Shown here: positions 1 to 64,000 of the stretch, piece by piece
How the letters are laid out: each line of letters opens with the position of its first letter
Numbering within the stretch: the first letter of the stretch is position 1
Source of the DNA: Pricia antarctica
Lineage (GTDB): Bacteria > Bacteroidota > Bacteroidia > Flavobacteriales > Flavobacteriaceae
Length of the DNA: 64,000 nt
Direction: 5' to 3'
NCBI RefSeq assembly: GCF_900101815.1
Contig: NZ_FNAO01000005.1
Coordinates: 124,001 to 188,000 of the forward strand
Position numbers and translations under genes: made by a program
Notes under the pieces: generated by a model
Seen by the model: the letters and a program-made list of their open reading frames with translations, nothing else
What the model was told of the DNA's origin: nothing
The model's database searches: none

Positions 1-1730
1 ATCACAAAATCTCCCTCGTCCAGGGTGGGTACAAATTCGCCTCCCATTCTAGTGAACAGAAACGCGGTAAATACCATTAAGCCCAAGGCCATGCCCAAAA
101 CCAATTTCTTTTTACGTAAGGCCCATGAAATGGCAGGCCGATATTTTCTTTCTAAAAAACCGATTAGTCTAGATGAAATAGTTTGTTTTTCGGTATTCGA
201 GGGTTTGATAAACATGGATGCCATTACCGGTATGTAAGTAAAGCAGAGGACCATAGCTCCAATAAGGGCAAAAGAGAATACTAATGCCATAGGCCGGAAC
301 ATTTTACCCTCTACATTGACCAGAGATAGAATGGGGATAAAAACGATGATTATGATTAGCTGCCCGAAGACTGCGGAGTTCATCATTTTCGTCGCTCCTT
401 GATAAGTGATCTGATCTATTAATCCTTGTCTTTCGTTTTTAGGAAGAGCCAGTAACTTAGTACGCTGACTTGTAATTTTAAAGGCAATGAATTCAACAAT
501 AATAACTGCGCCATCAATGATAATCCCAAAATCAATGGCACCTAAGCTCATCAAGTTGGCATCTACACCGAAGATGTACATCAATGAAAGTGCAAATAAC
601 AGTGATAACGGAATGACGGAGGCAACGACCAAGCCAGACCGTAGATTGCCCAAAAGCAATACGACAACGAAAATCACAATTAAACTCCCCAATATTAAGT
701 TCTCGGCAATTGTAAATGTGGTTTTGGCAATAAGTTCGCTTCGTTCTAAAAAGGGATTAATGGAAATACCTGGTGGCAATGTGGCTTGTATTTCGGCCAC
801 ACGCTCTTTTACAGCTTCGATCACAGCGTTAGAGTTGGCGTCTTTTAACATCATCACCTGCCCCAATACTTTTTCGCCTTCGCCATTTCCTGTGATTGCG
901 CCAAAACGATTGGCGTGACCAAACCCTACTGTAGCAATATCTCTTACATAGATCGGCACGTCTCCTTTGCTTGTAACTACAATGTCTTCAACATCTTGTA
1001 CCGAACCCACAAGTCCTTCGCCCCTGATAAAATAGCTTTGATTTACTTTTTCTATATAACCGCCCCCAGCGACACTATTGTTTTTTTCCAAAGCACTGAA
1101 TACATCAAATATGGAAACGTCCATAGCGCGAAGTCGTTCAGGGTTAATAGCTACTTCATAGGTCTTTAGGAAGCCTCCCCAAGTATTTACTTCAACCACT
1201 CCCGGTATACCGGAAAGTTGACGTTTGACCACCCAATCTTGAATGGTACGCACATCTGATAACGAATATTGATCTTTGTGTTTTGCGTCAACATCGATAA
1301 TATATTGATAGATTTCGCCAAGACCCGTGGAAACGGGACCCATAAATGGTTTGCCAAAGCCTGCCGGAATTTTTTCTTCGGCACTTTTTATTTTCTCGGC
1401 GATAAGCTGGCGGGGAAGGTATGTACCTAGATCATCATCAAATACAACCGTAACTACGGATAGCCCAAACTTTGAAACCGAACGGATTTCCTTAACGCCC
1501 GGTAAGTTCGCCATTTCCAGTTCTACGGAATAGGTCAAAAATTTCTCTACATCTTCAGTAGCTAAATTTCTAGAAGTTGTAATGACCTGCACTTGGTTAT
1601 TGGTTACATCCGGAACGGCCCCAATGGGGATATTAGAAAGGGAATACAGGCCAAACCCCACGATACCCGCCGTAAAGAGCAATACAATTAGCTTGTGATG
1701 AATACTGTATTGTATGATCCGTTCTAACAT
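1..1730 (-). CDS. Heavy-metal RND efflux pump inner-membrane subunit (CusA/CzcA type), partial
   Basis: The minus-strand reading frame is open from an ATG at 1730 to the window edge, giving the first 576 codons of a protein whose family is usually 1000-1450 residues long. The N-terminus reads MLERIIQYSIHHKLIVLLF followed by a first membrane helix, and the next stretch (IPIGAVPDVTNNQVQ) is typical of CusA/CzcA pumps. Later come the porter domain and the TM2-TM6 block with the GAIDFGIIIDGAVI segment of heavy-metal RND proteins. Such pumps export Cu/Ag or Zn/Co/Cd by proton antiport with a membrane-fusion partner and an outer-membrane channel. The partners, if in the same operon, lie outside the window. 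The gene follows a two-component system on the same strand and shares a regulatory box with it. The metal cannot be told from this half. Confidence 0.93.
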   Translation of the reverse strand, partial: MLERIIQYSIHHKLIVLLFTAGIVGFGLYSLSNIPIGAVPDVTNNQVQVITTSRNLATEDVEKFLTYSVELEMANLPGVKEIRSVSKFGLSVVTVVFDDDLGTYLPRQLIAEKIKSAEEKIPAGFGKPFMGPVSTGLGEIYQYIIDVDAKHKDQYSLSDVRTIQDWVVKRQLSGIPGVVEVNTWGGFLKTYEVAINPERLRAMDVSIFDVFSALEKNNSVAGGGYIEKVNQSYFIRGEGLVGSVQDVEDIVVTSKGDVPIYVRDIATVGFGHANRFGAITGNGEGEKVLGQVMMLKDANSNAVIEAVKERVAEIQATLPPGISINPFLERSELIAKTTFTIAENLILGSLIVIFVVVLLLGNLRSGLVVASVIPLSLLFALSLMYIFGVDANLMSLGAIDFGIIIDGAVIIVEFIAFKITSQRTKLLALPKNERQGLIDQITYQGATKMMNSAVFGQLIIIIVFIPILSLVNVEGKMFRPMALVFSFALIGAMVLCFTYIPVMASMFIKPSNTEKQTISSRLIGFLERKYRPAISWALRKKKLVLGMALGLMVFTAFLFTRMGGEFVPTLDEGDFV

Positions 1731-1758
1731 TTTTTGATTGTTTACATGAATAACAATC

Positions 1759-1817
1759 CAAATGTAGAACTGGAATCTAAGAGGGTTCTAAACCCTTTCT
1801 TAAGATTTGCTTAAAAT
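1759..1817 (-). promoter_or_regulatory. Promoter of the RND pump with a response-regulator box
   Basis: On the minus strand a perfect TAnnTTTG element (TACATTTG, 1766 down to 1759) lies upstream of the pump start at 1730. The 22 bp at 1796-1817 are identical to 4104-4125 in front of the adjacent response regulator gene. On the minus strand the box holds two TTAAG half-sites 11 bp apart, the period expected for OmpR/PhoB-family regulators. Its centre is 40.5 bp from the first base of the -7 element. Assignment to the neighbouring regulator is inferred. Confidence 0.7.
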
Positions 1818-2023
1818 AGGGTGCATCAATGATGTCTTATTTTAAAACTGCAAAAGCCCTGAACAATGTCCAAGACTTTTTTCAACCAATCAGTAAACAG
1901 TAACCGAAACATTTAAAGGTTAAGAGGGAAATCTATTTTCATTTTCAAGAGAGCCATTGTTAATTAAGTTATAAGAGTAGCCATCCATTATAAAAACTAG
2001 CCAAAGGAAATCTTAAGGTTCGA

Positions 2024-3397
2024 TTAAAATTGAATTGTGAAAGTCGTTCCGTTGCCAAATTCGCTATCAACCACTATTCGTGCATTAATAGCGTCGGCAG
2101 CCTTTTTGGCTATGGACAGACCCAAACCGTTCCCTGGAATACTTTTATGTTTTAAGGCTTCCGACCTGAAAAAATGGTTGAACAAGTTGTCCAAATCCTC
2201 TTTTTTTATGCCAATTCCCTCATCTTGAACCTTGCAAACAATCTTAGACTCCAATTGCTCTATTGTTATATGAATCGTGGTGGCATTCTTGGAATATTTA
2301 ATGGCGTTACCAATGATATTGTCCATTATTAAGTTCGTGTAATACGAAGGAACCATATTTTCATTCGGAACCTCATCTTGAAAATCTATAGAGAGTTCTT
2401 TTTGCATTATGGCCTTTTTGTGTCTCGAAAGAATTTCGTCTATTAAAGTAGGCAAAGAAATTAGTGATTCAGATGCTATTTTTGAAGAGGTACCTAACCT
2501 TGCCAACAACAAAAGTTGTTCTATTGTGTCGGTCATACGGTCTATTTCTGAAAGGCTGAATTTAATTTTATCTTCATATTCTTCCTGCTCTCTCGGTTTT
2601 CGAATCAGTACCTCTAACGTCCCTCTTAGTGTCGATAGAGGTGTGCGCAATTCGTGGGAAGCGTCGGATGTAAACTGTCGCTCTCGCCCCATAGCATTTT
2701 CAATACGTTGAAGCAACTCATTGATTCCGGAAGACAACTCATAGAGTTCATCCCTGTTTTGAGGAAGAACGACCCTGTCATTCAAATTGTTCTTGGTAAT
2801 TCTTTTTGTTGTTTCGGTTATAACCTTTACCGGTATGATACCTCGTCCTGCCAAGTATCTAGAAATGAAATATAACCCCACCAAGAGAAATAAATAAGAC
2901 ACGATCAAAACATTCCTTAGGTTAAGCAATACCATCTTAGATGATTCCAATGACATTGCAGTCAGTATGAAACCCTTTATTTTGCCATTTTGTTCAATAG
3001 GAACCTGAACTTGACGGATGGGCCTTTCATTTAGGGTTCCATCGAAATTTCCTCCATATTTGTCGAGCGGATTAAAAGCAAGTTCGTCTTCTTTAAGGTT
3101 GGGAGACTTATCCATAAAATTTCCATTTTTATCAAGAATTTGGATAAAAACAGGGTTGACTTGCACCTCGCGATGTTCACTTTCTTCCCATTCAATTTTA
3201 TTAATAACCTTGATACTATCCCCAACTATGTTTATTTCTCCGCTATGCTTAACTGCTTCAAAGGCAAGGTCGTTATCCAGATTTTGGTAAACCGTTCCCT
3301 GCACAACAAAATAAACAACGGTAAAAGCCACCGCCATTATAATTGCGGTGGCTGTCATATAGTGCAACGCTATCCTATTTCTAAAACTTAAGCTCAT
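2024..3397 (-). CDS. Sensor histidine kinase, CusS-like
   Basis: This 457-residue membrane kinase has a first transmembrane helix at about 13-33, a periplasmic sensor loop of about 125 residues, a second helix at about 163-180, a HAMP region, and HisKA with phospho-acceptor His248 in ASHELRTPL. The ATPase domain follows with an N box (IIGNAIKYS), a G1 box (DEGIGI) and a G2 box (GNGLGLSIA). The start overlaps the stop of the response regulator gene by 4 nt (ATGA), so the two are translationally coupled. The RND pump lies directly downstream on the same strand, so metal sensing in the periplasm is the likely role. The loop has no obvious Met/His cluster, so the ligand is open. Confidence 0.92.
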   Translation of the reverse strand: MSLSFRNRIALHYMTATAIIMAVAFTVVYFVVQGTVYQNLDNDLAFEAVKHSGEINIVGDSIKVINKIEWEESEHREVQVNPVFIQILDKNGNFMDKSPNLKEDELAFNPLDKYGGNFDGTLNERPIRQVQVPIEQNGKIKGFILTAMSLESSKMVLLNLRNVLIVSYLFLLVGLYFISRYLAGRGIIPVKVITETTKRITKNNLNDRVVLPQNRDELYELSSGINELLQRIENAMGRERQFTSDASHELRTPLSTLRGTLEVLIRKPREQEEYEDKIKFSLSEIDRMTDTIEQLLLLARLGTSSKIASESLISLPTLIDEILSRHKKAIMQKELSIDFQDEVPNENMVPSYYTNLIMDNIIGNAIKYSKNATTIHITIEQLESKIVCKVQDEGIGIKKEDLDNLFNHFFRSEALKHKSIPGNGLGLSIAKKAADAINARIVVDSEFGNGTTFTIQF

Positions 3398-4062
3398 ACT
3401 TCTTTAGCGATATAGCCGATTCCCCTAACCGTCTGTATATAATTTTCATCTTTTGTCAACTTCAATTTTTTGCGAAGCGCATTGATATATACGTCAATAA
3501 CACCAGTATTGTATTCAAAATGAATATCCCAAACACTTTCGATAATTCGAGACCTTCTGCAAACCATACCCTTGTTCCGTATTAAGTATTCGAGCAAGGC
3601 GAACTCTTTTTGCGTAAGGCTTATTTCTTCGTTTCCCTTTAGAACTTGATGTGTTGCCGTATTGAGTGTGATGTTCCCCAGTTTAAAAACGGAATGTTCC
3701 CCTGATTTTGGGCGCAATTGAACCTTAATTCGTTCAAGAAGTTCTTCAAAATGAAAGGGCTTTTTAATATAGTCGTTCGCACCGGCTTGAAGTCCAAATA
3801 TCGTTTCGTCCAAGGTATCCTTTGCCGTTAAAAAAATAACCGGGGTTTCTTTAAAATCTTTTCTGAATTGACGACAAATTTCAATACCGCTTACCCCTGG
3901 AACCATCCAATCCAATAGTAACAAGTCATATTCTCCTGAAAGTGCTAATTCAAGTCCTTTTTTACCTTCTTCGGCAATATCCACGGCATAAGACTCTTCT
4001 TCCAAACCTTGTTTGAGAAAGTTAAATATGCCAGGTTCGTCCTCTACGATTAGAATTCTCAT
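3394..4062 (-). CDS. Response regulator, OmpR/PhoB family
   Basis: A 222-residue two-domain regulator. The receiver domain has the acidic pocket (VEDEP), phospho-acceptor Asp51 in LLLLDWMVPG, and the conserved Lys in IKKPFHFEELL. The C-terminal winged helix (about 125-220) has the family pattern, ending in VRGIGYIAKEV. It is the first gene of the operon with the kinase at 2024-3397. A 22-bp box 42 bp upstream of its start is repeated before the RND pump gene, so it probably activates both. The candidate -7 element would place transcription at or next to the ATG, that is, a leaderless or nearly leaderless message. Confidence 0.93.
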   Translation of the reverse strand: MRILIVEDEPGIFNFLKQGLEEESYAVDIAEEGKKGLELALSGEYDLLLLDWMVPGVSGIEICRQFRKDFKETPVIFLTAKDTLDETIFGLQAGANDYIKKPFHFEELLERIKVQLRPKSGEHSVFKLGNITLNTATHQVLKGNEEISLTQKEFALLEYLIRNKGMVCRRSRIIESVWDIHFEYNTGVIDVYINALRKKLKLTKDENYIQTVRGIGYIAKEV

Positions 4063-4066
4063 ACTA

Positions 4067-4125
4067 CAAAAGTTACGCTTTTAAGTTAAGCTGAGATTGG
4101 GTTTTTCTTAAGATTTGCTTAAAAT
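4067..4125 (-). promoter_or_regulatory. Promoter of the two-component operon with the same 22-bp box
   Basis: The 22 bp at 4104-4125 match 1796-1817 exactly. On the minus strand a -7-like element AACTTTTG (4074 down to 4067, one mismatch to TAnnTTTG) sits 40.5 bp from the box centre, the same distance as at the RND pump promoter. If the element is used, the start of transcription falls on or next to the regulator's ATG at 4062. Confidence 0.6.
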
Positions 4126-4134
4126 TTACGTGCA

Positions 4135-4850
4135 TTGCGTAGCGCCTATTTCAGAATTAGATCAAAATGTTTTCGATCAGCCATGTGGTTTCCGACTTTA
4201 ACGAGAAATCGGCTTTTACCGATCCGCGACGCCCCATTTTTATGGGGAGCTTATAGGCAAAAAAGGCATTGTGCCAGCAAAAGCCGCTATACTTGCCATG
4301 GAGCTCGTTCAGCATCCAACTTCGGGGAAGCGCTTCCAACGAACTTTTGAAGAATTTTGTGGCGTTCAACGTTTTGCTGAAACCGGTTTTTATAAATTCC
4401 AGTTCAAAGAAATTAGTGGCAAAGTTGCCATTCTTTAATAATGTCGCCATCCTGCTCGTTGGAATGGTAGGCGAACTTTCCCAACAATGTAAAATGGTTG
4501 GTTGCGTTTTTATCCCCTGTCAGGTTGTAAAAAGTTATCTGGGGAATATAGCTGGGCGTTTTCGCGGGATACGAATCTTCATTTTACATTCGGAACGTAA
4601 TCTGCAAGGTTAAAACCGTCATCAAGTTCGATTCCTTCCACTTTCGAATGTTAAACTGGGGTTTACGTTGGTCTCGAACATCAGGGGTTCAATATAGCCA
4701 ATATCCGTGGGGAAGGTAATATAACTGTCGCTCTGGCTGACCTGCACTATTTTGGCCAGATAAAGGTCGGGCAGGCTATAGTTTGGTTGTTGTGCGTAGG
4801 CCGTTTGCAATACTAAAATAATAAAAATTGGTAGGTGGCCATAGCTGAGT
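4135..4850 (-). pseudogene. Decayed outer-membrane beta-barrel protein, phospholipase A-like
   Basis: Minus-strand coding signal runs through at least three frames. The first piece begins with a signal-peptide-like stretch (LPIFIILVLQTAYAQQ, near 4825-4795) with no ATG in frame, and ends after NPSLTFE. The next piece includes DGFNLADYVPNVK and, in another frame, a run starting TPSYIPQITFYNLTGDK and containing FAYHSNEQDGD. The last piece carries NGNFATNFFELEFIKTGFSK. The HSN-x-x-DG and NFFELE segments resemble barrel proteins of the outer-membrane phospholipase A type, but that naming is tentative. Several frameshifts and a missing start show it is not functional. Confidence 0.6.
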
Positions 4851-4859
4851 ATTTGTAAA

Positions 4860-5267
4860 TTATTTTTCTTTCGGATTTTTCCATTTTATAGTTATTAAAT
4901 AGGCCATAAAGGAAAAACCAAGCGTCAGAGCGGTTCTAATGAACAGTGCCCCGATGGTCTTGGTTTCGTAGAGGCCGCCCGCATCTATATGCGCGTAAAG
5001 GCCGACCATTGCCCCGATTAATATGAAAACAGAAACCAGTAAGGGTTTGACCGTCCATTTTTTTAGCTTTAGCAATCCATAGGCGGCAATAAGATAAAGC
5101 ATGCTACTTATGAAATTCACCCAGACGACCATGGGTACGTAATTACCTTCTTTGGCCCGTATGCCGAACCAATCAAAGATGACCGAACTGCTCAAAAACA
5201 AGGTCAACAGCGCGAACGCCGTTAAAATAAATAGGGTGACGAACCTCGATATTTTGCGCTTTTTCAT
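4860..5267 (-). CDS. Four-helix membrane protein of unknown function
   Basis: A 135-residue protein with four hydrophobic segments (about 9-30, 45-65, 72-90 and 103-124) and a basic N-terminus (MKKRKISRF), so probably an inner-membrane protein. I do not recognise the family. Its ATG overlaps the stop of the LOG-family gene by 4 nt, which makes it the last gene of the exporter operon that starts at 14011. A degraded gene follows 9 nt downstream, so its 3' end may have been affected by the same decay, although the reading frame ends cleanly in a lysine-rich tail. Confidence 0.7.
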   Translation of the reverse strand: MKKRKISRFVTLFILTAFALLTLFLSSSVIFDWFGIRAKEGNYVPMVVWVNFISSMLYLIAAYGLLKLKKWTVKPLLVSVFILIGAMVGLYAHIDAGGLYETKTIGALFIRTALTLGFSFMAYLITIKWKNPKEK

Positions 5268-6028
5268 CTTATTCGATTTATAGGGTTTACTTTCTCAAAA
5301 CTTTCGCCAAACCACCATTTTGGTTTTTGTGGTTTTGGCGTCAGTTTGAATTTTTCGATGGCGTGGGTCTTGATATGTTCCGCCATTTCTTCCACGGAAT
5401 CGGTCACGAAAAGCAGTTTCATATCCTCAGGGCTTATACTTTCGTTCTCGGCCATGATCTTGATGTGTTGGCAGAGTTCCTTATGGTACTCCGAACCGAA
5501 AATGACGACGGGGAAATTCTGTATCATTTTGGTCTGTATCAGGGTAATCGATTCAAACAGTTCATCCAACGTACCCATTCCCCCCGGCATGACCACAAAA
5601 GCGTAAGAATATTTTATTAAAAGAAACTTCCGCACAAAAAAGTAGCGAATGTCTATCCACTTATGCAGATACGGATTCGGTTTTTGTTCGAAGGGAAGGA
5701 TGATGTTGCAGCCCACCGAATATCCGCCCGCTTCATAAGCTCCTTTGTTCGCGGCTTCCATAATTCCGGGGCCACCGCCCGTCATTACCGTAAATCCCAA
5801 ATTTGCCAGGGCCGCGCCAACTTTTTCTGCTTGTTGGTAAAAGGTATTGTCCGCCTCGAACCGTGCCGACCCAAAAACCGTTACGCAAGGTCCGATAAAA
5901 TGCAATTTTCGAAAGGCCTTGATGAAACTGAGCTGTACCCTGAAGGTAAAGAACAGTTCCTTGAACCTGGACATCGGTCCAAGTAAAAATTTGGACTCCT
6001 CGGTCTGTAAACGATTGTTATTTTCCAT
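5264..6028 (-). CDS. LOG-family nucleotide 5'-monophosphate phosphoribohydrolase-like protein
   Basis: 254 residues with a Rossmann-like lysine decarboxylase-like fold. The family motif PGGMGTLDE is at 148-156 and GGGPGIMEA at 84-92. Members with both motifs split nucleotide monophosphates into base and ribose 5-phosphate (LOG/PpnN-type chemistry). This is the longer TIGR00730-type bacterial form. It begins 1 nt inside the permease stop (TGATG) and overlaps the next gene, so it is translated from the exporter operon. Why a nucleotide hydrolase travels with a drug-type ABC exporter is not clear from sequence. Confidence 0.9.
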   Translation of the reverse strand: MENNNRLQTEESKFLLGPMSRFKELFFTFRVQLSFIKAFRKLHFIGPCVTVFGSARFEADNTFYQQAEKVGAALANLGFTVMTGGGPGIMEAANKGAYEAGGYSVGCNIILPFEQKPNPYLHKWIDIRYFFVRKFLLIKYSYAFVVMPGGMGTLDELFESITLIQTKMIQNFPVVIFGSEYHKELCQHIKIMAENESISPEDMKLLFVTDSVEEMAEHIKTHAIEKFKLTPKPQKPKWWFGESFEKVNPINRIR

Positions 6029-7149
6029 CAGGTAACCTTTTTGTAGCTATATACTGCCAACGCATTCATTATTAAAGCATAAGCCAAGGTTTTTAAGAGT
6101 TGCTGATAAATATCGGAAAAACCAGCACCCTTCAACATGACCATACGCATGACCTGCACATAATATTTAATGGGATTGAATTCAGTAAGCACTTGTGCCC
6201 AATTCGGCATACTTTCTATTGGCGTGAACAAGCCACTCATCAAGATGAAGATGACCATAAAAAACCAAGCAATGAACATGGCCTGTTGTTGCGTATCGGT
6301 AAAATTGGAGATAAAGAGCCCCATGCCCAAAATGACCAATATGTAAATGATAGAATAGCCATACATCAATAAAATACTTCCCACAATGGGAATATCGAAA
6401 AGCAATTTTGCGATAATCAACCCAACGGTCAAAAGGACCAGCCCCAGAATCAAAAATGGAAATAATTTCCCTATAATGAACTGATATTTTTTTATAGGCG
6501 TAACGTTGATCTGCTCCAAGGTTCCGATTTCCTTTTCACGTACGATATTCATCCCTGATAGGAAAAGTGTAATCATGGTAACCAATAGCACCAAGATACC
6601 GGGCACCATAAACGTTTTATAGTTCAATGTCTCGTTATACCAAAATGAGGGAATAGTGGCGATGTTTTGGAGTTTGTTGATATTTTCGCCGACCAACAGT
6701 AATTCCGTTCGGACTTTTTGGTTGAACTGCTGCACAATCCGGTTCACATATACGTTTTCCACTCCCGCCGCCGCCCCGTCTATGGCATTTATTCTTACCG
6801 ACAGGTCGGTCTTCTTTTCTTTTAACAAGTTTCTTTCAAAATGCAGAGGTATTTCCAAAACTACGTCCACCTGACCTTCCAACATATCTGCGTCGGCTAT
6901 TATGTGAGAAGGAAAATCCGTTAGTACATTAAAATATGTCGATGCATTGAATTTTTCAATCAGTTCTCGCGAAAGGGAAGTCTTGTCATTATCTATATAG
7001 CCAAACTTGATGTTCTTAACTTCAAAAGTCGCCGCGTTGGCCAAGATGGCCAATTGGATCAGGGGCAATACAAAAATAATCGGAAGCATCGCCTTGTTCC
7101 GAAAGATCTGCTTGAATTCTTTTTGTATGATGTAGCGTATCGTGTTCAT
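6028..7149 (-). CDS. ABC-2 type transporter permease (YbhR/YbhS-like)
   Basis: 373 residues from the ATG at 7149 (MNTIRYIIQKEFKQIFRNK). A TTG at 7167 is in frame but the ATG is preferred. One N-terminal helix is followed by a long extracytoplasmic domain (about 45-170) and five helices near the C-terminus, with the ABC-2 coupling motif REKEIGTLEQINVTPI. This is the architecture of E. coli YbhS/YbhR. It pairs with the second permease at 7261-8367 and two ATPases to make a Ybh-type exporter. The substrate cannot be read from sequence; the E. coli homologue is linked to drug and cation export. Confidence 0.92.
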   Translation of the reverse strand: MNTIRYIIQKEFKQIFRNKAMLPIIFVLPLIQLAILANAATFEVKNIKFGYIDNDKTSLSRELIEKFNASTYFNVLTDFPSHIIADADMLEGQVDVVLEIPLHFERNLLKEKKTDLSVRINAIDGAAAGVENVYVNRIVQQFNQKVRTELLLVGENINKLQNIATIPSFWYNETLNYKTFMVPGILVLLVTMITLFLSGMNIVREKEIGTLEQINVTPIKKYQFIIGKLFPFLILGLVLLTVGLIIAKLLFDIPIVGSILLMYGYSIIYILVILGMGLFISNFTDTQQQAMFIAWFFMVIFILMSGLFTPIESMPNWAQVLTEFNPIKYYVQVMRMVMLKGAGFSDIYQQLLKTLAYALIMNALAVYSYKKVT

Positions 7150-7172
7150 TTTAAGTTCAAGTATCAAGCGCC

Positions 7173-7186
7173 CCCGAAATTTCGGG
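7173..7186. repeat. Short perfect palindrome between permease genes
   Basis: CCCGAAATTTCGGG is a perfect 14-bp palindrome in the gap between two permease genes of one operon. It has no adequate T run, so it is more likely a small repetitive palindrome or an mRNA hairpin than a terminator. Confidence 0.5.
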
Positions 7187-7260
7187 ACAAAAAAGGTTTA
7201 TTTGTCTACGAGTCCAGTTTTTTATTTCTAACTTCTTATTTTGTATTTCGTACTTCTTTT

Positions 7261-8367
7261 TCATTCCAATCGAATCTTATACTTCTTCACGCTCAAAGCG
7301 ATAAAAAATAAGGTCATGCCTACCAATATCAGGGTTTCTTTCCATAGATATACCAAGCCCACACCTTTCAACATGATACCTTTTAAAATAATGATAAACC
7401 ATCTAGCGGGAATGATATTGCTAATGACCTGCAAGGGAAACGGCATACTACTGATAGGGAAAATAAAGCCCGACAATAAAATTACCGGTAGCATCAACCC
7501 CATAAGCGAAACCATCATCGCCGTTTGTTGTGATGCCGAAACTGTTGATATCAAAATTCCCAATGAAAGTGCATTCATGATAAAAAGGATGGTTTCGGCT
7601 CCCAACAAAAATAGGTTTCCTTCCACGGGCATACTAAAAACAAAAATGCTGAGCAGTATAATAACGATGGCGTTGATGACGGATAGCAGAATGTAGGGCA
7701 CTACTTTGCCCACGATGACTTGAAAGGGCTTTAAAGGCGAAACCAAAAGAATTTCCATAGTGCCCAATTCTTTTTCACGGGTTATGGAAATCGAGGTCAT
7801 CATGGCGGATACCAACATTAAAATTATCGTCATTACCCCTGGCACGAACATAAAAACACTTTTCAGTTCGGGATTATAGAACATTCGGGTCTGTACACCG
7901 ATTTGATAGGGTATGGATATGTCTTTGTTGAGAAGTTCTTGGTAGCTACTTAAGATCGAACTGGTGTAATTACTAATCGTGTTGGCCGTATTCGGATCCG
8001 TTGCATCGGTCAGTATTTGAACGGTCGCCTGATTTTCGGTCATTAATTTTTTGCTGAAATCTTTCTCAAAATTAAGTACCGCTTTGATCTCTCCTTTTTT
8101 GAATGCCGTTTCTATATCTCTTTCATTGTCCAAAAAGTCCTTTATACTGAAATATTTGGAGGCTGATATTTTGTCTATGATTTGTTTGGTATTGGCATCT
8201 TTGGAATGGTCGAGTATGGCGATATCTACATTATTTATCTCATTGGTTATGGCAAAACCGAACAGCATGACCTGAACGATCGGCATACCGAAAAGGATGA
8301 ACAAAGAGCGCTTGTCACGAAAAATGTGATAAAACTCCTTTTTAATAAATCCTATGAATCGTTTCAT
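7261..8367 (-). CDS. ABC-2 type transporter permease (YbhS/YbhR-like)
   Basis: 368 residues. The N-terminus (FIKKEFYHIFRDKRSLFILF) leads into one helix, then a loop of about 140 residues outside the membrane, then five helices with the coupling segment TREKELGTMEILLVSPLKPF. It is homologous to the permease at 6028-7149, and the two probably form a heterodimer. It lies 149 bp downstream of the ATPase at 8517-9251, a wider gap than elsewhere in the operon. The membrane-fusion protein and TolC channel encoded upstream suggest export across both membranes. Confidence 0.92.
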   Translation of the reverse strand: MKRFIGFIKKEFYHIFRDKRSLFILFGMPIVQVMLFGFAITNEINNVDIAILDHSKDANTKQIIDKISASKYFSIKDFLDNERDIETAFKKGEIKAVLNFEKDFSKKLMTENQATVQILTDATDPNTANTISNYTSSILSSYQELLNKDISIPYQIGVQTRMFYNPELKSVFMFVPGVMTIILMLVSAMMTSISITREKELGTMEILLVSPLKPFQVIVGKVVPYILLSVINAIVIILLSIFVFSMPVEGNLFLLGAETILFIMNALSLGILISTVSASQQTAMMVSLMGLMLPVILLSGFIFPISSMPFPLQVISNIIPARWFIIILKGIMLKGVGLVYLWKETLILVGMTLFFIALSVKKYKIRLE

Positions 8368-8516
8368 TTTTATCTAAAGGTTAATACGCTGTCCGTATTA
8401 GGTTTTTTTGGAGGTATGGATTTTAAGATGATAACGGCCTACTGATTACTATTCATTTTTTAGATATTATTTTACTCGTTACTGCGAACTGCAACTGACA
8501 ACTGCTACTGAATTCA

Positions 8517-9251
8517 TCACTCAATATTCCTAGCCAGTTTCAGAAAAACTTGGTTCATGGATTCAACCTTATACTTCTCCTTTAGGTTTTTGGGTGTATC
8601 CAGCGCTTCTATTTTCCCTGCCACCATGATGGATACCCTATCACAGTATTCAGCCTCATCCATATAATGTGTAGTTACGAAAATGGTCTTGCCTTTGTGG
8701 GCCTCGCGATAAATCATTTCCCAGAACTTCCGCCGGGTAATAGGGTCAACCCCGCCGGTAGGCTCATCTAAAAATATGATTTGGGGGTCATGCAATAACG
8801 ATACGGAAAAAGCTACTTTCTGTTTCCAGCCCAAAGGCAGCGAACCGACCAGTTTATCGGCCTCATCATGCAGGTCGAGTTCATCGATCAGGTTTTGAGA
8901 CTTCGTTTTGATGTCGGATTTCTTGAGTCCGTAAATACCCCCGAAAAAAGTGATGTTTTCCCGTATGGTCAGATCATTGTACAATGAAAACCGCTGGCTC
9001 ATGTATCCAATACTTCTTTTAACCTTTTCGGCCTGCGATTTTACATCGAAACCAGCTACCTGCGCTTCGCCTGAAGAGGGTTTTGAGATACCGATGAGCA
9101 TTTTCATGGCCGTGGTCTTTCCCGCTCCATTTGCGCCCAAAAATCCGAACACTTCTCCTTTGCCCACTTGAAAAGAGATGTTGTCCACCGCCGTGAAGTC
9201 TCCAAACGTTTTGGTCAGGTTCTTTACGTGTATGATGTTTCCGTTTTTCAT
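8517..9251 (-). CDS. ABC transporter ATP-binding protein (C-terminal half of YbhF)
   Basis: 244 residues with Walker A GANGAGKTT (39-47), a Q loop, and Walker B FLDEP followed by TGGVDP. The signature position reads LPLGWKQ instead of LSGGM, a feature shared with the second nucleotide-binding domain of YbhF-type transporters. Its start overlaps the preceding ATPase gene by 4 nt. In E. coli YbhF the two domains are one polypeptide; here they are separate genes that likely form a heterodimer on the two ABC-2 permeases. Confidence 0.93.
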   Translation of the reverse strand: MKNGNIIHVKNLTKTFGDFTAVDNISFQVGKGEVFGFLGANGAGKTTAMKMLIGISKPSSGEAQVAGFDVKSQAEKVKRSIGYMSQRFSLYNDLTIRENITFFGGIYGLKKSDIKTKSQNLIDELDLHDEADKLVGSLPLGWKQKVAFSVSLLHDPQIIFLDEPTGGVDPITRRKFWEMIYREAHKGKTIFVTTHYMDEAEYCDRVSIMVAGKIEALDTPKNLKEKYKVESMNQVFLKLARNIE

Positions 9252-10150
9252 TTTGACAATTCCATAAAGCTGTCCTCGATAGTAGGTTCGGTCTCAAGGA
9301 CTTCGATATTCTTATGTTTTTTCCCCTTTAAATATCGGATGAGGTCCTCCGCCTTAAAATCGGATTCCATGCTGGTGAAATGCATATATTCCCCAAAGGG
9401 GTAAGCACTATGGGTCTGGGTAAAAACCTTTAGGTCTTGGATCAATCGATAGGTTTCAGCCGTTCTGACCTTGAATATTTTCTTGGGGAAGGATGCGATA
9501 ATCGCTTCCGGCGCGCTCAATTGTAAAATTTGACCCCCGGTCATCAATGCGATACGGTCGCAAAGTGCCGCTTCATCCATATAAGGGGTGGACACCAATA
9601 TCGTGATGTCTTTTTGCTGCAGGCGTTTGAGTATTTCCCAGAATTCTTTTCGGGATACGGGATCTACACCTGTTGTCGGTTCATCTAAAAACAAGACTTT
9701 GGGTTTGTGTATCAAGGCGCACGACAAGGCGAGTTTCTGTTTCATTCCCCCGGACAATTTTCCTGCCCTTCTATTTTTAAAGGGTTCGATCTGGACATAA
9801 ATATCCTTGATCAAATCGTAGTTCTCTTCGATGGTGGTACCGAAAATAGTGGCGAAGAAATTCAGGTTTTCCTCGACTGTCAAGTCCTGGTATAAGGAAA
9901 ACCTTCCGGGCATATAGCCCACAAGGTTTCGGATAGCCTTGTAATCATTTACAACATCATAACCGGCAACGGTAGCTTCCCCTTTATCGGCAATCAATAA
10001 GGTGGTCAGAATTCGGAACAAAGTGGTCTTTCCCGCACCATCGGGCCCGATAAGTCCGAACAGTTCCCCTGGTTTTACTTCAAAGGAAATATCGTCCAAG
10101 GCCCTTACCTTGTCATAGGATTTGCTGATATGTTTGACAGAAATACCCAA
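9248..10150 (-). CDS. ABC transporter ATP-binding protein (N-terminal half of YbhF)
   Basis: 300 residues with Walker A GPDGAGKTT (35-43), a canonical signature LSGGMKQK, Walker B FLDEPTTGVDP, and a C-terminal extension of about 70 residues after the nucleotide-binding core. It corresponds to the first domain of YbhF and is the canonical partner of the non-canonical ATPase encoded next. It follows the OsmC gene by 6 bp. The tandem canonical and degenerate sites suggest asymmetric ATP hydrolysis, as known for heteromeric ABC exporters. Confidence 0.93.
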   Translation of the reverse strand: MGISVKHISKSYDKVRALDDISFEVKPGELFGLIGPDGAGKTTLFRILTTLLIADKGEATVAGYDVVNDYKAIRNLVGYMPGRFSLYQDLTVEENLNFFATIFGTTIEENYDLIKDIYVQIEPFKNRRAGKLSGGMKQKLALSCALIHKPKVLFLDEPTTGVDPVSRKEFWEILKRLQQKDITILVSTPYMDEAALCDRIALMTGGQILQLSAPEAIIASFPKKIFKVRTAETYRLIQDLKVFTQTHSAYPFGEYMHFTSMESDFKAEDLIRYLKGKKHKNIEVLETEPTIEDSFMELSK

Positions 10151-10156
10151 GCTGCG

Positions 10157-10621
10157 TTACTTTTGAATTAGAATTTTAGTTTCCATCGTAATTTTGGAAG
10201 TGATTGAATTTGAAACTAAACAAGCTTTTTCAGATTTTTCTAGAATACGTTCAGCGCGATCGCGTTGATTTTCATCTGCAATAACGACTTCTGGATATAA
10301 CAACACTTCACTTATTACAAACTTGCCATCTATTTTGTCTAAAACACCCTTAGATCCACATTTAAAACTGACGAATTCTAATTTTGAATTTTCGGCAATA
10401 GCTAAAAAAGTGGTCATTAAACAACTGCTTACCGCGGCAGTAAATAAATGTTCGGGCGACCAGATATTTGGTATTCCACTAGGAAATTCAGGGGGTGTTG
10501 CAACCTCTATGCAGTTGATTTCATTAGTTTCATTTTTTCGCAGCTCTGGTGAACACATCATACCTTTTCGGTCTTGTGTCCAACTAATATCAACGTTGTA
10601 AACATGTTTTTCCATAGCCAT
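10157..10621 (-). CDS. OsmC/Ohr-family peroxiredoxin-like protein
   Basis: 154 residues with the OsmC fold pattern: an N-terminal beta region, then a helix with the family's conserved Cys in AAVSSCLMTTF, and a second Cys in EKACLVSNSI of the C-terminal helix. The paired Cys are the peroxidatic and resolving residues in OsmC/Ohr proteins that reduce organic hydroperoxides. A second in-frame ATG two codons downstream (10615) is also possible. It stands between the lipoprotein and ATPase genes of the exporter operon. Location and substrate range are inferred from the family. Confidence 0.85.
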   Translation of the reverse strand: MAMEKHVYNVDISWTQDRKGMMCSPELRKNETNEINCIEVATPPEFPSGIPNIWSPEHLFTAAVSSCLMTTFLAIAENSKLEFVSFKCGSKGVLDKIDGKFVISEVLLYPEVVIADENQRDRAERILEKSEKACLVSNSITSKITMETKILIQK

Positions 10622-10622
10622 T

Positions 10623-11111
10623 TTATTTAAAATAAGTATTGTAAGCGTTTAGATTATCGATTATGCTTGCTAAAGTTTCAGCACCTTCCTTAGTGGTTTC
10701 GGCGTTCTGAAGAAGCTCTATTTTTTTGATTAGCGGGTACAGCCAAATATGTAGATTGTCATGTGAAGGCCCTTTCATGGTACATTCCTCTACGACCGTA
10801 TTCTTAACATCATTTAGTTTATCGCCCAATTCTTTATAGTCATCAATAGTGGAAGCTTTAGTTCCATTTATTAGCGATAACATGGCCCTGACCCCATCGG
10901 TCGTCTCTTTGTTTGCTTGCCATTTGATACCGTTGTTCAATACCATATCGTTTTCCCAAGTATCGTCCGGTTCTTGGGTTGCCCTAGTATGGGAATCATG
11001 TTCGACCATTTTGACGGTAGTTTCCGCCTCGGTTGGATTTTCCTTTTTTATCTCCTTGCAACTGATTATAATCAAGGAAAATACCGATAGTAAAATTGCT
11101 GTTCTTTTCAT
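10623..11111 (-). CDS. Small lipoprotein of unknown function
   Basis: 162 residues with a lipoprotein signal peptide ending in the lipobox IISC (Cys18). The mature part is polar and mostly helical, with an acidic N-terminal linker and no transmembrane segments. Residues around DDTWENDMVLNNGIKW and MKGPSHDNLHIWLYPLI look conserved in character, the latter containing His residues that could bind metal, but no family assignment is certain. It lies 1 bp from the OsmC gene and 51 bp after the HlyD-like gene, so it is part of the exporter operon and probably sits in the periplasm or on the outer membrane. Confidence 0.8.
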   Translation of the reverse strand: MKRTAILLSVFSLIIISCKEIKKENPTEAETTVKMVEHDSHTRATQEPDDTWENDMVLNNGIKWQANKETTDGVRAMLSLINGTKASTIDDYKELGDKLNDVKNTVVEECTMKGPSHDNLHIWLYPLIKKIELLQNAETTKEGAETLASIIDNLNAYNTYFK

Positions 11112-11162
11112 TGTATTTATTTATAAATTATCTCTGTGTCCCTCTGTGTTTTTAACCGTTCA

Positions 11163-12050
11163 CTAACCCTTGATCCACATCTCGGCTGGCATGCCAATTT
11201 TTAAACTACCGTCGTTTTTCACGCTCACTTTTACGGCATAAACCAAGTTTACACGCTCCTCCTTCGTCTGAATGATTTTAGGCGTAAATTCCGCGGAAGC
11301 GGAAATCCACGATATGTGTCCATCGTAGGATTTCATACCATCCGCATCATCGATTTTTACGGTTACTTCTTGTCCTGTTTTTAGGTTTGCCAATTGGGTT
11401 TGGCCAATGTATACGCGAAGTTCCATTTCATCGAGATCTGCGATTTTGTATAGGGGTTTTCCAAATGCGGTAATCTCGTTAGGTTCTGCGTATTTGACCA
11501 GAACGGTTCCCTTTATCGGGTTTTTGATGATACTTTTTTGAATTTGATCCTCTATCTGCTGTATCTGCACCTCGATGCTTTTTACCTCATTGACAATGGG
11601 CGCGTTCTGCGTTTCGACGCTTTTCATCTGTTGTTTTAATATGTCTATCTGTCCGTTGATATCATCCAATTGTTTTTGGGTGGCGGCATTTTCTTTGATC
11701 AAGTTTTCGATACGGGAATGGTCGTTCTGGGCCACTTTTAATTGTTCTTTTAAAACTTCCCGTTGTGAGAGTACATTGCGGGATTTCGAAAAAATGGTGT
11801 TTTTAGCTGCCATTAGTTGGTCGCGTTTTAGGGATAATTGGATCGTGTCAATGACCCCGACCACTTCATTTTCTTCAGCCTCATTCCCTTCCTCAATATT
11901 AAAAAATAGAAGTTTGCCATTGGCCTCGGCAGAAACCGTGGTTTCCGTGGCCTCGAAATTGCCGTAACCGTCCGCCTTGTCGCCGTTAGAGTTGCAGGAC
12001 AAGAAGGTGGCCAGAATGACCGTATAGATTATTATGCCAGTATTTTTCAT
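11163..12050 (-). CDS. HlyD-family membrane fusion protein (YbhG-like), lipoprotein
   Basis: 295 residues with lipobox FLSC (Cys19). The order is a first lipoyl half (about 30-60), a long coiled-coil hairpin (about 75-165), the second lipoyl half containing IKNPIKGTVLVKYAEPNE, and a beta-barrel domain ending with IGMPAEMWIKG. This is the periplasmic adaptor linking the inner-membrane ABC exporter to the TolC channel encoded just upstream. E. coli YbhG is the closest well-known architecture. Lipid anchoring in place of a membrane helix is common for such adaptors in Bacteroidota. Confidence 0.92.
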   Translation of the reverse strand: MKNTGIIIYTVILATFLSCNSNGDKADGYGNFEATETTVSAEANGKLLFFNIEEGNEAEENEVVGVIDTIQLSLKRDQLMAAKNTIFSKSRNVLSQREVLKEQLKVAQNDHSRIENLIKENAATQKQLDDINGQIDILKQQMKSVETQNAPIVNEVKSIEVQIQQIEDQIQKSIIKNPIKGTVLVKYAEPNEITAFGKPLYKIADLDEMELRVYIGQTQLANLKTGQEVTVKIDDADGMKSYDGHISWISASAEFTPKIIQTKEERVNLVYAVKVSVKNDGSLKIGMPAEMWIKG

Positions 12051-12071
12051 TGTTTTCGTCTAGTATTAATT

Positions 12072-13412
12072 TCAGTTATTGATTGTTCCGTAGTTTCCCT
12101 TCGTAATCTGATACTGAATCTGTTTCAATAGCCTTTGGGTTTTATGCAAGGCCAGGTTGCTCTTGGCTTCGTAAAGGTTGGTAAATTCCGTAATGTAGCC
12201 CGATGATGTGATGACCCCGTTCTTCAACTGTGATGCGGCTGTTTTGGCCATTTTTTCCCGTAAAGTGATAATTGCTTCATCATAGGAAATCAGTTCGTTT
12301 ATTTTAGCGATTTCGGATTGTAGACCGGCCAGTTCAACATGGTTATTGAGTTCAAAGGTTTCTTTTTGGGTGTCGATGATTTCCTTGTTGATTTGTAGGG
12401 ACTGTTTTTCGGTCTTGTTCTTGTTCCAATCGAAAACGTTCCAGTTCAACCGCAATCCCGTCATATAAAAAGTATTGAAGTTATTATCTAGCATGTTCAG
12501 TCCGGGATTGCCATAACCCCCTTGTACAAATGCGTTCAGCTTGGGAAGCTTCGATTTTGAAAGCAATTCGGTGGAAAGCTCGACCTGTTCCTTTTGAAGG
12601 TCGAAAAGCATCAGTTCGGGCCTTTTGGATACCGCGTCGGCCTCCATAAAAACTTCGGGCCGCTGCAATGCCACATCTTCGTACAGTTCCCTACCTATCA
12701 GGAGCGACAGCCTTTCTCGCAATCCTGTTTTGGAGAAATCGAGTTCCGCATAACTCTGTTTTATTTTTAGGAGTTCCACTTCAAGGGCATCGGCCGATGA
12801 CGGCAACAACATCCCGAATTTCACGCCAGCGGCGACCTCTTCCAAGCGTGTTAACAATTGTTTTTCCTTGGCCTCTAAAAGAGTGCGGTTTTCTTGTACT
12901 AATAATACGGACAGGTAGAGTTGGTTGACCTGATTTTTGAGTCCGTATAAATTGACTTCCACTTCCTGTTGGCCTACTTTGCCCTTGGCCTCTACAACTT
13001 TTGCAGAGGCGTTTATCAATCCGCCGTTGTAAATAGATTGGGTTGCCTCCAACGTTGCCCTGTACTGATCTTTGTTGGGCGGTTCAATAGTAGCATTCGG
13101 AATCTGGATTGGTAAACTCGTAACATCCGATTGGTAGGTAGCTTGTGCGTTGACATCCAATTTGGGCAATTTTCCCTTATTGATAGCCTCGATATCCAGA
13201 CGGGATTGATCGTTAAGTAAACCGGATTGTTTGGCCAGCGGATAGTTCTCGCTCACGAGGTTAAAGCACTCGTCCAACGTAATCGTTTGTTGCGCAGATG
13301 CGACGAAGGGCAAAACTAGTGCCATAAAAATCAACATCCTTTGCATTTTGACAGATTTTAATAATACCCAAAATTCCTTTTTTCCAATATGCTTTCCTAT
13401 GATTTGCATCAT
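12072..13412 (-). CDS. TolC-family outer-membrane efflux protein
   Basis: 446 residues from an ATG that overlaps the TetR stop by 4 nt. An internal ATG at 13346 gives MQRMLIFMALVLPFVASAQ, a standard signal peptide, and is the more likely secretion start; the coupled upstream start would add 22 residues. The mature protein begins QTITLDECFNL, the typical TolC opening, with two long helical repeats and the linker LSLLIGRELYE. It forms the exit duct for the ABC exporter with the HlyD-like adaptor. The size matches the family. Confidence 0.9.
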   Translation of the reverse strand: MMQIIGKHIGKKEFWVLLKSVKMQRMLIFMALVLPFVASAQQTITLDECFNLVSENYPLAKQSGLLNDQSRLDIEAINKGKLPKLDVNAQATYQSDVTSLPIQIPNATIEPPNKDQYRATLEATQSIYNGGLINASAKVVEAKGKVGQQEVEVNLYGLKNQVNQLYLSVLLVQENRTLLEAKEKQLLTRLEEVAAGVKFGMLLPSSADALEVELLKIKQSYAELDFSKTGLRERLSLLIGRELYEDVALQRPEVFMEADAVSKRPELMLFDLQKEQVELSTELLSKSKLPKLNAFVQGGYGNPGLNMLDNNFNTFYMTGLRLNWNVFDWNKNKTEKQSLQINKEIIDTQKETFELNNHVELAGLQSEIAKINELISYDEAIITLREKMAKTAASQLKNGVITSSGYITEFTNLYEAKSNLALHKTQRLLKQIQYQITKGNYGTINN

Positions 13413-14011
13413 GTCTTTATTGAGTTGATAATTAGTTGCGGAACCAATTTCTTTCGTTCTTCCATCATAGTATTGAAGGATTCTTTATCGAGTTTTAAAA
13501 TTCCTTTTATCAGACCGCTTCCCACAAAAGGAAAGGCACAGAGCGAAAAAAGGTTCAGTAAAAGTTGTTTGGGGTCAACGGGTCTCAGAATACCTTTTTC
13601 GATTTCTTCCGCAATCTGTTTTTCGAACAATGCAGGATCCGGTGCTGAATTCGCCGTAAAAAAAGTTTCGGCAAATTCCGGATTAATATTGATTTCCTGT
13701 ATCAGGAAAGTGGGCAGATAAGGGTTCTCGATAACAAAGGAGATATAACTGTCGGCAAATCCCTTGATTTTTTCAAAAACGGAAGCTTCCGAATTGAATA
13801 TACCGTTCACGTGCGGTGCGAATTTTTGGAAGGCCAGCATAAAAACAGCCTCGAACAACTGTTGTTTGTTCCTGTAATAATAATGCAACATCGCCTTGTT
13901 GATTTTCGCCTCATCGGCAATCTCCTGCATGCGGGCACCCGCCATTCCTTTTTTTTGGAATACCGAAGTTGCCGCTTTTAAGATATTCTCCTCTGTGCTT
14001 GAATCTTTCAT
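13409..14011 (-). CDS. TetR-family transcriptional regulator (CecR/YbiH-like position)
   Basis: 200 residues. The N-terminal helix-turn-helix covers about 10-55 (ILKAATSVFQKKG, then AKINKAMLHYYYRNK), followed by an all-helical ligand-binding domain. It is the first gene of the exporter operon, as ybiH/cecR is in E. coli next to ybhGFSR, so it is probably the local repressor. A near-perfect inverted repeat over its own transcription start fits autorepression. Confidence 0.92.
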   Translation of the reverse strand: MKDSSTEENILKAATSVFQKKGMAGARMQEIADEAKINKAMLHYYYRNKQQLFEAVFMLAFQKFAPHVNGIFNSEASVFEKIKGFADSYISFVIENPYLPTFLIQEININPEFAETFFTANSAPDPALFEKQIAEEIEKGILRPVDPKQLLLNLFSLCAFPFVGSGLIKGILKLDKESFNTMMEERKKLVPQLIINSIKT

Positions 14012-14021
14012 TAACTATAAT

Positions 14022-14083
14022 GTTAAACCATATAATTTAACTATATGGTTAACAAATATATTACATTTATTTTCAAGGTCAAA
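14022..14083 (-). promoter_or_regulatory. Promoter and operator of the TetR-exporter operon
   Basis: The minus strand has TTTG (14083-14080), a 19-bp spacer and TATATTTG (14060-14053), a full match to the Bacteroidota -33/-7 pattern. Directly downstream lies an inverted repeat, ACCATATA (14027-14034) and TATATGGT (14042-14049), with a 7-bp centre and GTTAA flanks on both sides. The repeat covers the expected start of transcription near 14048, so a TetR dimer bound here would block initiation. The protein-site match is inferred. Confidence 0.75.
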
Positions 14084-14120
14084 GACCTACTAAATATTTA
14101 AGATATATTTATGGTAAGCA

Positions 14121-14363
14121 TGTAACTACCGACACCCCTATCTACACTATACGAACGAAAATGACCAAAGAATAATCGCAGGGGAATTCGGGGTCGGGGG
14201 TTTGGTCGGTTTTATTGTGTTGATGACAAAAGACAATATGCGAAATTTGAACCTGATTCTGGGGATTTCATCCCAGTCCAACATTCTATTTTACAGTACC
14301 GAGGGAGCGACCGATATGAAGAATTTCAATAGGATTGTCGGTAAATTTCCCAGCCTAGCTTAA
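14121..14363 (+). pseudogene. C-terminal remnant of a PLP-dependent lyase (diaminopropionate ammonia-lyase-like)
   Basis: An open plus frame without its own start encodes NENDQRIIAGEFGVGGLVGF, then NLNLILGISSQSNILFYSTE and GATDMKNFNRIVGKF before a TAA at 14361-14363. The GE(S/F)G-x-GG turn followed by a STEGATD motif is the C-terminal signature of diaminopropionate ammonia-lyase and related PLP enzymes of the threonine synthase fold. The first two thirds of the enzyme, including the PLP lysine, are absent. The gene is dead and lies opposite the TetR promoter. Confidence 0.6.
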
Positions 14364-14698
14364 AATTTAGGAATTATTGTAAAAAATTGTTTGGGCGTGA
14401 CCACAAGGGTAGGGCTTTCCGCTCTTACTCCTCGGCCTTTAGGTCTTTTCAGAAATACCGCGTACAGGTTAACGGCAGTTATTTTGATGGTTAACAAGGC
14501 AAAAAAACCAGGCATAGGCAAGCTACTACGCGAATCTTTAACGCAGTTAGCAATCAAAAGAATAAGTAGAAATGTACAGGTAATTTTTGAACAGGCCCTC
14601 AGAGCCGAAAATAACTATAAAGTCCTAGGGGTAAACGCTGCAATCCCTCAAGCAAAAAAACCTTTTGCTAAATAAAACCATAGCGATTTCATGTGGAA
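14364..14698. other. Intergenic stretch with a probable dispersed repeat
   Basis: About 335 bp with no supported gene. The part from 14391 (GGGCGTGACCACAAGGG then TAGGGCTTTCCGCTC) resembles a GC-rich intergenic repeat I recall from flavobacterial chromosomes; this is from memory and unverified. A 94-codon frame at 14391-14675 has no recognisable protein features, starts at TTG and crosses the repeat-like sequence, so I do not call it a gene. Confidence 0.35.
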
Positions 14699-14741
14699 TG
14701 ATCTAAATCATTTTGAAGCTGATCCGCATCGCATAGTTTTG
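14699..14741 (+). promoter_or_regulatory. FNR-type box and promoter of the AhpD-like gene
   Basis: TGATCTAAATCA (14699-14710) is a TGAT-N4-ATCA palindrome. A perfect -7 element TAGTTTTG begins at 14734, 29.5 bp from the box centre. That places the box at about -41.5, the class II FNR position, with transcription starting near 14746. Confidence 0.75.
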
Positions 14742-14758
14742 GGATTGAAACGAAGGGG

Positions 14759-15142
14759 ATGAACGTCCCTTCCCAAAACAGAAAAGTGATGATACGGGAC
14801 TATTCAAAAAACTATAACGCTTCGACCAAGGCCATGAAGAAATTGGGCACCCGAATACCCGACACCATGAAAGGTTTTACAGATCTGCATAGGGCGAGTA
14901 CCGCCGAGGGTGCACTTTCGACAAAGACCAAAGAACTTATTGCACTCGGAATTGCCATTACCGTGCGCTGTGATGGCTGTATCGCCTTTCACGTACACGA
15001 TTCGTTGAACGCCGGTGCCAGTTCCGAGGAGATTATGGAAACCATTGGCGTGGCCGTGATGATGGGCGGCGGACCATCAGTAATATATGGTTGCGAAGCC
15101 ATGGAGGCGTTGGATCAATTTGCAGCATTGGAGAAAAACTGA
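14759..15142 (+). CDS. Carboxymuconolactone decarboxylase / AhpD-like protein
   Basis: 127 residues in the AhpD-like all-helical family. The motif CDGCIAFHVHDSLNAG carries the CxxC pair plus the distal His of AhpD-type alkylhydroperoxidase-like proteins. The C-terminus (ETIGVAVMMGGGPSVIYG) is the usual second repeat. An alternative ATG at 14789 (MIRDYSKNY) would leave a longer leader. The probable role is thiol-dependent peroxide or redox handling. It is the first gene behind an FNR-type box and is followed 29 bp later by a FWKDE protein gene. Confidence 0.88.
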   Translation: MNVPSQNRKVMIRDYSKNYNASTKAMKKLGTRIPDTMKGFTDLHRASTAEGALSTKTKELIALGIAITVRCDGCIAFHVHDSLNAGASSEEIMETIGVAVMMGGGPSVIYGCEAMEALDQFAALEKN

Positions 15143-15171
15143 ATCGATAACACATCAAAAAGAAAAATATC

Positions 15172-15564
15172 ATGGAAAAAACAAAAGAAGTAGTATACGA
15201 CGAAAACCTTCATTTTGAACACCAAAACTGGAAGTCGGAACTGGACTTTTGGAAAGACGAGCTCAAAACCTTCAATAATCGCTTGAGCGAACTGGTATCA
15301 CGCTATACGAGCAAAGAGGTACTCAAACAATTGGAGCACTACCAAAATGAAATTGCGCTTCATATTGGTATAATCCAAGATTTGCAAGAAACCATCGAGG
15401 AACACGAAGAAAGCATTGCGGGCCATAGCCAAAAGGGCGATGAATCGATGAATATCGCCCTCGTAAACACACATATGGATTTCAGGAAAAAAATGGAGAC
15501 CCAACGCCAAATCTATGCACAATTGAAAAAGGGATTTTTTCGTTTTTTGACCAAGTATATGTAA
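15172..15564 (+). CDS. FWKDE coiled-coil protein, paralogue 1, function unknown
   Basis: 130 residues, soluble, charged and almost wholly helical. The segment NWKSELDFWKDELKTFNNRL aligns with REWLETIAFWKDETKFFFNL of the protein at 19407-19805, and the two stay alignable through the LEHYQNE/LKYLDTI and EEHEESI/TDHEKLL regions. I do not recognise a named family. It follows an AhpD-like gene behind an FNR-type promoter box. Its paralogue also occupies the second place in an FNR-box operon, which suggests a shared role in low-oxygen or redox stress. Confidence 0.85.
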   Translation: MEKTKEVVYDENLHFEHQNWKSELDFWKDELKTFNNRLSELVSRYTSKEVLKQLEHYQNEIALHIGIIQDLQETIEEHEESIAGHSQKGDESMNIALVNTHMDFRKKMETQRQIYAQLKKGFFRFLTKYM

Positions 15565-15845
15565 TTGCAAACCTGCCCGCCCGTACGGTTCCTATCACAT
15601 CGAATACATGATAGAATTCCCCGTTATTAGGTGCTGTGGGGTTTGTGCTGTCCCTTATTCTTGGCTTTTTGGTGGTCATTTTACATTTCAAAACAGTCTA
15701 TTAAATTTCTCGAAACTACCTGTTATTTTTGATTCGGATTACAAGGAAATTCCAAAAATCGGAATCCGGTTTAAAAACAAATATCTGCAGATCGGTTTAA
15801 GCAATAAATAATGCTACTTTTAGTGGGACGATCCAACTGTCGAAT

Positions 15846-18350
15846 ATGATACAAGAAAATTTCAAAATCAAGGGATTGACCTCCGAAGAAGTACTTCAAG
15901 CAAGGGCAACTCACGGAAAAAACCTTTTAGAGGGAAAAAAAGTCCACGGGCTTTTGGATGCCCTCAAAAGTCTGGCACAAGAGCCAATGGTCATTCTATT
16001 GTTGGTGGCCTCTGCCATTTATTTTATCAGCGGAAGCGTTGGAGACGGCATTTTTATGGGGGCCGCCATCGTATTGGTATCCGCTATTTCACTGTATCAG
16101 GATGGCAAGAGTCGCAACGCCCTTGAAAAGCTCAAAGACTTTACCCAGCCTAAATGCAAGGTCATCCGCAATGGCGAGCTTGATGAGATCAACAGCGAGG
16201 AAGTCGTGTTGGGGGATAGCTTAATGGTCGAGGAAGGCTCCATCATCTCCGCAGATGGCCGAATCGTACACTCCAACGACTTTTCGGTCAACGAATCCCT
16301 TCTTACGGGGGAATCGCTTTCCGTTTACAAGGATACCGAAAAAGAGGACAATAAAATCTATAAGGGCACCACCGTAGCAAGCGGCCTCGCCATTGCCACC
16401 GTAACCGCCATCGGCAACGAGACACAGCTCGGAAAAATCGGTAAAAGTCTGGAGGACATTCAAGAAGAAAAAACACCCCTAGAAAGGCAAATCAATAATT
16501 TTGTCAAGAAAATGATCATCGCCGGGGCAATCGTTTTTATGATTGTTTGGGGCATCAACTTTTACAATTCCCGTGATGTGCTTGACAGTTTGCTCAAGGC
16601 CCTTACCCTGGCCATGTCGATTCTACCCGAAGAAATACCCGTTGCCTTTACCACCTTTATGGCCTTGGGTTCGTATCGGTTGCTAAAAATGGGAGTTGTC
16701 GTAAAACAGCTCAAAACGGTCGAGACCTTGGGAAGTGCAACCGTCATCTGCTCCGATAAAACGGGAACGATCACCGAAAACAAGATGTCGCTTGCCAAGG
16801 TGTTTGCGCTTTCCGCTCAAAAAATAACCGATACCAAAAATTCTTTGGGTGAAATGGAAATGGAACTGATCCGATTGGCCATGTGGGCAAGCGAGCCCAT
16901 TCCCTTTGACCCTATGGAAGTTGCCCTGCACGATGCTTACCAAAAAACGAATTCAAAAGACGAACGCCCCGATTACAAAATGGTACACGAATATCCCTTG
17001 GATGGAAAACCGCCCATGATGACGCATCTTTTTGAAAATGCTGCGGGAAACCGGATTATTGCCGCCAAAGGTGCTCCCGAAGCTCTGATGGCAGTTTCCA
17101 ATCTATCCGAAAGCGATAAACAACAGATCAATAAGGCCATCGACGAACTTGCCAAAGACGGCTATCGCGTGCTAGGGGTTGGGGAAACCCGTTTTCAGGG
17201 TACCGACTATCCTAAAAAACAACAGGACTTTAAATTTGATTTTAAGGGAATCGTCGCCTTTTACGATCCCCCTAAAAAGAACATCAATTCCGTTTTCGAC
17301 GCTTTTCACGATGCAGGAATAAAAGTCAAGATCGTTACGGGCGATAATGCCGAAACCACTTCGGCCATCGCCCAAGAAATCGGTTTTCGAGGCTATGAAA
17401 AAAGTGTTTCCGGCGATGAACTGATGAAGCTGACCGAAACCGAACTACAAGAACGGGTACAGACTACCAATGTCTTTCCCCGAATGTTTCCCGAGGCCAA
17501 ACTCAAGATTATCAACGCGCTAAAATCGAACCACGAAATCGTCGCAATGATTGGCGATGGCGTAAACGATGCCCCTGCCCTCAAAGCGTCACATATCGGT
17601 ATCGCCATGGGCAAAAAGGGTACAGAGATCGCCAAAGAAGCTGCCTCTATCATATTGTTGCAAGACGACCTATCGAAAATGGTCGATGCCGTGGCCATGG
17701 GCAGGCGTATTTATACCAATCTAAAAAAAGCGATCCAGTATATCATTTCCATTCACATCCCAATTATCCTAACGGTGTTCATACCATTGGTCTTAGGCTG
17801 GGCATTCCCGAATATCTTTACGCCCGTGCATGTCATCTTTTTGGAATTGATCATGGGGCCGACCTGTAGCATCATCTATGAAAACGAACCCATGGAAAAG
17901 GATACCATGATCCAAAAACCACGTCCGATCAGCACCACTTTTTTTAACTGGCGGGAATTGACCACAAGTGTCATCCAAGGGTTGATGATTACCGTCGGCA
18001 CCCTATCGACCTATCAATATGCCGTGTACCAAGGTTATGACGAAGCCGTTACCCGCACCATGGTCTTTGTGGCCTTAATTTCCGCCAATATCGTTTTGAC
18101 GTTGGTCAATCGATCATTTCGATATTCTATTTGGACCACCCTAAAATATAAGAACAATATGGTGCCGTTGATTATTTTGGTGACGGTGGTATTAACGGCA
18201 TTGCTACTTTTTGTTCCCCCATTGACCCGCTTTTTTGGATTTCAAAAGTTGGGTGCGCATCAAATTCTTGTCCCAATCGGTATTGGGTTTTTATCGGTAA
18301 TTTGGTATGAACTCGTGAAATGGAAGAAAAGGGGAAAGAAAACCCCCTAA
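15846..18350 (+). CDS. Cation-translocating P-type ATPase
   Basis: 834 residues in the P2/PMR1-like layout: an N-terminal cation-ATPase region (LTSEEVLQARATHGKNLL), the actuator domain TGES at 154-157, M4 with PEEIP (261-265), phosphorylated Asp304 in DKTGT, the hinge GDGVNDAPALKASHIGIAM, and several C-terminal helices. Ca2+ or Mn2+ would be usual for this layout, but the M4 motif reads PEEIP where SERCA-type pumps have PEGLP, so the ion is uncertain. No heavy-metal-binding domain is present. It lies near Hsp20 and redox genes, like the P-type ATPase CtpF in dormancy regulons. A weak -7-like TACTTTTA at 15815 precedes it. Confidence 0.92.
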   Translation: MIQENFKIKGLTSEEVLQARATHGKNLLEGKKVHGLLDALKSLAQEPMVILLLVASAIYFISGSVGDGIFMGAAIVLVSAISLYQDGKSRNALEKLKDFTQPKCKVIRNGELDEINSEEVVLGDSLMVEEGSIISADGRIVHSNDFSVNESLLTGESLSVYKDTEKEDNKIYKGTTVASGLAIATVTAIGNETQLGKIGKSLEDIQEEKTPLERQINNFVKKMIIAGAIVFMIVWGINFYNSRDVLDSLLKALTLAMSILPEEIPVAFTTFMALGSYRLLKMGVVVKQLKTVETLGSATVICSDKTGTITENKMSLAKVFALSAQKITDTKNSLGEMEMELIRLAMWASEPIPFDPMEVALHDAYQKTNSKDERPDYKMVHEYPLDGKPPMMTHLFENAAGNRIIAAKGAPEALMAVSNLSESDKQQINKAIDELAKDGYRVLGVGETRFQGTDYPKKQQDFKFDFKGIVAFYDPPKKNINSVFDAFHDAGIKVKIVTGDNAETTSAIAQEIGFRGYEKSVSGDELMKLTETELQERVQTTNVFPRMFPEAKLKIINALKSNHEIVAMIGDGVNDAPALKASHIGIAMGKKGTEIAKEAASIILLQDDLSKMVDAVAMGRRIYTNLKKAIQYIISIHIPIILTVFIPLVLGWAFPNIFTPVHVIFLELIMGPTCSIIYENEPMEKDTMIQKPRPISTTFFNWRELTTSVIQGLMITVGTLSTYQYAVYQGYDEAVTRTMVFVALISANIVLTLVNRSFRYSIWTTLKYKNNMVPLIILVTVVLTALLLFVPPLTRFFGFQKLGAHQILVPIGIGFLSVIWYELVKWKKRGKKTP

Positions 18351-18412
18351 TTCGTCATTTAGAGAATAGCGAAAAATTCCACGTACAATTGCTCCGTTCA
18401 ACAAATTCCTCT

Positions 18413-18428
18413 CCCGATAACTATCGGG
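18413..18428. repeat. Short inverted repeat
   Basis: CCCGATA and TATCGGG flank a 2-bp centre. No T run follows on either strand, so a small repetitive palindrome is more likely than an intrinsic terminator. Confidence 0.5.
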
Positions 18429-18513
18429 GGGGTCGGAATTACAAAAGAGAGAAGTGCCTCGGAACGACAAAAGAGAGTACAATATAAAACCTAACAGCTT
18501 TAAAAATACCGAA

Positions 18514-19278
18514 ATGAACATCATCTCATGGAACGTCAACGGCATACGTGCCGCAGTCAAAAAAGATTTTTTCGACTCTATCGAAAAACTTAATCCCGAC
18601 ATGCTCTGTTTACAGGAGACAAAGGCACAGGACGATGAAACGGAATCGGCTTTGTCGCTTTTGAAAGGTTATCATAACACCTATAATTCAGCGGACAAAA
18701 AGGGCTATTCCGGAACAGCCATATTAAGCAAACCGGAAGCATTGTCTATTACCCTCGACATGGGCATTGCAGAACACGATAACGAAGGGCGGATACAATG
18801 TGCGGAATACACAGATTTTTATCTTGTAAATGTCTATGTCCCCAATTCGGGACAGCAATTGGATCGCTTGGACTACCGCCAAAAATGGGATGCCGACTTT
18901 TTGAAATACCTTAAAAACCTAGAAAAGAAAAAACCCGTAATCGCATGTGGCGATTTTAATGTGGCCCATCGCCCTATCGACCTGAAAAACGATAAATCGA
19001 ACTACAACAAAACGGCGGGCTATACCCAAATCGAGATCGATGGCATGGATAACTTCATCAACTCCGGTTTTGTGGATTCATGGCGAAAACTACATCCCGA
19101 AGAAGTGGCCTATACCTATTGGAGCTATCGTTTCAAGGCCCGCGAACGCAATACAGGTTGGCGAATCGACTATTTTCTGATCAGCGAATCCCTAATGGAT
19201 AAAGTAAAGTCGGTAAGGATCTATTCGAATATTCTGGGCTCCGATCATTGCCCGATCGGGCTTGAGATTGATTTGTAA
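18514..19278 (+). CDS. xth: Exodeoxyribonuclease III
   Basis: 254 residues from the ATG at 18514 (MNIISWNVNGIRA). An upstream in-frame ATG at 18454 adds 20 atypical residues and is not preferred. Endonuclease/exonuclease/phosphatase fold motifs are in order: WNVNGIRA with the metal-site Asn, CLQETK with the catalytic Glu, GDFNVAH, and the C-terminal SDHCPIGLE with the Asp-His pair. It acts on abasic sites and degrades DNA 3'-5' during base excision repair. The length is that of bacterial ExoIII/ExoA enzymes. Confidence 0.95.
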   Translation: MNIISWNVNGIRAAVKKDFFDSIEKLNPDMLCLQETKAQDDETESALSLLKGYHNTYNSADKKGYSGTAILSKPEALSITLDMGIAEHDNEGRIQCAEYTDFYLVNVYVPNSGQQLDRLDYRQKWDADFLKYLKNLEKKKPVIACGDFNVAHRPIDLKNDKSNYNKTAGYTQIEIDGMDNFINSGFVDSWRKLHPEEVAYTYWSYRFKARERNTGWRIDYFLISESLMDKVKSVRIYSNILGSDHCPIGLEIDL

Positions 19279-19406
19279 AGTGGAGATGGATTAGTTTTAA
19301 AGGCTCCTTCCTTTTTTAAAGGGAGGTGGATTCGCTCTAGAGAAGACGGTGGGATTAAGTGTGCAAATACTTTGAGTTGCTAGCCCCTCTTTACCCTAGA
19401 AACCAT

Positions 19407-19805
19407 TTAAAGTTTCTTCGCATACCCAAAGACCATCTTCTTGAATTCCTTGAAATCGTTCTCGAACAGCACCATGCTTTCGTTGAGCTTTTGGTGTTCA
19501 TCCCTATAATCGGCATCCGAAAGGCCCTTTTCGTTTTTTTCCAAACGGGACAATAGTTTTTCGTGGTCGGTAATATCGTCCGCAAGGTAATCAAAAAGAT
19601 TCTCGTGGATCGTATCAAGATATTTCAGCATGTGGCCATATTCCGATTCCTTGGTTTCCTTTTTATCCAAAAGATTGAAGAAGAATTTGGTCTCGTCTTT
19701 CCAAAACGCGATGGTCTCCAACCATTCGCGGCTTTCTTGGTGCAGCACGTCAAGGCCTGCGCCCAATAACAGTTCCCTTTTCGGATTAGGTGTTGTTGCA
19801 TTCAT
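19407..19805 (-). CDS. FWKDE coiled-coil protein, paralogue 2, function unknown
   Basis: 132 residues, soluble, acidic and helical. The core WLETIAFWKDETKFFFNLL matches the protein at 15172-15564. The middle is dominated by heptad-like helices (YLDTIHENLFDYLADDITDH). It starts 11 bp after the sigma-like gene and shares its promoter with an FNR-type box. No catalytic motif is visible; a structural or sequestering role would be a guess. Confidence 0.85.
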   Translation of the reverse strand: MNATTPNPKRELLLGAGLDVLHQESREWLETIAFWKDETKFFFNLLDKKETKESEYGHMLKYLDTIHENLFDYLADDITDHEKLLSRLEKNEKGLSDADYRDEHQKLNESMVLFENDFKEFKKMVFGYAKKL

Positions 19806-19816
19806 GATATTTGGTT

Positions 19817-20590
19817 TTAAGTATTGTCCGCAAAGTGCCTGTTTAAAAAACTGGTCTCCAAACTTTTTCGGGCATTTTCTAGAAGTTCTCTTATTTCTTG
19901 AATGCTCTGATTTCGTATTTTGGCGATTTCCTCTACATCAAAATGGTATTGTGTGGCCAGTTCAAAGACGGTTCGCATGGGTAAAGGCAAATAGTGCAAT
20001 ACCATATCAGCATGTCTTCTGATGTTCTTCTCGCCTAATTCTTTGTCCAGTTTGTCAATGATTTCCTTTTTGTCGTCTTCCACGAAAACATGGTTCAGCA
20101 TGTAGTCGTTCTTAGGGTATGAAATATCATCCAGCTCTTCTAGCATGACCAAATCACCATCACCATCGGTGCTGAATTTTTCCTCCATCTCGTTCCATTC
20201 AGGTCTTGAAAAATCATCGATATTTTCAAAGAAAACCGCATCGAATTCCTCATCAATTATGGTATCATCCAAGAGTTCATCGGCCTTTTTGAACAGCCAT
20301 GGGTAGAAATCCGCTTTGTTTCCCACTTCATCAAAATGGTCATAGACCTCGATGAACAATTGATCTATAAAATCATCGGGGCGATACTTTCCCCTTGGGA
20401 GGTTTCCCTTTGATAATGCCGTGTTCAATCTTTTGGTAATGTACCGCCTTACTTGGGGCAAATCTTTCAGCAATAGTTCATTAAAGGCTTTTTTATCTCC
20501 AAAATCCTTGATTTCTTTTAAATCGGGGTACGTACTTGCTACAAATATGTGGAACTCTTTTCGGGTCTTATAGACTATTTTATTATTCAT
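19817..20590 (-). CDS. Sigma-70-like (ECF-type) regulator
   Basis: 257 residues from the ATG at 20590. A GTG 10 codons upstream is ruled out because it would lie before the predicted transcription start near 20615. The N-terminal part (VRRYITKRLNTAL, then PDDFIDQLFIEVYDHF) resembles sigma region 2, and an acidic linker of about 60 residues follows. The C-terminus (LPLPMRTVFELATQYHF, then VEEIAKIRNQSIQEIRELL) is a sigma region 4 helix-turn-helix. The long acidic linker is unusual for ECF factors. It leads an operon with a FWKDE protein gene. Its targets are unknown. Confidence 0.75.
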   Translation of the reverse strand: MNNKIVYKTRKEFHIFVASTYPDLKEIKDFGDKKAFNELLLKDLPQVRRYITKRLNTALSKGNLPRGKYRPDDFIDQLFIEVYDHFDEVGNKADFYPWLFKKADELLDDTIIDEEFDAVFFENIDDFSRPEWNEMEEKFSTDGDGDLVMLEELDDISYPKNDYMLNHVFVEDDKKEIIDKLDKELGEKNIRRHADMVLHYLPLPMRTVFELATQYHFDVEEIAKIRNQSIQEIRELLENARKSLETSFLNRHFADNT

Positions 20591-20619
20591 GGTTATCGAT
20601 TTTAATTTTATGGGTGGCA

Positions 20620-20662
20620 CAAAAATCCAATCTTTATTCCATCGATAAAATGATGTAGGTCA
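20620..20662 (-). promoter_or_regulatory. FNR-type box and promoter of the sigma-like operon
   Basis: On the minus strand the palindrome TGACCTACATCA (20662-20651) is followed, 29.5 bp from its centre, by GATTTTTG (20627-20620), one mismatch from TAnnTTTG. The sequence of the box is the reverse complement of the one at the hsp20 promoter. Confidence 0.65.
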
Positions 20663-20810
20663 GTTGTAGGTATTTTTTAGGATGCTATACCCACGGTTAA
20701 AATTATTCAAGACTGGTGTGCGTCATTTTGAGGTGTAATGCATCAAGCCATTTTTATGCGAAATGACAGGAATGACTGGAATGAATGGAATGACATCTTA
20801 AACCAAAGCA

Positions 20811-21654
20811 ATGCAAATCGCACATCCCGACAAAATACTGTTTCCGAAAAAAATTGATGTTTATCGGAATTGTGCGACAGTCACTTACGTTTTTAAGAAT
20901 ATTTATCCCACCCATTTCGCAGGTACAAGTGCAGGGGCAATTGTTGGGGCACTATATGCTGCGGGACACGGTTGGCAAGAAATTCTCGATTTTTTTAAGA
21001 CGGTGCAGTTATTCAGTATTGATAAATATGCCAGAAGCAAACCGGGCTTTGTTGATACCGAAAAGTTCCATGGCAGTTTTGCCAAATACTTGCCCGTAGA
21101 CGATTTTGCGGCACTCAAAACACCGCTCTATATCACAGCGACCCGTATTCTGGACGGCACCTTGAAAGTCTTCCACCAGGGTGAACTGATTCGGCCGGTC
21201 TTGGCCTCGGCCGCTTTTCCCGGAGTTTTTGCCCCCGAAAAGATCGATGAGGGCTATTATTCCGATGTAGGTATTTTGAACAATTTCCCTTCCGACCTCA
21301 TCAGAATGTATTGTCACCAATTGATAGGTGTGTACGTAAATCCCTTTGAAAAAGTGAAGATCCAAGATTTGAGACATTCCTATACCATTATGGAACGCGC
21401 CTATAAAATACGTATGGCAAAGGATTCTTTGGATAAGTTCAAAGAGTGCCATCAGGTCATTTCCCCCAAAGACCTTACGAATTACAGTACGTTTTCCCTA
21501 AAGAATATGGATGCTATTTTCGAGGTGGGTTATGTGTGCCACCAAAAAGGCTTTGCAAAATTGGCATACCTTACAAGAAAAGGAGGCAGAGAGGGCCGAA
21601 TTGGAAGCCATGAACGGGTTTGCGATGAAAGTCGTGAAGAATGATGCGAATTAA
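20811..21654 (+). pseudogene. Broken patatin-like phospholipase
   Basis: The central part is clearly patatin-like: the nucleophile elbow GTSAGAIVGALYA, the SAAFPGVFAP segment, and SDVGILNNFP at the catalytic-Asp site, where DGG/DGA is usual and DVG is seen. The N-terminus lacks the glycine-rich oxyanion-hole loop and does not look like the family before the PTHFAGTSAG segment. Near 21545, after a run of five A, the frame slips; the alternative frame continues sensibly (KALQNWHTLQEKEAERAELE) to a TAA at 21652-21654. A lost N-terminus plus a C-terminal frameshift make it a pseudogene. Confidence 0.7.
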
Positions 21655-21832
21655 CGGACTATAACAATTTGTCATTCTAATAAAGTGAGTAATCTATTGA
21701 ACAGGGCAACAAGGCGTGGAATTCTTCGCGGCGCCCTTAACGACACGAAAAAAGGACAATGCCCTCAAGCCAAACCTATTTAAATGGACGCATCTAGATT
21801 TCGGGACAAGGGCATTCTTGGACAAAAGATGT

Positions 21833-22297
21833 TTAGGTGATTTCAACCTTTTTAGGCGGCAATTTTTTGGGCTCTTCTTTTTTAACGAGCTTAAAGCTCA
21901 AGATGCCCCCTTCATACTTGGCCTTTATATCTTCTTGCTTTATGGTTTCTGGCAATTGCAATGAACGTTGAAAAGAGTTGTAGCTGAATTCCTTACGGGT
22001 GTAATTATCCTCTTTTTGCTCTTCTTTGGTCTCTTTTTCGGCCTTGATATTCAGACAGCCATCTTCGATGGTTATCTCAAAATCTTTTTTAGTAAAACCG
22101 GGAGCGGCAAGTTCGATCTCGAAATTGCCTTCGTTCTCCATGATGTTAAGGGCCGGTTCCGCTGTTTTTCCGTTCCAAAAAGTATCGGGCAGCATATTCC
22201 CGACCCAATTGCGGTTATCAAAAAAATCATCCATATCGAAAAAATCTTGGGTAATTAGATTTCCAAAAGGCTTTCTTCTAAATTTTACTAGTGACAT
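21833..22297 (-). CDS. Small heat-shock protein, Hsp20/alpha-crystallin family
   Basis: 154 residues with the alpha-crystallin domain at about 45-140 (NEGNFEIELAAPGFTKKDFE at its start) and the conserved end of the domain KYEGGILSFKL. The short N-terminal arm and the C-terminal tail PKKLPPKKVEIT give the I/V-x-I-like anchoring end. It is an ATP-independent holdase that prevents aggregation in the cytoplasm. A TGAY-N4-RTCA box at the FNR distance lies upstream, so oxygen or redox control in place of classical heat-shock control is suggested. Confidence 0.94.
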   Translation of the reverse strand: MSLVKFRRKPFGNLITQDFFDMDDFFDNRNWVGNMLPDTFWNGKTAEPALNIMENEGNFEIELAAPGFTKKDFEITIEDGCLNIKAEKETKEEQKEDNYTRKEFSYNSFQRSLQLPETIKQEDIKAKYEGGILSFKLVKKEEPKKLPPKKVEIT

Positions 22298-22337
22298 AAC
22301 GTTATATTTTTAGGTTAACAATTATTGGAATATATCC

Positions 22338-22380
22338 CGAAAGTACAACCATGCTATATTTTGCAAAATGACCTACATCA
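22338..22380 (-). promoter_or_regulatory. FNR-type box and promoter of hsp20
   Basis: Minus-strand TGATGTAGGTCA (22380-22369) has its centre 29.5 bp from TACTTTCG (22345-22338), one mismatch from TAnnTTTG. The predicted start near 22333 leaves a leader of about 36 nt to the ATG at 22297. Confidence 0.65.
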
Positions 22381-22816
22381 GTTCGATGGATTGTTTTGGC
22401 GAAATATATAGACAAGCAAATGTTAACGCTACCCAGCCCCTATTCATCTCAATTATTTCATCCGAATAAACTTTTGTTATCCCACAACAGTTGTCGATTT
22501 TTGGGCATTGCATCGCGGTTACTAAGGGTAAACGTATGGGAAACCAGCCTTATTGAGGAGGACGATCCGGTCAAATTCACCTAGGAATTGAAAAATTCGT
22601 ACCGCTAAATCGTAGGTCATCGAAGACAAGGCTTACTTCAAAAATCAGTGAGGTAACATTTGATGAAAATATCATCCGTAAACATTTGAGATATCTGGAT
22701 CAGTAAGAATAACGGCTTCATGTGAATTAGAAAAGGGGGGCTAGTCTCTCCCTTCCTACCTCGCATTTTCTCCCGTTTAGCTGCCGCTTTATGGCATAGT
22801 ATCTTCTTTAACCCTG
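22381..22816. other. Intergenic region with possible gene debris
   Basis: No gene is supported. In 22577-22705 a plus frame reads RRSSKTRLTSKISEVTFDE and then NIIRKHLRYLDQ before a stop, and neighbouring frames give further protein-like stretches broken by stops. It may be a remnant, but I could not match it to any family. An imperfect hairpin-like GATGA-N5-TCATC lies inside it (about 22661-22675). Confidence 0.3.
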
Positions 22817-23400
22817 CTAATCCATTTTATATACTTCGCTACCCGCCAATAAAAAACATCCTAGACCATAATCCTCAAAATCGGGAATCTTGTCATACGA
22901 CAGGGGCTGGCCATCTTTGCAGTACTTCGTTCGTCGCGTCTCCTTCCATAAAGTAATGGCATACTTGGTATGGAAAGGCTCGGCCATGTACAGTCCGTCC
23001 ATCCACATTTGATTTGGATATCTTTTCTTATGCCAATATCCTCCCTGTGATGTTGTAGGTTGCCCTTTCAGTTGCTTGTGCAGGCTGTCCATCGCCATTT
23101 TAAATCGAGGTTCAGGATGCTGCCGGTGCAACCAAAATATAACATGGCCGGACTTAATCATATCCAGATTGTAATCGGCCGATCGGTAGGTTTGAATACT
23201 ACCGTCTTCATCGATCTTCCGATTCGCATAGTCGTAGATAGAATCGTAGATTTTTTCGTTCCCGGTCCGCCCATAAATGCGTGACATGGCCTGAAGCACC
23301 AGACCGTTGGTGTAGCTCCATCGTGACGTTTCCTGAAAATCTAAAAGGGTCGGATCCGGAAATGAACTGGTTTGCGCTAATTCATATCGGGATTTGAAAT
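22817..23400 (-). pseudogene. GH105 unsaturated rhamnogalacturonyl hydrolase remnant
   Basis: The frame from 23299 encodes 160 residues, and in-frame sequence upstream (FQETSRWSYTNGLVLQAMSR) extends the homology to about 23370 without a start codon. The motif GGYWHKKRYPNQMWMDGLYM is diagnostic of GH105 enzymes that remove unsaturated uronic acid from rhamnogalacturonan fragments. After FHTKYA the sequence jumps to a C-terminal-like GLGCFLLAGSEVYKM, so some 180 residues of the barrel are missing. Truncation and an internal deletion make it non-functional. Confidence 0.7.
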
Positions 23401-23757
23401 CGATTCCATTTTTTTTCCATTGATATAGGTATTCTCGAAATGTAGGCTTTTTACGTTAGATAGGGTATAGGCTGAATCGACCTCTGAGATGGTTACGTTT
23501 TTGAGGGTAATATTTATGGGCTTTTCTTCATATCCTTTGGCGCAGATGCCATATTGGCCACCCTTCTTGACCGTAACATTTTCAAGGTAGATGTTGTTCA
23601 CCTCAGGCATGTAATTTCCTTCCTGAACGTCATAAATACCATAGAATAGGTTGATTTTCAATATGGCTTCCCTGACTTGGCCGACGGCTAGGTTTCTCAC
23701 ATAGACATCCTTTACAAAACCGCCGCGCTTGGTATTCTTTTGGGCGTTGACCTTTCG
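23377..23757 (-). pseudogene. GH28 polygalacturonase C-terminal remnant
   Basis: About 126 codons of right-handed beta-helix sequence with no N-terminal two thirds. In-frame sequence before the GTG at 23700 (NAQKNTKRGGFVKDVYV) continues the homology. Repeats such as NNIYLENVTVKKGGQYGI, INITLKNVTISEV and LHFENTYINGKKM are typical of the last coils of GH28 pectinases. The catalytic Asp cluster lies in the lost part. It stands just upstream of the GH105 remnant on the same strand, so the pair is the wreck of a pectin utilisation locus. Confidence 0.65.
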
Positions 23758-23984
23758 TTTAAATAAAGCTCGGATGCATTCCTGTTTTTTTTATGGTTTT
23801 AGCGGATTCGATTCTTTTGTTTGAGAGCAATTTCAATGTAGCCGGAATATCCATGGCTGAAAGAATAGGCCTTTGTACTAAAGTTTAGTTGCTTTTTGTT
23901 AGAAATTTTATCTCATGTTTTTCAATTTCTACTTATATTGGCCTCCTTATTGGCAAGACCTAATTGCAAAAATCTATTAGAACA

Positions 23985-24431
23985 ATGAGCGATACCCCCT
24001 TCAATATAGCCCTTGCCGACGACGACGCAGATGATCGAATGTTTTTTGGGGAAGCTTTACAAGAACTGGCACTTCAAGTCAAGCTCTCCCTTTTTAAAAA
24101 CGGCCAGGAATTGATGGATTTTTTGAACCTGCCCAAGATAACACTCCCGAACCTTATAGTCCTTGACTTGAATATGCCCGGAAAGAATGGCATGGAATGT
24201 CTTCGCGAGATACGTCGAGATCCGAGGTTAAAAAATGTATTGATAGCCATCTACTCCACTTCATCTTCTGAAAAGGATATCGAGGATACTTTTCTGGGCG
24301 GGGCGAATATCTATATCAAAAAGCCCAGTAGTTTTACCCAACTTCGCGAAACGGTAGAAAGGGTACTCCAAATTGATTGGCAGAAGCATACGTCTAACCT
24401 AAGTAAGGAGACTTTTCTTCTGCGCATGTAG
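23985..24431 (+). CDS. Single-domain response regulator (CheY/Rcp1-like)
   Basis: 148 residues from the ATG at 23985 (MSDTPFNIALADDDADD). Only a receiver domain is present: an acidic cluster at DDDADD, phospho-acceptor Asp in LIVLDLNMPGKNG, the switch Ser/Thr region IAIYSTSS and conserved Lys in IYIKKPSSF. There is no output domain. The histidine kinase gene starts 6 bp downstream, and this Rcp1-like plus phytochrome-type kinase pairing is common. The output would be protein-protein interaction. Confidence 0.9.
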   Translation: MSDTPFNIALADDDADDRMFFGEALQELALQVKLSLFKNGQELMDFLNLPKITLPNLIVLDLNMPGKNGMECLREIRRDPRLKNVLIAIYSTSSSEKDIEDTFLGGANIYIKKPSSFTQLRETVERVLQIDWQKHTSNLSKETFLLRM

Positions 24432-24437
24432 CCCCTG

Positions 24438-26639
24438 ATGAATTTTAATCGCATTCATTCCCGCACAAAATTTTACATCGTATTGTTGACCTTGGCAATC
24501 GCCCTACTCATCTTTACGGCAAGTATGGCCTATAGCCAAATAAAAAGAATGCAAAGGTCGGCGGAAAGGGTAGCGCGCACCTATCAGGTTAGCGACGCGA
24601 TAGGCACTCTATTTTCCCACTACTTCCGTTTGGAATCGGAAGATTTCAGGGAAGAACTTTTGGAGGAGGGCCGGTTTGAGGAAAATTTGAAGGACTACAT
24701 GGCCGAGGGCATCATCGTTTTTGATAGCCTGCACGGACTGGTCAGGGGCAATGCTTCCCAATTAAAGCTTTTGGATGATATTCAAGCTTTAGAAGACACC
24801 TTGTATGAGAACCTTGTATTTGCAGGCGATTCGATCAATGGCAATGCCAAAATTGTCAAAGGACACTCATTCCCGACACGAAAAATTTCAAGTACATTAT
24901 TCCAAATCAGGAATATCAACGACCTCATGCGTGCCGAGGAACGACGGTTGATGCAGGCTAGAAAAAATGAGTACAGTTCAAATAAGTTCTTGGCCCCCCT
25001 GACCACTCTGTTGTTGGGGTTTTTCGCCCTCTTTGTTTTCCTTGTTTCTTTTTTACTGATTTATAGAAACAAGCTACGAGTTCGCGAGTCCCAAGCTTTC
25101 TTACAGAACGTATTGGACACCACCGATAACATTGTCAATTATTATGAACCCCTTTTCAATTCCGAAAAAAACATTATTGATTTCAATATTGTCTATGCAA
25201 ATGAATGCAACCGGTCTTATCTGGGCCTCGATCCCGAAAAGATTATTGGTAAACCGATTTCCCGAGTTTTTCCACACCTTATGCTCAACGGGGAGTTTGA
25301 ACAATTGATACAATGCTATGAAGAGAACCGCAAACTTATTCTCGACCGGGAAATTCTGGCCCAGGCCGGTAAAATGTGGTTCGAGTCGATAATTACCCCT
25401 ATGGCCGATGGTATTCTAGTGACCATCCGAAATTTTACGGAAGAAGAACAGGTCAAAGAAGAACTAGTTTCGCTCAATGAGCGATTGAAAGACCAGAATG
25501 ATGAGCTACTCAAATTGAACCAAGAGTTTCAAATTCAAAACTCCATCTTTAAAGATGCCGAAATCGTGGCCGGCATTGGAAGTTATATTTGGCACCTTGA
25601 TGACGGCAGTGCAACAATGTCTGATAATTTGTACCGTATTTTAGGTTATGAACCCGATAGTTTTAATGTATCCTACCAAAGCTATCGTAAATTCATACAC
25701 CCTGATGATCTTGAAATCTATGACAGGCTTGGCGAGGAAACGGTCGAAATAGGAAAATCAACTATACAAAACTATCGGGTTATCGATAGGAAGGGGAAGA
25801 TAAAGCATCTATATATAAAAGGGGAATACGTCGAAAAAGAGGGCAGGCCCGTATCCTTTGGGGTCGTTCAAGATATCACCAGTCGAGTTGCCAAAGATGA
25901 GGATTTGCGTTTGCGTAATCTGGAACTAGAACGCAGCAATGCCGAACTCCAATCGTTCAACCAAGTGGCCAGCCATGATCTGCAAGAACCCCTGCGGAAA
26001 ATTCAAATGTTTATTTCGCGTATCGCTGGCAACAACGCGCTTTCAAGAAACGATGGGGAAGACCTCAAAAAAATCGGGAACTCCGCCATTCGTATGCGGT
26101 CTTTGATCGATAATCTTTTGAACTATTCACGAATTGATTTCAAACATGAAAATTTTGAAAAAATAGACTTGAATATCGTTTTGGCCAAAGTGACGGAAGA
26201 TCTTTCTGTTCGTATCGATGAGACCGGGGCGACTCTGGCTGTGGATAAACTACCTGTAATCAACGGTATTTCATTTCAGATGGAACAGTTGTTCGACAAC
26301 CTTATTTCCAATGCCCTTAAATATAGTTCCCAAAATGTGACGCCCCATCTTGTCATCCAGTCGGAAAAAGTGGACTGTGAACAGATACCTCATACTTTTT
26401 ATAAGACGGCCAAGTATTTTTATAAAATGACTTTTGCCGATAACGGTATTGGGTTCGAGCAAGATAAGGCGGAGAAAATTTTTGAAGTATTTCAACGTCT
26501 GCACCTAAAATCAGAATATTCGGGGACGGGAATCGGTCTTGCTATCTGCAAAAAAATCATCGAAAACCACTATGGTTTTATTTATACGACAAGCGAACCT
26601 GGCAAAGGGTCTGTCTTTGTCATCTACTTACCTGCCTAA
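24438..26639 (+). CDS. PAS-domain sensor histidine kinase
   Basis: 733 residues. TM1 at about 11-31 and TM2 at about 189-211 bracket an extracytoplasmic helical sensor of about 155 residues. Two PAS domains follow (about 225-335 and 370-485, the second with the PAS core DGSATMSDNLYRILGYEPD), then a short coiled coil and a phytochrome-type H box (ASHDLQEPLRKI). The ATPase domain has an N box (LISNALKYSS), G1 (DNGIGFEQ) and G2 (SGTGIGLAIC). No cofactor-binding Cys or His is obvious in the PAS domains. It is cotranscribed with the preceding receiver gene. Confidence 0.92.
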   Translation: MNFNRIHSRTKFYIVLLTLAIALLIFTASMAYSQIKRMQRSAERVARTYQVSDAIGTLFSHYFRLESEDFREELLEEGRFEENLKDYMAEGIIVFDSLHGLVRGNASQLKLLDDIQALEDTLYENLVFAGDSINGNAKIVKGHSFPTRKISSTLFQIRNINDLMRAEERRLMQARKNEYSSNKFLAPLTTLLLGFFALFVFLVSFLLIYRNKLRVRESQAFLQNVLDTTDNIVNYYEPLFNSEKNIIDFNIVYANECNRSYLGLDPEKIIGKPISRVFPHLMLNGEFEQLIQCYEENRKLILDREILAQAGKMWFESIITPMADGILVTIRNFTEEEQVKEELVSLNERLKDQNDELLKLNQEFQIQNSIFKDAEIVAGIGSYIWHLDDGSATMSDNLYRILGYEPDSFNVSYQSYRKFIHPDDLEIYDRLGEETVEIGKSTIQNYRVIDRKGKIKHLYIKGEYVEKEGRPVSFGVVQDITSRVAKDEDLRLRNLELERSNAELQSFNQVASHDLQEPLRKIQMFISRIAGNNALSRNDGEDLKKIGNSAIRMRSLIDNLLNYSRIDFKHENFEKIDLNIVLAKVTEDLSVRIDETGATLAVDKLPVINGISFQMEQLFDNLISNALKYSSQNVTPHLVIQSEKVDCEQIPHTFYKTAKYFYKMTFADNGIGFEQDKAEKIFEVFQRLHLKSEYSGTGIGLAICKKIIENHYGFIYTTSEPGKGSVFVIYLPA

Positions 26640-26958
26640 CGTCAATCCATTTTACATCCTCTAAGCTAACCCTGATTGATTTTCATACCGTGTGGATAAA
26701 TCCCATTAAACTTGTGCATAGCCTTATCCTTTCCAAGGTCATTTCGTTCAACCTTTTACATATCAAATGTTTTAAAGAACCGCACCTAATAGTCTGGAAA
26801 TGTCGTATTTTGTGAATATTTAAGGCCATTATTAAATTTTGGCGCAAGTGAACTAGAAAAGAATTTATCGGAAAGGTGAAAAAATTCATCCTGCCACCAT
26901 CTGTTTGCTTGGCATTCCCCGAAAGATCCAATAAGTAATACCACCAAAAATAAAAGTT
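26640..26958. other. Intergenic region, nothing clear
   Basis: 319 bp of AT-rich sequence. A minus-strand frame of 104 codons overlaps the next gene's start and has no protein-like features. I see no hairpin terminator or full promoter match. Confidence 0.5.
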
Positions 26959-28086
26959 ATGCCCATATACATGGATCGTCACGATGTTTCGGAACAAGTA
27001 ACAGCTGAAATCGTGGCGGATTTACACCAAAAGGACTTAAAGATACAGCATAAATTTAATTGTAAGGGATTGACTTATTGGTTCGATGATACAAGAAAAA
27101 CCGCATTTTGCTTAGTGGAAGCTCCTGATAAGACAGCCATTGAAGAAATGCATAACCAGGCACACGGAGCAGTTCCTCATAGAATTATCGAAGTAGATAG
27201 TGCTGTGGTGGAATCATTTTTAGGACGTATAGAAGACCCTGAAAAATCACAAAACACAGCGTTGAATATTATTAATGATCCTGCTTTCAGGACCATCATG
27301 GTAGCGGGAATAAAAAATTTGTCCTTAAAAGCCCCGACAGAAAAATCTGTAAAAGAACATATGGACAACCTCAATATATCCATAAATGAAACAGCAGCTA
27401 AATTCAAAGGTAGGATTGTAAGACATAAAAGCGGTTACATTTTAATTTCCTTTGATTCCGTCACCGATGCGGTAGGATGTGCATTGGAAATCAAAAAGGG
27501 TGATTGGCTTAAACTCAATTTCGATTCCTTTCTAAAAATTAATATAGGCTTAAGTGCCGGAGTCCCCGTGACCTCTAAAGAAGGCATTTTTGAGGACACT
27601 ATACTATTGGCCGAACGCTTATGTGACGTAGTTAGTGGAGAAATTACGATATCCTCCGAAGTTAAGGATTTGTACGAGAGCGAGAACCTCAATATGGCTA
27701 TCAACAGGGAACATATAACCGTACTGGGTTCTATTGATGAAAAATTTCTAAACCTTTTAATGGACTATACGGAGAGGGAGTGGAGGAATACCTCTCTAAA
27801 CGCCAATGATTTCAGTAAATGTTTGGGATATAGTAAATCTCAACTGTACAGGAAAATGATTTTATTAACCGGCAAGTCGCCCCATAGTTTTATAAAGGAA
27901 TATAGGTTAAATAAAGCACTGGAACGATTGAACCAAAAAAATGGAAATATTTCCGATATAGCTTACGAAACTGGTTTTAATACGCCTGCCTATTTTTCAA
28001 AATGCTTTCGAAAAGCATATGGAATGCTTCCCTCCGTATATACAAAATCGATGTATCCTTCCTCCCACTTAAACTTGAATGCCTGA
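26959..28086 (+). CDS. DUF4242 - cyclase-like - AraC fusion regulator
   Basis: 375 residues in three parts. Residues 1-80 (MPIYMDRHDV to HRIIEVD) match the DUF4242/SCO4226 nickel-binding fold, with several His and one Cys. Residues about 110-255 (FKGRIVRHKSGYILISFDSV, then LKINIGLSAGVPV, then ILLAERLC) look like a class III nucleotide-cyclase fold, probably degenerate. Residues about 275-365 form an AraC double helix-turn-helix (DFSKCLGYSKSQLYRKM, then ISDIAYETGFNTPAYFSKCF). It is probably a transcription factor sensing a metal or small molecule. The next two genes, an FAD oxidase and a cupin, are candidate targets. Confidence 0.8.
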   Translation: MPIYMDRHDVSEQVTAEIVADLHQKDLKIQHKFNCKGLTYWFDDTRKTAFCLVEAPDKTAIEEMHNQAHGAVPHRIIEVDSAVVESFLGRIEDPEKSQNTALNIINDPAFRTIMVAGIKNLSLKAPTEKSVKEHMDNLNISINETAAKFKGRIVRHKSGYILISFDSVTDAVGCALEIKKGDWLKLNFDSFLKINIGLSAGVPVTSKEGIFEDTILLAERLCDVVSGEITISSEVKDLYESENLNMAINREHITVLGSIDEKFLNLLMDYTEREWRNTSLNANDFSKCLGYSKSQLYRKMILLTGKSPHSFIKEYRLNKALERLNQKNGNISDIAYETGFNTPAYFSKCFRKAYGMLPSVYTKSMYPSSHLNLNA

Positions 28087-28154
28087 AAATACTTCATGAA
28101 CGGAAATTACTGTTTTTTGAATGAAATGTAGATAAGCTTCGTTTTATCCATACC

Positions 28155-28162
28155 TAATTTTG
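28155..28162 (+). promoter_or_regulatory. -7 element of the FAD oxidase gene
   Basis: TAATTTTG matches TAnnTTTG and lies 25 bp before the ATG at 28188. No matching TTTG sits 19 bp upstream, which would fit a promoter that needs an activator. Confidence 0.4.
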
Positions 28163-28187
28163 GTTTTTATAGAAAAAACTCAAAATC

Positions 28188-29576
28188 ATGGGTAATTCAA
28201 TTCAGGACTTGGACACAGCATTATTTGAAAATTTGGCATCACGACTCAAAGGTGATATTGTCATGCCAACGGATACACAATATCATGAGACCAGAAAGGT
28301 ATTCAATGCAATGATCGACAAACATCCTGGTATGTTTGTTATTTGTAGGGATGTTGCCGATGTAATTGCCGCAGTCAATTTTGCCAGGGAAAACGACCTT
28401 ACACTAGCCATAAGGGGGGGCGGGCATAATGGGGGCGGATTAGGTCTATGCGATGGCGGATTGGTACTAGATCTTTCAGGTATCAAATTTGTGAGGGTCG
28501 ATACTTCAAATAAAACCGTAAGGGTAGGAGGAGGAAATATTTGGGGGGAAGTGGATCATGCTACGCATCCATTTGGTCTGGCTGTTCCTTCAGGAATTAT
28601 ATCCACAACTGGGGTCGGAGGCTTAACACTTGGGGGTGGTGTTGGCTATTTGTCCAGAAAATATGGTTTGACCATTGACAATTTGCTGGAGGCGGATATG
28701 GTTTTGGGGGATGGAAGCTTTGTAACTGTAAACGCAGTAAAAAACAAAGATTTATTCTGGGCCATCCGTGGCGGTGGCGGAAATTTTGGTGTTGTAACTT
28801 CATTCAAATTTCAGGCCCATCCGGTAAAAACTATTTTCGGTGGCCCCACGCTATGGCCTATTGAACAAACCGAGGAAATAATGGAATGGTACCACAAATT
28901 CATCGATAACGCTAATGATGATTTAAATGGATTCATTGCAACCCTAATTATTCCCGGTCCTCCATTTCCCCAGCATTTACATAACAAACAATTTTGCGGT
29001 ATTGTATGGTGTTACACTGGCGATATGAACAAAGCAAAAGAAGTTTTCAAGCCCATATTGGAAAAAAATCCCCTATTCGAACATGTGGGCGAAATGCCTT
29101 ATCCTGCCATGCAGACATTATTTGACGGGCTTCTTCCTCCGGGACTGCAATGGTACTGGCGTGCAGATTTTTTTAACGAGTTAGGCCCTGAAATAAGGAA
29201 ACAACATTTAACTTTCGGTTCCAAGATACCCACTCCCCTTTCCCAAATGCATTTATATCCCATCAGTGGAGCCGCAGGCAGGGTTGAAGCTGAAGAAACA
29301 CCTTGGGCGTATCGTGATGCCAAATATGCAGGGGTAATTGTTGGTGTCGATCCAGATCCGGCCAAAAACGATAAAATCACAACGTGGTGCAAAGATTATT
29401 GGAAAGCCTTACACCCATATTCTTCGGGAGGAGCCTATTCCAATTTTATGATGGATGAAGGACAAGAACGTGTACAAGCGAGTTACAGGCATAACTACAA
29501 TCGTTTACGCCAAATTAAAAAACAATATGATCCGAATAACCTGTTCAAAATCAATCAGAATATACTACCTGAATAA
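28188..29576 (+). CDS. FAD-linked oxidase, berberine-bridge-enzyme type
   Basis: 462 residues. The PCMH FAD-binding domain shows AIRGGGHNGGGLGLCDGG, with the His that carries covalent FAD in this family, then GVGYLSRKYGLTIDNLL and the IRGGGGNFGVVTSF loop. The C-terminal BBE element ends with RLRQIKKQYDPNNLFKINQN. No signal peptide is seen, so it is cytoplasmic. Family members oxidise alcohols, sugars or hydroxy acids with O2; the substrate is unknown. The cupin gene follows 25 bp later and an AraC fusion gene precedes it. Confidence 0.93.
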   Translation: MGNSIQDLDTALFENLASRLKGDIVMPTDTQYHETRKVFNAMIDKHPGMFVICRDVADVIAAVNFARENDLTLAIRGGGHNGGGLGLCDGGLVLDLSGIKFVRVDTSNKTVRVGGGNIWGEVDHATHPFGLAVPSGIISTTGVGGLTLGGGVGYLSRKYGLTIDNLLEADMVLGDGSFVTVNAVKNKDLFWAIRGGGGNFGVVTSFKFQAHPVKTIFGGPTLWPIEQTEEIMEWYHKFIDNANDDLNGFIATLIIPGPPFPQHLHNKQFCGIVWCYTGDMNKAKEVFKPILEKNPLFEHVGEMPYPAMQTLFDGLLPPGLQWYWRADFFNELGPEIRKQHLTFGSKIPTPLSQMHLYPISGAAGRVEAEETPWAYRDAKYAGVIVGVDPDPAKNDKITTWCKDYWKALHPYSSGGAYSNFMMDEGQERVQASYRHNYNRLRQIKKQYDPNNLFKINQNILPE

Positions 29577-29601
29577 ATTTCAAATTCTAAAAACAACCAT
29601 C

Positions 29602-29979
29602 ATGAAAGTAAAAAAAGAAGACATTCCCGTTATTATGAAAGCTCCCAACACAATTATGCGAGCACTACCGAATTGTGGCGGCATCACGGTAGGATTTAAC
29701 GAACTGCCCAAAGGAACAGATTTCACCCCATTATTGAAAGGGTTGAGTAATGACAGTTGCCATAGTGCGCATTGGGGCTATGTGCTGGAAGGAAGTATAT
29801 TACTTATATATGATAACGGCACAAAGGAAGAAATAAATGCAGGAGAGGTCTTTTACTGGCCAGCAGGCCATACGGCGATAGTACAGGAAGACATAAAATT
29901 TTTGGAATTCAGTCCAAGTAAAGAATACACCGAAGTAATAACCCATGTCGGTAAAAAAATGGCGGACCTGGCACAATAA
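29602..29979 (+). CDS. Cupin-domain protein
   Basis: 125 residues from the ATG at 29602 (MKVKKEDIPVIMKAPN). Frames further upstream run through the oxidase gene and are not the start. A single cupin barrel has a first motif around SCHSAHWGYVLEGSI and a second around GEVFYWPAGHTAIV. It keeps His in both motifs but lacks the full three-His-one-Glu set. It probably binds a small ligand or metal. Its place behind the FAD oxidase suggests the same pathway. Confidence 0.85.
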   Translation: MKVKKEDIPVIMKAPNTIMRALPNCGGITVGFNELPKGTDFTPLLKGLSNDSCHSAHWGYVLEGSILLIYDNGTKEEINAGEVFYWPAGHTAIVQEDIKFLEFSPSKEYTEVITHVGKKMADLAQ

Positions 29980-30301
29980 ATTTAAGGCAGCAATTTAAGC
30001 TTCCAAAAAAGCAATTCAAACGCGCCTGATCAAAGACTCAATCTATTTATTCTCGGAAAAGAATTTCTTTAAGATGACCCGAAGTACCGTATATGTGGAT
30101 TCTAGTTCTGCTCTCGGAACAGCGATGTGGATTAGAAAATATGGACCTATTTGAACGAGGATGAAAGCCAACATCTTAGGAAACAGATTTCCTAGGAGCT
30201 TGCTTACAAAAATATAAATATTCACAAATTAAAACGGAAACCTTTATTATGATAGCGGGGGTCTTGAAGGGCGTGAATCCTCATCAAATCGCTAGGGTCC
30301 A
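29980..30301. other. Intergenic region, nothing clear
   Basis: 322 bp between convergent genes. A 60-codon minus frame (30043-30225) has a hydrophobic stretch but no start context or family features. No clear terminator hairpin with a T run was found. Confidence 0.45.
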
Positions 30302-30529
30302 CTATTTTTTAATTTCGGTTTTCAGCTTATTTTTTGTTTGCTCATAACCGTCGCTAACCTCCGCTCCAATATCCGCAACGGTATCTTTCAATTTAGTTCC
30401 GGCATCGCTCAATTTGGACTTTAATTCATCCTTTTTTTCTTGTGGCATTTTTTTATACTTCCAAAATGCCCATGCACCTGCACCTATTCCCAGAAGGGCC
30501 AACCAGTTTCTATTATTTTGTTTTTTCAT
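30302..30529 (-). CDS. Small YtxH-like membrane protein
   Basis: 75 residues: one helix (NWLALLGIGAGAWAFWKY) followed by an amphipathic Lys-rich tail (KLSDAGTKLKDTVADIGAEV). This is the layout of YtxH and general-stress proteins and resembles the larger YtxH protein at 40016-40357. A TATCTTTG element (minus strand 30568-30561) lies 32 bp upstream of the start. The function is unknown; it is probably an envelope stress protein. Confidence 0.75.
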   Translation of the reverse strand: MKKQNNRNWLALLGIGAGAWAFWKYKKMPQEKKDELKSKLSDAGTKLKDTVADIGAEVSDGYEQTKNKLKTEIKK

Positions 30530-30763
30530 AATAAATCCACTTTTATATAATAAATCAGTTCAAAGATAAGGGTTAAATATTTTGTTTCCTTGAATTACTA
30601 TTAAAATAGTAAAGTAGTTGAAATTCGATGGATATACGGTCTCAATTGCACTGAAAGTGAATGCTATCGGAGTTAAAAAGCAGCTGTTCTTGGCAGAGCA
30701 TCTGCTTTTAAAATTGTGGGCCTAAAACTAGGGTCGGTCCAAAATCGACCTATTCATACGATT

Positions 30764-30919
30764 TTATACTTTTCTACCGGTTAGGAGTTTGTAAATTATC
30801 AAAATTACGGCCACCACCAGAATAAGGTGGATGATACCTCCAACGTTAGGAAATGCCAAAAAGCCGACCAGCCAGCCGATAACCAATATTACTACAATAA
30901 TCCAAACAATGTCTCTCAT
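30764..30919 (-). CDS. lmo0937-family small membrane protein
   Basis: 51 residues: MRDIVWIIVVILVIGWLVGF, then LAFPNVGGIIHLILVVAVIL and a basic end YKLLTGRKV. Two helices are joined by a P-N-V-G-G turn. This is the lmo0937-family pattern of small inner-membrane proteins, often near stress genes. No function is established. The frame and composition are clean, despite the small size. Confidence 0.8.
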   Translation of the reverse strand: MRDIVWIIVVILVIGWLVGFLAFPNVGGIIHLILVVAVILIIYKLLTGRKV

Positions 30920-31064
30920 AATTTTTGAATTTAGGTTTTTGAATGTGGCATGAATATAATTTATTTTATAATCCAGTCATGAACCATGGGCATATCATAG
31001 CTTATAATGTTAAAAAAATACGGTAAAGCGTTAATATGTGCACTACGCCACGCTACCTCTCCTT

Positions 31065-32111
31065 TTATTTATTCAGTTGCTTTTTTTTGAGAAGGGAATC
31101 TAAAAATTGTTTTCTGTACTCCGAAGGCGTGGTATCGTATTCCACCTTAAAAATCTTGGACAGATAACTTTTACTCGACAACCCCACCATAGTTGCTATT
31201 TCCGACATAGTAAGGTCCGTATTCAAGATGAGCACTTTAATTCGGTCCAAACGCACATTTTGTATGAAACGATTTACGGTAAGCCCATACAGCTCCCGAA
31301 AACCTTCTTGAAGTTTGTTCGTATTCAATCCAACCTCAAGCGCTAGTCGGTCTATGGTTTCCAATTCTGAAATTTGATGCTGTATGAATTTTGCGGCTTT
31401 CTCGATTTGCGCGACTTCTGAACGGCGAAGAATACTCCGGTTATCTATATCCGACAAATCGTCTTCATACTCAAGTATTTGCATGGTCAACATTTGATAG
31501 GCCTTACCTTCTAAAAATAATTGCCGCAAAAAATCCTTGCCGTCGAAAGACTGCATTTCCCGAAAGAGATCGGCCAATTTTAAACTGTAGAAACCATCGT
31601 GGTAAAAGGTTTTTTTAGCTTCTGTATCATTGAAAAGGTTTTGTAGGGTATCAGCCATAGTGACCAGATTGCACCGTATCTTTTGCTGGAATATTTTTCG
31701 GTTGATTTCCAGGCTGTTGACAACCGTACGTGTTTGTGTACTAAAACGTAGGATGTGGCCATTGAACAAATCGCTGGCTACAACTGCCTCCTGATATTGA
31801 ACGATAGTATGCATCTGCTCCGAATTTTCAAAACTATGTTTTAAAGCACCCTCTAAACAATACAAAAATTTCAGGGGATGCACTTCGTTGACCGTAAACC
31901 GAAATTCCACATCTTCATGAAACAGACAATCGTATTGAATAATTGCCAAGCCCGCATCAAAATTGATCCCCCGAATATTTCCCTTCCCGATATGATCAGG
32001 AATAGCAAGATAATATTCCCCGCAGCTTTCATTGAAAGTCGTACCAAAAGCTTTTGAAATATCTTGCATTACCTCATTTATGGGAAGGGAATTTACTTCA
32101 ATCGCTAGCAT
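31065..32111 (-). CDS. AraC-family transcriptional regulator
   Basis: 348 residues. The N-terminal part (about 1-220) is a variable sensor domain without an obvious cupin signature. Residues 240-345 are an AraC double helix-turn-helix: IDRLALEVGLNTNKLQEGFR, then LTMSEIATMVGLSSKSYLSK and IFKVEYDTTPSEYRKQF. This arrangement resembles siderophore/PchR-type regulators of Bacteroidota, but no iron gene lies nearby. It is monocistronic and diverges from the NeuD-like gene with about 300 bp between them. Confidence 0.9.
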   Translation of the reverse strand: MLAIEVNSLPINEVMQDISKAFGTTFNESCGEYYLAIPDHIGKGNIRGINFDAGLAIIQYDCLFHEDVEFRFTVNEVHPLKFLYCLEGALKHSFENSEQMHTIVQYQEAVVASDLFNGHILRFSTQTRTVVNSLEINRKIFQQKIRCNLVTMADTLQNLFNDTEAKKTFYHDGFYSLKLADLFREMQSFDGKDFLRQLFLEGKAYQMLTMQILEYEDDLSDIDNRSILRRSEVAQIEKAAKFIQHQISELETIDRLALEVGLNTNKLQEGFRELYGLTVNRFIQNVRLDRIKVLILNTDLTMSEIATMVGLSSKSYLSKIFKVEYDTTPSEYRKQFLDSLLKKKQLNK

Positions 32112-32345
32112 AATGCACTGTGTTTATGGACAAGATAATGTAAAGTTGTTTTAAAAAAATTAAAAGAGGGGTTTTGTTTTTTACATTAATCGGAGCCCCT
32201 ATTATTAAAAGAGACACTATTTGATTTTTTTCGATTATCGAAATGATTTAAATTTATGGAATTTTGATTTTAATATGCATACACTCCGTCGCAAAATTTT
32301 AAATTGTGACAATGAATGACATAGAGATTGTGCTCAACCGACGAT

Positions 32346-32381
32346 TTTGTATTGTCAATACGATTTGTATTGTCAATACGA
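32346..32381. repeat. Two tandem 18-bp repeats, each holding a palindrome
   Basis: TTTGTATTGTCAATACGA occurs twice without a gap (32346-32363 and 32364-32381). Each copy contains GTATTG-T-CAATAC, a perfect 6-1-6 inverted repeat. The array ends 34 bp before the acyltransferase start at 32416. It could be a double operator. Confidence 0.7.
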
Positions 32382-32415
32382 ATGGATTACCGAACAGTTA
32401 ATTTCCCCCGAAGAG

Positions 32416-33144
32416 ATGAAAAATGTCGTTATTATTGGAGCTTCAGGACATGGCACTATGATTTTGGACTGTTTGGAAAAAGAGGGAAAATATGCCGTAG
32501 TGGGATTCGTCGATTCCTTTAAAAGAAAGAGATCGTATCATAACGGCTATCAAATTTTGGGTTCAGAAAATGAACTACCGCTCTTGATGGATACCTTTGG
32601 GATAGAAGGCGCCATTGTGGCTATCGGCAACAATTTTACCCGGAAGTGTATGGTTGACAAGGTCAAAAACATCGCACCTTCGCTGTGTTTTATAAGCGCA
32701 ATACACCCTTCCGCCATTATCGGTAAAAACGTTAAGATCGGCGCGGGCAGTGTAATCATGCCGGGAGCCGTTGTGAACGCCAACTCCAAGGTCGGGGAAT
32801 TCTGTATTATAAATACCAATTCGTCGCTCGGCCATGACGGGACCATGGAACGTTTTTCCAGTATCTCCTCCGGCGCACGTACTGGCGGCAATCTCAAATT
32901 GGGCCAATTTTCGGCCATATCACTTGGAGCGAACGTTATCGAGTACATTAGCATTGGCGAACACAGTATTATCGGTGCAGGTTCATTGGTAGTCAAAAAT
33001 GTAGGTGCCCGCTCGGTGGTCTATGGATGCCCTGCCCGTTTTATACGAAATCGGAGCGCATGCGACCCCTATTTAAAGGGAGATGCCATCTTAGCTGAAC
33101 ATTCAGGGATAATAGTTGCAACAGAAGCCAATTATCCAAATTAA
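32416..33144 (+). CDS. NeuD/PglD-type sugar O/N-acyltransferase
   Basis: 242 residues from the ATG at 32416 (MKNVVIIGASGHGTMILDCL). Upstream in-frame codons arise from the tandem repeat. The N-terminal Rossmann-like domain binds the sugar. A left-handed beta-helix of hexapeptide repeats follows (IIGKNVKIGAGSVIMPGAVV, then SVGEHS-type coils), ending with VVYGCPARFIRN. Family members acetylate sialic acid or bacillosamine precursors from acetyl-CoA. No glycan cluster is present here, so the target is unknown, and the tail after about residue 215 (SACDPYLKGDAILAEHSG) is unusual. Confidence 0.88.
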   Translation: MKNVVIIGASGHGTMILDCLEKEGKYAVVGFVDSFKRKRSYHNGYQILGSENELPLLMDTFGIEGAIVAIGNNFTRKCMVDKVKNIAPSLCFISAIHPSAIIGKNVKIGAGSVIMPGAVVNANSKVGEFCIINTNSSLGHDGTMERFSSISSGARTGGNLKLGQFSAISLGANVIEYISIGEHSIIGAGSLVVKNVGARSVVYGCPARFIRNRSACDPYLKGDAILAEHSGIIVATEANYPN

Positions 33145-33219
33145 TTTCTCACATTGATTGGCTATTTCCACCTGCGTTTTCCTGTGGCATTATAAACCGT
33201 ATTTTTGGTGAAACATCTT

Positions 33220-33252
<33 letters not shown>

Positions 33253-33498
33253 CGAAACTGTTCTTGACCTGTGCATTTCAATACCGTAGCCCTTCAAAAA
33301 AGACAATAGACATCTTCTTTGCTAGAAGGAATTGGCATGAAATGCCTATTGTTTTCCGACTCAAAACCCTTGTCGAATTCGCAATAACCTCGGCATTCAT
33401 TAATTAGTCCCCTTCCGAATACGAATTAAATCCGGTGGAATTATACAAACTTCAATTCGCATCCGTTATCTATAAATAAAATACTAATCACAGCGTAT

Positions 33499-33600
33499 AT
33501 GATGTCCCCAAAAAAAAGCCGCAAGCGAAAGTTTTACAATTTATTTATTCTCTTCCTTTTACTCAGCACCCTAATTGTGGCACTAGCCATAAATATGTAG
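33499..33600 (+). CDS. Small single-helix membrane protein (33 residues)
   Basis: MMSPKKSRKRKFYNLFILFL followed by LLSTLIVALAINM and a TAG stop. A strongly basic N-terminus followed by one hydrophobic helix of about 18 residues is a typical small inner-membrane protein with N-in topology. No family is recognised. It lies 109 bp before the acyl-CoA dehydrogenase gene. The clean basic-plus-hydrophobic pattern supports it, but its size leaves doubt. Confidence 0.5.
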   Translation: MMSPKKSRKRKFYNLFILFLLLSTLIVALAINM

Positions 33601-33709
33601 TAGCTAAAGTAAAAACTGAGAAATGTCAGTTTTTTTTCGATTTGGATATAGTAGTTTTGCGTATTTAAAAATCAGATCTGCAACCATTAACCCCTTTTTA
33701 AATTACAGG

Positions 33710-35200
33710 ATGCATAAAAATTTTTCGGAGTACATCACAGCGTTTGACCATGTTCTAAAGAATGTGTTTCACGAAAGGTACGATATTGACCAATTCAGTA
33801 AAGTAAGGGGCATCCCCGCGGTCGCTCTGCGCGATATCATGGACAAATCCCCTTTATCGGTAGCTATACCCCAAGATTTTGGGGGTCGTGGATTAAAGGT
33901 AAAGGAGTGTTTGGGACTCTTATCGGCAGCTTCGTACGAATCCTTAGCACTGTCCCTGACTTTCGGAATAAATATTGCCCTATTCTTGGAACCCATCGCA
34001 AAATATGCCAATGCGAACGTAAAAGGGGAAATCTTCAAGCGCTTTTTGGAAAAGCGGAATATGGGAGGCCTTATGATAACCGAACCGGATTATGGCAGCA
34101 ATGCCCTGGGCATGGAGACCTATAATGAAAAGGTCGGTGACAGCTACATCATTAAGGGAACAAAGCACTGGCAAGGTTTAACGGGAATGGCCGATTTTTG
34201 GCTTATCGCCTCGCGTGAAAAAAATAGTAAGGGTAACCTGAACAGGGATATTGATTTCTTTATCTGCGATGTTACCCAACCCGGCCAACAGATTGTGGTA
34301 GAGGAATACTTTGACAATCTTGGGCTCTATATGATTCCCTATGGGAAAAACAGGGTAGATATTCGGGTCCCGTCCCAGTTCAAACTGGAACCCGAAACAT
34401 CGGGTGTGAAAATGATGCTGGATATATTGCACAGAAGTAGAATGCAATTTCCCGGGATGGCACTTGGTTTCATTAAAAGGATGCTGGACGAATGCATTAA
34501 ACAGTGTACGGAAAGAGTCGTTGGCGGCAAAAAATTAATCGAACTGGATATGGTCCAATATCAGATTTCTAGGGTGCAATGCGCCTTTACCATCGCTTCG
34601 GCCATGTGCTTTAGAAGCAGTACATATAGCGGTATCGATAAAGATCTTTCGGATGCCGGCGTACAAGCGAATACCATGAAGGCCTTCGTGACCGACCTTA
34701 TGCAAGAAGCGGCGCAGACAGCAACCCAGTTATACGGCTCGACGGGTTTTAAGATGGACAATGTTGCGGGCAGGGGAATTATGGACTCCAGGGCATTTCA
34801 AATATTCGAGGGCTCCAACGAAATGCTCTATACCCAGATTGCCGAAATAATAGGTAAGCTCATGAAACGTAAAAACGAATATGACGTTTATGGTTTTCTA
34901 AAAGGTTTCAGCCTTACGGAGAAATCGCATCCCCACTTCAAAAACACTATAAATTTTAGTTTTACTCCAGGCTTAAAACAAAGAAAATTAGTCGATTTGG
35001 GTAAAATATTCTCAAAAATTATTGCTTTGAATTTCGTGCTCGAAATGGAAGAAAAGGGCTTTAGGAAGGATTTGATAGCTAACTGTGTCGAAATTTTAAA
35101 AGGGGACGTCTCGAAATTGGTGGATTCGTTTCAAAATAAGAATACCGTCACACAGATCGATGATTATCAAGAAAATAGTTTTTGGTATGATTTTGTGTAG
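33710..35200 (+). CDS. Acyl-CoA dehydrogenase family protein
   Basis: 496 residues from the ATG at 33710 (MHKNFSEYITAFDHV), preceded by an AGGA-like sequence; an upstream frame from 33623 is less likely. The order is an N-terminal helical domain, the central beta domain with MITEPDYGSNALGMET and KGTKHWQGLTGMADFW, and the C-terminal helical domain with TATQLYGSTGFKMDN and IFEGSNEMLYTQIAE. The catalytic Glu is likely in the FEGSNEM segment. It has a longer C-terminal extension than short-chain enzymes. A TAGTTTTG element at 33652 may be the promoter. The next gene also acts on lipids. Confidence 0.9.
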   Translation: MHKNFSEYITAFDHVLKNVFHERYDIDQFSKVRGIPAVALRDIMDKSPLSVAIPQDFGGRGLKVKECLGLLSAASYESLALSLTFGINIALFLEPIAKYANANVKGEIFKRFLEKRNMGGLMITEPDYGSNALGMETYNEKVGDSYIIKGTKHWQGLTGMADFWLIASREKNSKGNLNRDIDFFICDVTQPGQQIVVEEYFDNLGLYMIPYGKNRVDIRVPSQFKLEPETSGVKMMLDILHRSRMQFPGMALGFIKRMLDECIKQCTERVVGGKKLIELDMVQYQISRVQCAFTIASAMCFRSSTYSGIDKDLSDAGVQANTMKAFVTDLMQEAAQTATQLYGSTGFKMDNVAGRGIMDSRAFQIFEGSNEMLYTQIAEIIGKLMKRKNEYDVYGFLKGFSLTEKSHPHFKNTINFSFTPGLKQRKLVDLGKIFSKIIALNFVLEMEEKGFRKDLIANCVEILKGDVSKLVDSFQNKNTVTQIDDYQENSFWYDFV

Positions 35201-35260
35201 ATGTAGAAACAGTATGGGTATCTTTACAAGGAGAACCATTTTGGTTACTTCCCTCCGGCC

Positions 35261-36022
35261 ATGAATTCTCAGATACAAATGATACAGGGCTTCGACTTTA
35301 CGGATTACAAGACCTTCTTGATATCGTTCGTATTCATCTTTCTAATCGTTTTTTTAAGGTATCTATTTTTATCGGGTGTCTATTATTGGATTTTCTTGGT
35401 AGTATACAGAAGAAAGTTTAGGAAAAGAATGTTGTCCAAGCAAGACCCAAAGGTCGGACAGATCAAAAGAGAACTTTTACTTTCCGTTTATAGCGCATTG
35501 ATTTTCACTTTTATAGGAATGGTGCTCTTGATACTCTGGCAAAAAGGATATACAACTATTTATTCCGATATCAGCGAATACCCGCTTTGGTACATACCTG
35601 TTAGCATATTGCTTTACCTCGTATTACATGACACCTATTATTACTGGTTACATCGATGGATGCACGAATCAAGGGTCATTCGCGGTTTTCATATGGAACA
35701 TCATAAAAGCGTGGACACTACGGTATTCACTTCTTTTTCGTTCCATCCTGTAGAGTCCTTCCTTCAAGCATTGATAGTTCCGGTCTTACTTTTCATTATC
35801 CCCATGAGTGTAATCGCCATCATGATTACCCTTGCGCTTATGACCATTTCGGCGATAATCAACCATGCAGGGGTTGAAATTTATCCATCGAACAAAAATT
35901 CCAGTCTCTTCCGCAAATATATTATCGGTGCGACGCATCACGACTATCATCACCGGAATTCTAAAAAACACTTTGGCCTTTATTTTACGTTTTGGGACAG
36001 ACTTATGAAAACGGAATTGTGA
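35261..36022 (+). CDS. Sterol desaturase / fatty acid hydroxylase family protein
   Basis: 253 residues with about four membrane helices and the three His clusters of the di-iron family: HRWMH, HMEHH and HDYHH near the C-terminus. These enzymes use O2 to hydroxylate or desaturate lipids at the membrane. It lies 60 bp downstream of the acyl-CoA dehydrogenase gene on the same strand, so the two may act on the same acyl chains. The specific substrate cannot be read. Confidence 0.92.
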   Translation: MNSQIQMIQGFDFTDYKTFLISFVFIFLIVFLRYLFLSGVYYWIFLVVYRRKFRKRMLSKQDPKVGQIKRELLLSVYSALIFTFIGMVLLILWQKGYTTIYSDISEYPLWYIPVSILLYLVLHDTYYYWLHRWMHESRVIRGFHMEHHKSVDTTVFTSFSFHPVESFLQALIVPVLLFIIPMSVIAIMITLALMTISAIINHAGVEIYPSNKNSSLFRKYIIGATHHDYHHRNSKKHFGLYFTFWDRLMKTEL

Positions 36023-36097
36023 GTCCGAAAGGGCTTGACTAAGGCCGAAAAAACCCAGAAATAAGCAAAATCCGCTGCCGTATAAATGTCAGACCCT

Positions 36098-36105
36098 TAT
36101 CTTTG
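36098..36105 (+). promoter_or_regulatory. -7 element of pta
   Basis: TATCTTTG is a full match to TAnnTTTG, 19 bp before the ATG at 36125. I found no TGAY-N4-RTCA box at the activator distance, so FNR-type control is not seen here. Confidence 0.5.
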
Positions 36106-36124
36106 CCATCGATAAATCTCTTTT

Positions 36125-38218
36125 ATGAGCAAAGCTGTTTACATCGCCACTACCGAACCCGATAGCGGCAAATCTATCCTATCTTTGGGCTTGATGCAAT
36201 TGCTGTTGGGCAAGGCGGCCAGAGTGGGGTATTTTAGGCCGATTATCGATGATTTCGAGCCGGGCGGTATCGACAACCATATCAATACCATAACCCAATA
36301 CTTCAATCTCGATATTCCGTTTTCCGATGCGTATGCCTTTACCCGCAGTGAAGTCATCCAACGAAAAAATGAGGACCGTGACGACGAGATTATAGGTAAA
36401 ATCATCGAAAAGTATAAGGCGGTCGAAGAGCGGTTTGATTTTGTTTTAGTGGAAGGCACCAGTTTTTCTGGGGAAGGCACAATCATCGAATTTGACATTA
36501 ATGTGGTCATTGCCAAAAACCTGGGCATTCCTGCGATTTTACTGGCCAGTGGTGTGGGCAAAACTTTAGAGGGGTTAGTGGGCAATCTGCAGATCGCGTA
36601 TGATACCTTTAAGGACAAAGGTGTAAAAGTACTCGCCGTCATTGGGAATAAAGTACTACCCGAAAATGTCGAGCTTGTAGTAGAGGGACTTCGGAAAAAA
36701 CTTCCCGCTTCAGTATTGGTCAATGCCATTCCTACAAATCCGGTTTTGGCAAACCCGTCAGTAAAGGAAATTTGTGACACCCTAAACGGGGAAATCCTTT
36801 TTGGGGAAGCCTATATCAATAATCAGGTGGACGGATTCAGCGTGGGAGCCATGCAGTTGCGCAACTACCTCGTTCATCTCAAGGAAAACGGACTCGTTAT
36901 AACTCCGGGGGATAGAGCGGACATTATTTTAGGGGCTTTACAGGCTAATATTTCAGCGAACTATCCTGCGGTTTCCGGTATTATTTTAACCGGCGGAATT
37001 ATTCCCGAAGAACCCATTCAAAAGTTGATTGAGGGCCTCTCTGAAGTAGTTCCCATCATTTCGGTACCTGGCGGCACTTTTGCCATGGCCAATCAGATCG
37101 GGGCCATCAAGTCACAGATGTATGCCGAGAACACCGAAAAAATTAAAACTTCCATCAGCGCTTTTGATAAATACGTCTCTACGGATGCTCTGGCAGAGAA
37201 CCTGATTACATTTCAGGCGGAGGGTATTACCCCCAGAATGTTTCAATACAATCTTTTAAAACGGGCAAAGACCCATAAAAAGCATATCGTACTGCCGGAA
37301 GGCACGGATGAACGCATTTTGAAGGCCGCCAAATTATTGACCGATATAGATGCCGTTGCCATCACTTTATTGGGAAACCTCAAACAGATTACCGACAAGA
37401 TCGAAAAATTAGAACTGGGCCTAGACCTGAAGAAAGTCCATATCATAGACCCTGTAGCCTCCGAAAACTTTGAGGCCTACGCCACTACCCTTTTCGAATT
37501 GCGAAAGCATAAGAACGTCGACCTTACCATGGCGCGCGACCTGATGGAAGATGTTTCCTATTTCGGCACGATGATGGTCAATCAAGGCCATGCCGACGGA
37601 ATGGTTTCCGGAGCGGTCCATACGACACAGCACACCATTTTGCCCGCATTGCAGTTTGTAAAGACGAAACCGGATGTCTCTTTGGTATCCTCCATATTTT
37701 TTATGTGCTTGCCGGATCGGGTAGTTGTTTTTGGCGATTGTGCTATCAACCCCAACCCCACCGCCGAACAGCTGGCGGAAATTGCGATATCTTCTGCGGA
37801 CACCAGCACTGCTTTCGGCATCGAACCGCGAATTGCAATGCTCTCCTACTCTTCGGGTGCGTCGGGCATCGGCGAGGATGTAGATCGCGTACGACAGGCT
37901 ACGAAAATAGTAAAACAAAAACGGCCCGATCTCAAAATCGAGGGACCAATTCAATACGACGCCGCCGTTGACCTTAAAGTAGGCCTAAGCAAATTGCCTG
38001 ACTCCCAAGTAGCCGGTAAAGCCACCGTTTTTATTTTTCCCGATCTCAACACGGGCAACAATACCTATAAAGCCGTACAACGGGAAACTGGAGCTTTAGC
38101 CATCGGCCCCATGTTGCAGGGCCTCAACAAACCGGTAAACGACCTGAGCCGCGGCTGCACGGTAGACGATATTTTTAATACGGTGGTTATTACGGCAATA
38201 CAGGCACAAGGAATTTAA
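36125..38218 (+). CDS. pta: Phosphate acetyltransferase
   Basis: 697 residues, close to the 714 of E. coli Pta. The N-terminal P-loop-like BioD domain begins YIATTEPDSGKSILSLG. The DRTGG-type regulatory domain follows (about 220-335), and the catalytic PTA domain starts near RMFQYNLLKRAKTHKKHIVL with LPEGTDERILKAA. The end has FPDLNTGNNTYKAVQRE and ALAIGPMLQGLNKPVNDLSR. It converts acetyl-CoA and phosphate to acetyl phosphate. ackA follows 88 bp later, forming the acetate overflow/ATP module that also supports fermentation when O2 is low. Confidence 0.96.
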   Translation: MSKAVYIATTEPDSGKSILSLGLMQLLLGKAARVGYFRPIIDDFEPGGIDNHINTITQYFNLDIPFSDAYAFTRSEVIQRKNEDRDDEIIGKIIEKYKAVEERFDFVLVEGTSFSGEGTIIEFDINVVIAKNLGIPAILLASGVGKTLEGLVGNLQIAYDTFKDKGVKVLAVIGNKVLPENVELVVEGLRKKLPASVLVNAIPTNPVLANPSVKEICDTLNGEILFGEAYINNQVDGFSVGAMQLRNYLVHLKENGLVITPGDRADIILGALQANISANYPAVSGIILTGGIIPEEPIQKLIEGLSEVVPIISVPGGTFAMANQIGAIKSQMYAENTEKIKTSISAFDKYVSTDALAENLITFQAEGITPRMFQYNLLKRAKTHKKHIVLPEGTDERILKAAKLLTDIDAVAITLLGNLKQITDKIEKLELGLDLKKVHIIDPVASENFEAYATTLFELRKHKNVDLTMARDLMEDVSYFGTMMVNQGHADGMVSGAVHTTQHTILPALQFVKTKPDVSLVSSIFFMCLPDRVVVFGDCAINPNPTAEQLAEIAISSADTSTAFGIEPRIAMLSYSSGASGIGEDVDRVRQATKIVKQKRPDLKIEGPIQYDAAVDLKVGLSKLPDSQVAGKATVFIFPDLNTGNNTYKAVQRETGALAIGPMLQGLNKPVNDLSRGCTVDDIFNTVVITAIQAQGI

Positions 38219-38306
38219 ATTTCAAATCACCTCCAAAGTCTCGTCGCTAAAATTCTAAAAAGGAACTTCTAATGTTCACGATTAACTTTTAACCGATACC
38301 TATTTA

Positions 38307-39491
38307 ATGAATATACTCATCATCAACGCTGGCAGCTCTTCCATAAAATTCGAGGTACTTCGAATGCCTGATGAAAAAGTCGTCTGTTCAGGCATGGTAG
38401 AACGTATCGGTTCGGATGATGCCATCCTTAAATACCGATCGGATACGTTCGAAATCGAAGAGGTAGATGCCATTGCGACCCATAATGAAGCCTTACAAAA
38501 AATCGTTGGATTTCTGCTAGATCCGCAAAGAGGTTCCATCAAGAATTTCCAAGAAATCGATGCCATCGGCCACCGAGTAGTTCACGGTGGGGATTCCTTC
38601 TCAGCAACCACGCTGATTACGGAAAAAGTTAAAGCGGAAATCCTGGAATATTCAGCCTTGGCACCTCTGCACAATCCACATAACCTGGAAGGCATCAAGG
38701 TTGCCGAAAAGCTATTTCCCAAGGCCAAACAAGTGGCGGTATTCGACACTGCCTTCCATCAGACTATGCCGGTAACGGCCCGGAAATATGCCCTTCCCGA
38801 TACATTCTTTACGGAACATCAAATCAAGGTCTACGGATTTCATGGTACGAGCCATAAATATGTTTCCGAAAAAGCAAAGTCGTATTTGGGCAATACATCC
38901 TCGAAAATCATTTCCATCCATTTGGGAAACGGTTGCAGTATGACCGCTGTCGTCAACGGTAAAAGTAGGGACCACAGTATGGGATTCGCGCCATCTAACG
39001 GATTGATCATGGGCTCTAGAAGCGGGGATATCGACCATTCTATCATTTTTTATCTTATCAATACTTTAGGGTATACCCCTGAGCAGGTGAACACCCTATT
39101 AACTAAAAAAAGCGGTATGCTCGGTCTGACCGGTTTTACGGATCTGCGAGACATTCAGGCCGGTGCGGAAAACGGAGATTTGGGCTGCCAATTGGCGTTG
39201 GACATGAACGCTTATCGCATTAAAAAGTATATTGGAGCCTACACCGCTGCCATGAACGGATTGGATGCGGTCGTCTTTACAGCCGGTATCGGCGAAAATT
39301 CAGCCACGATACGGAAAATGGTCTGTACCGATATGGACTATCTGGGAATCACGCTAGACGATTACAAAAATGAAATTCGGTCAACCGCCTTTCGAGAAAT
39401 TAACACAGAGACTTCAAAAGTGAAAATCTTGGTTATTCCAACCAATGAGGAGTTGGAGATTGCAAAGCAGGTTTTTAGTTTGGTAACTTGA
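38307..39491 (+). CDS. ackA: Acetate kinase
   Basis: 394 residues, the family length. The N-terminal NAGSSSIKF motif, GHRVVHGG, FDTAFHQTMP, the phosphate loop HLGNGCS, and FTAGIGENS with the catalytic-site residues are all present. It makes acetate and ATP from acetyl phosphate. It is in an operon with pta and possibly the SMR transporter 13 bp downstream. Confidence 0.97.
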   Translation: MNILIINAGSSSIKFEVLRMPDEKVVCSGMVERIGSDDAILKYRSDTFEIEEVDAIATHNEALQKIVGFLLDPQRGSIKNFQEIDAIGHRVVHGGDSFSATTLITEKVKAEILEYSALAPLHNPHNLEGIKVAEKLFPKAKQVAVFDTAFHQTMPVTARKYALPDTFFTEHQIKVYGFHGTSHKYVSEKAKSYLGNTSSKIISIHLGNGCSMTAVVNGKSRDHSMGFAPSNGLIMGSRSGDIDHSIIFYLINTLGYTPEQVNTLLTKKSGMLGLTGFTDLRDIQAGAENGDLGCQLALDMNAYRIKKYIGAYTAAMNGLDAVVFTAGIGENSATIRKMVCTDMDYLGITLDDYKNEIRSTAFREINTETSKVKILVIPTNEELEIAKQVFSLVT

Positions 39492-39504
39492 CGATTAAAT
39501 CAAT

Positions 39505-39852
39505 ATGCTTATGAATTGGATCCTATTGATCATCGGCGGTCTCTTTGAAACGGCGTTCGCGATAAGTTTAGGGAAGGCGCATCATACCTCAGGAAAGGAA
39601 ATGTGGCTTTGGCTCATAGCCTTTGCCATCAGTGTGAGCATAAGCATGTATCTTCTTTTTAAGGCCATAGGGGGTCAAAACGCTATTCCAGTTGGTACGG
39701 CCTATGCGGTGTGGGGGGCAATCGGTGCCATCGGTACGGTCATTGCGGGGATTATTTTATTTAGGGAACCTGTGACTTTTTGGCGGCTGTTCTTTCTCTC
39801 TACCTTGGTGATTTCGGTGGTCGGGCTGCAAATCGTGAGTAGCCAAGGATAG
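39505..39852 (+). CDS. Small multidrug resistance (SMR) transporter, SugE-like
   Basis: 115 residues with four helices. The membrane-embedded Glu in GLFETAFAISLGKA is the coupling residue of SMR proteins. GTAYAVWGAIGAIGTVIAGI is the helix-3 signature, and VWGAIG resembles the guanidinium exporter (Gdx/SugE) subtype. A second ATG 2 codons downstream is possible. It forms an antiparallel dimer exporting cations against protons. It lies 13 bp after ackA and may be transcribed with it, with no obvious metabolic link. Confidence 0.9.
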   Translation: MLMNWILLIIGGLFETAFAISLGKAHHTSGKEMWLWLIAFAISVSISMYLLFKAIGGQNAIPVGTAYAVWGAIGAIGTVIAGIILFREPVTFWRLFFLSTLVISVVGLQIVSSQG

Positions 39853-40015
39853 CGAAAATCGCCACATCTTGAGGGGGCAGATCGAAACATAACCAAGAAA
39901 ATCAATTATAATCCCGTGGCTTCTCTTGGCAATAGCGTCAAAAACATCATCGTTAAGAATCAATTTCCTAAGCGTAATCACCTAGTTTTACATTTAATAC
40001 TTAAAAATTCAACTA

Positions 40016-40357
40016 ATGAAAAATAATTCAAACATCGGATTGGCGCTTATCACAGGAGCTGCTTTGGGTGCAGCATTTTCAATTTTATTTGCTCCAGCCC
40101 GAGGGTCCGAAACCAGAAAAAAAATTGCTAAAAGCACGGAAGATGCCACTGATGCACTTCTAAGAGCCGGAGAGCAACTTAAAAATAGTACCAAAGAAAA
40201 ATTTTACGAAGGGAAAGACAATTTTGAATCCCGTTTAAATGCAATTTCCTCGCATTTACATCAAAATTCTGAAGAGTATATTCCCCTGCTAGAGAAGAAA
40301 CTGGAAGAACTCAAAAAAAAAGGTCGTAAAATCAACAAGAAAAAGGTCAAGGTATAA
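40016..40357 (+). CDS. YtxH-domain protein
   Basis: 113 residues. The N-terminal helix (IGLALITGAALGAAFSILFA) ends in the family motif PARGSETRKKI, followed by an amphipathic Lys-rich domain. YtxH proteins are general-stress envelope proteins of unknown action. It is monocistronic and closed by a strong terminator at 40388. A TAGTTTTA element at 39983 lies 26 bp upstream of the start. Confidence 0.88.
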   Translation: MKNNSNIGLALITGAALGAAFSILFAPARGSETRKKIAKSTEDATDALLRAGEQLKNSTKEKFYEGKDNFESRLNAISSHLHQNSEEYIPLLEKKLEELKKKGRKINKKKVKV

Positions 40358-40387
40358 TTCATGGCGACTTTTATAAAGCTTACAATC

Positions 40388-40413
40388 GGCCCCGACATTT
40401 CGGGGCCCTTTTT
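40388..40413 (+). terminator. Intrinsic terminator after the YtxH gene
   Basis: A perfect 8-bp stem, GGCCCCGA and TCGGGGCC, with the loop CATT is followed by CTTTTT. This is a canonical rho-independent terminator for the plus-strand gene. Confidence 0.88.
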
Positions 40414-40523
40414 AGTTAACGTATCCCCCAATAAATTACGAGAGCCTACAACCGGCAGCCATTTATTTTTACATCGAACAAAATCAAAACACTTAATTTA
40501 GTACACTCAACCAATGGCTTTCT

Positions 40524-42293
40524 ATGGGCATCGACTTGATCCTTACGTTTTGTATCATCGGTATCGGGGTATTTCTTTTTGTAAAGGACTATTTCTCGAT
40601 CGATACGACCTCGATTTTGATCATGGCTCTTTTTATAGTAGCGGGCGTACTGAGTCCCGAAGAGGGTTTTTCGGGGTTCAACCATCCGGCCACCTTGACT
40701 TTGGGTTGTATTTTTGTGGTCAGTGGCGGGGTATTCCATTCCGGAATTTTGGATGGTTTGAGCCACCGCATCGTCAAATTGGCCAAGATTCATTACTCGG
40801 TGGCATTGGTGACCTTTTGCCTGCTTTCAGGCGTGTTTTCGGCCTTTATCAATGACACTGCCGTAGTCGCCCTGCTCTTGCCGATAGCCTTGACCGTTTG
40901 CAGGGAAACGGGTATCAGCCCTGGAAAATTGTTGATGCCCATCTCTTTCGCCGCTCTTTTCGGAGGTACCTGTACCTTGATCGGAACCTCAACGAATATT
41001 CTCGTCAGCAGCTATGCCAAAAAATTCGGGTTGGAAGAGTTCGGCATGTTCGAGTTTAGTGGCGCGGCCCTTTGCCTTTTGGTCTTAGGCTTTGTTTATC
41101 TGTTTTTGGTCAGTCCGTTTTTGCTTCCCGATAGTAAAGATAACCTGCACTTGACCAAAAAGGCGGAGGAGTATATCACCGAGCTAGAAGTAGCAACGGA
41201 TTCCCCCGATAGCAACCGCACGGTCGTAAAATCGAGACTGGTCGAAAACTTTGACGTCCGTATTCTTTCGATTTTAAGGGATGGCAAACTTAATCACCAT
41301 ATAGGACCTGAAACTATTTTGTTAGAAGGTGATATTCTAAAGGTCATTGTGCCCCCTTCGAGTTTTAATAGACTTTTGGATGCCAAAGGCTACCATATTA
41401 TAGGGGATAAGCGTGCGGAAACCGACCAAAAGGACGAGACGTATCGCTTGTATGAAATCATCCTGCCCTTTGGCTCGCCATTGACCGGAAGCTCGTTACA
41501 AACGTTGATGTTCAGCCAAAAGTACCATCTATCGGTATTGGCTATCCGCCATAGAAATGAAATTATCATTGACAAACTCGCTCGGGTAGCCCTTCGGGAA
41601 GGCGATATGCTACTTGTACTCGGGAAACAGGAAACCATCGACCGTCTCGAATCGCAAAAATTAATCGTCACCCTTTCGGAATACGAGAAAAAAAAGACGA
41701 ATTATAGGAAGGCGATTCCTGCCATCCTCATCGGCATAGGCGTCATCTTGGTCGCCTCGCTCAATCTGACCGGAATTTTGATCAGCGCCATGGTCGGTGC
41801 CCTGCTTATGATATTGACGGGGGTGCTGACACCTAACGAAGCCTATAAAGTTGTGGAATGGAAAGTTATTTTCATGATGGCCGGTGTACTATCCATGGGG
41901 TCCGCCCTAGAAAAAACGGGGGGCGCGGAGCTGATCGCCCAGTTTATCGAGACCAATCTGGGGCAATACGACGCACGAATCACATTGAGCATCATCTATC
42001 TGGTCTCTTTCATATCAACCAACCTGATTTCCAGCAAGGCGACGGCCGCATTAATGGCCCCGGTGGTCATTAGCCTTGCCGCGGCCATGGAAGTCAGTTA
42101 CCGTCCCTTTTTAGTGGCGGTCATGTTTGCCTGCTCCCTGACCTTTATGACGCCTATGAGCTATCCGACGAACACCATGGTTTATGCTCCAGGTAACTAT
42201 AAGTTCAACGATTTTCTAAAGTTCGGAACGCCCCTGAACCTTATTACCTGGGTGGCGGCGTCTTTTGTTATTCCCTATTTTTTTCCATTTTGA
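40524..42293 (+). CDS. SLC13/DASS-family permease with RCK_C domains
   Basis: 589 residues. N-terminal helices carry AFINDTAVVALLLPIAL and the family Ser-Asn-Thr loop GTCTLIGTSTNILVSSYA. A cytoplasmic insert at about 205-390 holds two TrkA_C/RCK_C-like regulatory repeats (VVKSRLVENFDVRILSILRD and YEIILPFGSPLTGSSLQTL). The C-terminal half repeats the fold with MSYPTNTMVYAPGNYKF. Such proteins import sulfate, dicarboxylates or other anions with Na+. The cargo is not determined. Confidence 0.92.
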   Translation: MGIDLILTFCIIGIGVFLFVKDYFSIDTTSILIMALFIVAGVLSPEEGFSGFNHPATLTLGCIFVVSGGVFHSGILDGLSHRIVKLAKIHYSVALVTFCLLSGVFSAFINDTAVVALLLPIALTVCRETGISPGKLLMPISFAALFGGTCTLIGTSTNILVSSYAKKFGLEEFGMFEFSGAALCLLVLGFVYLFLVSPFLLPDSKDNLHLTKKAEEYITELEVATDSPDSNRTVVKSRLVENFDVRILSILRDGKLNHHIGPETILLEGDILKVIVPPSSFNRLLDAKGYHIIGDKRAETDQKDETYRLYEIILPFGSPLTGSSLQTLMFSQKYHLSVLAIRHRNEIIIDKLARVALREGDMLLVLGKQETIDRLESQKLIVTLSEYEKKKTNYRKAIPAILIGIGVILVASLNLTGILISAMVGALLMILTGVLTPNEAYKVVEWKVIFMMAGVLSMGSALEKTGGAELIAQFIETNLGQYDARITLSIIYLVSFISTNLISSKATAALMAPVVISLAAAMEVSYRPFLVAVMFACSLTFMTPMSYPTNTMVYAPGNYKFNDFLKFGTPLNLITWVAASFVIPYFFPF

Positions 42294-42487
42294 ATTGGAA
42301 CATTTGGGATGATCCACAGGAGACCGATAGATGAGAAAAAGGCTTTAACATCCATTTAAGCCCAAGGTACAGTCCATCTAAAGGTTCCATCGTCTTCGAT
42401 TTCGGCATTGTTGGCGACCAATTCCCATTTCAACGATTTGTTGCCTGCATGGCAAATTAAACACCTACCGCTAAGAAACGTAGTGAT

Positions 42488-43252
42488 CTATAGCGATTTC
42501 TCTTTATCAGAAGACCCCACCACAAGTATCGGATCTGTAAGGTAACGTTCTGGGGCGGGAATTACATATAAGGAATGGAGCACGCTTTCTTTTATCTCTA
42601 TTTTTTGCAAGGCTACGGTTTGTAGACTAGCATCAAAATGCACATGCACGTTGTACGTGCCGGTATCCACCTCTATGGTTTCGCTACTTTTTGGGTAGGC
42701 CGTGGAACGTACCTCCTTTTTCCCCTTGTTGTTCATAAAATCAAGCGAAAATGGTACGGCACCGGGCATCAGATGCATCACTCTTATTTTTCCCGTGTTT
42801 TTTTCAGCGATATAAAAATCGTTTTGAACGATCAATTGGGGCAGATAATCGTTGGCGGTAATACCCTCGGATCCTTCAACAATGGTATGCAATTTTTGCA
42901 TCGTACTTTTTCTGTTGACGGGTTGGTTTTTTTCGGGAATCCCGGTCAATACCAAGGTGTATCGGCCATCACGTCCCATACCGATTTTCTTTTCCAAAAG
43001 TAGCTTTCCGTCTGCCCAAACCTTTATAAAATAGATTTTGGCTTCGAGGGATGTATAGTTTGAAAGTTTCCCATATTTAAGTTTTAGCGAAGTCTTTTCT
43101 TGCTTTCCATCGTACAAGGTAATGGTCGCATTTTGAGTGGAAAACAGAAACTGCCCTACCCGAAACTGGGCCGGTGCGGCTTCCTTGGGTGAGCAACCCG
43201 AAAGAAGTGGGACCATCATCATCAGTACCAAAATTTTAATCCTAATTATCAT
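42488..43252 (-). CDS. DUF4397-like lipoprotein
   Basis: 254 residues with lipobox LSGC (Cys20). Two beta-sandwich-like halves are seen; the second begins GKIRVMHLMPGAVPFSLDFM and matches the opening of DUF4397 domains, and the first resembles it weakly. It is a probable outer-membrane lipoprotein with unknown function. It overlaps the upstream APC permease gene by 11 nt, so they are coupled. Confidence 0.78.
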   Translation of the reverse strand: MIIRIKILVLMMMVPLLSGCSPKEAAPAQFRVGQFLFSTQNATITLYDGKQEKTSLKLKYGKLSNYTSLEAKIYFIKVWADGKLLLEKKIGMGRDGRYTLVLTGIPEKNQPVNRKSTMQKLHTIVEGSEGITANDYLPQLIVQNDFYIAEKNTGKIRVMHLMPGAVPFSLDFMNNKGKKEVRSTAYPKSSETIEVDTGTYNVHVHFDASLQTVALQKIEIKESVLHSLYVIPAPERYLTDPILVVGSSDKEKSL

Positions 43253-44519
43253 CCGTACCGGTTTTCATTTTTTTGTTATGCTGCAGCAATAAGGGTCTTC
43301 CCAATACTACCAATAGTACAATAAAAAGAAGTCCGCCGAAGGCTACCGGCTTGGAAATAGCTACGCGAAACAAAAGTGTACATGCGGTAATGACGGCTAT
43401 CACAATTCCAATGGCCGGTATCCATTTTAGTTTTTCGCTCTCGCGAAAACATAGCCAATTAACGGTTCCAAAAGTGATTACAAAAATCAAACTTGCGGCC
43501 TCGACCAAGGCGGTAAGCGAACCTGCAATGGCCATTATGCCGGCCAAGGAACCCAGCACGATAATAGCCCTATCGGGTATGTCCTTCCCGTTGGTGTGCT
43601 TAAACCATTTCGGGAGTTCGTTGGCCTTAGCGATGTTTTTGGTCAGGTTGGCCGTGGAAAAGAGGGTGGAATTGATGGCGGCCGCCGTAGCGAAACCCGC
43701 AGCGACCGTCATGATGATTACCCCGGTCTGGCCAAAGGCCTTTTGTGCCGTGATGGATAGTGCGATGGCCTTAAAATCCACTAGCGAAACGGCGCCCCCG
43801 ATAAATGTGGCGCCTAAGGCAACAATAATGTAAAGCACCACCACAAAGACCACGGCACTAATCATAACTGGCATAAAATTTTTAGCGGGATTCTTGATGC
43901 GGTCGTATTCGTAGCTCAAAAGTTGAAAGCCCTCATACCCCATAAATATCGCCCCGCCCCCGACCAGTGCAGACCACACGGGTCGAGGCTCGATACCAGC
44001 AACCAATTGTACGGCATCCCATTTTGTGAGGCCGTAAATACCCAAGGCCAAAAGCACGGCAAGGTTAGCGCACACAATACCGATTTCCACTTTGGTCATT
44101 TTTCCCACTCCCGCCAAATTCAACAAAATCAAGGCCGCGATAATACCTACCGCCAATATCCGTATGACAAACGCACTACCGTGAAAGGCAAAAGAAACGT
44201 AGTGGCCAAATGCGTAGGCATAAACAGAAATGGTAAACACGTATCCTAAGATAAGCAACCAAGCAAGGTTGCCTGCCATAGCCTTATCGTTTACCTCTTT
44301 TAGAAAGGCAAAGACCCCGCCACTATCATCGAACTTGTTGGAGAGAAACACATAACTATAGGCGGCGGTAACTGCCAAAATACCGATAATCAAAAAGGCC
44401 AACCAGGCCCATTGGGCCGAAACCGCGATAACCACTCCGAGTACCGTATAGATGCCACCCCCGACCATACCACCTGCAGCCAAGGCCCATACCGATATAG
44501 GATGTAACTTTTTTGCCAC
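43242..44519 (-). CDS. APC-superfamily amino acid permease
   Basis: About 425 residues from the GTG at 44519 (GTG GCA AAA AAG), which has an AAAGGA sequence at suitable spacing. A TTG further upstream at 44576 would overlap a promoter-like TACTTTTG element and is less likely. It has twelve helices; the first carries the unwound substrate motif AAGGMVGGGIYTVLG. FMGYEGFQLLSYEYDRIKNP is the helix-6 region of amino acid transporters. It is an importer or antiporter of amino acids or amines, not more specifically assignable. Confidence 0.9.
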   Translation of the reverse strand: MAKKLHPISVWALAAGGMVGGGIYTVLGVVIAVSAQWAWLAFLIIGILAVTAAYSYVFLSNKFDDSGGVFAFLKEVNDKAMAGNLAWLLILGYVFTISVYAYAFGHYVSFAFHGSAFVIRILAVGIIAALILLNLAGVGKMTKVEIGIVCANLAVLLALGIYGLTKWDAVQLVAGIEPRPVWSALVGGGAIFMGYEGFQLLSYEYDRIKNPAKNFMPVMISAVVFVVVLYIIVALGATFIGGAVSLVDFKAIALSITAQKAFGQTGVIIMTVAAGFATAAAINSTLFSTANLTKNIAKANELPKWFKHTNGKDIPDRAIIVLGSLAGIMAIAGSLTALVEAASLIFVITFGTVNWLCFRESEKLKWIPAIGIVIAVITACTLLFRVAISKPVAFGGLLFIVLLVVLGRPLLLQHNKKMKTGTDDN

Positions 44520-44655
44520 GATTGTTCCTTTTATATATGTTGTATGCAGTCCATATTCCAAAAGTACCCCAAACAAACCAATAGTTAACCCGAAAGCAAT
44601 TCTGTTCTTTGCTGCAAAAAATTATTTATTAATTTGATAAAAATTACGGAATAAA

Positions 44656-45393
44656 ATGATCGTTAGAAAATCATCTAAAGGGCTTCACATCATCTATCAG
44701 GCAGCTCACGGATTGCTTGCCGGAAAAATCGCCCAGGCCCTGAAACTGGACTACCGAACCGATCGCTGGCTCGACACCTTGATTGCCATCGTCGAACACG
44801 ATGACCACCAGCTCGATTTTGAGGAAAAGAAATATTTGTCAGATTTTGGTATTCCCTTAGATTTTACCGAGGATGATGTCAGTACCGATAAAATTCTGAA
44901 AAGGGCCGAACGGGTGGTTCGACAAGCGAAAAGTAAGTCACTATGGACAGCTATGTTGGTATCTTTTCATCTTGATTTTCTTTATGGGAATCTCAGGGAA
45001 GAAAGCAAAAAAGCTAAGCAATTTCTAGAATCACAAGATACTTTTCGAAACGAGATGATAGCTCATTTCGGAATCAGCCAAAAAAAGGCGGAATCGGCGT
45101 ATGAACTTCTACGGTTTTGTGACCGATGTTCCCTAATTCTATGTAAAGACGAGATACCCGGCAATCTTCGAAAGTTGGAGATAAATACCTCCATCAAGCA
45201 GAAAACGTATTTCATACGGGAAAAAGAAAACGGAAAGATTTCCGTAAATCCCTGGTGCTTCGAAGCATCGGATTTTGAGGTGAGCGTCGAGGAAACCCTT
45301 CTTGAACAACCGAAATTCAAAAATCAAAAAGAATTTCAAGCGATATTGGAAAATACGGATCGAACCTATCGGTCTTATAGTTTTGAACGTTGA
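44656..45393 (+). CDS. DUF3891 family protein
   Basis: 245 residues, soluble. The N-terminus has QAAHGLLAGKIAQALKLDYR and the His-rich AIVEHDDHQLDFEEKKYL, the DUF3891 signature. The helical core with paired His and Asp looks like a metal-dependent phosphohydrolase-type site, but no activity is established. It is divergent from the APC permease gene and monocistronic, ending at a hairpin at 45532. Confidence 0.88.
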   Translation: MIVRKSSKGLHIIYQAAHGLLAGKIAQALKLDYRTDRWLDTLIAIVEHDDHQLDFEEKKYLSDFGIPLDFTEDDVSTDKILKRAERVVRQAKSKSLWTAMLVSFHLDFLYGNLREESKKAKQFLESQDTFRNEMIAHFGISQKKAESAYELLRFCDRCSLILCKDEIPGNLRKLEINTSIKQKTYFIREKENGKISVNPWCFEASDFEVSVEETLLEQPKFKNQKEFQAILENTDRTYRSYSFER

Positions 45394-45531
45394 TTTTAAG
45401 GACCAGCCGCCATTTCCGCTCTCATCGCAACAGGAAGTCGACTCGCAGAAATCGATGGAACTCCCTTGCAGAAATATTTAAATCAATAGGAATCAATTCC
45501 CCAAAATATTTAAATACAGTGCCAAAATTAA

Positions 45532-45566
45532 ACCGATACTGGTCGCAAACCCTGACCGGTATCGGT
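45532..45566. terminator. Hairpin between convergent genes
   Basis: A 13-bp arm (45532-45544) pairs with 45554-45566 at 12 of 13 positions around a 9-nt loop, followed by CCATTTTAG. It sits between the DUF3891 gene and the convergent oxidoreductase gene, as a bidirectional terminator would. Upstream, AAATATTTAAAT occurs twice, 32 bp apart (45472 and 45504). Confidence 0.55.
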
Positions 45567-45588
45567 CCATTTTAGAAAACTTTCAGGC

Positions 45589-47052
45589 TTACCCTAAGGT
45601 CCAAGGATTCCGATAGTCACGTTTAACGAACTGGTTTACTTCATCGATATTGGTAACGCGCATTTTTTCGGCGTCCCAGAGCATTTCAATATTTCGGGCG
45701 GGATAATCGAAATAAGTTTTTCCTTGGTCGTTTTTCATTTCCTTTCTGATGTCTACGCCCCTAATGGCGAGGTTGGCGATCAACAAGGTTTCGGTCAGCG
45801 GCCCGGCAATCTCGAAAGGTGAGCTCAGTTCCTTTTTACCATATCCCGCGATGGCGGCCTCGACCCATTGGCCATAATGGCCATCGGTACTACCGGGCAC
45901 CCTTGCCAACTTTTGAGGCACCTTGACTTCATCAGTCTTCGAGGTAGGCAACAACCGCGCGTTCTCGCCATAGGTGCTGCACATCATCTTGCCCTTATCG
46001 CCGATGAAAAGCACGCCGTTTCCGCCATCGCCAAAGGTCTCGTTCGGGCCCAGCTCCTCAGGCCGTGTGGGCTGTATGCCACCGTCCATCCAGTGCAGTT
46101 CGACCTCGCCATCGGTTTTATCCGTCTTAGGGAAGGTCATCGTTACGTGGCTCGAAGGTGGACAGCTATCCGGAAAATATCCGCGTTGAAACTCGTCGAC
46201 ATATACGCTACCCACGCTACATTGAACGTCTTTAGGATATTTCAGGTCAAGGGTCCTAAACGGGGACTCTACCAAATGGCAGCCCATGTCGCCTAGGGCA
46301 CCCGTACCGTAGTCCCACCAACCCCGCCAGTTGAAGGGTACAAGCCCGTTTATAAAATCCTTATAGGGCGCAGTGCCGAGCCACAGGTCCCAATCGAGTT
46401 CTTTGGGAACTTCCGCCTTGGTCTGGGGCCAGGGAATGCCCTGCGGCCATACAGGCCTATCGGTCCAGCAATAGACCGTGTGTACATTTCCGATGACCCC
46501 GGCATCGTACCACTCGCGTACTTGGCGAGAACCATCGGAAGAGGCGCCCTGATTGCCCATTTGGGTCACTACCTTGTATTTTTTAGCGGCCTCGGTCAAT
46601 TGCCGTGCCTCGTAAATATCATGCGTCAAGGGCTTCTGAACATAGACCGCCTTCCCCATTTCCATGGCCGGTAATGCCGCTACCGCATGAGTATGATCGG
46701 GAGTGGAAACGGAAACGGCATCGAAATTTTTGGATTCTTTGTCGTACAGTTCCCGCCAATCCTTATAATATTTGGCTTTGGGGAAACGGGCCACGGAATC
46801 CGCCGCCCTGCGTTCGTCAACATCACAGAGAAAAGCGATATCGGCCTTTTCCGTTTTCGCAAAATTGGCGATATCACTTTTCCCTTTGCCACCTACCCCA
46901 ATGCCGGCTACTACCAGTTTATCGCTAGGGGCGATAAAACCAGGGCCGCCCAACACGTGGCGCGGTACTATCGATATTCCAGCGGTCGCTATCGCCGTAT
47001 TTTTAATAAAATTCCTTCTTGATCCTGCAGGCACATTTGATTTTTTTGACAT
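45589..47052 (-). CDS. Gfo/Idh/MocA-family oxidoreductase, Tat-exported
   Basis: 487 residues. A twin-arginine leader (SRRNFIKNTAIATAGISIVP) marks export of a folded, cofactor-loaded protein. The NAD(P)-binding domain follows (VAGIGVGGKGKSDI) with VSVSTPDHTHAVAALPAMEM and the EK-like segment YVQKPLTHDIYEARQL. The C-terminal domain contains LLIANLAIRGVDIRKEM. This periplasmic subfamily is common in Bacteroidota near sugar or glycan genes. The substrate is unknown, and no sugar locus except the GH remnants at 22817 lies nearby. Confidence 0.93.
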   Translation of the reverse strand: MSKKSNVPAGSRRNFIKNTAIATAGISIVPRHVLGGPGFIAPSDKLVVAGIGVGGKGKSDIANFAKTEKADIAFLCDVDERRAADSVARFPKAKYYKDWRELYDKESKNFDAVSVSTPDHTHAVAALPAMEMGKAVYVQKPLTHDIYEARQLTEAAKKYKVVTQMGNQGASSDGSRQVREWYDAGVIGNVHTVYCWTDRPVWPQGIPWPQTKAEVPKELDWDLWLGTAPYKDFINGLVPFNWRGWWDYGTGALGDMGCHLVESPFRTLDLKYPKDVQCSVGSVYVDEFQRGYFPDSCPPSSHVTMTFPKTDKTDGEVELHWMDGGIQPTRPEELGPNETFGDGGNGVLFIGDKGKMMCSTYGENARLLPTSKTDEVKVPQKLARVPGSTDGHYGQWVEAAIAGYGKKELSSPFEIAGPLTETLLIANLAIRGVDIRKEMKNDQGKTYFDYPARNIEMLWDAEKMRVTNIDEVNQFVKRDYRNPWTLG

Positions 47053-47326
47053 GTTTCTCGATTTAAAATGAATGTCTTATCCAAGCGCATTTTAATATAC
47101 TAGGGAGTTGTACAATTGCGCTCAAAATAAAACACGATTAATTTACGTATAAATCTACTTTTTTCTGTTCATTTCGGGGAAATAATTCCGTTTTTCCCAT
47201 TCCGCGACCCGCAGCCTGCCTCAGTATTTAATTTTTTTGGTTCAATACAAGCAAATGTTGATTCAAACCGGCCGTTGTTTGTTTTCAAACGCGCCTTACC
47301 TTAACTTTAAAGCAAAACATAGTATT

Positions 47327-48421
47327 ATGAACCCACTATTGGAAGTACTACAACAAGGACAGAGCATTTGGCTAGATCTTTTGGATCGAAAAATGATGGA
47401 TTCTGGCAAATTGAGATCTTGGATCGATGATGACGGGCTGCGGGGCATTACCTCGAATCCGGCCATTTTTGAAAAAGCGATCAGCAACAGTTCCGACTAT
47501 GACGAAGATATTGCGTCGCTCGCCAAAAACGAGAACAACAACGAGGCTATTTTTTTCGGCCTGGCCGTAAAGGATATTCAACGTGCCACGGATATCTTTC
47601 AACCCATTTACGAAGAGACCGAAGGCCTGGACGGTTACGTCAGCCTTGAAGTATCCCCATTTTTGGCTCGGGATACCAACGGCACGATAGCACAGGCTAG
47701 GGAGCTTTGGAAAAAAGTAGACCGCAAAAACGTGATGATCAAGATTCCCGGTACCAAAGAAGGATTGCCTGCCATACGAAAATGCATCAGCGAAGGCATC
47801 AATATCAATGTGACCCTCTTGTTCGGTATTCCCCGGTACAAGGAAGTAACGGAAGCCTTTATCAGCGGTCTGGAAGACAGGCTCGACGCTGGTAAATCCA
47901 TTGACGGAATCGCGTCCGTAGCCAGCTTTTTCCTGAGCCGTATTGATGTGATGGTCGATCCCATGTTGGAAGAAAAAGGCCTAAAAGATTTAAAAGGCGA
48001 GGTGGCCATTGCCTCCGCAAAAAAGGCCTATCAGATCTATCAGGAAGTATTCTCCCGCGATCGTTTTAAAAAATTAAGGAAGAAAGGGGCAAAACCCCAA
48101 AGGGTACTTTGGGCCAGTACCAGTGTCAAAGACCCCTCGTTCCGCGATGTCAAATACGTAGAGGCCCTTATCGGTCCGGAAACCGTCAATACCCTGCCAT
48201 TAGATACTTTGGAAGCCTTTCGCGACCATGGTAAAGTGGCCAACGAGCTGACCGAAAATACCGATCACTCGGATAAGGTGCTACACCAATTAAAGGAAAA
48301 AGGAATCAATATCGACAAGGTCACACAAGACCTGGAAGACGAGGGTATCGAAAAATTCAATACACCGTTCGACAAACTTTTAAAAGGGATCGAGGCACAA
48401 AAACAAAAGGCGGTTTCTTAA
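47327..48421 (+). CDS. tal: Transaldolase
   Basis: 364 residues from the ATG at 47327 (MNPLLEVLQQGQSIWLDLLD); an in-frame start at 47237 adds atypical residues. The signature GITSNPAIFEKAI is the N-terminal active-site loop, and the Schiff-base Lys lies in VMIKIPGTKEG. The C-terminus has ASTSVKDPSFRDVKYVEALI. It is the longer actinobacterial/Bacteroidota-type transaldolase of the pentose phosphate pathway. It is monocistronic. Confidence 0.94.
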   Translation: MNPLLEVLQQGQSIWLDLLDRKMMDSGKLRSWIDDDGLRGITSNPAIFEKAISNSSDYDEDIASLAKNENNNEAIFFGLAVKDIQRATDIFQPIYEETEGLDGYVSLEVSPFLARDTNGTIAQARELWKKVDRKNVMIKIPGTKEGLPAIRKCISEGININVTLLFGIPRYKEVTEAFISGLEDRLDAGKSIDGIASVASFFLSRIDVMVDPMLEEKGLKDLKGEVAIASAKKAYQIYQEVFSRDRFKKLRKKGAKPQRVLWASTSVKDPSFRDVKYVEALIGPETVNTLPLDTLEAFRDHGKVANELTENTDHSDKVLHQLKEKGINIDKVTQDLEDEGIEKFNTPFDKLLKGIEAQKQKAVS

Positions 48422-48670
48422 TCTTTCGGTTGATGAAGCTTAGAATAAGCATAGCATACATGATGCGGCCATGCTCTCTAAAAGTAGCCTTTAAATTATG
48501 ATTATTTTAACTGTTGCTATACATTTTATTTACACACTTTATGCGATAGTCCTTTTATTTACCCTGACATCGTGGTAATTTTTCTTAACGCTCTTTTTTA
48601 GGGAACGTGGCACTACGCTCATTGGCATTACGCTGTGATTGTCATCGGAGTTATCATTGGATTTAAATAC
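48422..48670. other. Intergenic region with a possible tiny hydrophobic ORF
   Basis: An ATG at 48498 opens 26 codons (MIILTVAIHFIYTLYAIVLL ending in SW) to TAA at 48576-48578. A second frame without an ATG ends with HYAVIVIGVIIGFKYKKPA just inside the terminator hairpin. Both read like pieces of small membrane proteins, but neither has convincing start signals, so I list them only as possibilities. Confidence 0.3.
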
Positions 48671-48697
48671 AAAAAACCAGCTTAGGGCTGGTTTTTT
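48671..48697. terminator. Bidirectional terminator hairpin
   Basis: AAAAAACCAGC (48671-48681), loop TTAGG, then GCTGGTTTTTT (48687-48697) gives a strong stem with T runs on both strands. It separates the region after transaldolase from the convergent small gene at 48723-48866. Confidence 0.85.
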
Positions 48698-48722
48698 TTA
48701 GTTTAAAGGCGTTGAAAAGACC

Positions 48723-48866
48723 TTACGCATTATCTCTAGGCTGGTGCTTCTCTTGCCGCTGTTTTTCCTGCTGGTTTATTTTCTTGCCATCGGTTTCTTT
48801 GTGATTGATGGCCTGCTCACCAATACTTTGCTTTCCTTTTTCGATTTTATTCTTGTTTTTATCCAT
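48723..48866 (-). CDS. Small hydrophilic protein (47 residues)
   Basis: MDKNKNKIEKGKQSIGEQAI followed by NHKETDGKKINQQEKQRQE and a short end HQPRDNA. It is highly charged and Lys/Gln-rich, with no hydrophobic segment, probably disordered and cytoplasmic. I recognise no family. It has its own terminator directly downstream at 48671, which supports real transcription. Confidence 0.6.
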   Translation of the reverse strand: MDKNKNKIEKGKQSIGEQAINHKETDGKKINQQEKQRQEKHQPRDNA

Positions 48867-48925
48867 AATAATAGTATTTAAAATTAGCGTTTATGGGATA
48901 ATTCCCGTTTCTTATTTTTATAGTA

Positions 48926-49080
48926 TCAAGCCTTGGCTATGGTATTTTGGTTCAAGTAATCTTTTGGCACAGCGGTCAACTTTCCATCCGAATCCTGTTC
49001 TTCGTTCAAGGTATTCTGTAGTTCATCAGCATGGCATCAAGACCTATTTCCTTTGCAAGGCGAACAATATATCATATCCA
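48926..49080 (-). pseudogene. DUF892 (YciF-type ferritin-like) remnant
   Basis: The minus strand encodes, in more than one frame, pieces in the order SGYDIL, RLAKEIGLDAM and DELQNTLNEEQDSDGKLTAV, then PKDYLNQNTIAKA and TGA. This matches the last two helices of YciE/YciF-like DUF892 proteins, where AGYGTL, LAKxLG, LLxxTLxEE and a LTxxA end are usual. Frame changes and the missing first half show decay. Confidence 0.55.
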
Positions 49081-49284
49081 GATATTTTTAGAAATAATAC
49101 TACCTTAACCCATATTACCAAGTTAGGAGGTAACTGACGGATCTATTGACCCAAAAGGGCTTATCTATGACCTTAAAGCAAAATCGGTTCAGAATAGTTA
49201 GTATAAAAAGGGGACAGACTATCAAATTTCAGATCGTCTTAACAGCACCGGAGATCAATTTTCGTTATATTGTTGTAAAAAATA

Positions 49285-49509
49285 ATGAAAGATTCAGCTA
49301 TGTTCTGGGTGGCAGCCACCACCCTTGTTTTGATAACAGTTACAATCATGTCGGTTATGAACTTTGCCTTCAATTGGGTGTTTTATATCACCGTATTAGG
49401 GCAAATAATGATTGTATTTATGGTCTATAGGGTGTTACGGGACAACTATACCACCGATAAAACCTTTGCCGACTTTTATGAAGACCATCCCATAGGGCGG
49501 CAGGAGTAA
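49285..49509 (+). CDS. Small two-helix membrane protein
   Basis: 74 residues with two helices (about 5-27 and 31-50) followed by a charged tail (RVLRDNYTTDKTFADFYEDH). No family is recognised. It lies between the DUF892 remnant and the uspA gene, which is on the other strand. The clean start and composition support it. Confidence 0.65.
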   Translation: MKDSAMFWVAATTLVLITVTIMSVMNFAFNWVFYITVLGQIMIVFMVYRVLRDNYTTDKTFADFYEDHPIGRQE

Positions 49510-49661
49510 CCTAGCGCCAGGCTTGACGGTTAGGCATTACGCCGAACGCAAATCGCTTTACGCTTCTATTGGCTCTACGGCATACGGAGTAAAACAATAA
49601 GCTTCGCCGACTAAATTTTGGAATAATTGTAATAAGGGTTTAGCCATGCCACTTCCTAGCC

Positions 49662-50564
49662 TCAATTTGACACCGCGTTTTGCCCAGAAGATTTTCGTTT
49701 GGGCGCGAGCCCCATACCCAGTTCGGGAATGACCAATAGCGGAATTTGGGTGTGGAAAGCCACACGCTTGACTACCGGTTCACGGGTCATACGCTCCATA
49801 TAGCTGTGTTGATAGTTGAGCATGGCCAGTAAATGGATATCGAGTTCGTTGGTAAAGGCCTCCAAGGTTTTTGAGACGGAATTCAATTCGGAAACCGTAT
49901 GCACGTAATGCTCAACGTTCTTTAAATATTTACGAAGCATGCCTAGATTGAACTGCTGAAGCTCCGTCAATGCCATGATTTCATACTGTACATGAACAAT
50001 GCGGATAGCCGCCCCAAAGGCTTTCGCCATCTCGATCAACGGCTGTAGCTCAGATTGCGCATAGAAACGGTTAAAGTCCGTTGCAAAAGCGATTTCAGTA
50101 GGAGTCACAAAATCGAAATCTTGTGGAATGGCCAATACCGGGCAATTTTTGATGGATTTGATCATGCGTACGGCATTGCTTCCCATAAAAACCTCTTCCA
50201 TGCCCGATGCCCCCTTGGTTCCGGTCACGATCAAGTTGATATTGTGGTTTTCGACCGTATCCTTGATTTCGTCCACCAAAAAACTGAAAGATGAAATGGT
50301 TTTATAGTGATGATAGGGATTGTTGTCCCATTTTTTTATCCGCTCCACCCATGTCTTGAGTCCCCTTTCGGAATGCAGATGTGCACCATCTTCGAACGCC
50401 GCCCCGTCAAAATTGGCGGCCATAAAACGACTACTGGCTATGGCCGGTGTGTATACGTTCAGTAAATGAAAGATACATTTCTCGTTCTTGAAAAGATCCA
50501 TAGCGTATCTTGCGGCGTTCCATGCGTTTTCGGAAAAATCCGTAGGTATCAAAATGTTCTTCAT
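49662..50564 (-). CDS. Universal stress protein (tandem UspA)
   Basis: 300 residues from the ATG at 50564 (MKNILIPTDFSENAWNAARY). An in-frame upstream ATG at 50609 lies before the predicted transcription start and is rejected. Two Usp domains: the first has the ATP-binding signature GTKGASGMEEVFMGSNAVRM, while the second (about 155-285) lacks a full G-x2-G-x9-G-S/T motif. Such tandem Usp proteins help survival under starvation or low oxygen. The promoter has an FNR-type box identical in 23 bp to that before ccoS. Confidence 0.92.
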   Translation of the reverse strand: MKNILIPTDFSENAWNAARYAMDLFKNEKCIFHLLNVYTPAIASSRFMAANFDGAAFEDGAHLHSERGLKTWVERIKKWDNNPYHHYKTISSFSFLVDEIKDTVENHNINLIVTGTKGASGMEEVFMGSNAVRMIKSIKNCPVLAIPQDFDFVTPTEIAFATDFNRFYAQSELQPLIEMAKAFGAAIRIVHVQYEIMALTELQQFNLGMLRKYLKNVEHYVHTVSELNSVSKTLEAFTNELDIHLLAMLNYQHSYMERMTREPVVKRVAFHTQIPLLVIPELGMGLAPKRKSSGQNAVSN

Positions 50565-50590
50565 GAGTGTTGTGCTTGGGAATATGGCAA

Positions 50591-50642
50591 CAAATGTATA
50601 GGGGACCATTAACGAAAACTATGATATTTATCAGGTTTTCTG
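50591..50642 (-). promoter_or_regulatory. FNR-type box and promoter of uspA
   Basis: Box TGATATTTATCA (50622-50633) is centred 29.5 bp from a perfect -7 element TACATTTG (minus strand 50598-50591). The 23 bp at 50620-50642 are the exact reverse complement of 54031-54053 before ccoS. Confidence 0.85.
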
Positions 50643-50756
50643 CGATTTGTTCAACTACTCTTACTTTACGTGACGTCACAACAAATAATCAAAACATAGC
50701 CTGAGTGGAAGTTTGCTACAGTAGTCTCCAAATTTTAGTCATGCCGGATAGTCTTC

Positions 50757-51458
50757 TCAAAATCCGTCGATCACGTTCTGAAGTCCTTTTTCGTCAACGA
50801 TGGCAACCTTTTTACCGGAGGTTTTCAGAAATCCCTTTTTCTTAAATTCTGAAATTATCCGGATACACGATTCCGTTGCGGTACCGACCACATTGGCAAT
50901 ATCTTCTCGGGAAAGGGTCAAGGATAAAAACCCGTTCTTATCTTCCCCAAAGTTTGTTTTCAGGTACAGAAACGCCTCGGCAATGCGCTGTTTTACCGTT
51001 TTTTGGCCCATGTTCACGATAACGTCATCGGCTTCCTTGAGATCGTGGGCCATATGGCGCAACACCTCAATAGTGAAATTGGGATTTCCGTTCAGCGTAG
51101 TGGAAATAATCTCTTTGGGTATAAAACAGACTTCCATGTCATCGACAGCGGTGGCACTTAGGTTGGTGACTTCTTCGGCAATAACGGAACGCTGGCCCAA
51201 TACCTCGGCCTTGGCGGCCAATTTCACAATTTGGTTCTTCCCGTTGGCACTCAGTTTCGACAGTTTTGAGACTCCGTTTCGCACACAATAGACCCCTGGC
51301 AATTTTTCGCCTTCCTCAAAAATCGGCTGTCCTTTCTTGACTATTTTGACGGTTTTGGCATCAGAAACTTTTTTCAGTTCTTCTTTACTCATTGCCCGCA
51401 AGGCATTGAACTGCCTTACGATACAACTTTCACAACGGGTCTGTATACCATCTATCAT
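50757..51458 (-). CDS. Crp/Fnr-family regulator with FNR-like cysteines
   Basis: 233 residues: a cyclic-nucleotide-fold sensor domain (about 20-140), a dimer helix (ADDVIVNMGQKTVKQRIAEA) and a C-terminal winged helix (LTLSREDIANVVGTATESCI). The N-terminus holds Cys9 and Cys12 in CESC, with Cys58 and Cys111 in the sensor domain. Four such Cys could bind a 4Fe-4S cluster as in FNR, although the spacing differs from E. coli (20, 23, 29, 122). It faces ccoI across a shared FNR-type box. It is the best candidate for the regulator that reads the TGAY-N4-RTCA boxes in this window. Confidence 0.88.
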   Translation of the reverse strand: MIDGIQTRCESCIVRQFNALRAMSKEELKKVSDAKTVKIVKKGQPIFEEGEKLPGVYCVRNGVSKLSKLSANGKNQIVKLAAKAEVLGQRSVIAEEVTNLSATAVDDMEVCFIPKEIISTTLNGNPNFTIEVLRHMAHDLKEADDVIVNMGQKTVKQRIAEAFLYLKTNFGEDKNGFLSLTLSREDIANVVGTATESCIRIISEFKKKGFLKTSGKKVAIVDEKGLQNVIDGF

Positions 51459-51482
51459 ACGCTCGATATTTTCTCAACGGTG

Positions 51483-51556
51483 TAAAAATACAGATTACAA
51501 AAAAGAGAAAACATGACAATTATCATATTCTCGGACGGCTATTGTCGGCATCTTTG
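51483..51556. promoter_or_regulatory. Divergent FNR-type promoter between the FNR-like gene and ccoI
   Basis: Box TGACAATTATCA (51514-51525). To the right CATCTTTG (51549-51556) and to the left, on the minus strand, TATTTTTA (51490-51483) each start exactly 29.5 bp from the box centre and differ from TAnnTTTG at one base. One bound dimer could therefore serve both ccoI and the regulator's own gene. Confidence 0.7.
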
Positions 51557-51577
51557 CTACCGGTATTTAGAATAGCT

Positions 51578-53974
51578 ATGGAAACGGTCAACTGTTATCA
51601 TTGTGGGGACGATTGTGGGGCCGCGCCAATTATTTTCGACGAAAAAGAATTTTGCTGCAACGGTTGCAAGACGGTCTACGAAATATTCGACACGAACGAC
51701 CTATCCTATTATTATGATTTGCAATCGGCCGCGGGTGCGACCCCAAAAACGAGCGAGGGTAAATATGATTATCTAGAGACCGAGGCTATCATCGAACGCT
51801 TGACGGAATTCAGCGACACCGAGCTGCAGATTATCAATCTCTACATTCCACATATTCACTGTAGTTCTTGTATTTGGGTACTTGAAAACCTGAACAAATT
51901 GAATCCGGCCATCAGCTTATCGCAGGTTGATTTTCCAAAAAAATCGGTGAGGGTCACGTATAATCCCTCAAAAATCCCCTTAAAGCAACTGGTGATCCTA
52001 CTTTCGAAAATTGGCTACGAGCCCTATATTTCCTTGGATGATTTTGACAATAAAAAGAAGGACATCGACCGCAACCTGATCTACAAATTGGCGGTGGCGG
52101 GTTTTGCTTTCGGCAATGTAATGTTCTTATCTTTTCCCGATTATTTTGATATGTCATTGAGCCGTACGTCAGGTGGTGAATTCTGGCTCAACCAATACGA
52201 GACCTTATTTCGGTGGATGATGTTCGCCTTTTCGTTGCCCGTTGTTTTTTATGCCGGAAGGGATTATTTTATCTCCGCCTACAAAGGCTTGCGCAGTAAA
52301 CTATTAAACATCGACGTGCCTATCGCTTTGGGCATTCTGGTACTTTTTCTTCGAAGCACGGTAGAAATCATTTTCGATTGGGGAAGCGGGTTTTTCGATT
52401 CTCTAACGGGATTGGTTTTCTTCCTATTATTGGGGAAATTCTTCCAACAAAAAACCTATGACTTCCTTTCTTTTGAGCGGGACTATAAGGCCTACTTCCC
52501 AATTGCAATAACCCGGATTACAGCCGAAGGAAAAGAAATCACAACACAGTTACATGAAATTGAACGCGGCGATCGTTTGTTGATCCGCAACGAAGAACTG
52601 ATTCCGGTCGACGGTATCATGATCAATGGAACTGCCCGAATCGACTATAGTTTTGTTACGGGAGAATCGGAACCTATAAGCAAGCAATCGGGGGATAAGG
52701 TCTATGCGGGAGGAAAACAATTGCAGGGCGCCATCGAGATGGAGGCCTTAAAATCCGTCTCGCAATCGTACCTGACCCAATTGTGGGGCAATTCCGTTTT
52801 CCAAAACAATACGCAGAGCAAATTCCGTACGTTGACCGACAGCATCGGAAGGCGGTTTACGATTGCCGTGCTGTCCATCGCTTTTATTTCTACAGCTTTC
52901 TGGCTTTACCTCGACCCGAGCAAGGCGCTGAACGTCTTCACCGCTGTGCTCATCATTGCTTGCCCCTGTGCCATCGCTCTCGCGGCACCCTTTACCTTGG
53001 GAAACCTACTCCGCATCTTCGGCCGTAAAAAATTCTACCTAAAAGATACGCAAACCATCGAGCAGCTCGCCCTTATCGACACGGCCATTTTCGATAAGAC
53101 GGGAACGATTACAACATCCCAAAAAAGTATGGCCACCTATGAGGGCATGCCCCTGACCGCTCAAGAAGAATCGCTTTTAAAAAATACCCTCCGCGCTTCG
53201 AACCATCCGCTTAGCCGCACATTGTACAACATGCTCGCCGAACAGGATATCTATACCTTAGATGAATACGAAGAGCATCTGGGCAAGGGCTTGGAAGGCA
53301 CAAAGGACAACGACCATATGAAAATCGGTTCGATGGATTTTGTAGGCAATCGGCAACCGAAAGACGCCCTCAACACTTCGGTGCATATCAGTAGCAACGA
53401 TTCGTACAGGGGCAAATACGTGTTTTACAACCACTATCGTGAGGGGGTTAGCGAATTATTTCAGGGGATGTCCGGATTTTTGGACCTCGCCCTACTTTCG
53501 GGGGACAACGAAGGCGAAAAAGAGCGGTTACAGCAACTGCTTCCTCAAAATACGCCGCTCCATTTCAACCAAAAACCGGAAAGCAAACTGCATTTTATAA
53601 AATCGTTGCAAGAAAAAGGCAAAAAGGTCTTGATGCTCGGCGACGGACTGAACGATGCCGGCGCCTTGGCCCAAGCCGATGTAGGAATCGCCATTTCGGA
53701 AAACGTAAACATATTTTCGCCAGCATGCGATGGTATTTTGGATGCTTCCAAATTCCAGCAGCTTTACCAGTACATTCTGGCATCCCAAAAAGCAATGAAA
53801 ATAGTCAAACTTTGCTTTATCCTATCTCTATTATACAACGCAATCGGCCTCTATTTCGCCGTAACCGGACAGCTACGGCCTGTTGTAGCTGCCATTCTGA
53901 TGCCATTGAGCTCAATTAGCGTAGTGGCATTCGCAACGGGTATGACGAATATATTGGGAAGGAAGTTAAGGTGA
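51578..53974 (+). CDS. ccoI: Cu+-exporting P-type ATPase for cbb3 oxidase assembly
   Basis: 798 residues from the ATG at 51578; an ATG-less extension to 51542 lies before the predicted transcription start. The N-terminal Cys-rich zinc-ribbon-like domain (CYHCGDDCG, then CCNGC) is followed by a heavy-metal-associated domain with CSSC at 95-98. TGES is at 361-364, the transport-site CPC at 462-464, the phosphorylated Asp506 in DKTGT, and the hinge GDGLNDAGALAQADVGIAI near the end. FixI/CcoI pumps deliver copper for the cbb3 active site. The gene stands at the head of the cluster, separated from ccoS by an FNR-box promoter. Confidence 0.94.
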   Translation: METVNCYHCGDDCGAAPIIFDEKEFCCNGCKTVYEIFDTNDLSYYYDLQSAAGATPKTSEGKYDYLETEAIIERLTEFSDTELQIINLYIPHIHCSSCIWVLENLNKLNPAISLSQVDFPKKSVRVTYNPSKIPLKQLVILLSKIGYEPYISLDDFDNKKKDIDRNLIYKLAVAGFAFGNVMFLSFPDYFDMSLSRTSGGEFWLNQYETLFRWMMFAFSLPVVFYAGRDYFISAYKGLRSKLLNIDVPIALGILVLFLRSTVEIIFDWGSGFFDSLTGLVFFLLLGKFFQQKTYDFLSFERDYKAYFPIAITRITAEGKEITTQLHEIERGDRLLIRNEELIPVDGIMINGTARIDYSFVTGESEPISKQSGDKVYAGGKQLQGAIEMEALKSVSQSYLTQLWGNSVFQNNTQSKFRTLTDSIGRRFTIAVLSIAFISTAFWLYLDPSKALNVFTAVLIIACPCAIALAAPFTLGNLLRIFGRKKFYLKDTQTIEQLALIDTAIFDKTGTITTSQKSMATYEGMPLTAQEESLLKNTLRASNHPLSRTLYNMLAEQDIYTLDEYEEHLGKGLEGTKDNDHMKIGSMDFVGNRQPKDALNTSVHISSNDSYRGKYVFYNHYREGVSELFQGMSGFLDLALLSGDNEGEKERLQQLLPQNTPLHFNQKPESKLHFIKSLQEKGKKVLMLGDGLNDAGALAQADVGIAISENVNIFSPACDGILDASKFQQLYQYILASQKAMKIVKLCFILSLLYNAIGLYFAVTGQLRPVVAAILMPLSSISVVAFATGMTNILGRKLR

Positions 53975-54030
53975 GGGAAGAAAGGATTGTGGAAATCGGG
54001 GTCTTGAACAGCCAATGATTTATAAAAAAA

Positions 54031-54082
54031 CAGAAAACCTGATAAATATCATATTTCGTGAAATATCCCGAATGTAGTTTTA
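54031..54082 (+). promoter_or_regulatory. FNR-type box and promoter of ccoS and the cbb3 operon
   Basis: Box TGATAAATATCA (54040-54051) has its centre 29.5 bp before TAGTTTTA (54075-54082), one mismatch from TAnnTTTG. The predicted start near 54087 leaves a short leader to ccoS. The 23 bp at 54031-54053 recur inverted at the uspA promoter. Confidence 0.8.
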
Positions 54083-54101
54083 CCCCGAAATTAAAAAAAG
54101 T

Positions 54102-54347
54102 ATGAGTGTAATTTATGTATTGTTGGCCATCAGCCTTATCGTTGCGCTCATTTTCTTTGTTGCCTTTATCGTTTCGGTCAAAAGCGGACAGTATGATGAC
54201 TCTTACACGCCCTCGGTACGCATGCTTTTTGACGACGAACTTGTCAAACCTACCCTTCGGACCGGTACGGACGGAAAATCCCAAGAAAAAGTGCAGAAAA
54301 ATACCTTGACCCATTTAAAAACAAATAAGAATAATCCAACTGAATAG
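54102..54347 (+). CDS. ccoS: cbb3 oxidase maturation protein CcoS
   Basis: 81 residues. One N-terminal helix (IYVLLAISLIVALIFFVAFI), then the short conserved segment SGQYDDSYTPSVRMLFDDE typical of CcoS (FixS). A longer polar tail follows. CcoS is needed for cofactor insertion into the cbb3 oxidase. It leads the transcript with ccoNO 94 bp downstream. Confidence 0.93.
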   Translation: MSVIYVLLAISLIVALIFFVAFIVSVKSGQYDDSYTPSVRMLFDDELVKPTLRTGTDGKSQEKVQKNTLTHLKTNKNNPTE

Positions 54348-54441
54348 AAAAGAGACCTCGAGAAAAGAATAGAGATAAAATTGAAGCTAATGACGCATTT
54401 CTTTATTCTCTTTTTTCCTTCTTTTAATAACAACCAATACT

Positions 54442-56640
54442 ATGGAAGTACAACAGTTCTATTACGATAACAAGATCGTAAAACAGTTTCTCTACGCAAC
54501 GATGTTCTGGGGAATCGTGGGGATGTCCGTTGGCCTTATGCTGGCCTTTATGTTCATGTTCCCAAATTACACCGACGGTATATCGTGGTTGAGCTTTGGC
54601 CGTTTGCGCCCCTTGCACACCAATGCGGTTATTTTTGCATTCGTAGGCAACGCCATTTTTGCGGGAGTCTACTACTCCACCCAGCGATTGCTCAAAGCCC
54701 GTATGTTCAGCGATGCGTTGAGCAAGTTCAATTTTTGGGGCTGGCAGGCAATCATTGTCGCAGCGGCGATCACCTTGCCCTTGGGCTATACGAGCACCAA
54801 AGAATATGCGGAATTGGAATGGCCCATAGATATTGCCATTACGTTGGTATGGGTAGCCTTCGGATGGAACTTGATCGGCACTATGCTCAAAAGAAGACAG
54901 CGGCATCTATACGTTGCCATTTGGTTCTATCTGGCCACATTTGTAACCGTTGCCGTACTCCATATTTTCAATAGTCTCGCGATTCCGGTGGGTGTGCTGA
55001 AAAGTTATTCCGTTTATGCCGGCGTACAGGATGCACTGGTGCAATGGTGGTACGGGCATAACGCGGTGGCTTTCTTTTTGACTACCCCTTTCTTGGGCCT
55101 GATGTACTATTTTGTTCCTAAGGCGGCGAACAGACCTGTTTATTCCTATAAACTATCCATCGTACATTTTTGGTCCTTGATCTTTATCTATATCTGGGCC
55201 GGGCCACACCACTTGCTGTATTCCGCATTGCCGGAGTGGGCCCAGAATCTGGGTGTCGCTTTTTCCATAATGTTGTTGGCGCCTTCATGGGGCGGTATGA
55301 TTAACGGCCTGTTGACCCTCCGTGGCGCATGGGACAAGGTGCGTACCGATCCCGTTCTGAAATTTATGGTCGTTGCGATTACAGGTTATGGTATGGCTAC
55401 TTTCGAAGGCCCCATGCTTTCCCTCAAGAATGTAAATGCCATCGCCCATTTTAGCGATTGGATCATTGCGCACGTACATGTCGGTGCCTTGGCATGGAAC
55501 GGATTCTTAACCTTTGGGATGATCTATTGGTTGGTCCCGAAAATGACGAAATCAAGATTGTATTCCGTTGGATTGGCGAACTTCCATTTCTGGATCGGTA
55601 CGTTAGGAATCATCCTATATGCCCTGCCCATGTACGTGGCCGGATTTACTCAGGCTTTAATGTGGAAGGATTTTAATCCGGATGGCACCTTGGTCTACGG
55701 TAACTTCCTGGAGACCGTAAACGAAATCATGCCCATGTACTGGATGCGTGCCATCGGTGGCAGTATGTATATTATCGGTGCCTGTGTGATGATTTACAAC
55801 GTCGTGGTCACCGTTCGTTTGGGAAGCAAAATCGAGGATGAACTCGCCGAAGCCGCTGCATTGACACGAGTATCTAAAAGAAGGACTGCCGGCGAAACTT
55901 TCCACACGTGGTTGGAACGTAAGCCGATACAGTTGACCATCTTGGCGACCGTAGCAATTTTGATAGGGGGCATCATTCAAATCGTTCCTACCATTTTAGT
56001 CAAGTCGAATATTCCGACCATATCAAGTGTCAAACCCTATTCCCCACTTGAACTTGAGGGTCGGGATATCTACATTCGCGAGGGGTGTGTGAGCTGTCAT
56101 TCGCAGATGGTACGGCCGTTCCGTAGCGAGGTAGAACGCTATGGGGAATATTCGAAAGCGGGGGAATATGTATATGACCATCCCTTTCTATGGGGCAGTA
56201 AGCGTACCGGTCCCGATCTGCATCGCATTGGCGGAAAATATTCCGATAACTGGCACTTGAACCATATGTACGACCCGCAGAGCACCTCATCGGGTTCAAT
56301 CATGCCCTCGTATTCCTGGTTGATACGCGACAGGCATGATCGCAGTGACGTAGAAGTAAAAATGAAGGCCATGGTTACCCTTGGCGTACCCTATACTGAA
56401 GAAGATATTGCAAACGCAGTAGCTTCCATGGCCGAACAGGCGACAAAAATCGAAAAGAACCTGTATACCGACCCCGATTTTGCCAATGGGTATGAAGCGG
56501 ACAAAAAATATGCCGCCGATAACGGGGAGGAATTCATAGAGATGCGGGACCGTGAAATCGTATCGTTGATCGCCTACCTGCAACGTTTGGGTACAGATAT
56601 TAAAATAAAGGAAACCGGAGAGGTCATATCGGAAAAGTAG
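54442..56640 (+). CDS. ccoNO: cbb3-type cytochrome c oxidase subunits I and II fused (CcoNO)
   Basis: 732 residues. The CcoN part (about 1-490) has twelve or more helices with His ligands in RPLHTNAVIFAF, WWYGHNAVAFFLT, WAGPHHLLYSALPEW (CuB pair) and FSDWIIAHVHVGALAWNG (haem ligands). A linker then leads to the CcoO part with one anchor helix (about 492-518) and a c-type haem site CVSCH at 549-553. A candidate axial Met lies in GSIMPSYSW. The fusion is characteristic of Bacteroidota. The enzyme is a high-affinity terminal oxidase for growth at low O2. Confidence 0.96.
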   Translation: MEVQQFYYDNKIVKQFLYATMFWGIVGMSVGLMLAFMFMFPNYTDGISWLSFGRLRPLHTNAVIFAFVGNAIFAGVYYSTQRLLKARMFSDALSKFNFWGWQAIIVAAAITLPLGYTSTKEYAELEWPIDIAITLVWVAFGWNLIGTMLKRRQRHLYVAIWFYLATFVTVAVLHIFNSLAIPVGVLKSYSVYAGVQDALVQWWYGHNAVAFFLTTPFLGLMYYFVPKAANRPVYSYKLSIVHFWSLIFIYIWAGPHHLLYSALPEWAQNLGVAFSIMLLAPSWGGMINGLLTLRGAWDKVRTDPVLKFMVVAITGYGMATFEGPMLSLKNVNAIAHFSDWIIAHVHVGALAWNGFLTFGMIYWLVPKMTKSRLYSVGLANFHFWIGTLGIILYALPMYVAGFTQALMWKDFNPDGTLVYGNFLETVNEIMPMYWMRAIGGSMYIIGACVMIYNVVVTVRLGSKIEDELAEAAALTRVSKRRTAGETFHTWLERKPIQLTILATVAILIGGIIQIVPTILVKSNIPTISSVKPYSPLELEGRDIYIREGCVSCHSQMVRPFRSEVERYGEYSKAGEYVYDHPFLWGSKRTGPDLHRIGGKYSDNWHLNHMYDPQSTSSGSIMPSYSWLIRDRHDRSDVEVKMKAMVTLGVPYTEEDIANAVASMAEQATKIEKNLYTDPDFANGYEADKKYAADNGEEFIEMRDREIVSLIAYLQRLGTDIKIKETGEVISEK

Positions 56641-56762
56641 ATCGTCGAACTGCAAGAGGTTGCTGGCTAAGCGACTTCCTTGTAGATCAAGGCCGGTATA
56701 GGCCCAACTAAACCTTAAACTTCAAAAAAAGATCTCGTAGGCTAACATCTAAAATTTAAAAA

Positions 56763-56933
56763 ATGCTAAAATTCGTAAAGGGATACATGGAAAGTATAGA
56801 GGGTGTCGCCACCTATCCCATGATATCGTTGCTGATCTTTTTCGTGTTCTTCGTAATCCTTTTCTGGTGGGTGTTCACCGCCTCAAAAGGGCATATTAAG
56901 GAAATGAGCGAAATGCCCTTGGAGGAGGATTAG
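56763..56933 (+). CDS. ccoQ: cbb3 oxidase small subunit CcoQ-like
   Basis: 56 residues: MLKFVKGYMESIEGVATYPM, one helix (SLLIFFVFFVILFWWVF) and an acidic end SEMPLEED. The position between ccoNO and ccoP and the single helix fit CcoQ/FixQ, which stabilises the complex. Sequence similarity within this family is low, so the call leans on context. Confidence 0.85.
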   Translation: MLKFVKGYMESIEGVATYPMISLLIFFVFFVILFWWVFTASKGHIKEMSEMPLEED

Positions 56934-56977
56934 AAGATAGAGAGTAAAAACCAACTAAAATGCAAAAACATTAAAAT

Positions 56978-57883
56978 ATGGAAAATAACAGACTTTGGTG
57001 GCTTCGCATTCCCATCGCATTCTTCCTTATATTGGGCCTGATGGAATTCTTCATCGATTCCGGAAACAAGCTGGCCATTCTCGAATATCCGATGGCACAA
57101 GCTTTTATGCTGTTCATTCTCTTGCTGATCATCGCTATTGAGTTGATACTGGCGGCCATTGAAAACGTAATGTTCCAAACCCTTTCAGAAGAAGGCAAAG
57201 AGCGCTATTTGGCCGCCAAGAACGAAAAATGGGAATGGGAATGGGGCAAAAGAACCTACAGCAAACTTTTGGGTTCAAAGCCAATGGAAGCCGAAGGCGA
57301 AATTATCTTGGACCATAATTACGATGGTATTCGTGAGTTGGATAACAAACTGCCGCCTTGGTGGGTATACATGTTCTACGCATCCATCATTTTTGGGGTA
57401 GCCTATATGGTGCGCTTTCATGTGTTCAACGACTATGACCAAGTTATGGAATATGAACAGGAAGTGGCCGCTGCCCAGCTCGAAATCGAGGAATACAAAA
57501 AAACGGCCAAAGATATGGTAGATGTTAACACGGTAGAACTATTGACCGATGCGTCCGACCTCAGTGCCGGACAAGCCATTTTTGAAACCAACTGCGTCGC
57601 TTGTCACATGGCCGACGGGGGTGGTGGTATCGGCCCCAACCTGACCGATGCGAACTGGATCCTGGGCGGCGGAATCAAAAATGTTTTCCATACGATTTCC
57701 GAGGGAGGCCGTGACGGTAAAGGTATGGTCGCGTGGAAACAAAATCTTAAACCGTTGGAGATGGCCCAGGTGGCCAGCTACGTGCTTACCTTTGAGGGTA
57801 CAACTCCCGCAAACCCTAAAGAGCCTCAAGGTGATATTTGGGTGGATGACAATACGGGCCTGCAAGGGGCCGAAGGAGACTGA
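56978..57883 (+). CDS. ccoP: cbb3 oxidase cytochrome c subunit CcoP
   Basis: 301 residues. Two N-terminal helices are followed by the CcoP N-terminal segment LDHNYDGIRELDNKLPPWW and a further helix (VYMFYASIIFGVAYMV). There is one cytochrome c domain with CVACH at 206-210 and an axial Met in GKGMVAWKQNL. Proteobacterial CcoP usually has two haem domains; only one is present here, as in many Bacteroidota. It passes electrons to the CcoNO core. Confidence 0.95.
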   Translation: MENNRLWWLRIPIAFFLILGLMEFFIDSGNKLAILEYPMAQAFMLFILLLIIAIELILAAIENVMFQTLSEEGKERYLAAKNEKWEWEWGKRTYSKLLGSKPMEAEGEIILDHNYDGIRELDNKLPPWWVYMFYASIIFGVAYMVRFHVFNDYDQVMEYEQEVAAAQLEIEEYKKTAKDMVDVNTVELLTDASDLSAGQAIFETNCVACHMADGGGGIGPNLTDANWILGGGIKNVFHTISEGGRDGKGMVAWKQNLKPLEMAQVASYVLTFEGTTPANPKEPQGDIWVDDNTGLQGAEGD

Positions 57884-58055
57884 ACGGTATCCGAACAGCA
57901 CTGGGAGTCGATCTCGATAGTGACCGATTCCACGACCTTGGCATCCCAAAAAAACACGTCCGTGGTGCTTCTCAATGAGGTGGAATTGTTGCAGGCGATA
58001 TAAGGTATCATTTAAAAAATCCCGGGAATTCCCCGATGGGAATATAGGGCATAAT
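57884..58055. other. ccoP-ccoG spacer with a cryptic open frame
   Basis: This 172-bp gap is wider than usual in cco operons. On the minus strand a 61-codon frame (58011 to 57826) reads like a protein (IACNNSTSLRSTTDVFFWD, then AKVVESVTIEIDSQCCSD), and a plus-strand frame is also open over most of the gap. Neither matches a family I know. Confidence 0.35.
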
Positions 58056-59474
58056 ATGGCACAAGACCAAGAGCATTTTAGGGATAGTATCGGCACGGTT
58101 GACGAAGAAGGCAAGCGTACTTGGGTGTTTCCCAAAAAACCCAGTGGTAAATTGTATGAATACCGTAAATATGTCAGCTATATGCTGCTGGCCTTTTTGT
58201 TCGCGGCCCCGTTCGTGAAAATCAATGGCAACCAGTTCTTGATGTTCAATGTACTGGAACGCCGTTTCAACGTTTTCGGTCTTCCTTTTTGGCCGCAGGA
58301 TTTTTATCTTTTCGTGGTCCTTATGATTATAGGGGTAGTTTTTATCGCCCTGTTCACGGTAGCCTTCGGGCGTATTTTTTGTGGATGGATGTGCCCCCAG
58401 ACCATTTTTATGGAAATGGTCTTCCGTAGGATAGAATATTGGATCGACGGCGACCGAGGGGCACAGATCAAATTGGACCGCCAGCCCTGGAACTCCGAAA
58501 AAATAAAAAAACGCAGCTTGAAATGGTTCGTATTTTTTATTATTTCGTTTCTCATCGCCAACGTTTTTCTCGCCTACCTTATCGGTAGCGACAGACTGAT
58601 CCAGTATGTGATGGACGGACCGCTGCAACATTTCAGTATTATGGTCTCGCTCTTAATCTTTACGGCCGTATTCTATTTTGTATTCGCTTGGTTTCGGGAA
58701 CAGGTCTGTATCATTGCCTGCCCCTACGGTAGAATGCAGAGCGTACTGCTCGACAACAAATCCATCGTGGTGGCCTACGACCATAAACGCGGCGAGGCTG
58801 AAAACGGCCGAAAGAAATTCCGTAAAAATGAAGACCGGGAAGCCTTGGGCCATGGCGATTGTATCGATTGCTTTCAATGCGTGAACGTTTGTCCAACAGG
58901 TATCGACATTCGTAACGGTACCCAACTGGAATGTGTGAACTGTACCGCCTGTATCGACGAGTGCGATACAATAATGGAAAAGGTAAACCTACCCAAGGGC
59001 CTGATTCGGTACGCCAGCGAGGATGAAATCGTAAAAAAGAAAAAATTCGAGTTTACCCCAAGACTCAAAGGTTATACCGCAGTATTGACCATATTGACCG
59101 GTCTGTTGATCGGTATGCTCTTTCTGCGCAATGATATCGAGGCCAACATACTTAGACTACCCGGACAATTGTACGAACATAAAGACGGCAACATTATCAG
59201 CAATGTCTATACCTATAAATTGGTCAACAAAACCACGAGAGACATCCCCGATGTGCATTTTAAGCTCATTTCGCATAAAGGGAAAATAGATTTGGTACGC
59301 CACGGTGATTTCAAGGTACCGGCAGAACAATTGACAGAAGGCACACTGTTCGTAGAAATAAACAACGCCGCACTTAAAACGGATAAGGAAAAATTGAAAA
59401 TCGGCGTTTACAGCGGCGATGAACTGATTGAAACCACCCATACGATGTTTATGGGGCCGAGGAGTTATAAGTGA
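58056..59474 (+). CDS. ccoG: cbb3 oxidase accessory protein CcoG
   Basis: 472 residues from the ATG at 58056 (MAQDQEHFRDSIGTVDEEGK). Five to six helices; the first membrane block includes FCGWMCPQTIFMEMVFRRIE. Two 4Fe-4S ferredoxin clusters follow, in CIDCFQCVNVCPTGID and CVNCTACIDECD, and the C-terminal Ig-like periplasmic domain starts after about residue 365. CcoG reduces Cu2+ for cbb3 assembly. It lies between ccoP and ccoH as expected. Confidence 0.95.
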   Translation: MAQDQEHFRDSIGTVDEEGKRTWVFPKKPSGKLYEYRKYVSYMLLAFLFAAPFVKINGNQFLMFNVLERRFNVFGLPFWPQDFYLFVVLMIIGVVFIALFTVAFGRIFCGWMCPQTIFMEMVFRRIEYWIDGDRGAQIKLDRQPWNSEKIKKRSLKWFVFFIISFLIANVFLAYLIGSDRLIQYVMDGPLQHFSIMVSLLIFTAVFYFVFAWFREQVCIIACPYGRMQSVLLDNKSIVVAYDHKRGEAENGRKKFRKNEDREALGHGDCIDCFQCVNVCPTGIDIRNGTQLECVNCTACIDECDTIMEKVNLPKGLIRYASEDEIVKKKKFEFTPRLKGYTAVLTILTGLLIGMLFLRNDIEANILRLPGQLYEHKDGNIISNVYTYKLVNKTTRDIPDVHFKLISHKGKIDLVRHGDFKVPAEQLTEGTLFVEINNAALKTDKEKLKIGVYSGDELIETTHTMFMGPRSYK

Positions 59475-59575
59475 CCGGCAAGGCGCCATTGAAAGAGCTT
59501 TACCTGCAAGGTGATGCCAACACCGGAGGGCTCCTTTAAGGTCAGGTCAATCTAAAGTTAAAAAAAAGACATATC

Positions 59576-60019
59576 ATGAAACTAAACTGGGGAACATCAA
59601 TAGTCATTGCTTTTGTAGCTTTTATAAGCTTCATTCTTTTCTTCGTTGTACGCATGAACACCGATTATCGCGCCAATCATGACCTCGTCACCGAAGATTA
59701 TTACAAGGCAACACTCGAATACCAAGAGGAAATCGATGCCGAAGAAAATGCGAATTCAAAGGCACCACTGAAAGTAGAAAAATCTTCAGAAGGGGTACAA
59801 TTGACCTTTCCGGAAAATTTGAATCTCGAAACAATAAAGGGACTCGTGTCCCTCTACAGACCATCCAACAAAAACTTGGATTTTGAGATACCCATCAGCC
59901 TGTCCAATACCCATCTACTCATACCTGCCAGCCGTTTGTTGGATGGGCGTTGGAACATCAAAGTCACTTGGGAATACGAGGGTGAAAAGTATTTACATAA
60001 AGAGAGCCTTATGTATTAG
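59576..60019 (+). CDS. ccoH: FixH/CcoH family protein
   Basis: 147 residues with one N-terminal helix (SIVIAFVAFISFILFFVV) and a periplasmic beta domain starting DHNLVTEDYYKATLEYQ-like (seen as NHDLVTEDYYKATLEYQEE). The YY-x3-L-x-Y-Q segment and the end KVTWEYEGEKYLHKESL match FixH. It is a stable assembly factor or partner of cbb3 oxidase. Confidence 0.92.
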   Translation: MKLNWGTSIVIAFVAFISFILFFVVRMNTDYRANHDLVTEDYYKATLEYQEEIDAEENANSKAPLKVEKSSEGVQLTFPENLNLETIKGLVSLYRPSNKNLDFEIPISLSNTHLLIPASRLLDGRWNIKVTWEYEGEKYLHKESLMY

Positions 60020-60107
60020 ACAATTGACCTAGGCTTCAAAGACCATTAAGTCCTCAACCACCGACCGCATATCAAACGTTTTCAATCTAACCTCTAAAAT
60101 CTCAAAA

Positions 60108-60812
60108 ATGTTTTGGTCCGGCCTCATACTAGGTTTAATGGGAAGCCTTCACTGCGTCGGCATGTGCGGGCCTATTGCCTTTATGCTTCCTGTGGACCAA
60201 TCAAACAGTCTAAGGAAATTCGGACAGATCTTCATCTACCACTTCGGTCGCCTCATGGCCTATGGCATCATCGGACTTGTGTTCGGCTTGCTCGGCAAAG
60301 GGCTCTATGTCTTTGGGATGCAACAAAAGCTGTCCATCGCCATTGGCGTGCTGATGATTCTCGTGGTACTGATTCCCTATAAAACCTTTAACCGGTACAA
60401 CCTTTCCAAGCCTATTTACAAAGTTATCTCCAAAGTTAAGAACCGGCTGGGCCTAGCACTTAAAAAGAAGTCTCCCGATACGTTTTTGACCATCGGCTTC
60501 TTGAACGGATTTCTACCCTGTGGCCTTGTTTACATGGCCCTTTTTGGAGCAATTGCCATGGGCAGTGCGGTCAAAGGCAGTCTTTATATGGTGCTTTTCG
60601 GGTTGGGCACCGTCCCTTTAATGACGACCGCCATATACTTTAGTGGATTGCTAAAAGGAGGCATGCGGCAAAAAGTGCAGCGATTGATTCCCGTTTTTGT
60701 GGTAGTGGTCGGCGTGCTTTTTATCCTCAGAGGATGGGGACTGGGCATCCCCTATATATCCCCGAAACCTGTTGTTGAAGTGGTATCCAGCCAAATGGAA
60801 TGCCATGAATGA
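60108..60812 (+). CDS. TauE/SafE-like membrane protein of the cco cluster
   Basis: 234 residues with six helices. The N-terminus has the Cys-containing SLHCVGMCGPIAFML and a second cluster GFLNGFLPCGLVYMAL, features of the UreH/DsbD-like TauE/SafE branch. In cco clusters this protein is thought to aid copper or redox supply for the oxidase; the exact role here is inferred. It follows ccoH by 88 bp. Confidence 0.88.
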   Translation: MFWSGLILGLMGSLHCVGMCGPIAFMLPVDQSNSLRKFGQIFIYHFGRLMAYGIIGLVFGLLGKGLYVFGMQQKLSIAIGVLMILVVLIPYKTFNRYNLSKPIYKVISKVKNRLGLALKKKSPDTFLTIGFLNGFLPCGLVYMALFGAIAMGSAVKGSLYMVLFGLGTVPLMTTAIYFSGLLKGGMRQKVQRLIPVFVVVVGVLFILRGWGLGIPYISPKPVVEVVSSQMECHE

Positions 60813-60839
60813 TTTTACGCTCGTAGAAAGCCTTGACCA

Positions 60840-61352
60840 ATGAAAGCCCTTCCCAATGAAATCGTACTTAGACCAAGGTTTCAGCTAAACTTGCCCGATG
60901 CTAAGGAAACACTACTTAAGGCCTTCGAAAATTCCGAAAAAAAGCCATTCTTGGTCAACCGCATCGACGACCATGTTTTTATCAAGTTCAATCCCGAAAA
61001 GAACCATTTTTGGTCGCCACAACTACATCTTGAAATCAACGATTTGGAAGAGCATTTGGAAGTCAATGAGCAAAAAGGTAGTAAACTCTACGGCATGTTC
61101 GGCCCCAACCCCACCCTATGGACGTTTTTCATATTTCTGCATTTCGGAGTCGCCACTATTTTTATAATTTTGGGGATATGGGCGTATTCAAGCGCATCCT
61201 TAGACCGGCCATACGGGCTTCAATTGGGCCTCATGGGTATTATGCTGATACTTTGGTCCATTCTGTATGCCTTTGGACGTGCGGGCAGGCATAAAGGAAA
61301 ACCCCAGATGCAAGAGCTTCATACGTTTATGAACGAAGTTCTTGACCGATAA
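60840..61352 (+). CDS. Membrane protein of the cco cluster, function unknown
   Basis: 170 residues. The N-terminal soluble part (about 1-85) includes FEINDLEEH-like alternation (LHLEINDLEEHLEVNEQKG), then two helices (about 97-117 and 128-146) and a short basic tail. No catalytic motif is seen. It starts 27 bp after the TauE/SafE gene and 21 bp before the haemoglobin gene, so it is in the same transcript. Family homology is not recognised. Confidence 0.75.
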   Translation: MKALPNEIVLRPRFQLNLPDAKETLLKAFENSEKKPFLVNRIDDHVFIKFNPEKNHFWSPQLHLEINDLEEHLEVNEQKGSKLYGMFGPNPTLWTFFIFLHFGVATIFIILGIWAYSSASLDRPYGLQLGLMGIMLILWSILYAFGRAGRHKGKPQMQELHTFMNEVLDR

Positions 61353-61373
61353 ATTTTAAAAGGAAAGTACCAC

Positions 61374-61763
61374 ATGGAAAAAAAAGAACTCAAAAACAGG
61401 GACGACGTACAGCTTTTGGTAGACACATTCTACGGAAAAGTCCGTAAGGATAAAGTCCTTGGTCCCATTTTCAACACAATTATAACCGATTGGGAAAGCC
61501 ACCTGACGTTATTGACTGATTTCTGGGAAACCCAACTTTTCCTCAAACGCAAGTATTACGGAAACCCGGTTACCGCCCATCAAGCAGTAGATGACAAAAT
61601 GAATCACACAATCACGTCAGAACATTTCGGCCTATGGCTTAATTTGTGGTTCGCGACCATCGATGAGATCTTCGAAGGGGAAACAGCCTGGATCGCCAAG
61701 AACCGGGCGCAGAAAATGTCGACCATGTTGTTTATGCAGATCTTTCAGCATCGATCACAGTGA
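61374..61763 (+). CDS. Group III truncated haemoglobin
   Basis: 129 residues with the 2-on-2 globin pattern: FYGKVRKDKVLGPIFN at helices B/C-E, then SHLTLLTDFWETQLFLKRKY, and AHQAVDDKMNHTITSEHFGL with the proximal His region. The Trp-rich end (LWLNLWFATIDEIFEGE) is typical of group III. It binds O2 or NO; being cotranscribed with the cbb3 cluster suggests oxygen supply or NO protection. Confidence 0.93.
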   Translation: MEKKELKNRDDVQLLVDTFYGKVRKDKVLGPIFNTIITDWESHLTLLTDFWETQLFLKRKYYGNPVTAHQAVDDKMNHTITSEHFGLWLNLWFATIDEIFEGETAWIAKNRAQKMSTMLFMQIFQHRSQ

Positions 61764-61878
61764 AAATTACTTCGGAAAGGACCTTCGGATAATCGTAGTT
61801 CCTTAAAAAAAACTACCGCTTGGTTACCGTGGATCTTATTGAATGATTTTATGCGACCAACCTATCTAAATGGTATCA

Positions 61879-62343
61879 TTATAAACGCTCCTCAATTTCG
61901 ATTTCGGCTATCTTTTTCATGATTTCCGTAGTTTCACCACTGTTTTTTTTAACGCTGGGGGATGCCGACAGATGCAGTTGCCGCAGCTGTGCACCAAGAC
62001 GTGCCAATTTCCAAAACACAACTCGTTTGTGGGGACAATGGAATTCAACAGCATCAATCTTTGACAAATCCTTGTATTTCCCGAGAAAGCGCGGTGAATG
62101 CAATACCGCATACCTAAAATTTAACAGGTGTTTGGCATTAAAGGTATCCCTATAATCGTCGCGGACTTCGGGACTGTGCGCCATGCATACATTGCCAGCT
62201 TCCTCTTTTTCGGATAAAAACGTCATTCTTAATTTTTCTTCGATTTTTCCAATGGCTTCCTTATCCAAGTCAGGGATGCTTCCCAAGACATCCAAAAAAA
62301 TAGGTCCTTCGGTAGAATCCCTGCTTTTTTTATGTAACGACAT
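61879..62343 (-). pseudogene. Orphan C-terminal domain of a type ISP restriction-modification enzyme
   Basis: 154 codons with an ATG. The stretch RDTFNAKHLLNFRYAVLHSP followed by RFLGKYKDLSKIDAVEFHCP and VVFWKLARLGAQLRQLHL closely follows the C-terminal target-recognition end of type ISP enzymes (YAVLHSP, then EFLKIDFPRVPYP, then FWxLxELGAELRxLHL). The helicase-nuclease and methylase domains are missing. The proline-rich PRVPYP stretch is degraded. It is either a remnant or a domain reused alone; the sequence favours a remnant. Confidence 0.6.
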
Positions 62344-62372
62344 TGTGGTTTTGATTTGACATTAGAGCCTAT

Positions 62373-63251
62373 TTAATCTTCCAAATACCCGAACTTCCCT
62401 GTATTGAATTCATTGAAGGCTTCGGCCAGCTCTTCCCTGGTGTTCATCACAAAAGGACCTTGCGCCGCAATGGGTTCGTCGATTGGTTCTCCGCTTAAAA
62501 CCAATACTACCGCATTGTCCGTCGCTTCGACTTCAAAGCTTTCTCCATCATTTGCCATCAATGCTAAATGGTCGGTGGGCACTTCTTCTTTTCCGTTGAC
62601 CCAAATATGCCCTTCCAGAACAAGAAGCGCCGTATTATAATTGGCAGGAAACCGGAAATCGGCTTTTCCGCCCTTGTTCAACTTGGCATTGAACATATGT
62701 AAGGGCGTAAAAGTTGAAGCAGAGCCATTCGTACCTTTATATTCGCCGGCAATGACTTCGATGTTCCCTGCCCCGTTCTGTAGTTCGTAACGGTTGACAT
62801 CCGCATATTTTATGGCTTGGTATTTAGGGTTACTTTGTTTGTCTTTTGCAGGAAGGTTGACCCATAACTGAACCATTTGAAACTCGCCGCCCTTTTTGCT
62901 CCATTCCGCTTCGTGATATTCCTTGTGCAGCACCCCTTTTGCAGCGGTCATCCATTGTACGTCGCCTTCGGATATTACGCCGCCGCCGCCGCTACTATCG
63001 TGATGGGCGACCTTGCCTTTATAGGCTATCGTTACGGTTTCAAAACCTTTATGGGGATGAACTCCCACCCCTTTCGGTGTATCGGAAGGCGGAAATGTGT
63101 AGGTTGAATTGTAGTCCAATAGTATAAAAGGACTCATTCGTTGCATATCCAGCCGAAATCCGCTGGGAATGAAATTATGTACCCGAAACCCGTCGCCGAC
63201 AAAATGCGGTGCCCTTGGGCTTGCTACCAGTTCTACAGTTTTTGTTTTCAT
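62373..63251 (-). CDS. Pirin-family protein
   Basis: 292 residues with two cupin domains. The N-terminal one has the metal-site motif GVGVHPHKGFETVTIAYKG and GGGGVISEGDVQWMTAAKGV, and the C-terminal one ends AQGPFVMNTREELAEAFNEF. Metal-binding His are conserved. Pirins act as quercetinase-like dioxygenases or redox sensors; the role here is unknown. It lies 69 bp after the Crp-like gene on the same strand. Confidence 0.93.
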   Translation of the reverse strand: MKTKTVELVASPRAPHFVGDGFRVHNFIPSGFRLDMQRMSPFILLDYNSTYTFPPSDTPKGVGVHPHKGFETVTIAYKGKVAHHDSSGGGGVISEGDVQWMTAAKGVLHKEYHEAEWSKKGGEFQMVQLWVNLPAKDKQSNPKYQAIKYADVNRYELQNGAGNIEVIAGEYKGTNGSASTFTPLHMFNAKLNKGGKADFRFPANYNTALLVLEGHIWVNGKEEVPTDHLALMANDGESFEVEATDNAVVLVLSGEPIDEPIAAQGPFVMNTREELAEAFNEFNTGKFGYLED

Positions 63252-63320
63252 GATTTTTTATTATTGATAGGAACAAATCTATGACGAAAAAAAAGTATCC
63301 GCATTGATGTATGGTAAGAA

Positions 63321-63911
63321 CTACGGCTTAAAATTCTTTTGTGCCAATTCCCGGCGGACACGACTTAAACTTTCCGGGGTGATGCCCAAATAGGATGCGA
63401 CCATCCATTGGGGCACGCGGAGCATCACATCGGGATAAAGTTTGATAAACTCGAGATACCGCCGTTCCGCCGTTGCCCCCAACAAAAGTGCAATCCTTCT
63501 ATTCAGGTGACGCACATGGTTGTGCAACAGCCTATCGTTCTTTTTTCTGAAATCGGGACTTAAACCGGAAACCGTATCGATAAAAGCGTTGTCTATCGAT
63601 ATTACCGTGGATTCTTCAATGGCATCGATGCAATAATGGGAAGGTTCGTTGAAGTATACACTTCCCCTGTCGCTTACCAACCCATTTTCCGAGGCGAACT
63701 GTAGTATGTTCTCTTTGCCGTCCTCGTTTAGCCCGTATAGGCGGAGCAAACCTTTTTCAACAAAAAATGTCAGGGTGGAAACTTCGCCTTCCCTCAAAAG
63801 GAAATCGCCCTTATAGACTTGTTTTGATTTTATAAAGGGCGTCAATTGTGCGACCTGCACATCGGTCATGCCCCAATTATCCCTGAGGTATTTGTTAAAA
63901 TTCTCGTGCAT
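63321..63911 (-). CDS. Crp/Fnr-family transcriptional regulator without FNR cysteines
   Basis: 196 residues: cyclic-nucleotide-binding fold (about 20-115) and a C-terminal helix-turn-helix (VPQWMVASYLGITPESLSRV). There is one Cys, in the sensor domain, so no Fe-S cluster is expected. The layout resembles the short Bacteroidota Crp-like regulators. It leads a likely operon with pirin, which may be its target. Confidence 0.88.
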   Translation of the reverse strand: MHENFNKYLRDNWGMTDVQVAQLTPFIKSKQVYKGDFLLREGEVSTLTFFVEKGLLRLYGLNEDGKENILQFASENGLVSDRGSVYFNEPSHYCIDAIEESTVISIDNAFIDTVSGLSPDFRKKNDRLLHNHVRHLNRRIALLLGATAERRYLEFIKLYPDVMLRVPQWMVASYLGITPESLSRVRRELAQKNFKP

Positions 63912-63954
63912 ATTTTCAATTCCCGTATTTTAAAAATGCGTTTTTCTCAGTGGA

Positions 63955-63966
63955 TGACCTACATTA
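63955..63966. promoter_or_regulatory. Degenerate FNR-type box at the window end
   Basis: TGACCTACATTA differs at one position from the box TGACCTACATCA seen before hsp20 and the sigma-like gene. A -7 element at the 29.5-bp distance is not seen on the minus strand and is poor on the plus strand (TATGCGCG). The gene it might serve lies beyond 64000. Confidence 0.35.
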
Positions 63967-64000
63967 AACTTTCGAAAGAGCACTCCCTTTATGCGCGGCA

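What the first reader, a model, noticed from the sequence alone, without database searches (positions are those of the whole stretch)
14699..54082. FNR-type boxes at one fixed distance from the -7 element at seven promoters
TGAY-N4-RTCA palindromes lie at 14699, 20651, 22369, 50622, 51514 and 54040. In every case the centre is exactly 29.5 bp from the first base of a TAnnTTTG-like element (TAGTTTTG, GATTTTTG, TACTTTCG, TACATTTG, CATCTTTG, TATTTTTA, TAGTTTTA). The 51514 box serves two divergent promoters. With the -7 element at about -12 to -5, the boxes sit at -41.5, the class II position known for FNR/CRP. This defines a regulon: AhpD-like plus FWKDE, sigma-like plus FWKDE, Hsp20, UspA, ccoI, the FNR-like gene itself, and the cbb3 operon.
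Basis: partly seen in the sequence, partly recalled or inferred. Interest (0 to 1): 0.8.

Follow-up and report, generated by a model that had tools for sequence, protein, structure and literature searches.

The report
Low-oxygen promoters with one fixed spacing
A marine-type bacterium of the Bacteroidota phylum seems to switch on dozens of low-oxygen and stress genes through one rigid promoter layout, an activator-binding box exactly 23 bases before the start signal, and the same layout recurs in related bacteria that appear to use a different regulator protein.

Summary
In the whole genome the composite TGAYN4RTCA-N23-TAnnTTTG occurs 29 times, reversed pattern 0; with the spacer free (8-38), 29 of 39 hits have spacer 23, none 22 or 24. 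The peak at 23 holds in 40 family genomes (334 of 699 hits at spacers 14-32) and is absent from a family in which 30 of 30 sampled genomes gave no match to the regulator (8 of 138 hits). Such promoters precede ccoI, cbb3 oxidase, hemN, nirK, Usp, Hsp20 and FNR-like genes. TAnnTTTG lies at -12 to -5 in mapped flavobacterial promoters (PMC9723704), so the boxes sit at -41.5, class II. Two corrections: the set is larger (76 hits with one mismatch, control 3), and the FNR-like gene is probably not its only reader. Receiver-Crp fusions carry an alike recognition helix, and five genomes with a fusion but no FNR-like match keep the layout. The FNR-like protein lacks the third canonical cysteine but has another invariant one.

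The parts
14699..14710 (+). box TGATCTAAATCA; -7 TAGTTTTG at 14734-14741 (+)
   Evidence: strict genome-wide hit
14759..15142 (+). AhpD/carboxymuconolactone decarboxylase-like gene, 17 nt after the -7; small FWKDE-type gene 15172-15564 follows
20651..20662 (-). box TGACCTACATCA; -7 GATTTTTG at 20620-20627 (-)
19817..20590 (-). weakly sigma-like gene; small FWKDE-type gene 19407-19805 (-) follows
   Evidence: below cut-off; no Pfam match
22369..22380 (-). box TGATGTAGGTCA; -7 TACTTTCG at 22338-22345 (-)
21833..22297 (-). Hsp20 gene
50622..50633 (-). box TGATAAATATCA; -7 TACATTTG at 50591-50598 (-)
   Evidence: a composite lies before a UspA-like gene in 76 of 80 related loci
49662..50564 (-). 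UspA gene
51514..51525 (.). shared box TGACAATTATCA between divergent promoters: -7 CATCTTTG 51549-51556 (+, ccoI) and TATTTTTA 51483-51490 (-, fnr)
   Evidence: elements at spacer 23 on both sides in 60 of the 70 relatives that have a strict box upstream of fnr, of 80 looked at
50757..51458 (-). FNR-like regulator; Cys9, Cys12, Cys58, Cys111 invariant in 81 of 81 (window and 80 relatives); Asn18 in place of the third FNR cysteine
51578..53974 (+). ccoI (E1-E2 metal ATPase; ccoI by context)
54040..54051 (+). box TGATAAATATCA; -7 TAGTTTTA at 54075-54082 (+)
   Evidence: in the 80 related loci 69 composites are classed to ccoNO and 4 to ccoS
54102..56640 (+). ccoS/FixS (54102-54347) and fused ccoNO (54442-56640), start of the cbb3 operon

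Best explanation
The boxes are operators of CRP/FNR-family activators placed rigidly at -41.5 of primary-sigma promoters of the Bacteroidota type (-7 TAnnTTTG). The dimer takes over the work of the degenerate -33 element and contacts polymerase as a class II activator. In low oxygen it turns on the cbb3 oxidase, oxygen-independent haem synthesis, nitrite reduction, Usp and Hsp20 stress proteins and its own gene. A box may serve two divergent promoters because both lie at the same distance. The site is probably read by two kinds of regulator: the FNR-like protein, which very likely senses oxygen through an iron-sulphur cluster, and receiver-Crp fusions driven by PAS histidine kinases. Shown: sequence, spacing, enrichment, conservation, gene content, regulator inventory. 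Inferred: binding, activation, transcription starts, oxygen dependence, cluster, and which kinase drives which fusion.
For: Own genome: 29 strict composites, reversed control 0; 29 of 39 at spacer 23 when it may run 8-38, reversed control 3; 76 against 3 with one mismatch. In 340 kb of own sequence fetched around hits and Crp genes, 85 boxes carry 68 elements (at most one mismatch) at 23 and 0-2 at each other spacer from 12 to 35. Relatives, hits at 23 of those at 14-32: 334 of 699 (40 family genomes), 36 of 140 (8 order), 138 of 438 (49 class); reversed pattern at 23: 8, 0 and 9. 80 related fnr loci: 305 composites at 23 against 2-18 at each other spacer (14-32); 299 could be classed: ccoI 80, UspA 76, FNR 70, ccoNO 69, ccoS 4. 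Negative control: 86 genomes of family f18 have 8 of 138 at 23 (p 0.44), and 0 of 30 sampled f18 genomes match the regulator profile, which rang in 58 of 59 genomes. TAnnTTTG is at -12 to -5 of mapped starts in F. psychrophilum (PMC9723704; passages, abstract and section 15 part 1 seen), where cbb3 and haem genes rise in oxygen limitation (passage). Logo of 68 own sites: T 96% at -35, T 71% at -33 and -32, A 38-49% at each position from -64 to -59 (which corrects an edge error). Two regulators.
Against: No transcription start, binding or expression data for this organism. Of the 29 strict sites, only 16 have the start of the longest nearby ORF 15-40 bases after the -7; 2 are closer, 10 further (84-338), 1 has no such ORF. 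24 of 85 boxes in the fetched stretches have no element at spacer 23. Of the seven own boxes with elements on both sides, genes are evident on both sides only at ccoI-fnr and at C19:477601 (Usp, thioredoxin); the others have a broken, distant, doubtful or no gene on one side. 10 of 80 relatives have no strict box in the 250 bases before fnr. 10 of 27 Usp loci in fetched stretches have no box within 450 nt; several follow another Usp gene. Some genes behind boxes have no evident link to oxygen (HlyD, MlaE, OEP, PLD, ArsR). The AlphaFold model of the FNR-like protein is poor (mean pLDDT 63.7), so cysteine geometry is untested. The share of each regulator is not resolved.
Confidence: 0.85

Rival explanations
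1. The whole set is a simple FNR regulon read by the FNR-like protein at 50757-51458 alone; receiver-Crp fusions bind elsewhere.
For: Strict box before its own gene in 70 of 80 relatives; G271 and G306, where the profile rings only one FNR-type match each at E 1e-12, have 28 and 30 composites.
Against: Five genomes with a receiver-Crp-type match and no FNR-like match keep 6, 6, 3, 7 and 10 composites, 15 of 30 read ones before relatives of own box-driven genes. Recognition helices are alike. A composite follows the receiver-Crp gene within about 90 bases in 5 of 13 fetched loci and twice in the own genome. Family genomes with both types average 13.4 composites (n 14) against 6.45 with FNR alone (n 20; Mann-Whitney p 0.0005, 0.0009 without the window's genome); but fusions scoring just under E 1e-12 would be missed, since one counted fusion scores only 3e-13, and two counted fusions hold a stop.
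Confidence: 0.2
2. The boxes are repressor sites over the -33 region, not activator sites.
For: The box abuts the -33 region, where the TTG-type element is degenerate.
Against: A repressor needs no single-base rule for spacing; no strict hit has spacer 22 or 24. The targets (cbb3, hemN, nirK) are of the kind that FNR activates in other bacteria (established knowledge). A-rich sequence stands where class II promoters bind alpha-CTD (position recalled).
Confidence: 0.07
3. The CRP/FNR homologues here sense carbon (MalR-like), as predicted for a Flavobacteriales MAG.
For: PMC8510549 (passages, one of them from its abstract) predicts this for homologues in its Flavobacteriales, Saprospiraceae and Ignavibacteria bins.
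Against: That prediction rests on clustering near MalR and a MalR matrix. The protein here has FNR-type N-terminal cysteines and Cys111 and its sites precede low-oxygen genes.
Confidence: 0.04
4. Chance co-occurrence in AT-rich intergenic DNA.
For: Single boxes do occur by chance (3.92 expected in the window).
Against: Reversed control 0 against 29, spacer specificity, f18 negative control.
Confidence: 0.001

Closest known systems
E. coli FNR class II promoters (for example pnrf)
   Same: FNR-type palindrome centred at -41.5; PMC5434802 (passages) states that FNR at a single site at -41.5 suffices for maximal pnrf induction.
   Different: Here the core promoter is the Bacteroidota -7 TAnnTTTG with T-rich positions at -35 to -32 in place of a -35 element; receiver-Crp fusions probably read the same site; the third cysteine ligand differs.
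Single CRP target activating divergent promoters (El-Robh and Busby 2002)
   Same: One dimer serving two divergent promoters. Only title and citation seen; the paper is not held.
   Different: Its title speaks of a systematic study with probe plasmids; here the layout is natural: elements on both sides at 7 of 85 boxes in the fetched own stretches (genes evident on both sides at two), and the fnr-ccoI case at 60 of the 70 relatives with a strict box.
DosR dormancy regulon of mycobacteria (recalled, not compared by a tool)
   Same: Many Usp proteins, Hsp20 and small redox or unknown proteins under one low-oxygen regulator, with sensor kinases.
   Different: DosR is a LuxR-type response regulator with another site; here CRP/FNR-type proteins act. 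A likeness of content, not membership.
Flavobacterium psychrophilum promoter map (PMC9723704)
   Same: -7 TAnnTTTG at -12 to -5; cbb3 and haem genes up in oxygen limitation.
   Different: Its main text has no word beginning with 'fnr' or 'crp'; supplements not seen.

Membership tests
FNR (iron-sulphur oxygen sensor) | cNMP-type beta-roll plus Crp HTH | tested here: met
   PF00027, PF13545 and PF00325 above cut-off; PDB FNR chains from E 2e-23, though the best PDB match is another Crp/Fnr-family protein, 2gau, at 1e-24
FNR (iron-sulphur oxygen sensor) | four cysteine ligands equivalent to Cys20, Cys23, Cys29, Cys122 (E. coli numbering recalled) | tested here: not met
   Cys9, Cys12 and Cys111 align with three; Asn18 (81 of 81) stands at Cys29; extra invariant Cys58
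FNR (iron-sulphur oxygen sensor) | NCBIfam Fnr model above curated cut-off | tested here: not met
   98.3 bits against 228
FNR (iron-sulphur oxygen sensor) | recognition helix E-x3-R reading TGA half-sites | tested here: met
   E196 and R200 in 81 of 81; the FNR serine between them (recalled) is Ile199 here
FNR (iron-sulphur oxygen sensor) | oxygen-labile [4Fe-4S] cluster | not testable with these tools
   needs purified protein
Class II activator-dependent promoter | activator site centred at about -41.5 | tested here: met
   spacer 23 plus -7 at -12 to -5 in a relative; the start in this organism is inferred
Class II activator-dependent promoter | transcription start 12 bases after first base of -7 | not testable with these tools
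   no 5'-end data for this organism
Class II activator-dependent promoter | activation of transcription by the bound dimer | not testable with these tools
   needs reporter or in vitro transcription
Receiver-Crp fusion regulator | Response_reg + cNMP_binding + HTH_Crp_2 in one chain | tested here: met
   three own proteins and one (L211) of the five fusion-only relatives by Pfam; the other four by length of open frame, three of them also by alignment

The most novel reading that the evidence does not exclude
Bacteroidota have one promoter grammar for low oxygen, a -41.5 box with a -7 element, that two unlike sensors read interchangeably: an FNR variant that holds its cluster with Cys9, Cys12, Cys58 and Cys111 instead of the canonical four, and phosphorelay receiver-Crp fusions that replace it where it is absent. 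For the ligand swap: all 21 aligned proteins with CxxC and no cysteine at the Cys29 column have both Cys58 and Cys111 (L174, L175, L179 and L182 have other N-terminal cysteines further on); L183 and L184 (CxxCx4C) and L181 (a denser N-terminal cysteine group) keep Cys111 but lack Cys58; L185, L186, L187 and L198, without CxxC, lack both; none of 16 receiver-Crp rows has Cys58, two have a cysteine at the Cys111 column. A tandem paralogue in L193 (Cys9 and Cys58 only) fits neither pattern.
Probability: 0.5. Interest if true: 0.75.

Novelty: new variant of a known kind. Interest (0 to 1): 0.62.

Why it matters
It gives a testable, genome-scannable rule for which genes Bacteroidota switch on in low oxygen. 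My searches of the held library found no described regulon of this kind (only PMC8510549 of their hits was opened). It ties the phylum's unusual promoter to a classical activation geometry, predicts targets in dozens of genomes, points to an FNR with a different cysteine set, and shows promoters that appear to keep their layout while the regulator changes.

Tried and rejected
Chance: rejected by spacer and reversed controls. FNR as only reader: weakened by the five genomes without an FNR-like match. AlphaFold of the FNR-like protein (34 close orthologues) was too poor to judge cysteine geometry; the fold was not searched. Literature: one search gave one review (listing only) that holds the three words; searches returned none; one paper on Alphaproteobacteria and two papers (listings only, not opened); one search gave PMC8510549, which assigns Flavobacteriales homologues to MalR (passages). 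One search was a mis-specified pattern (spacer 21 instead of 23, a misplaced Y); it gave 1 hit and is not used as evidence. One search counted 69 sites, 30 of them strict, through an edge error; one search gives 68 and 29.

Limits of the counts: the 85 boxes lie in stretches fetched because they hold hits or Crp genes, so only the spacer comparison, not the density, is unbiased. One search uses 97 of the 395 genomes (family, order, class, without the window's own); one search uses the 86 f18 genomes that I transcribed; the remaining genomes were not summed. The 80 fnr loci are the best 80 of 196 and are related, not independent. Regulator classes (20 FNR only, 5 receiver-Crp only, 14 both, of 41 family genomes with the window's own) were read by hand at E 1e-12 and open-frame length; G088 and G312, whose FNR is of another type, were left out of the comparison. 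Of the 32 composites in fusion-only genomes 30 came with loci and were read; 15 of those 30 resemble own genes.
Full report
Observation. The window (4.85 Mb genome, contig C23:124001-188000) holds ten TGAYN4RTCA palindromes. Over all ten boxes and spacers 12-35, eight elements lie at 23 and four at all other spacers. The eighth belongs to box 13400 (- strand), before an outer membrane efflux gene.

Whole genome. The strict composite occurs 29 times against 0 for the reversed pattern. Freeing the spacer (8-38) gives 39 hits, 29 at 23, none at 22 or 24, 10 scattered, reversed control 3. One mismatch gives 76 against 3. Hits cluster on C19:454-483 kb and C23:45-245 kb, with a few on other contigs. 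In 340 kb fetched around hits and Crp genes, 85 strict boxes carry 68 elements (at most one mismatch) at spacer 23 and 0-2 at every other spacer from 12 to 35; seven boxes have elements on both sides, none at any other spacer. Of the 29 strict sites 16 have the longest nearby ORF starting 15-40 bases after the -7, 2 closer, 10 further, 1 none; the median leader in F. psychrophilum is 24 (PMC9723704).

Conservation. In 40 other genomes of the family 334 of 699 hits (spacers 14-32) are at 23, where the other 18 spacers average 20; order 36 of 140; class 138 of 438; the reversed pattern at 23 gives 8, 0 and 9. Of all 395 Bacteroidota genomes drawn, 162 have a strict hit. A family (f18) whose 30 sampled genomes gave no match to the FNR profile at E 1e-12 (the same query rang in 58 of 59 genomes) shows no peak: 8 of 138 over 86 genomes. 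In 80 relatives' fnr loci, the best 80 of 196 found, 305 composites lie at 23 and 299 could be classed by BLASTP against own proteins: ccoI 80, UspA 76, fnr 70, ccoNO 69, ccoS 4. Of the 70 with a strict box in the 250 bases before fnr, 70 have an element (.AnnTTT[GA]) at 23 towards ccoI (CAnnTTTG in 59) and 60 also towards fnr.

Position and anatomy. Mapped flavobacterial promoters put TAnnTTTG at -12 to -5 (PMC9723704), so the box centre is at -41.5. A logo of 68 own sites (first made) shows, besides box and -7, T at -35 (96%), T at -33 and -32 (71% each), A or C only at -48, A at -50 (68%) and 38-49% A at each position from -64 to -59. I read this as a degenerate -33 element next to the activator and an upstream contact for alpha-CTD (inference).

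Regulon. Among the genes that I put to Pfam and NCBIfam, those behind boxes include cbb3 assembly and subunits, hemN, copper nitrite reductase, cytochromes c, di-haem peroxidase, a PEP synthase-type enzyme, an ATP synthase alpha/beta-type subunit, a ROK kinase, BON, two Hsp20, two pyridoxamine-oxidase-like proteins, thioredoxin and two PAS histidine kinases, but also HlyD, MlaE, PLD, ArsR-type, OEP and DUF proteins without an evident link to oxygen. The genome has 34 Usp loci by my grouping of the 44 domain matches; 26 lie in the two clusters; of 27 in fetched stretches 17 have a box with an element (two mismatches allowed) within 450 nt.

Regulators. Ten Crp-type HTH matches include the FNR-like protein, three full receiver-Crp fusions and two short pieces of such fusions. 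FNR-like and receiver-Crp proteins share A-T-E-[ST]-x-I-R in the recognition helix in most aligned rows. Among 41 family genomes: FNR without a fusion 20, mean 6.45 composites; fusion only 5, mean 6.4; both 14, mean 13.4; two with another FNR type set aside. These classes rest on an E cut-off of 1e-12; one counted fusion scores 3e-13, so weaker fusions may hide in the first class, and two counted fusions hold a stop. In the five fusion-only genomes there are 32 composites; 30 were read, and 15 of their downstream ORFs resemble own box-driven genes: six Usp, three ccoNO, three hemN, two cytochrome c, one Hsp20. A strict box with an element at 23 follows the receiver-Crp gene in L211, L209 and L213 and, with one mismatch, in L203 and L202, of 13 loci with full-length fusions looked at, and in the own genome at C19:474000 and C23:224494; the third own fusion has none directly behind it, but a kinase-fusion operon with a box in front (C19:468392).

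Cysteines. In 81 of 81 orthologues Cys9, Cys12, Cys58 and Cys111 are invariant. Cys9, Cys12 and Cys111 align with FNR ligands; Asn18 stands at the third, and Cys58 aligns with an alanine of FNR. In the distant set all 21 proteins with CxxC and no cysteine at the Cys29 column have Cys58 and Cys111; L181, L183 and L184 have further N-terminal cysteines and Cys111 but no Cys58; none of 16 receiver-Crp rows has Cys58. Cys58 as replacement ligand is my inference; the model was too poor to test it.

Verdict. A real regulon with class II geometry, conserved in the family and visible in order and class; not a new mechanism, but a new variant in core promoter, cysteine set and probable sharing by two regulator types.

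Noticed in passing
   Followed up: partly
window 15172-15564 and 19407-19805; L099:13066-13452, L100:12862-13365, L102:4525-4983, L102:7607-8089: Small 'FWKDE' proteins first or second behind boxes: the six that I saw are 16-64% identical to the first and match nothing in Pfam or NCBIfam; the genome was not searched for more.
   Followed up: partly
C19:453-479 kb and C23:65-252 kb (L099-L109): Large expansion of Usp genes: 26 of 34 Usp loci lie in the two regions where the boxes cluster.
   Followed up: partly
L211, L209, L213, L203, L202; C19:474000, C23:224494, C23:245251: A box with its -7 lies within about 90 bases after receiver-Crp genes or pieces; in the cases whose next gene was read (three own, L118, L122, L130) it is a Usp gene.
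   Followed up: partly
C23:70488-70703 and C23:245012-245242: Short open pieces of receiver-Crp type next to boxes, apparently remnants.
   Followed up: no
relatives L009-L088, ccoI promoter: The ccoI -7 element is CAnnTTTG, not TAnnTTTG, in 59 of 70: a conserved departure at the first base, perhaps keeping the promoter dependent on its activator.
   Followed up: partly
G271 and G306 (another class of the phylum), L146-L173: 28 and 30 strict composites with a single FNR-type match each. In G271 only the ccoI relative (L167) was confirmed; by my reading of translations others look anaerobic.
   Followed up: partly
   Followed up: no
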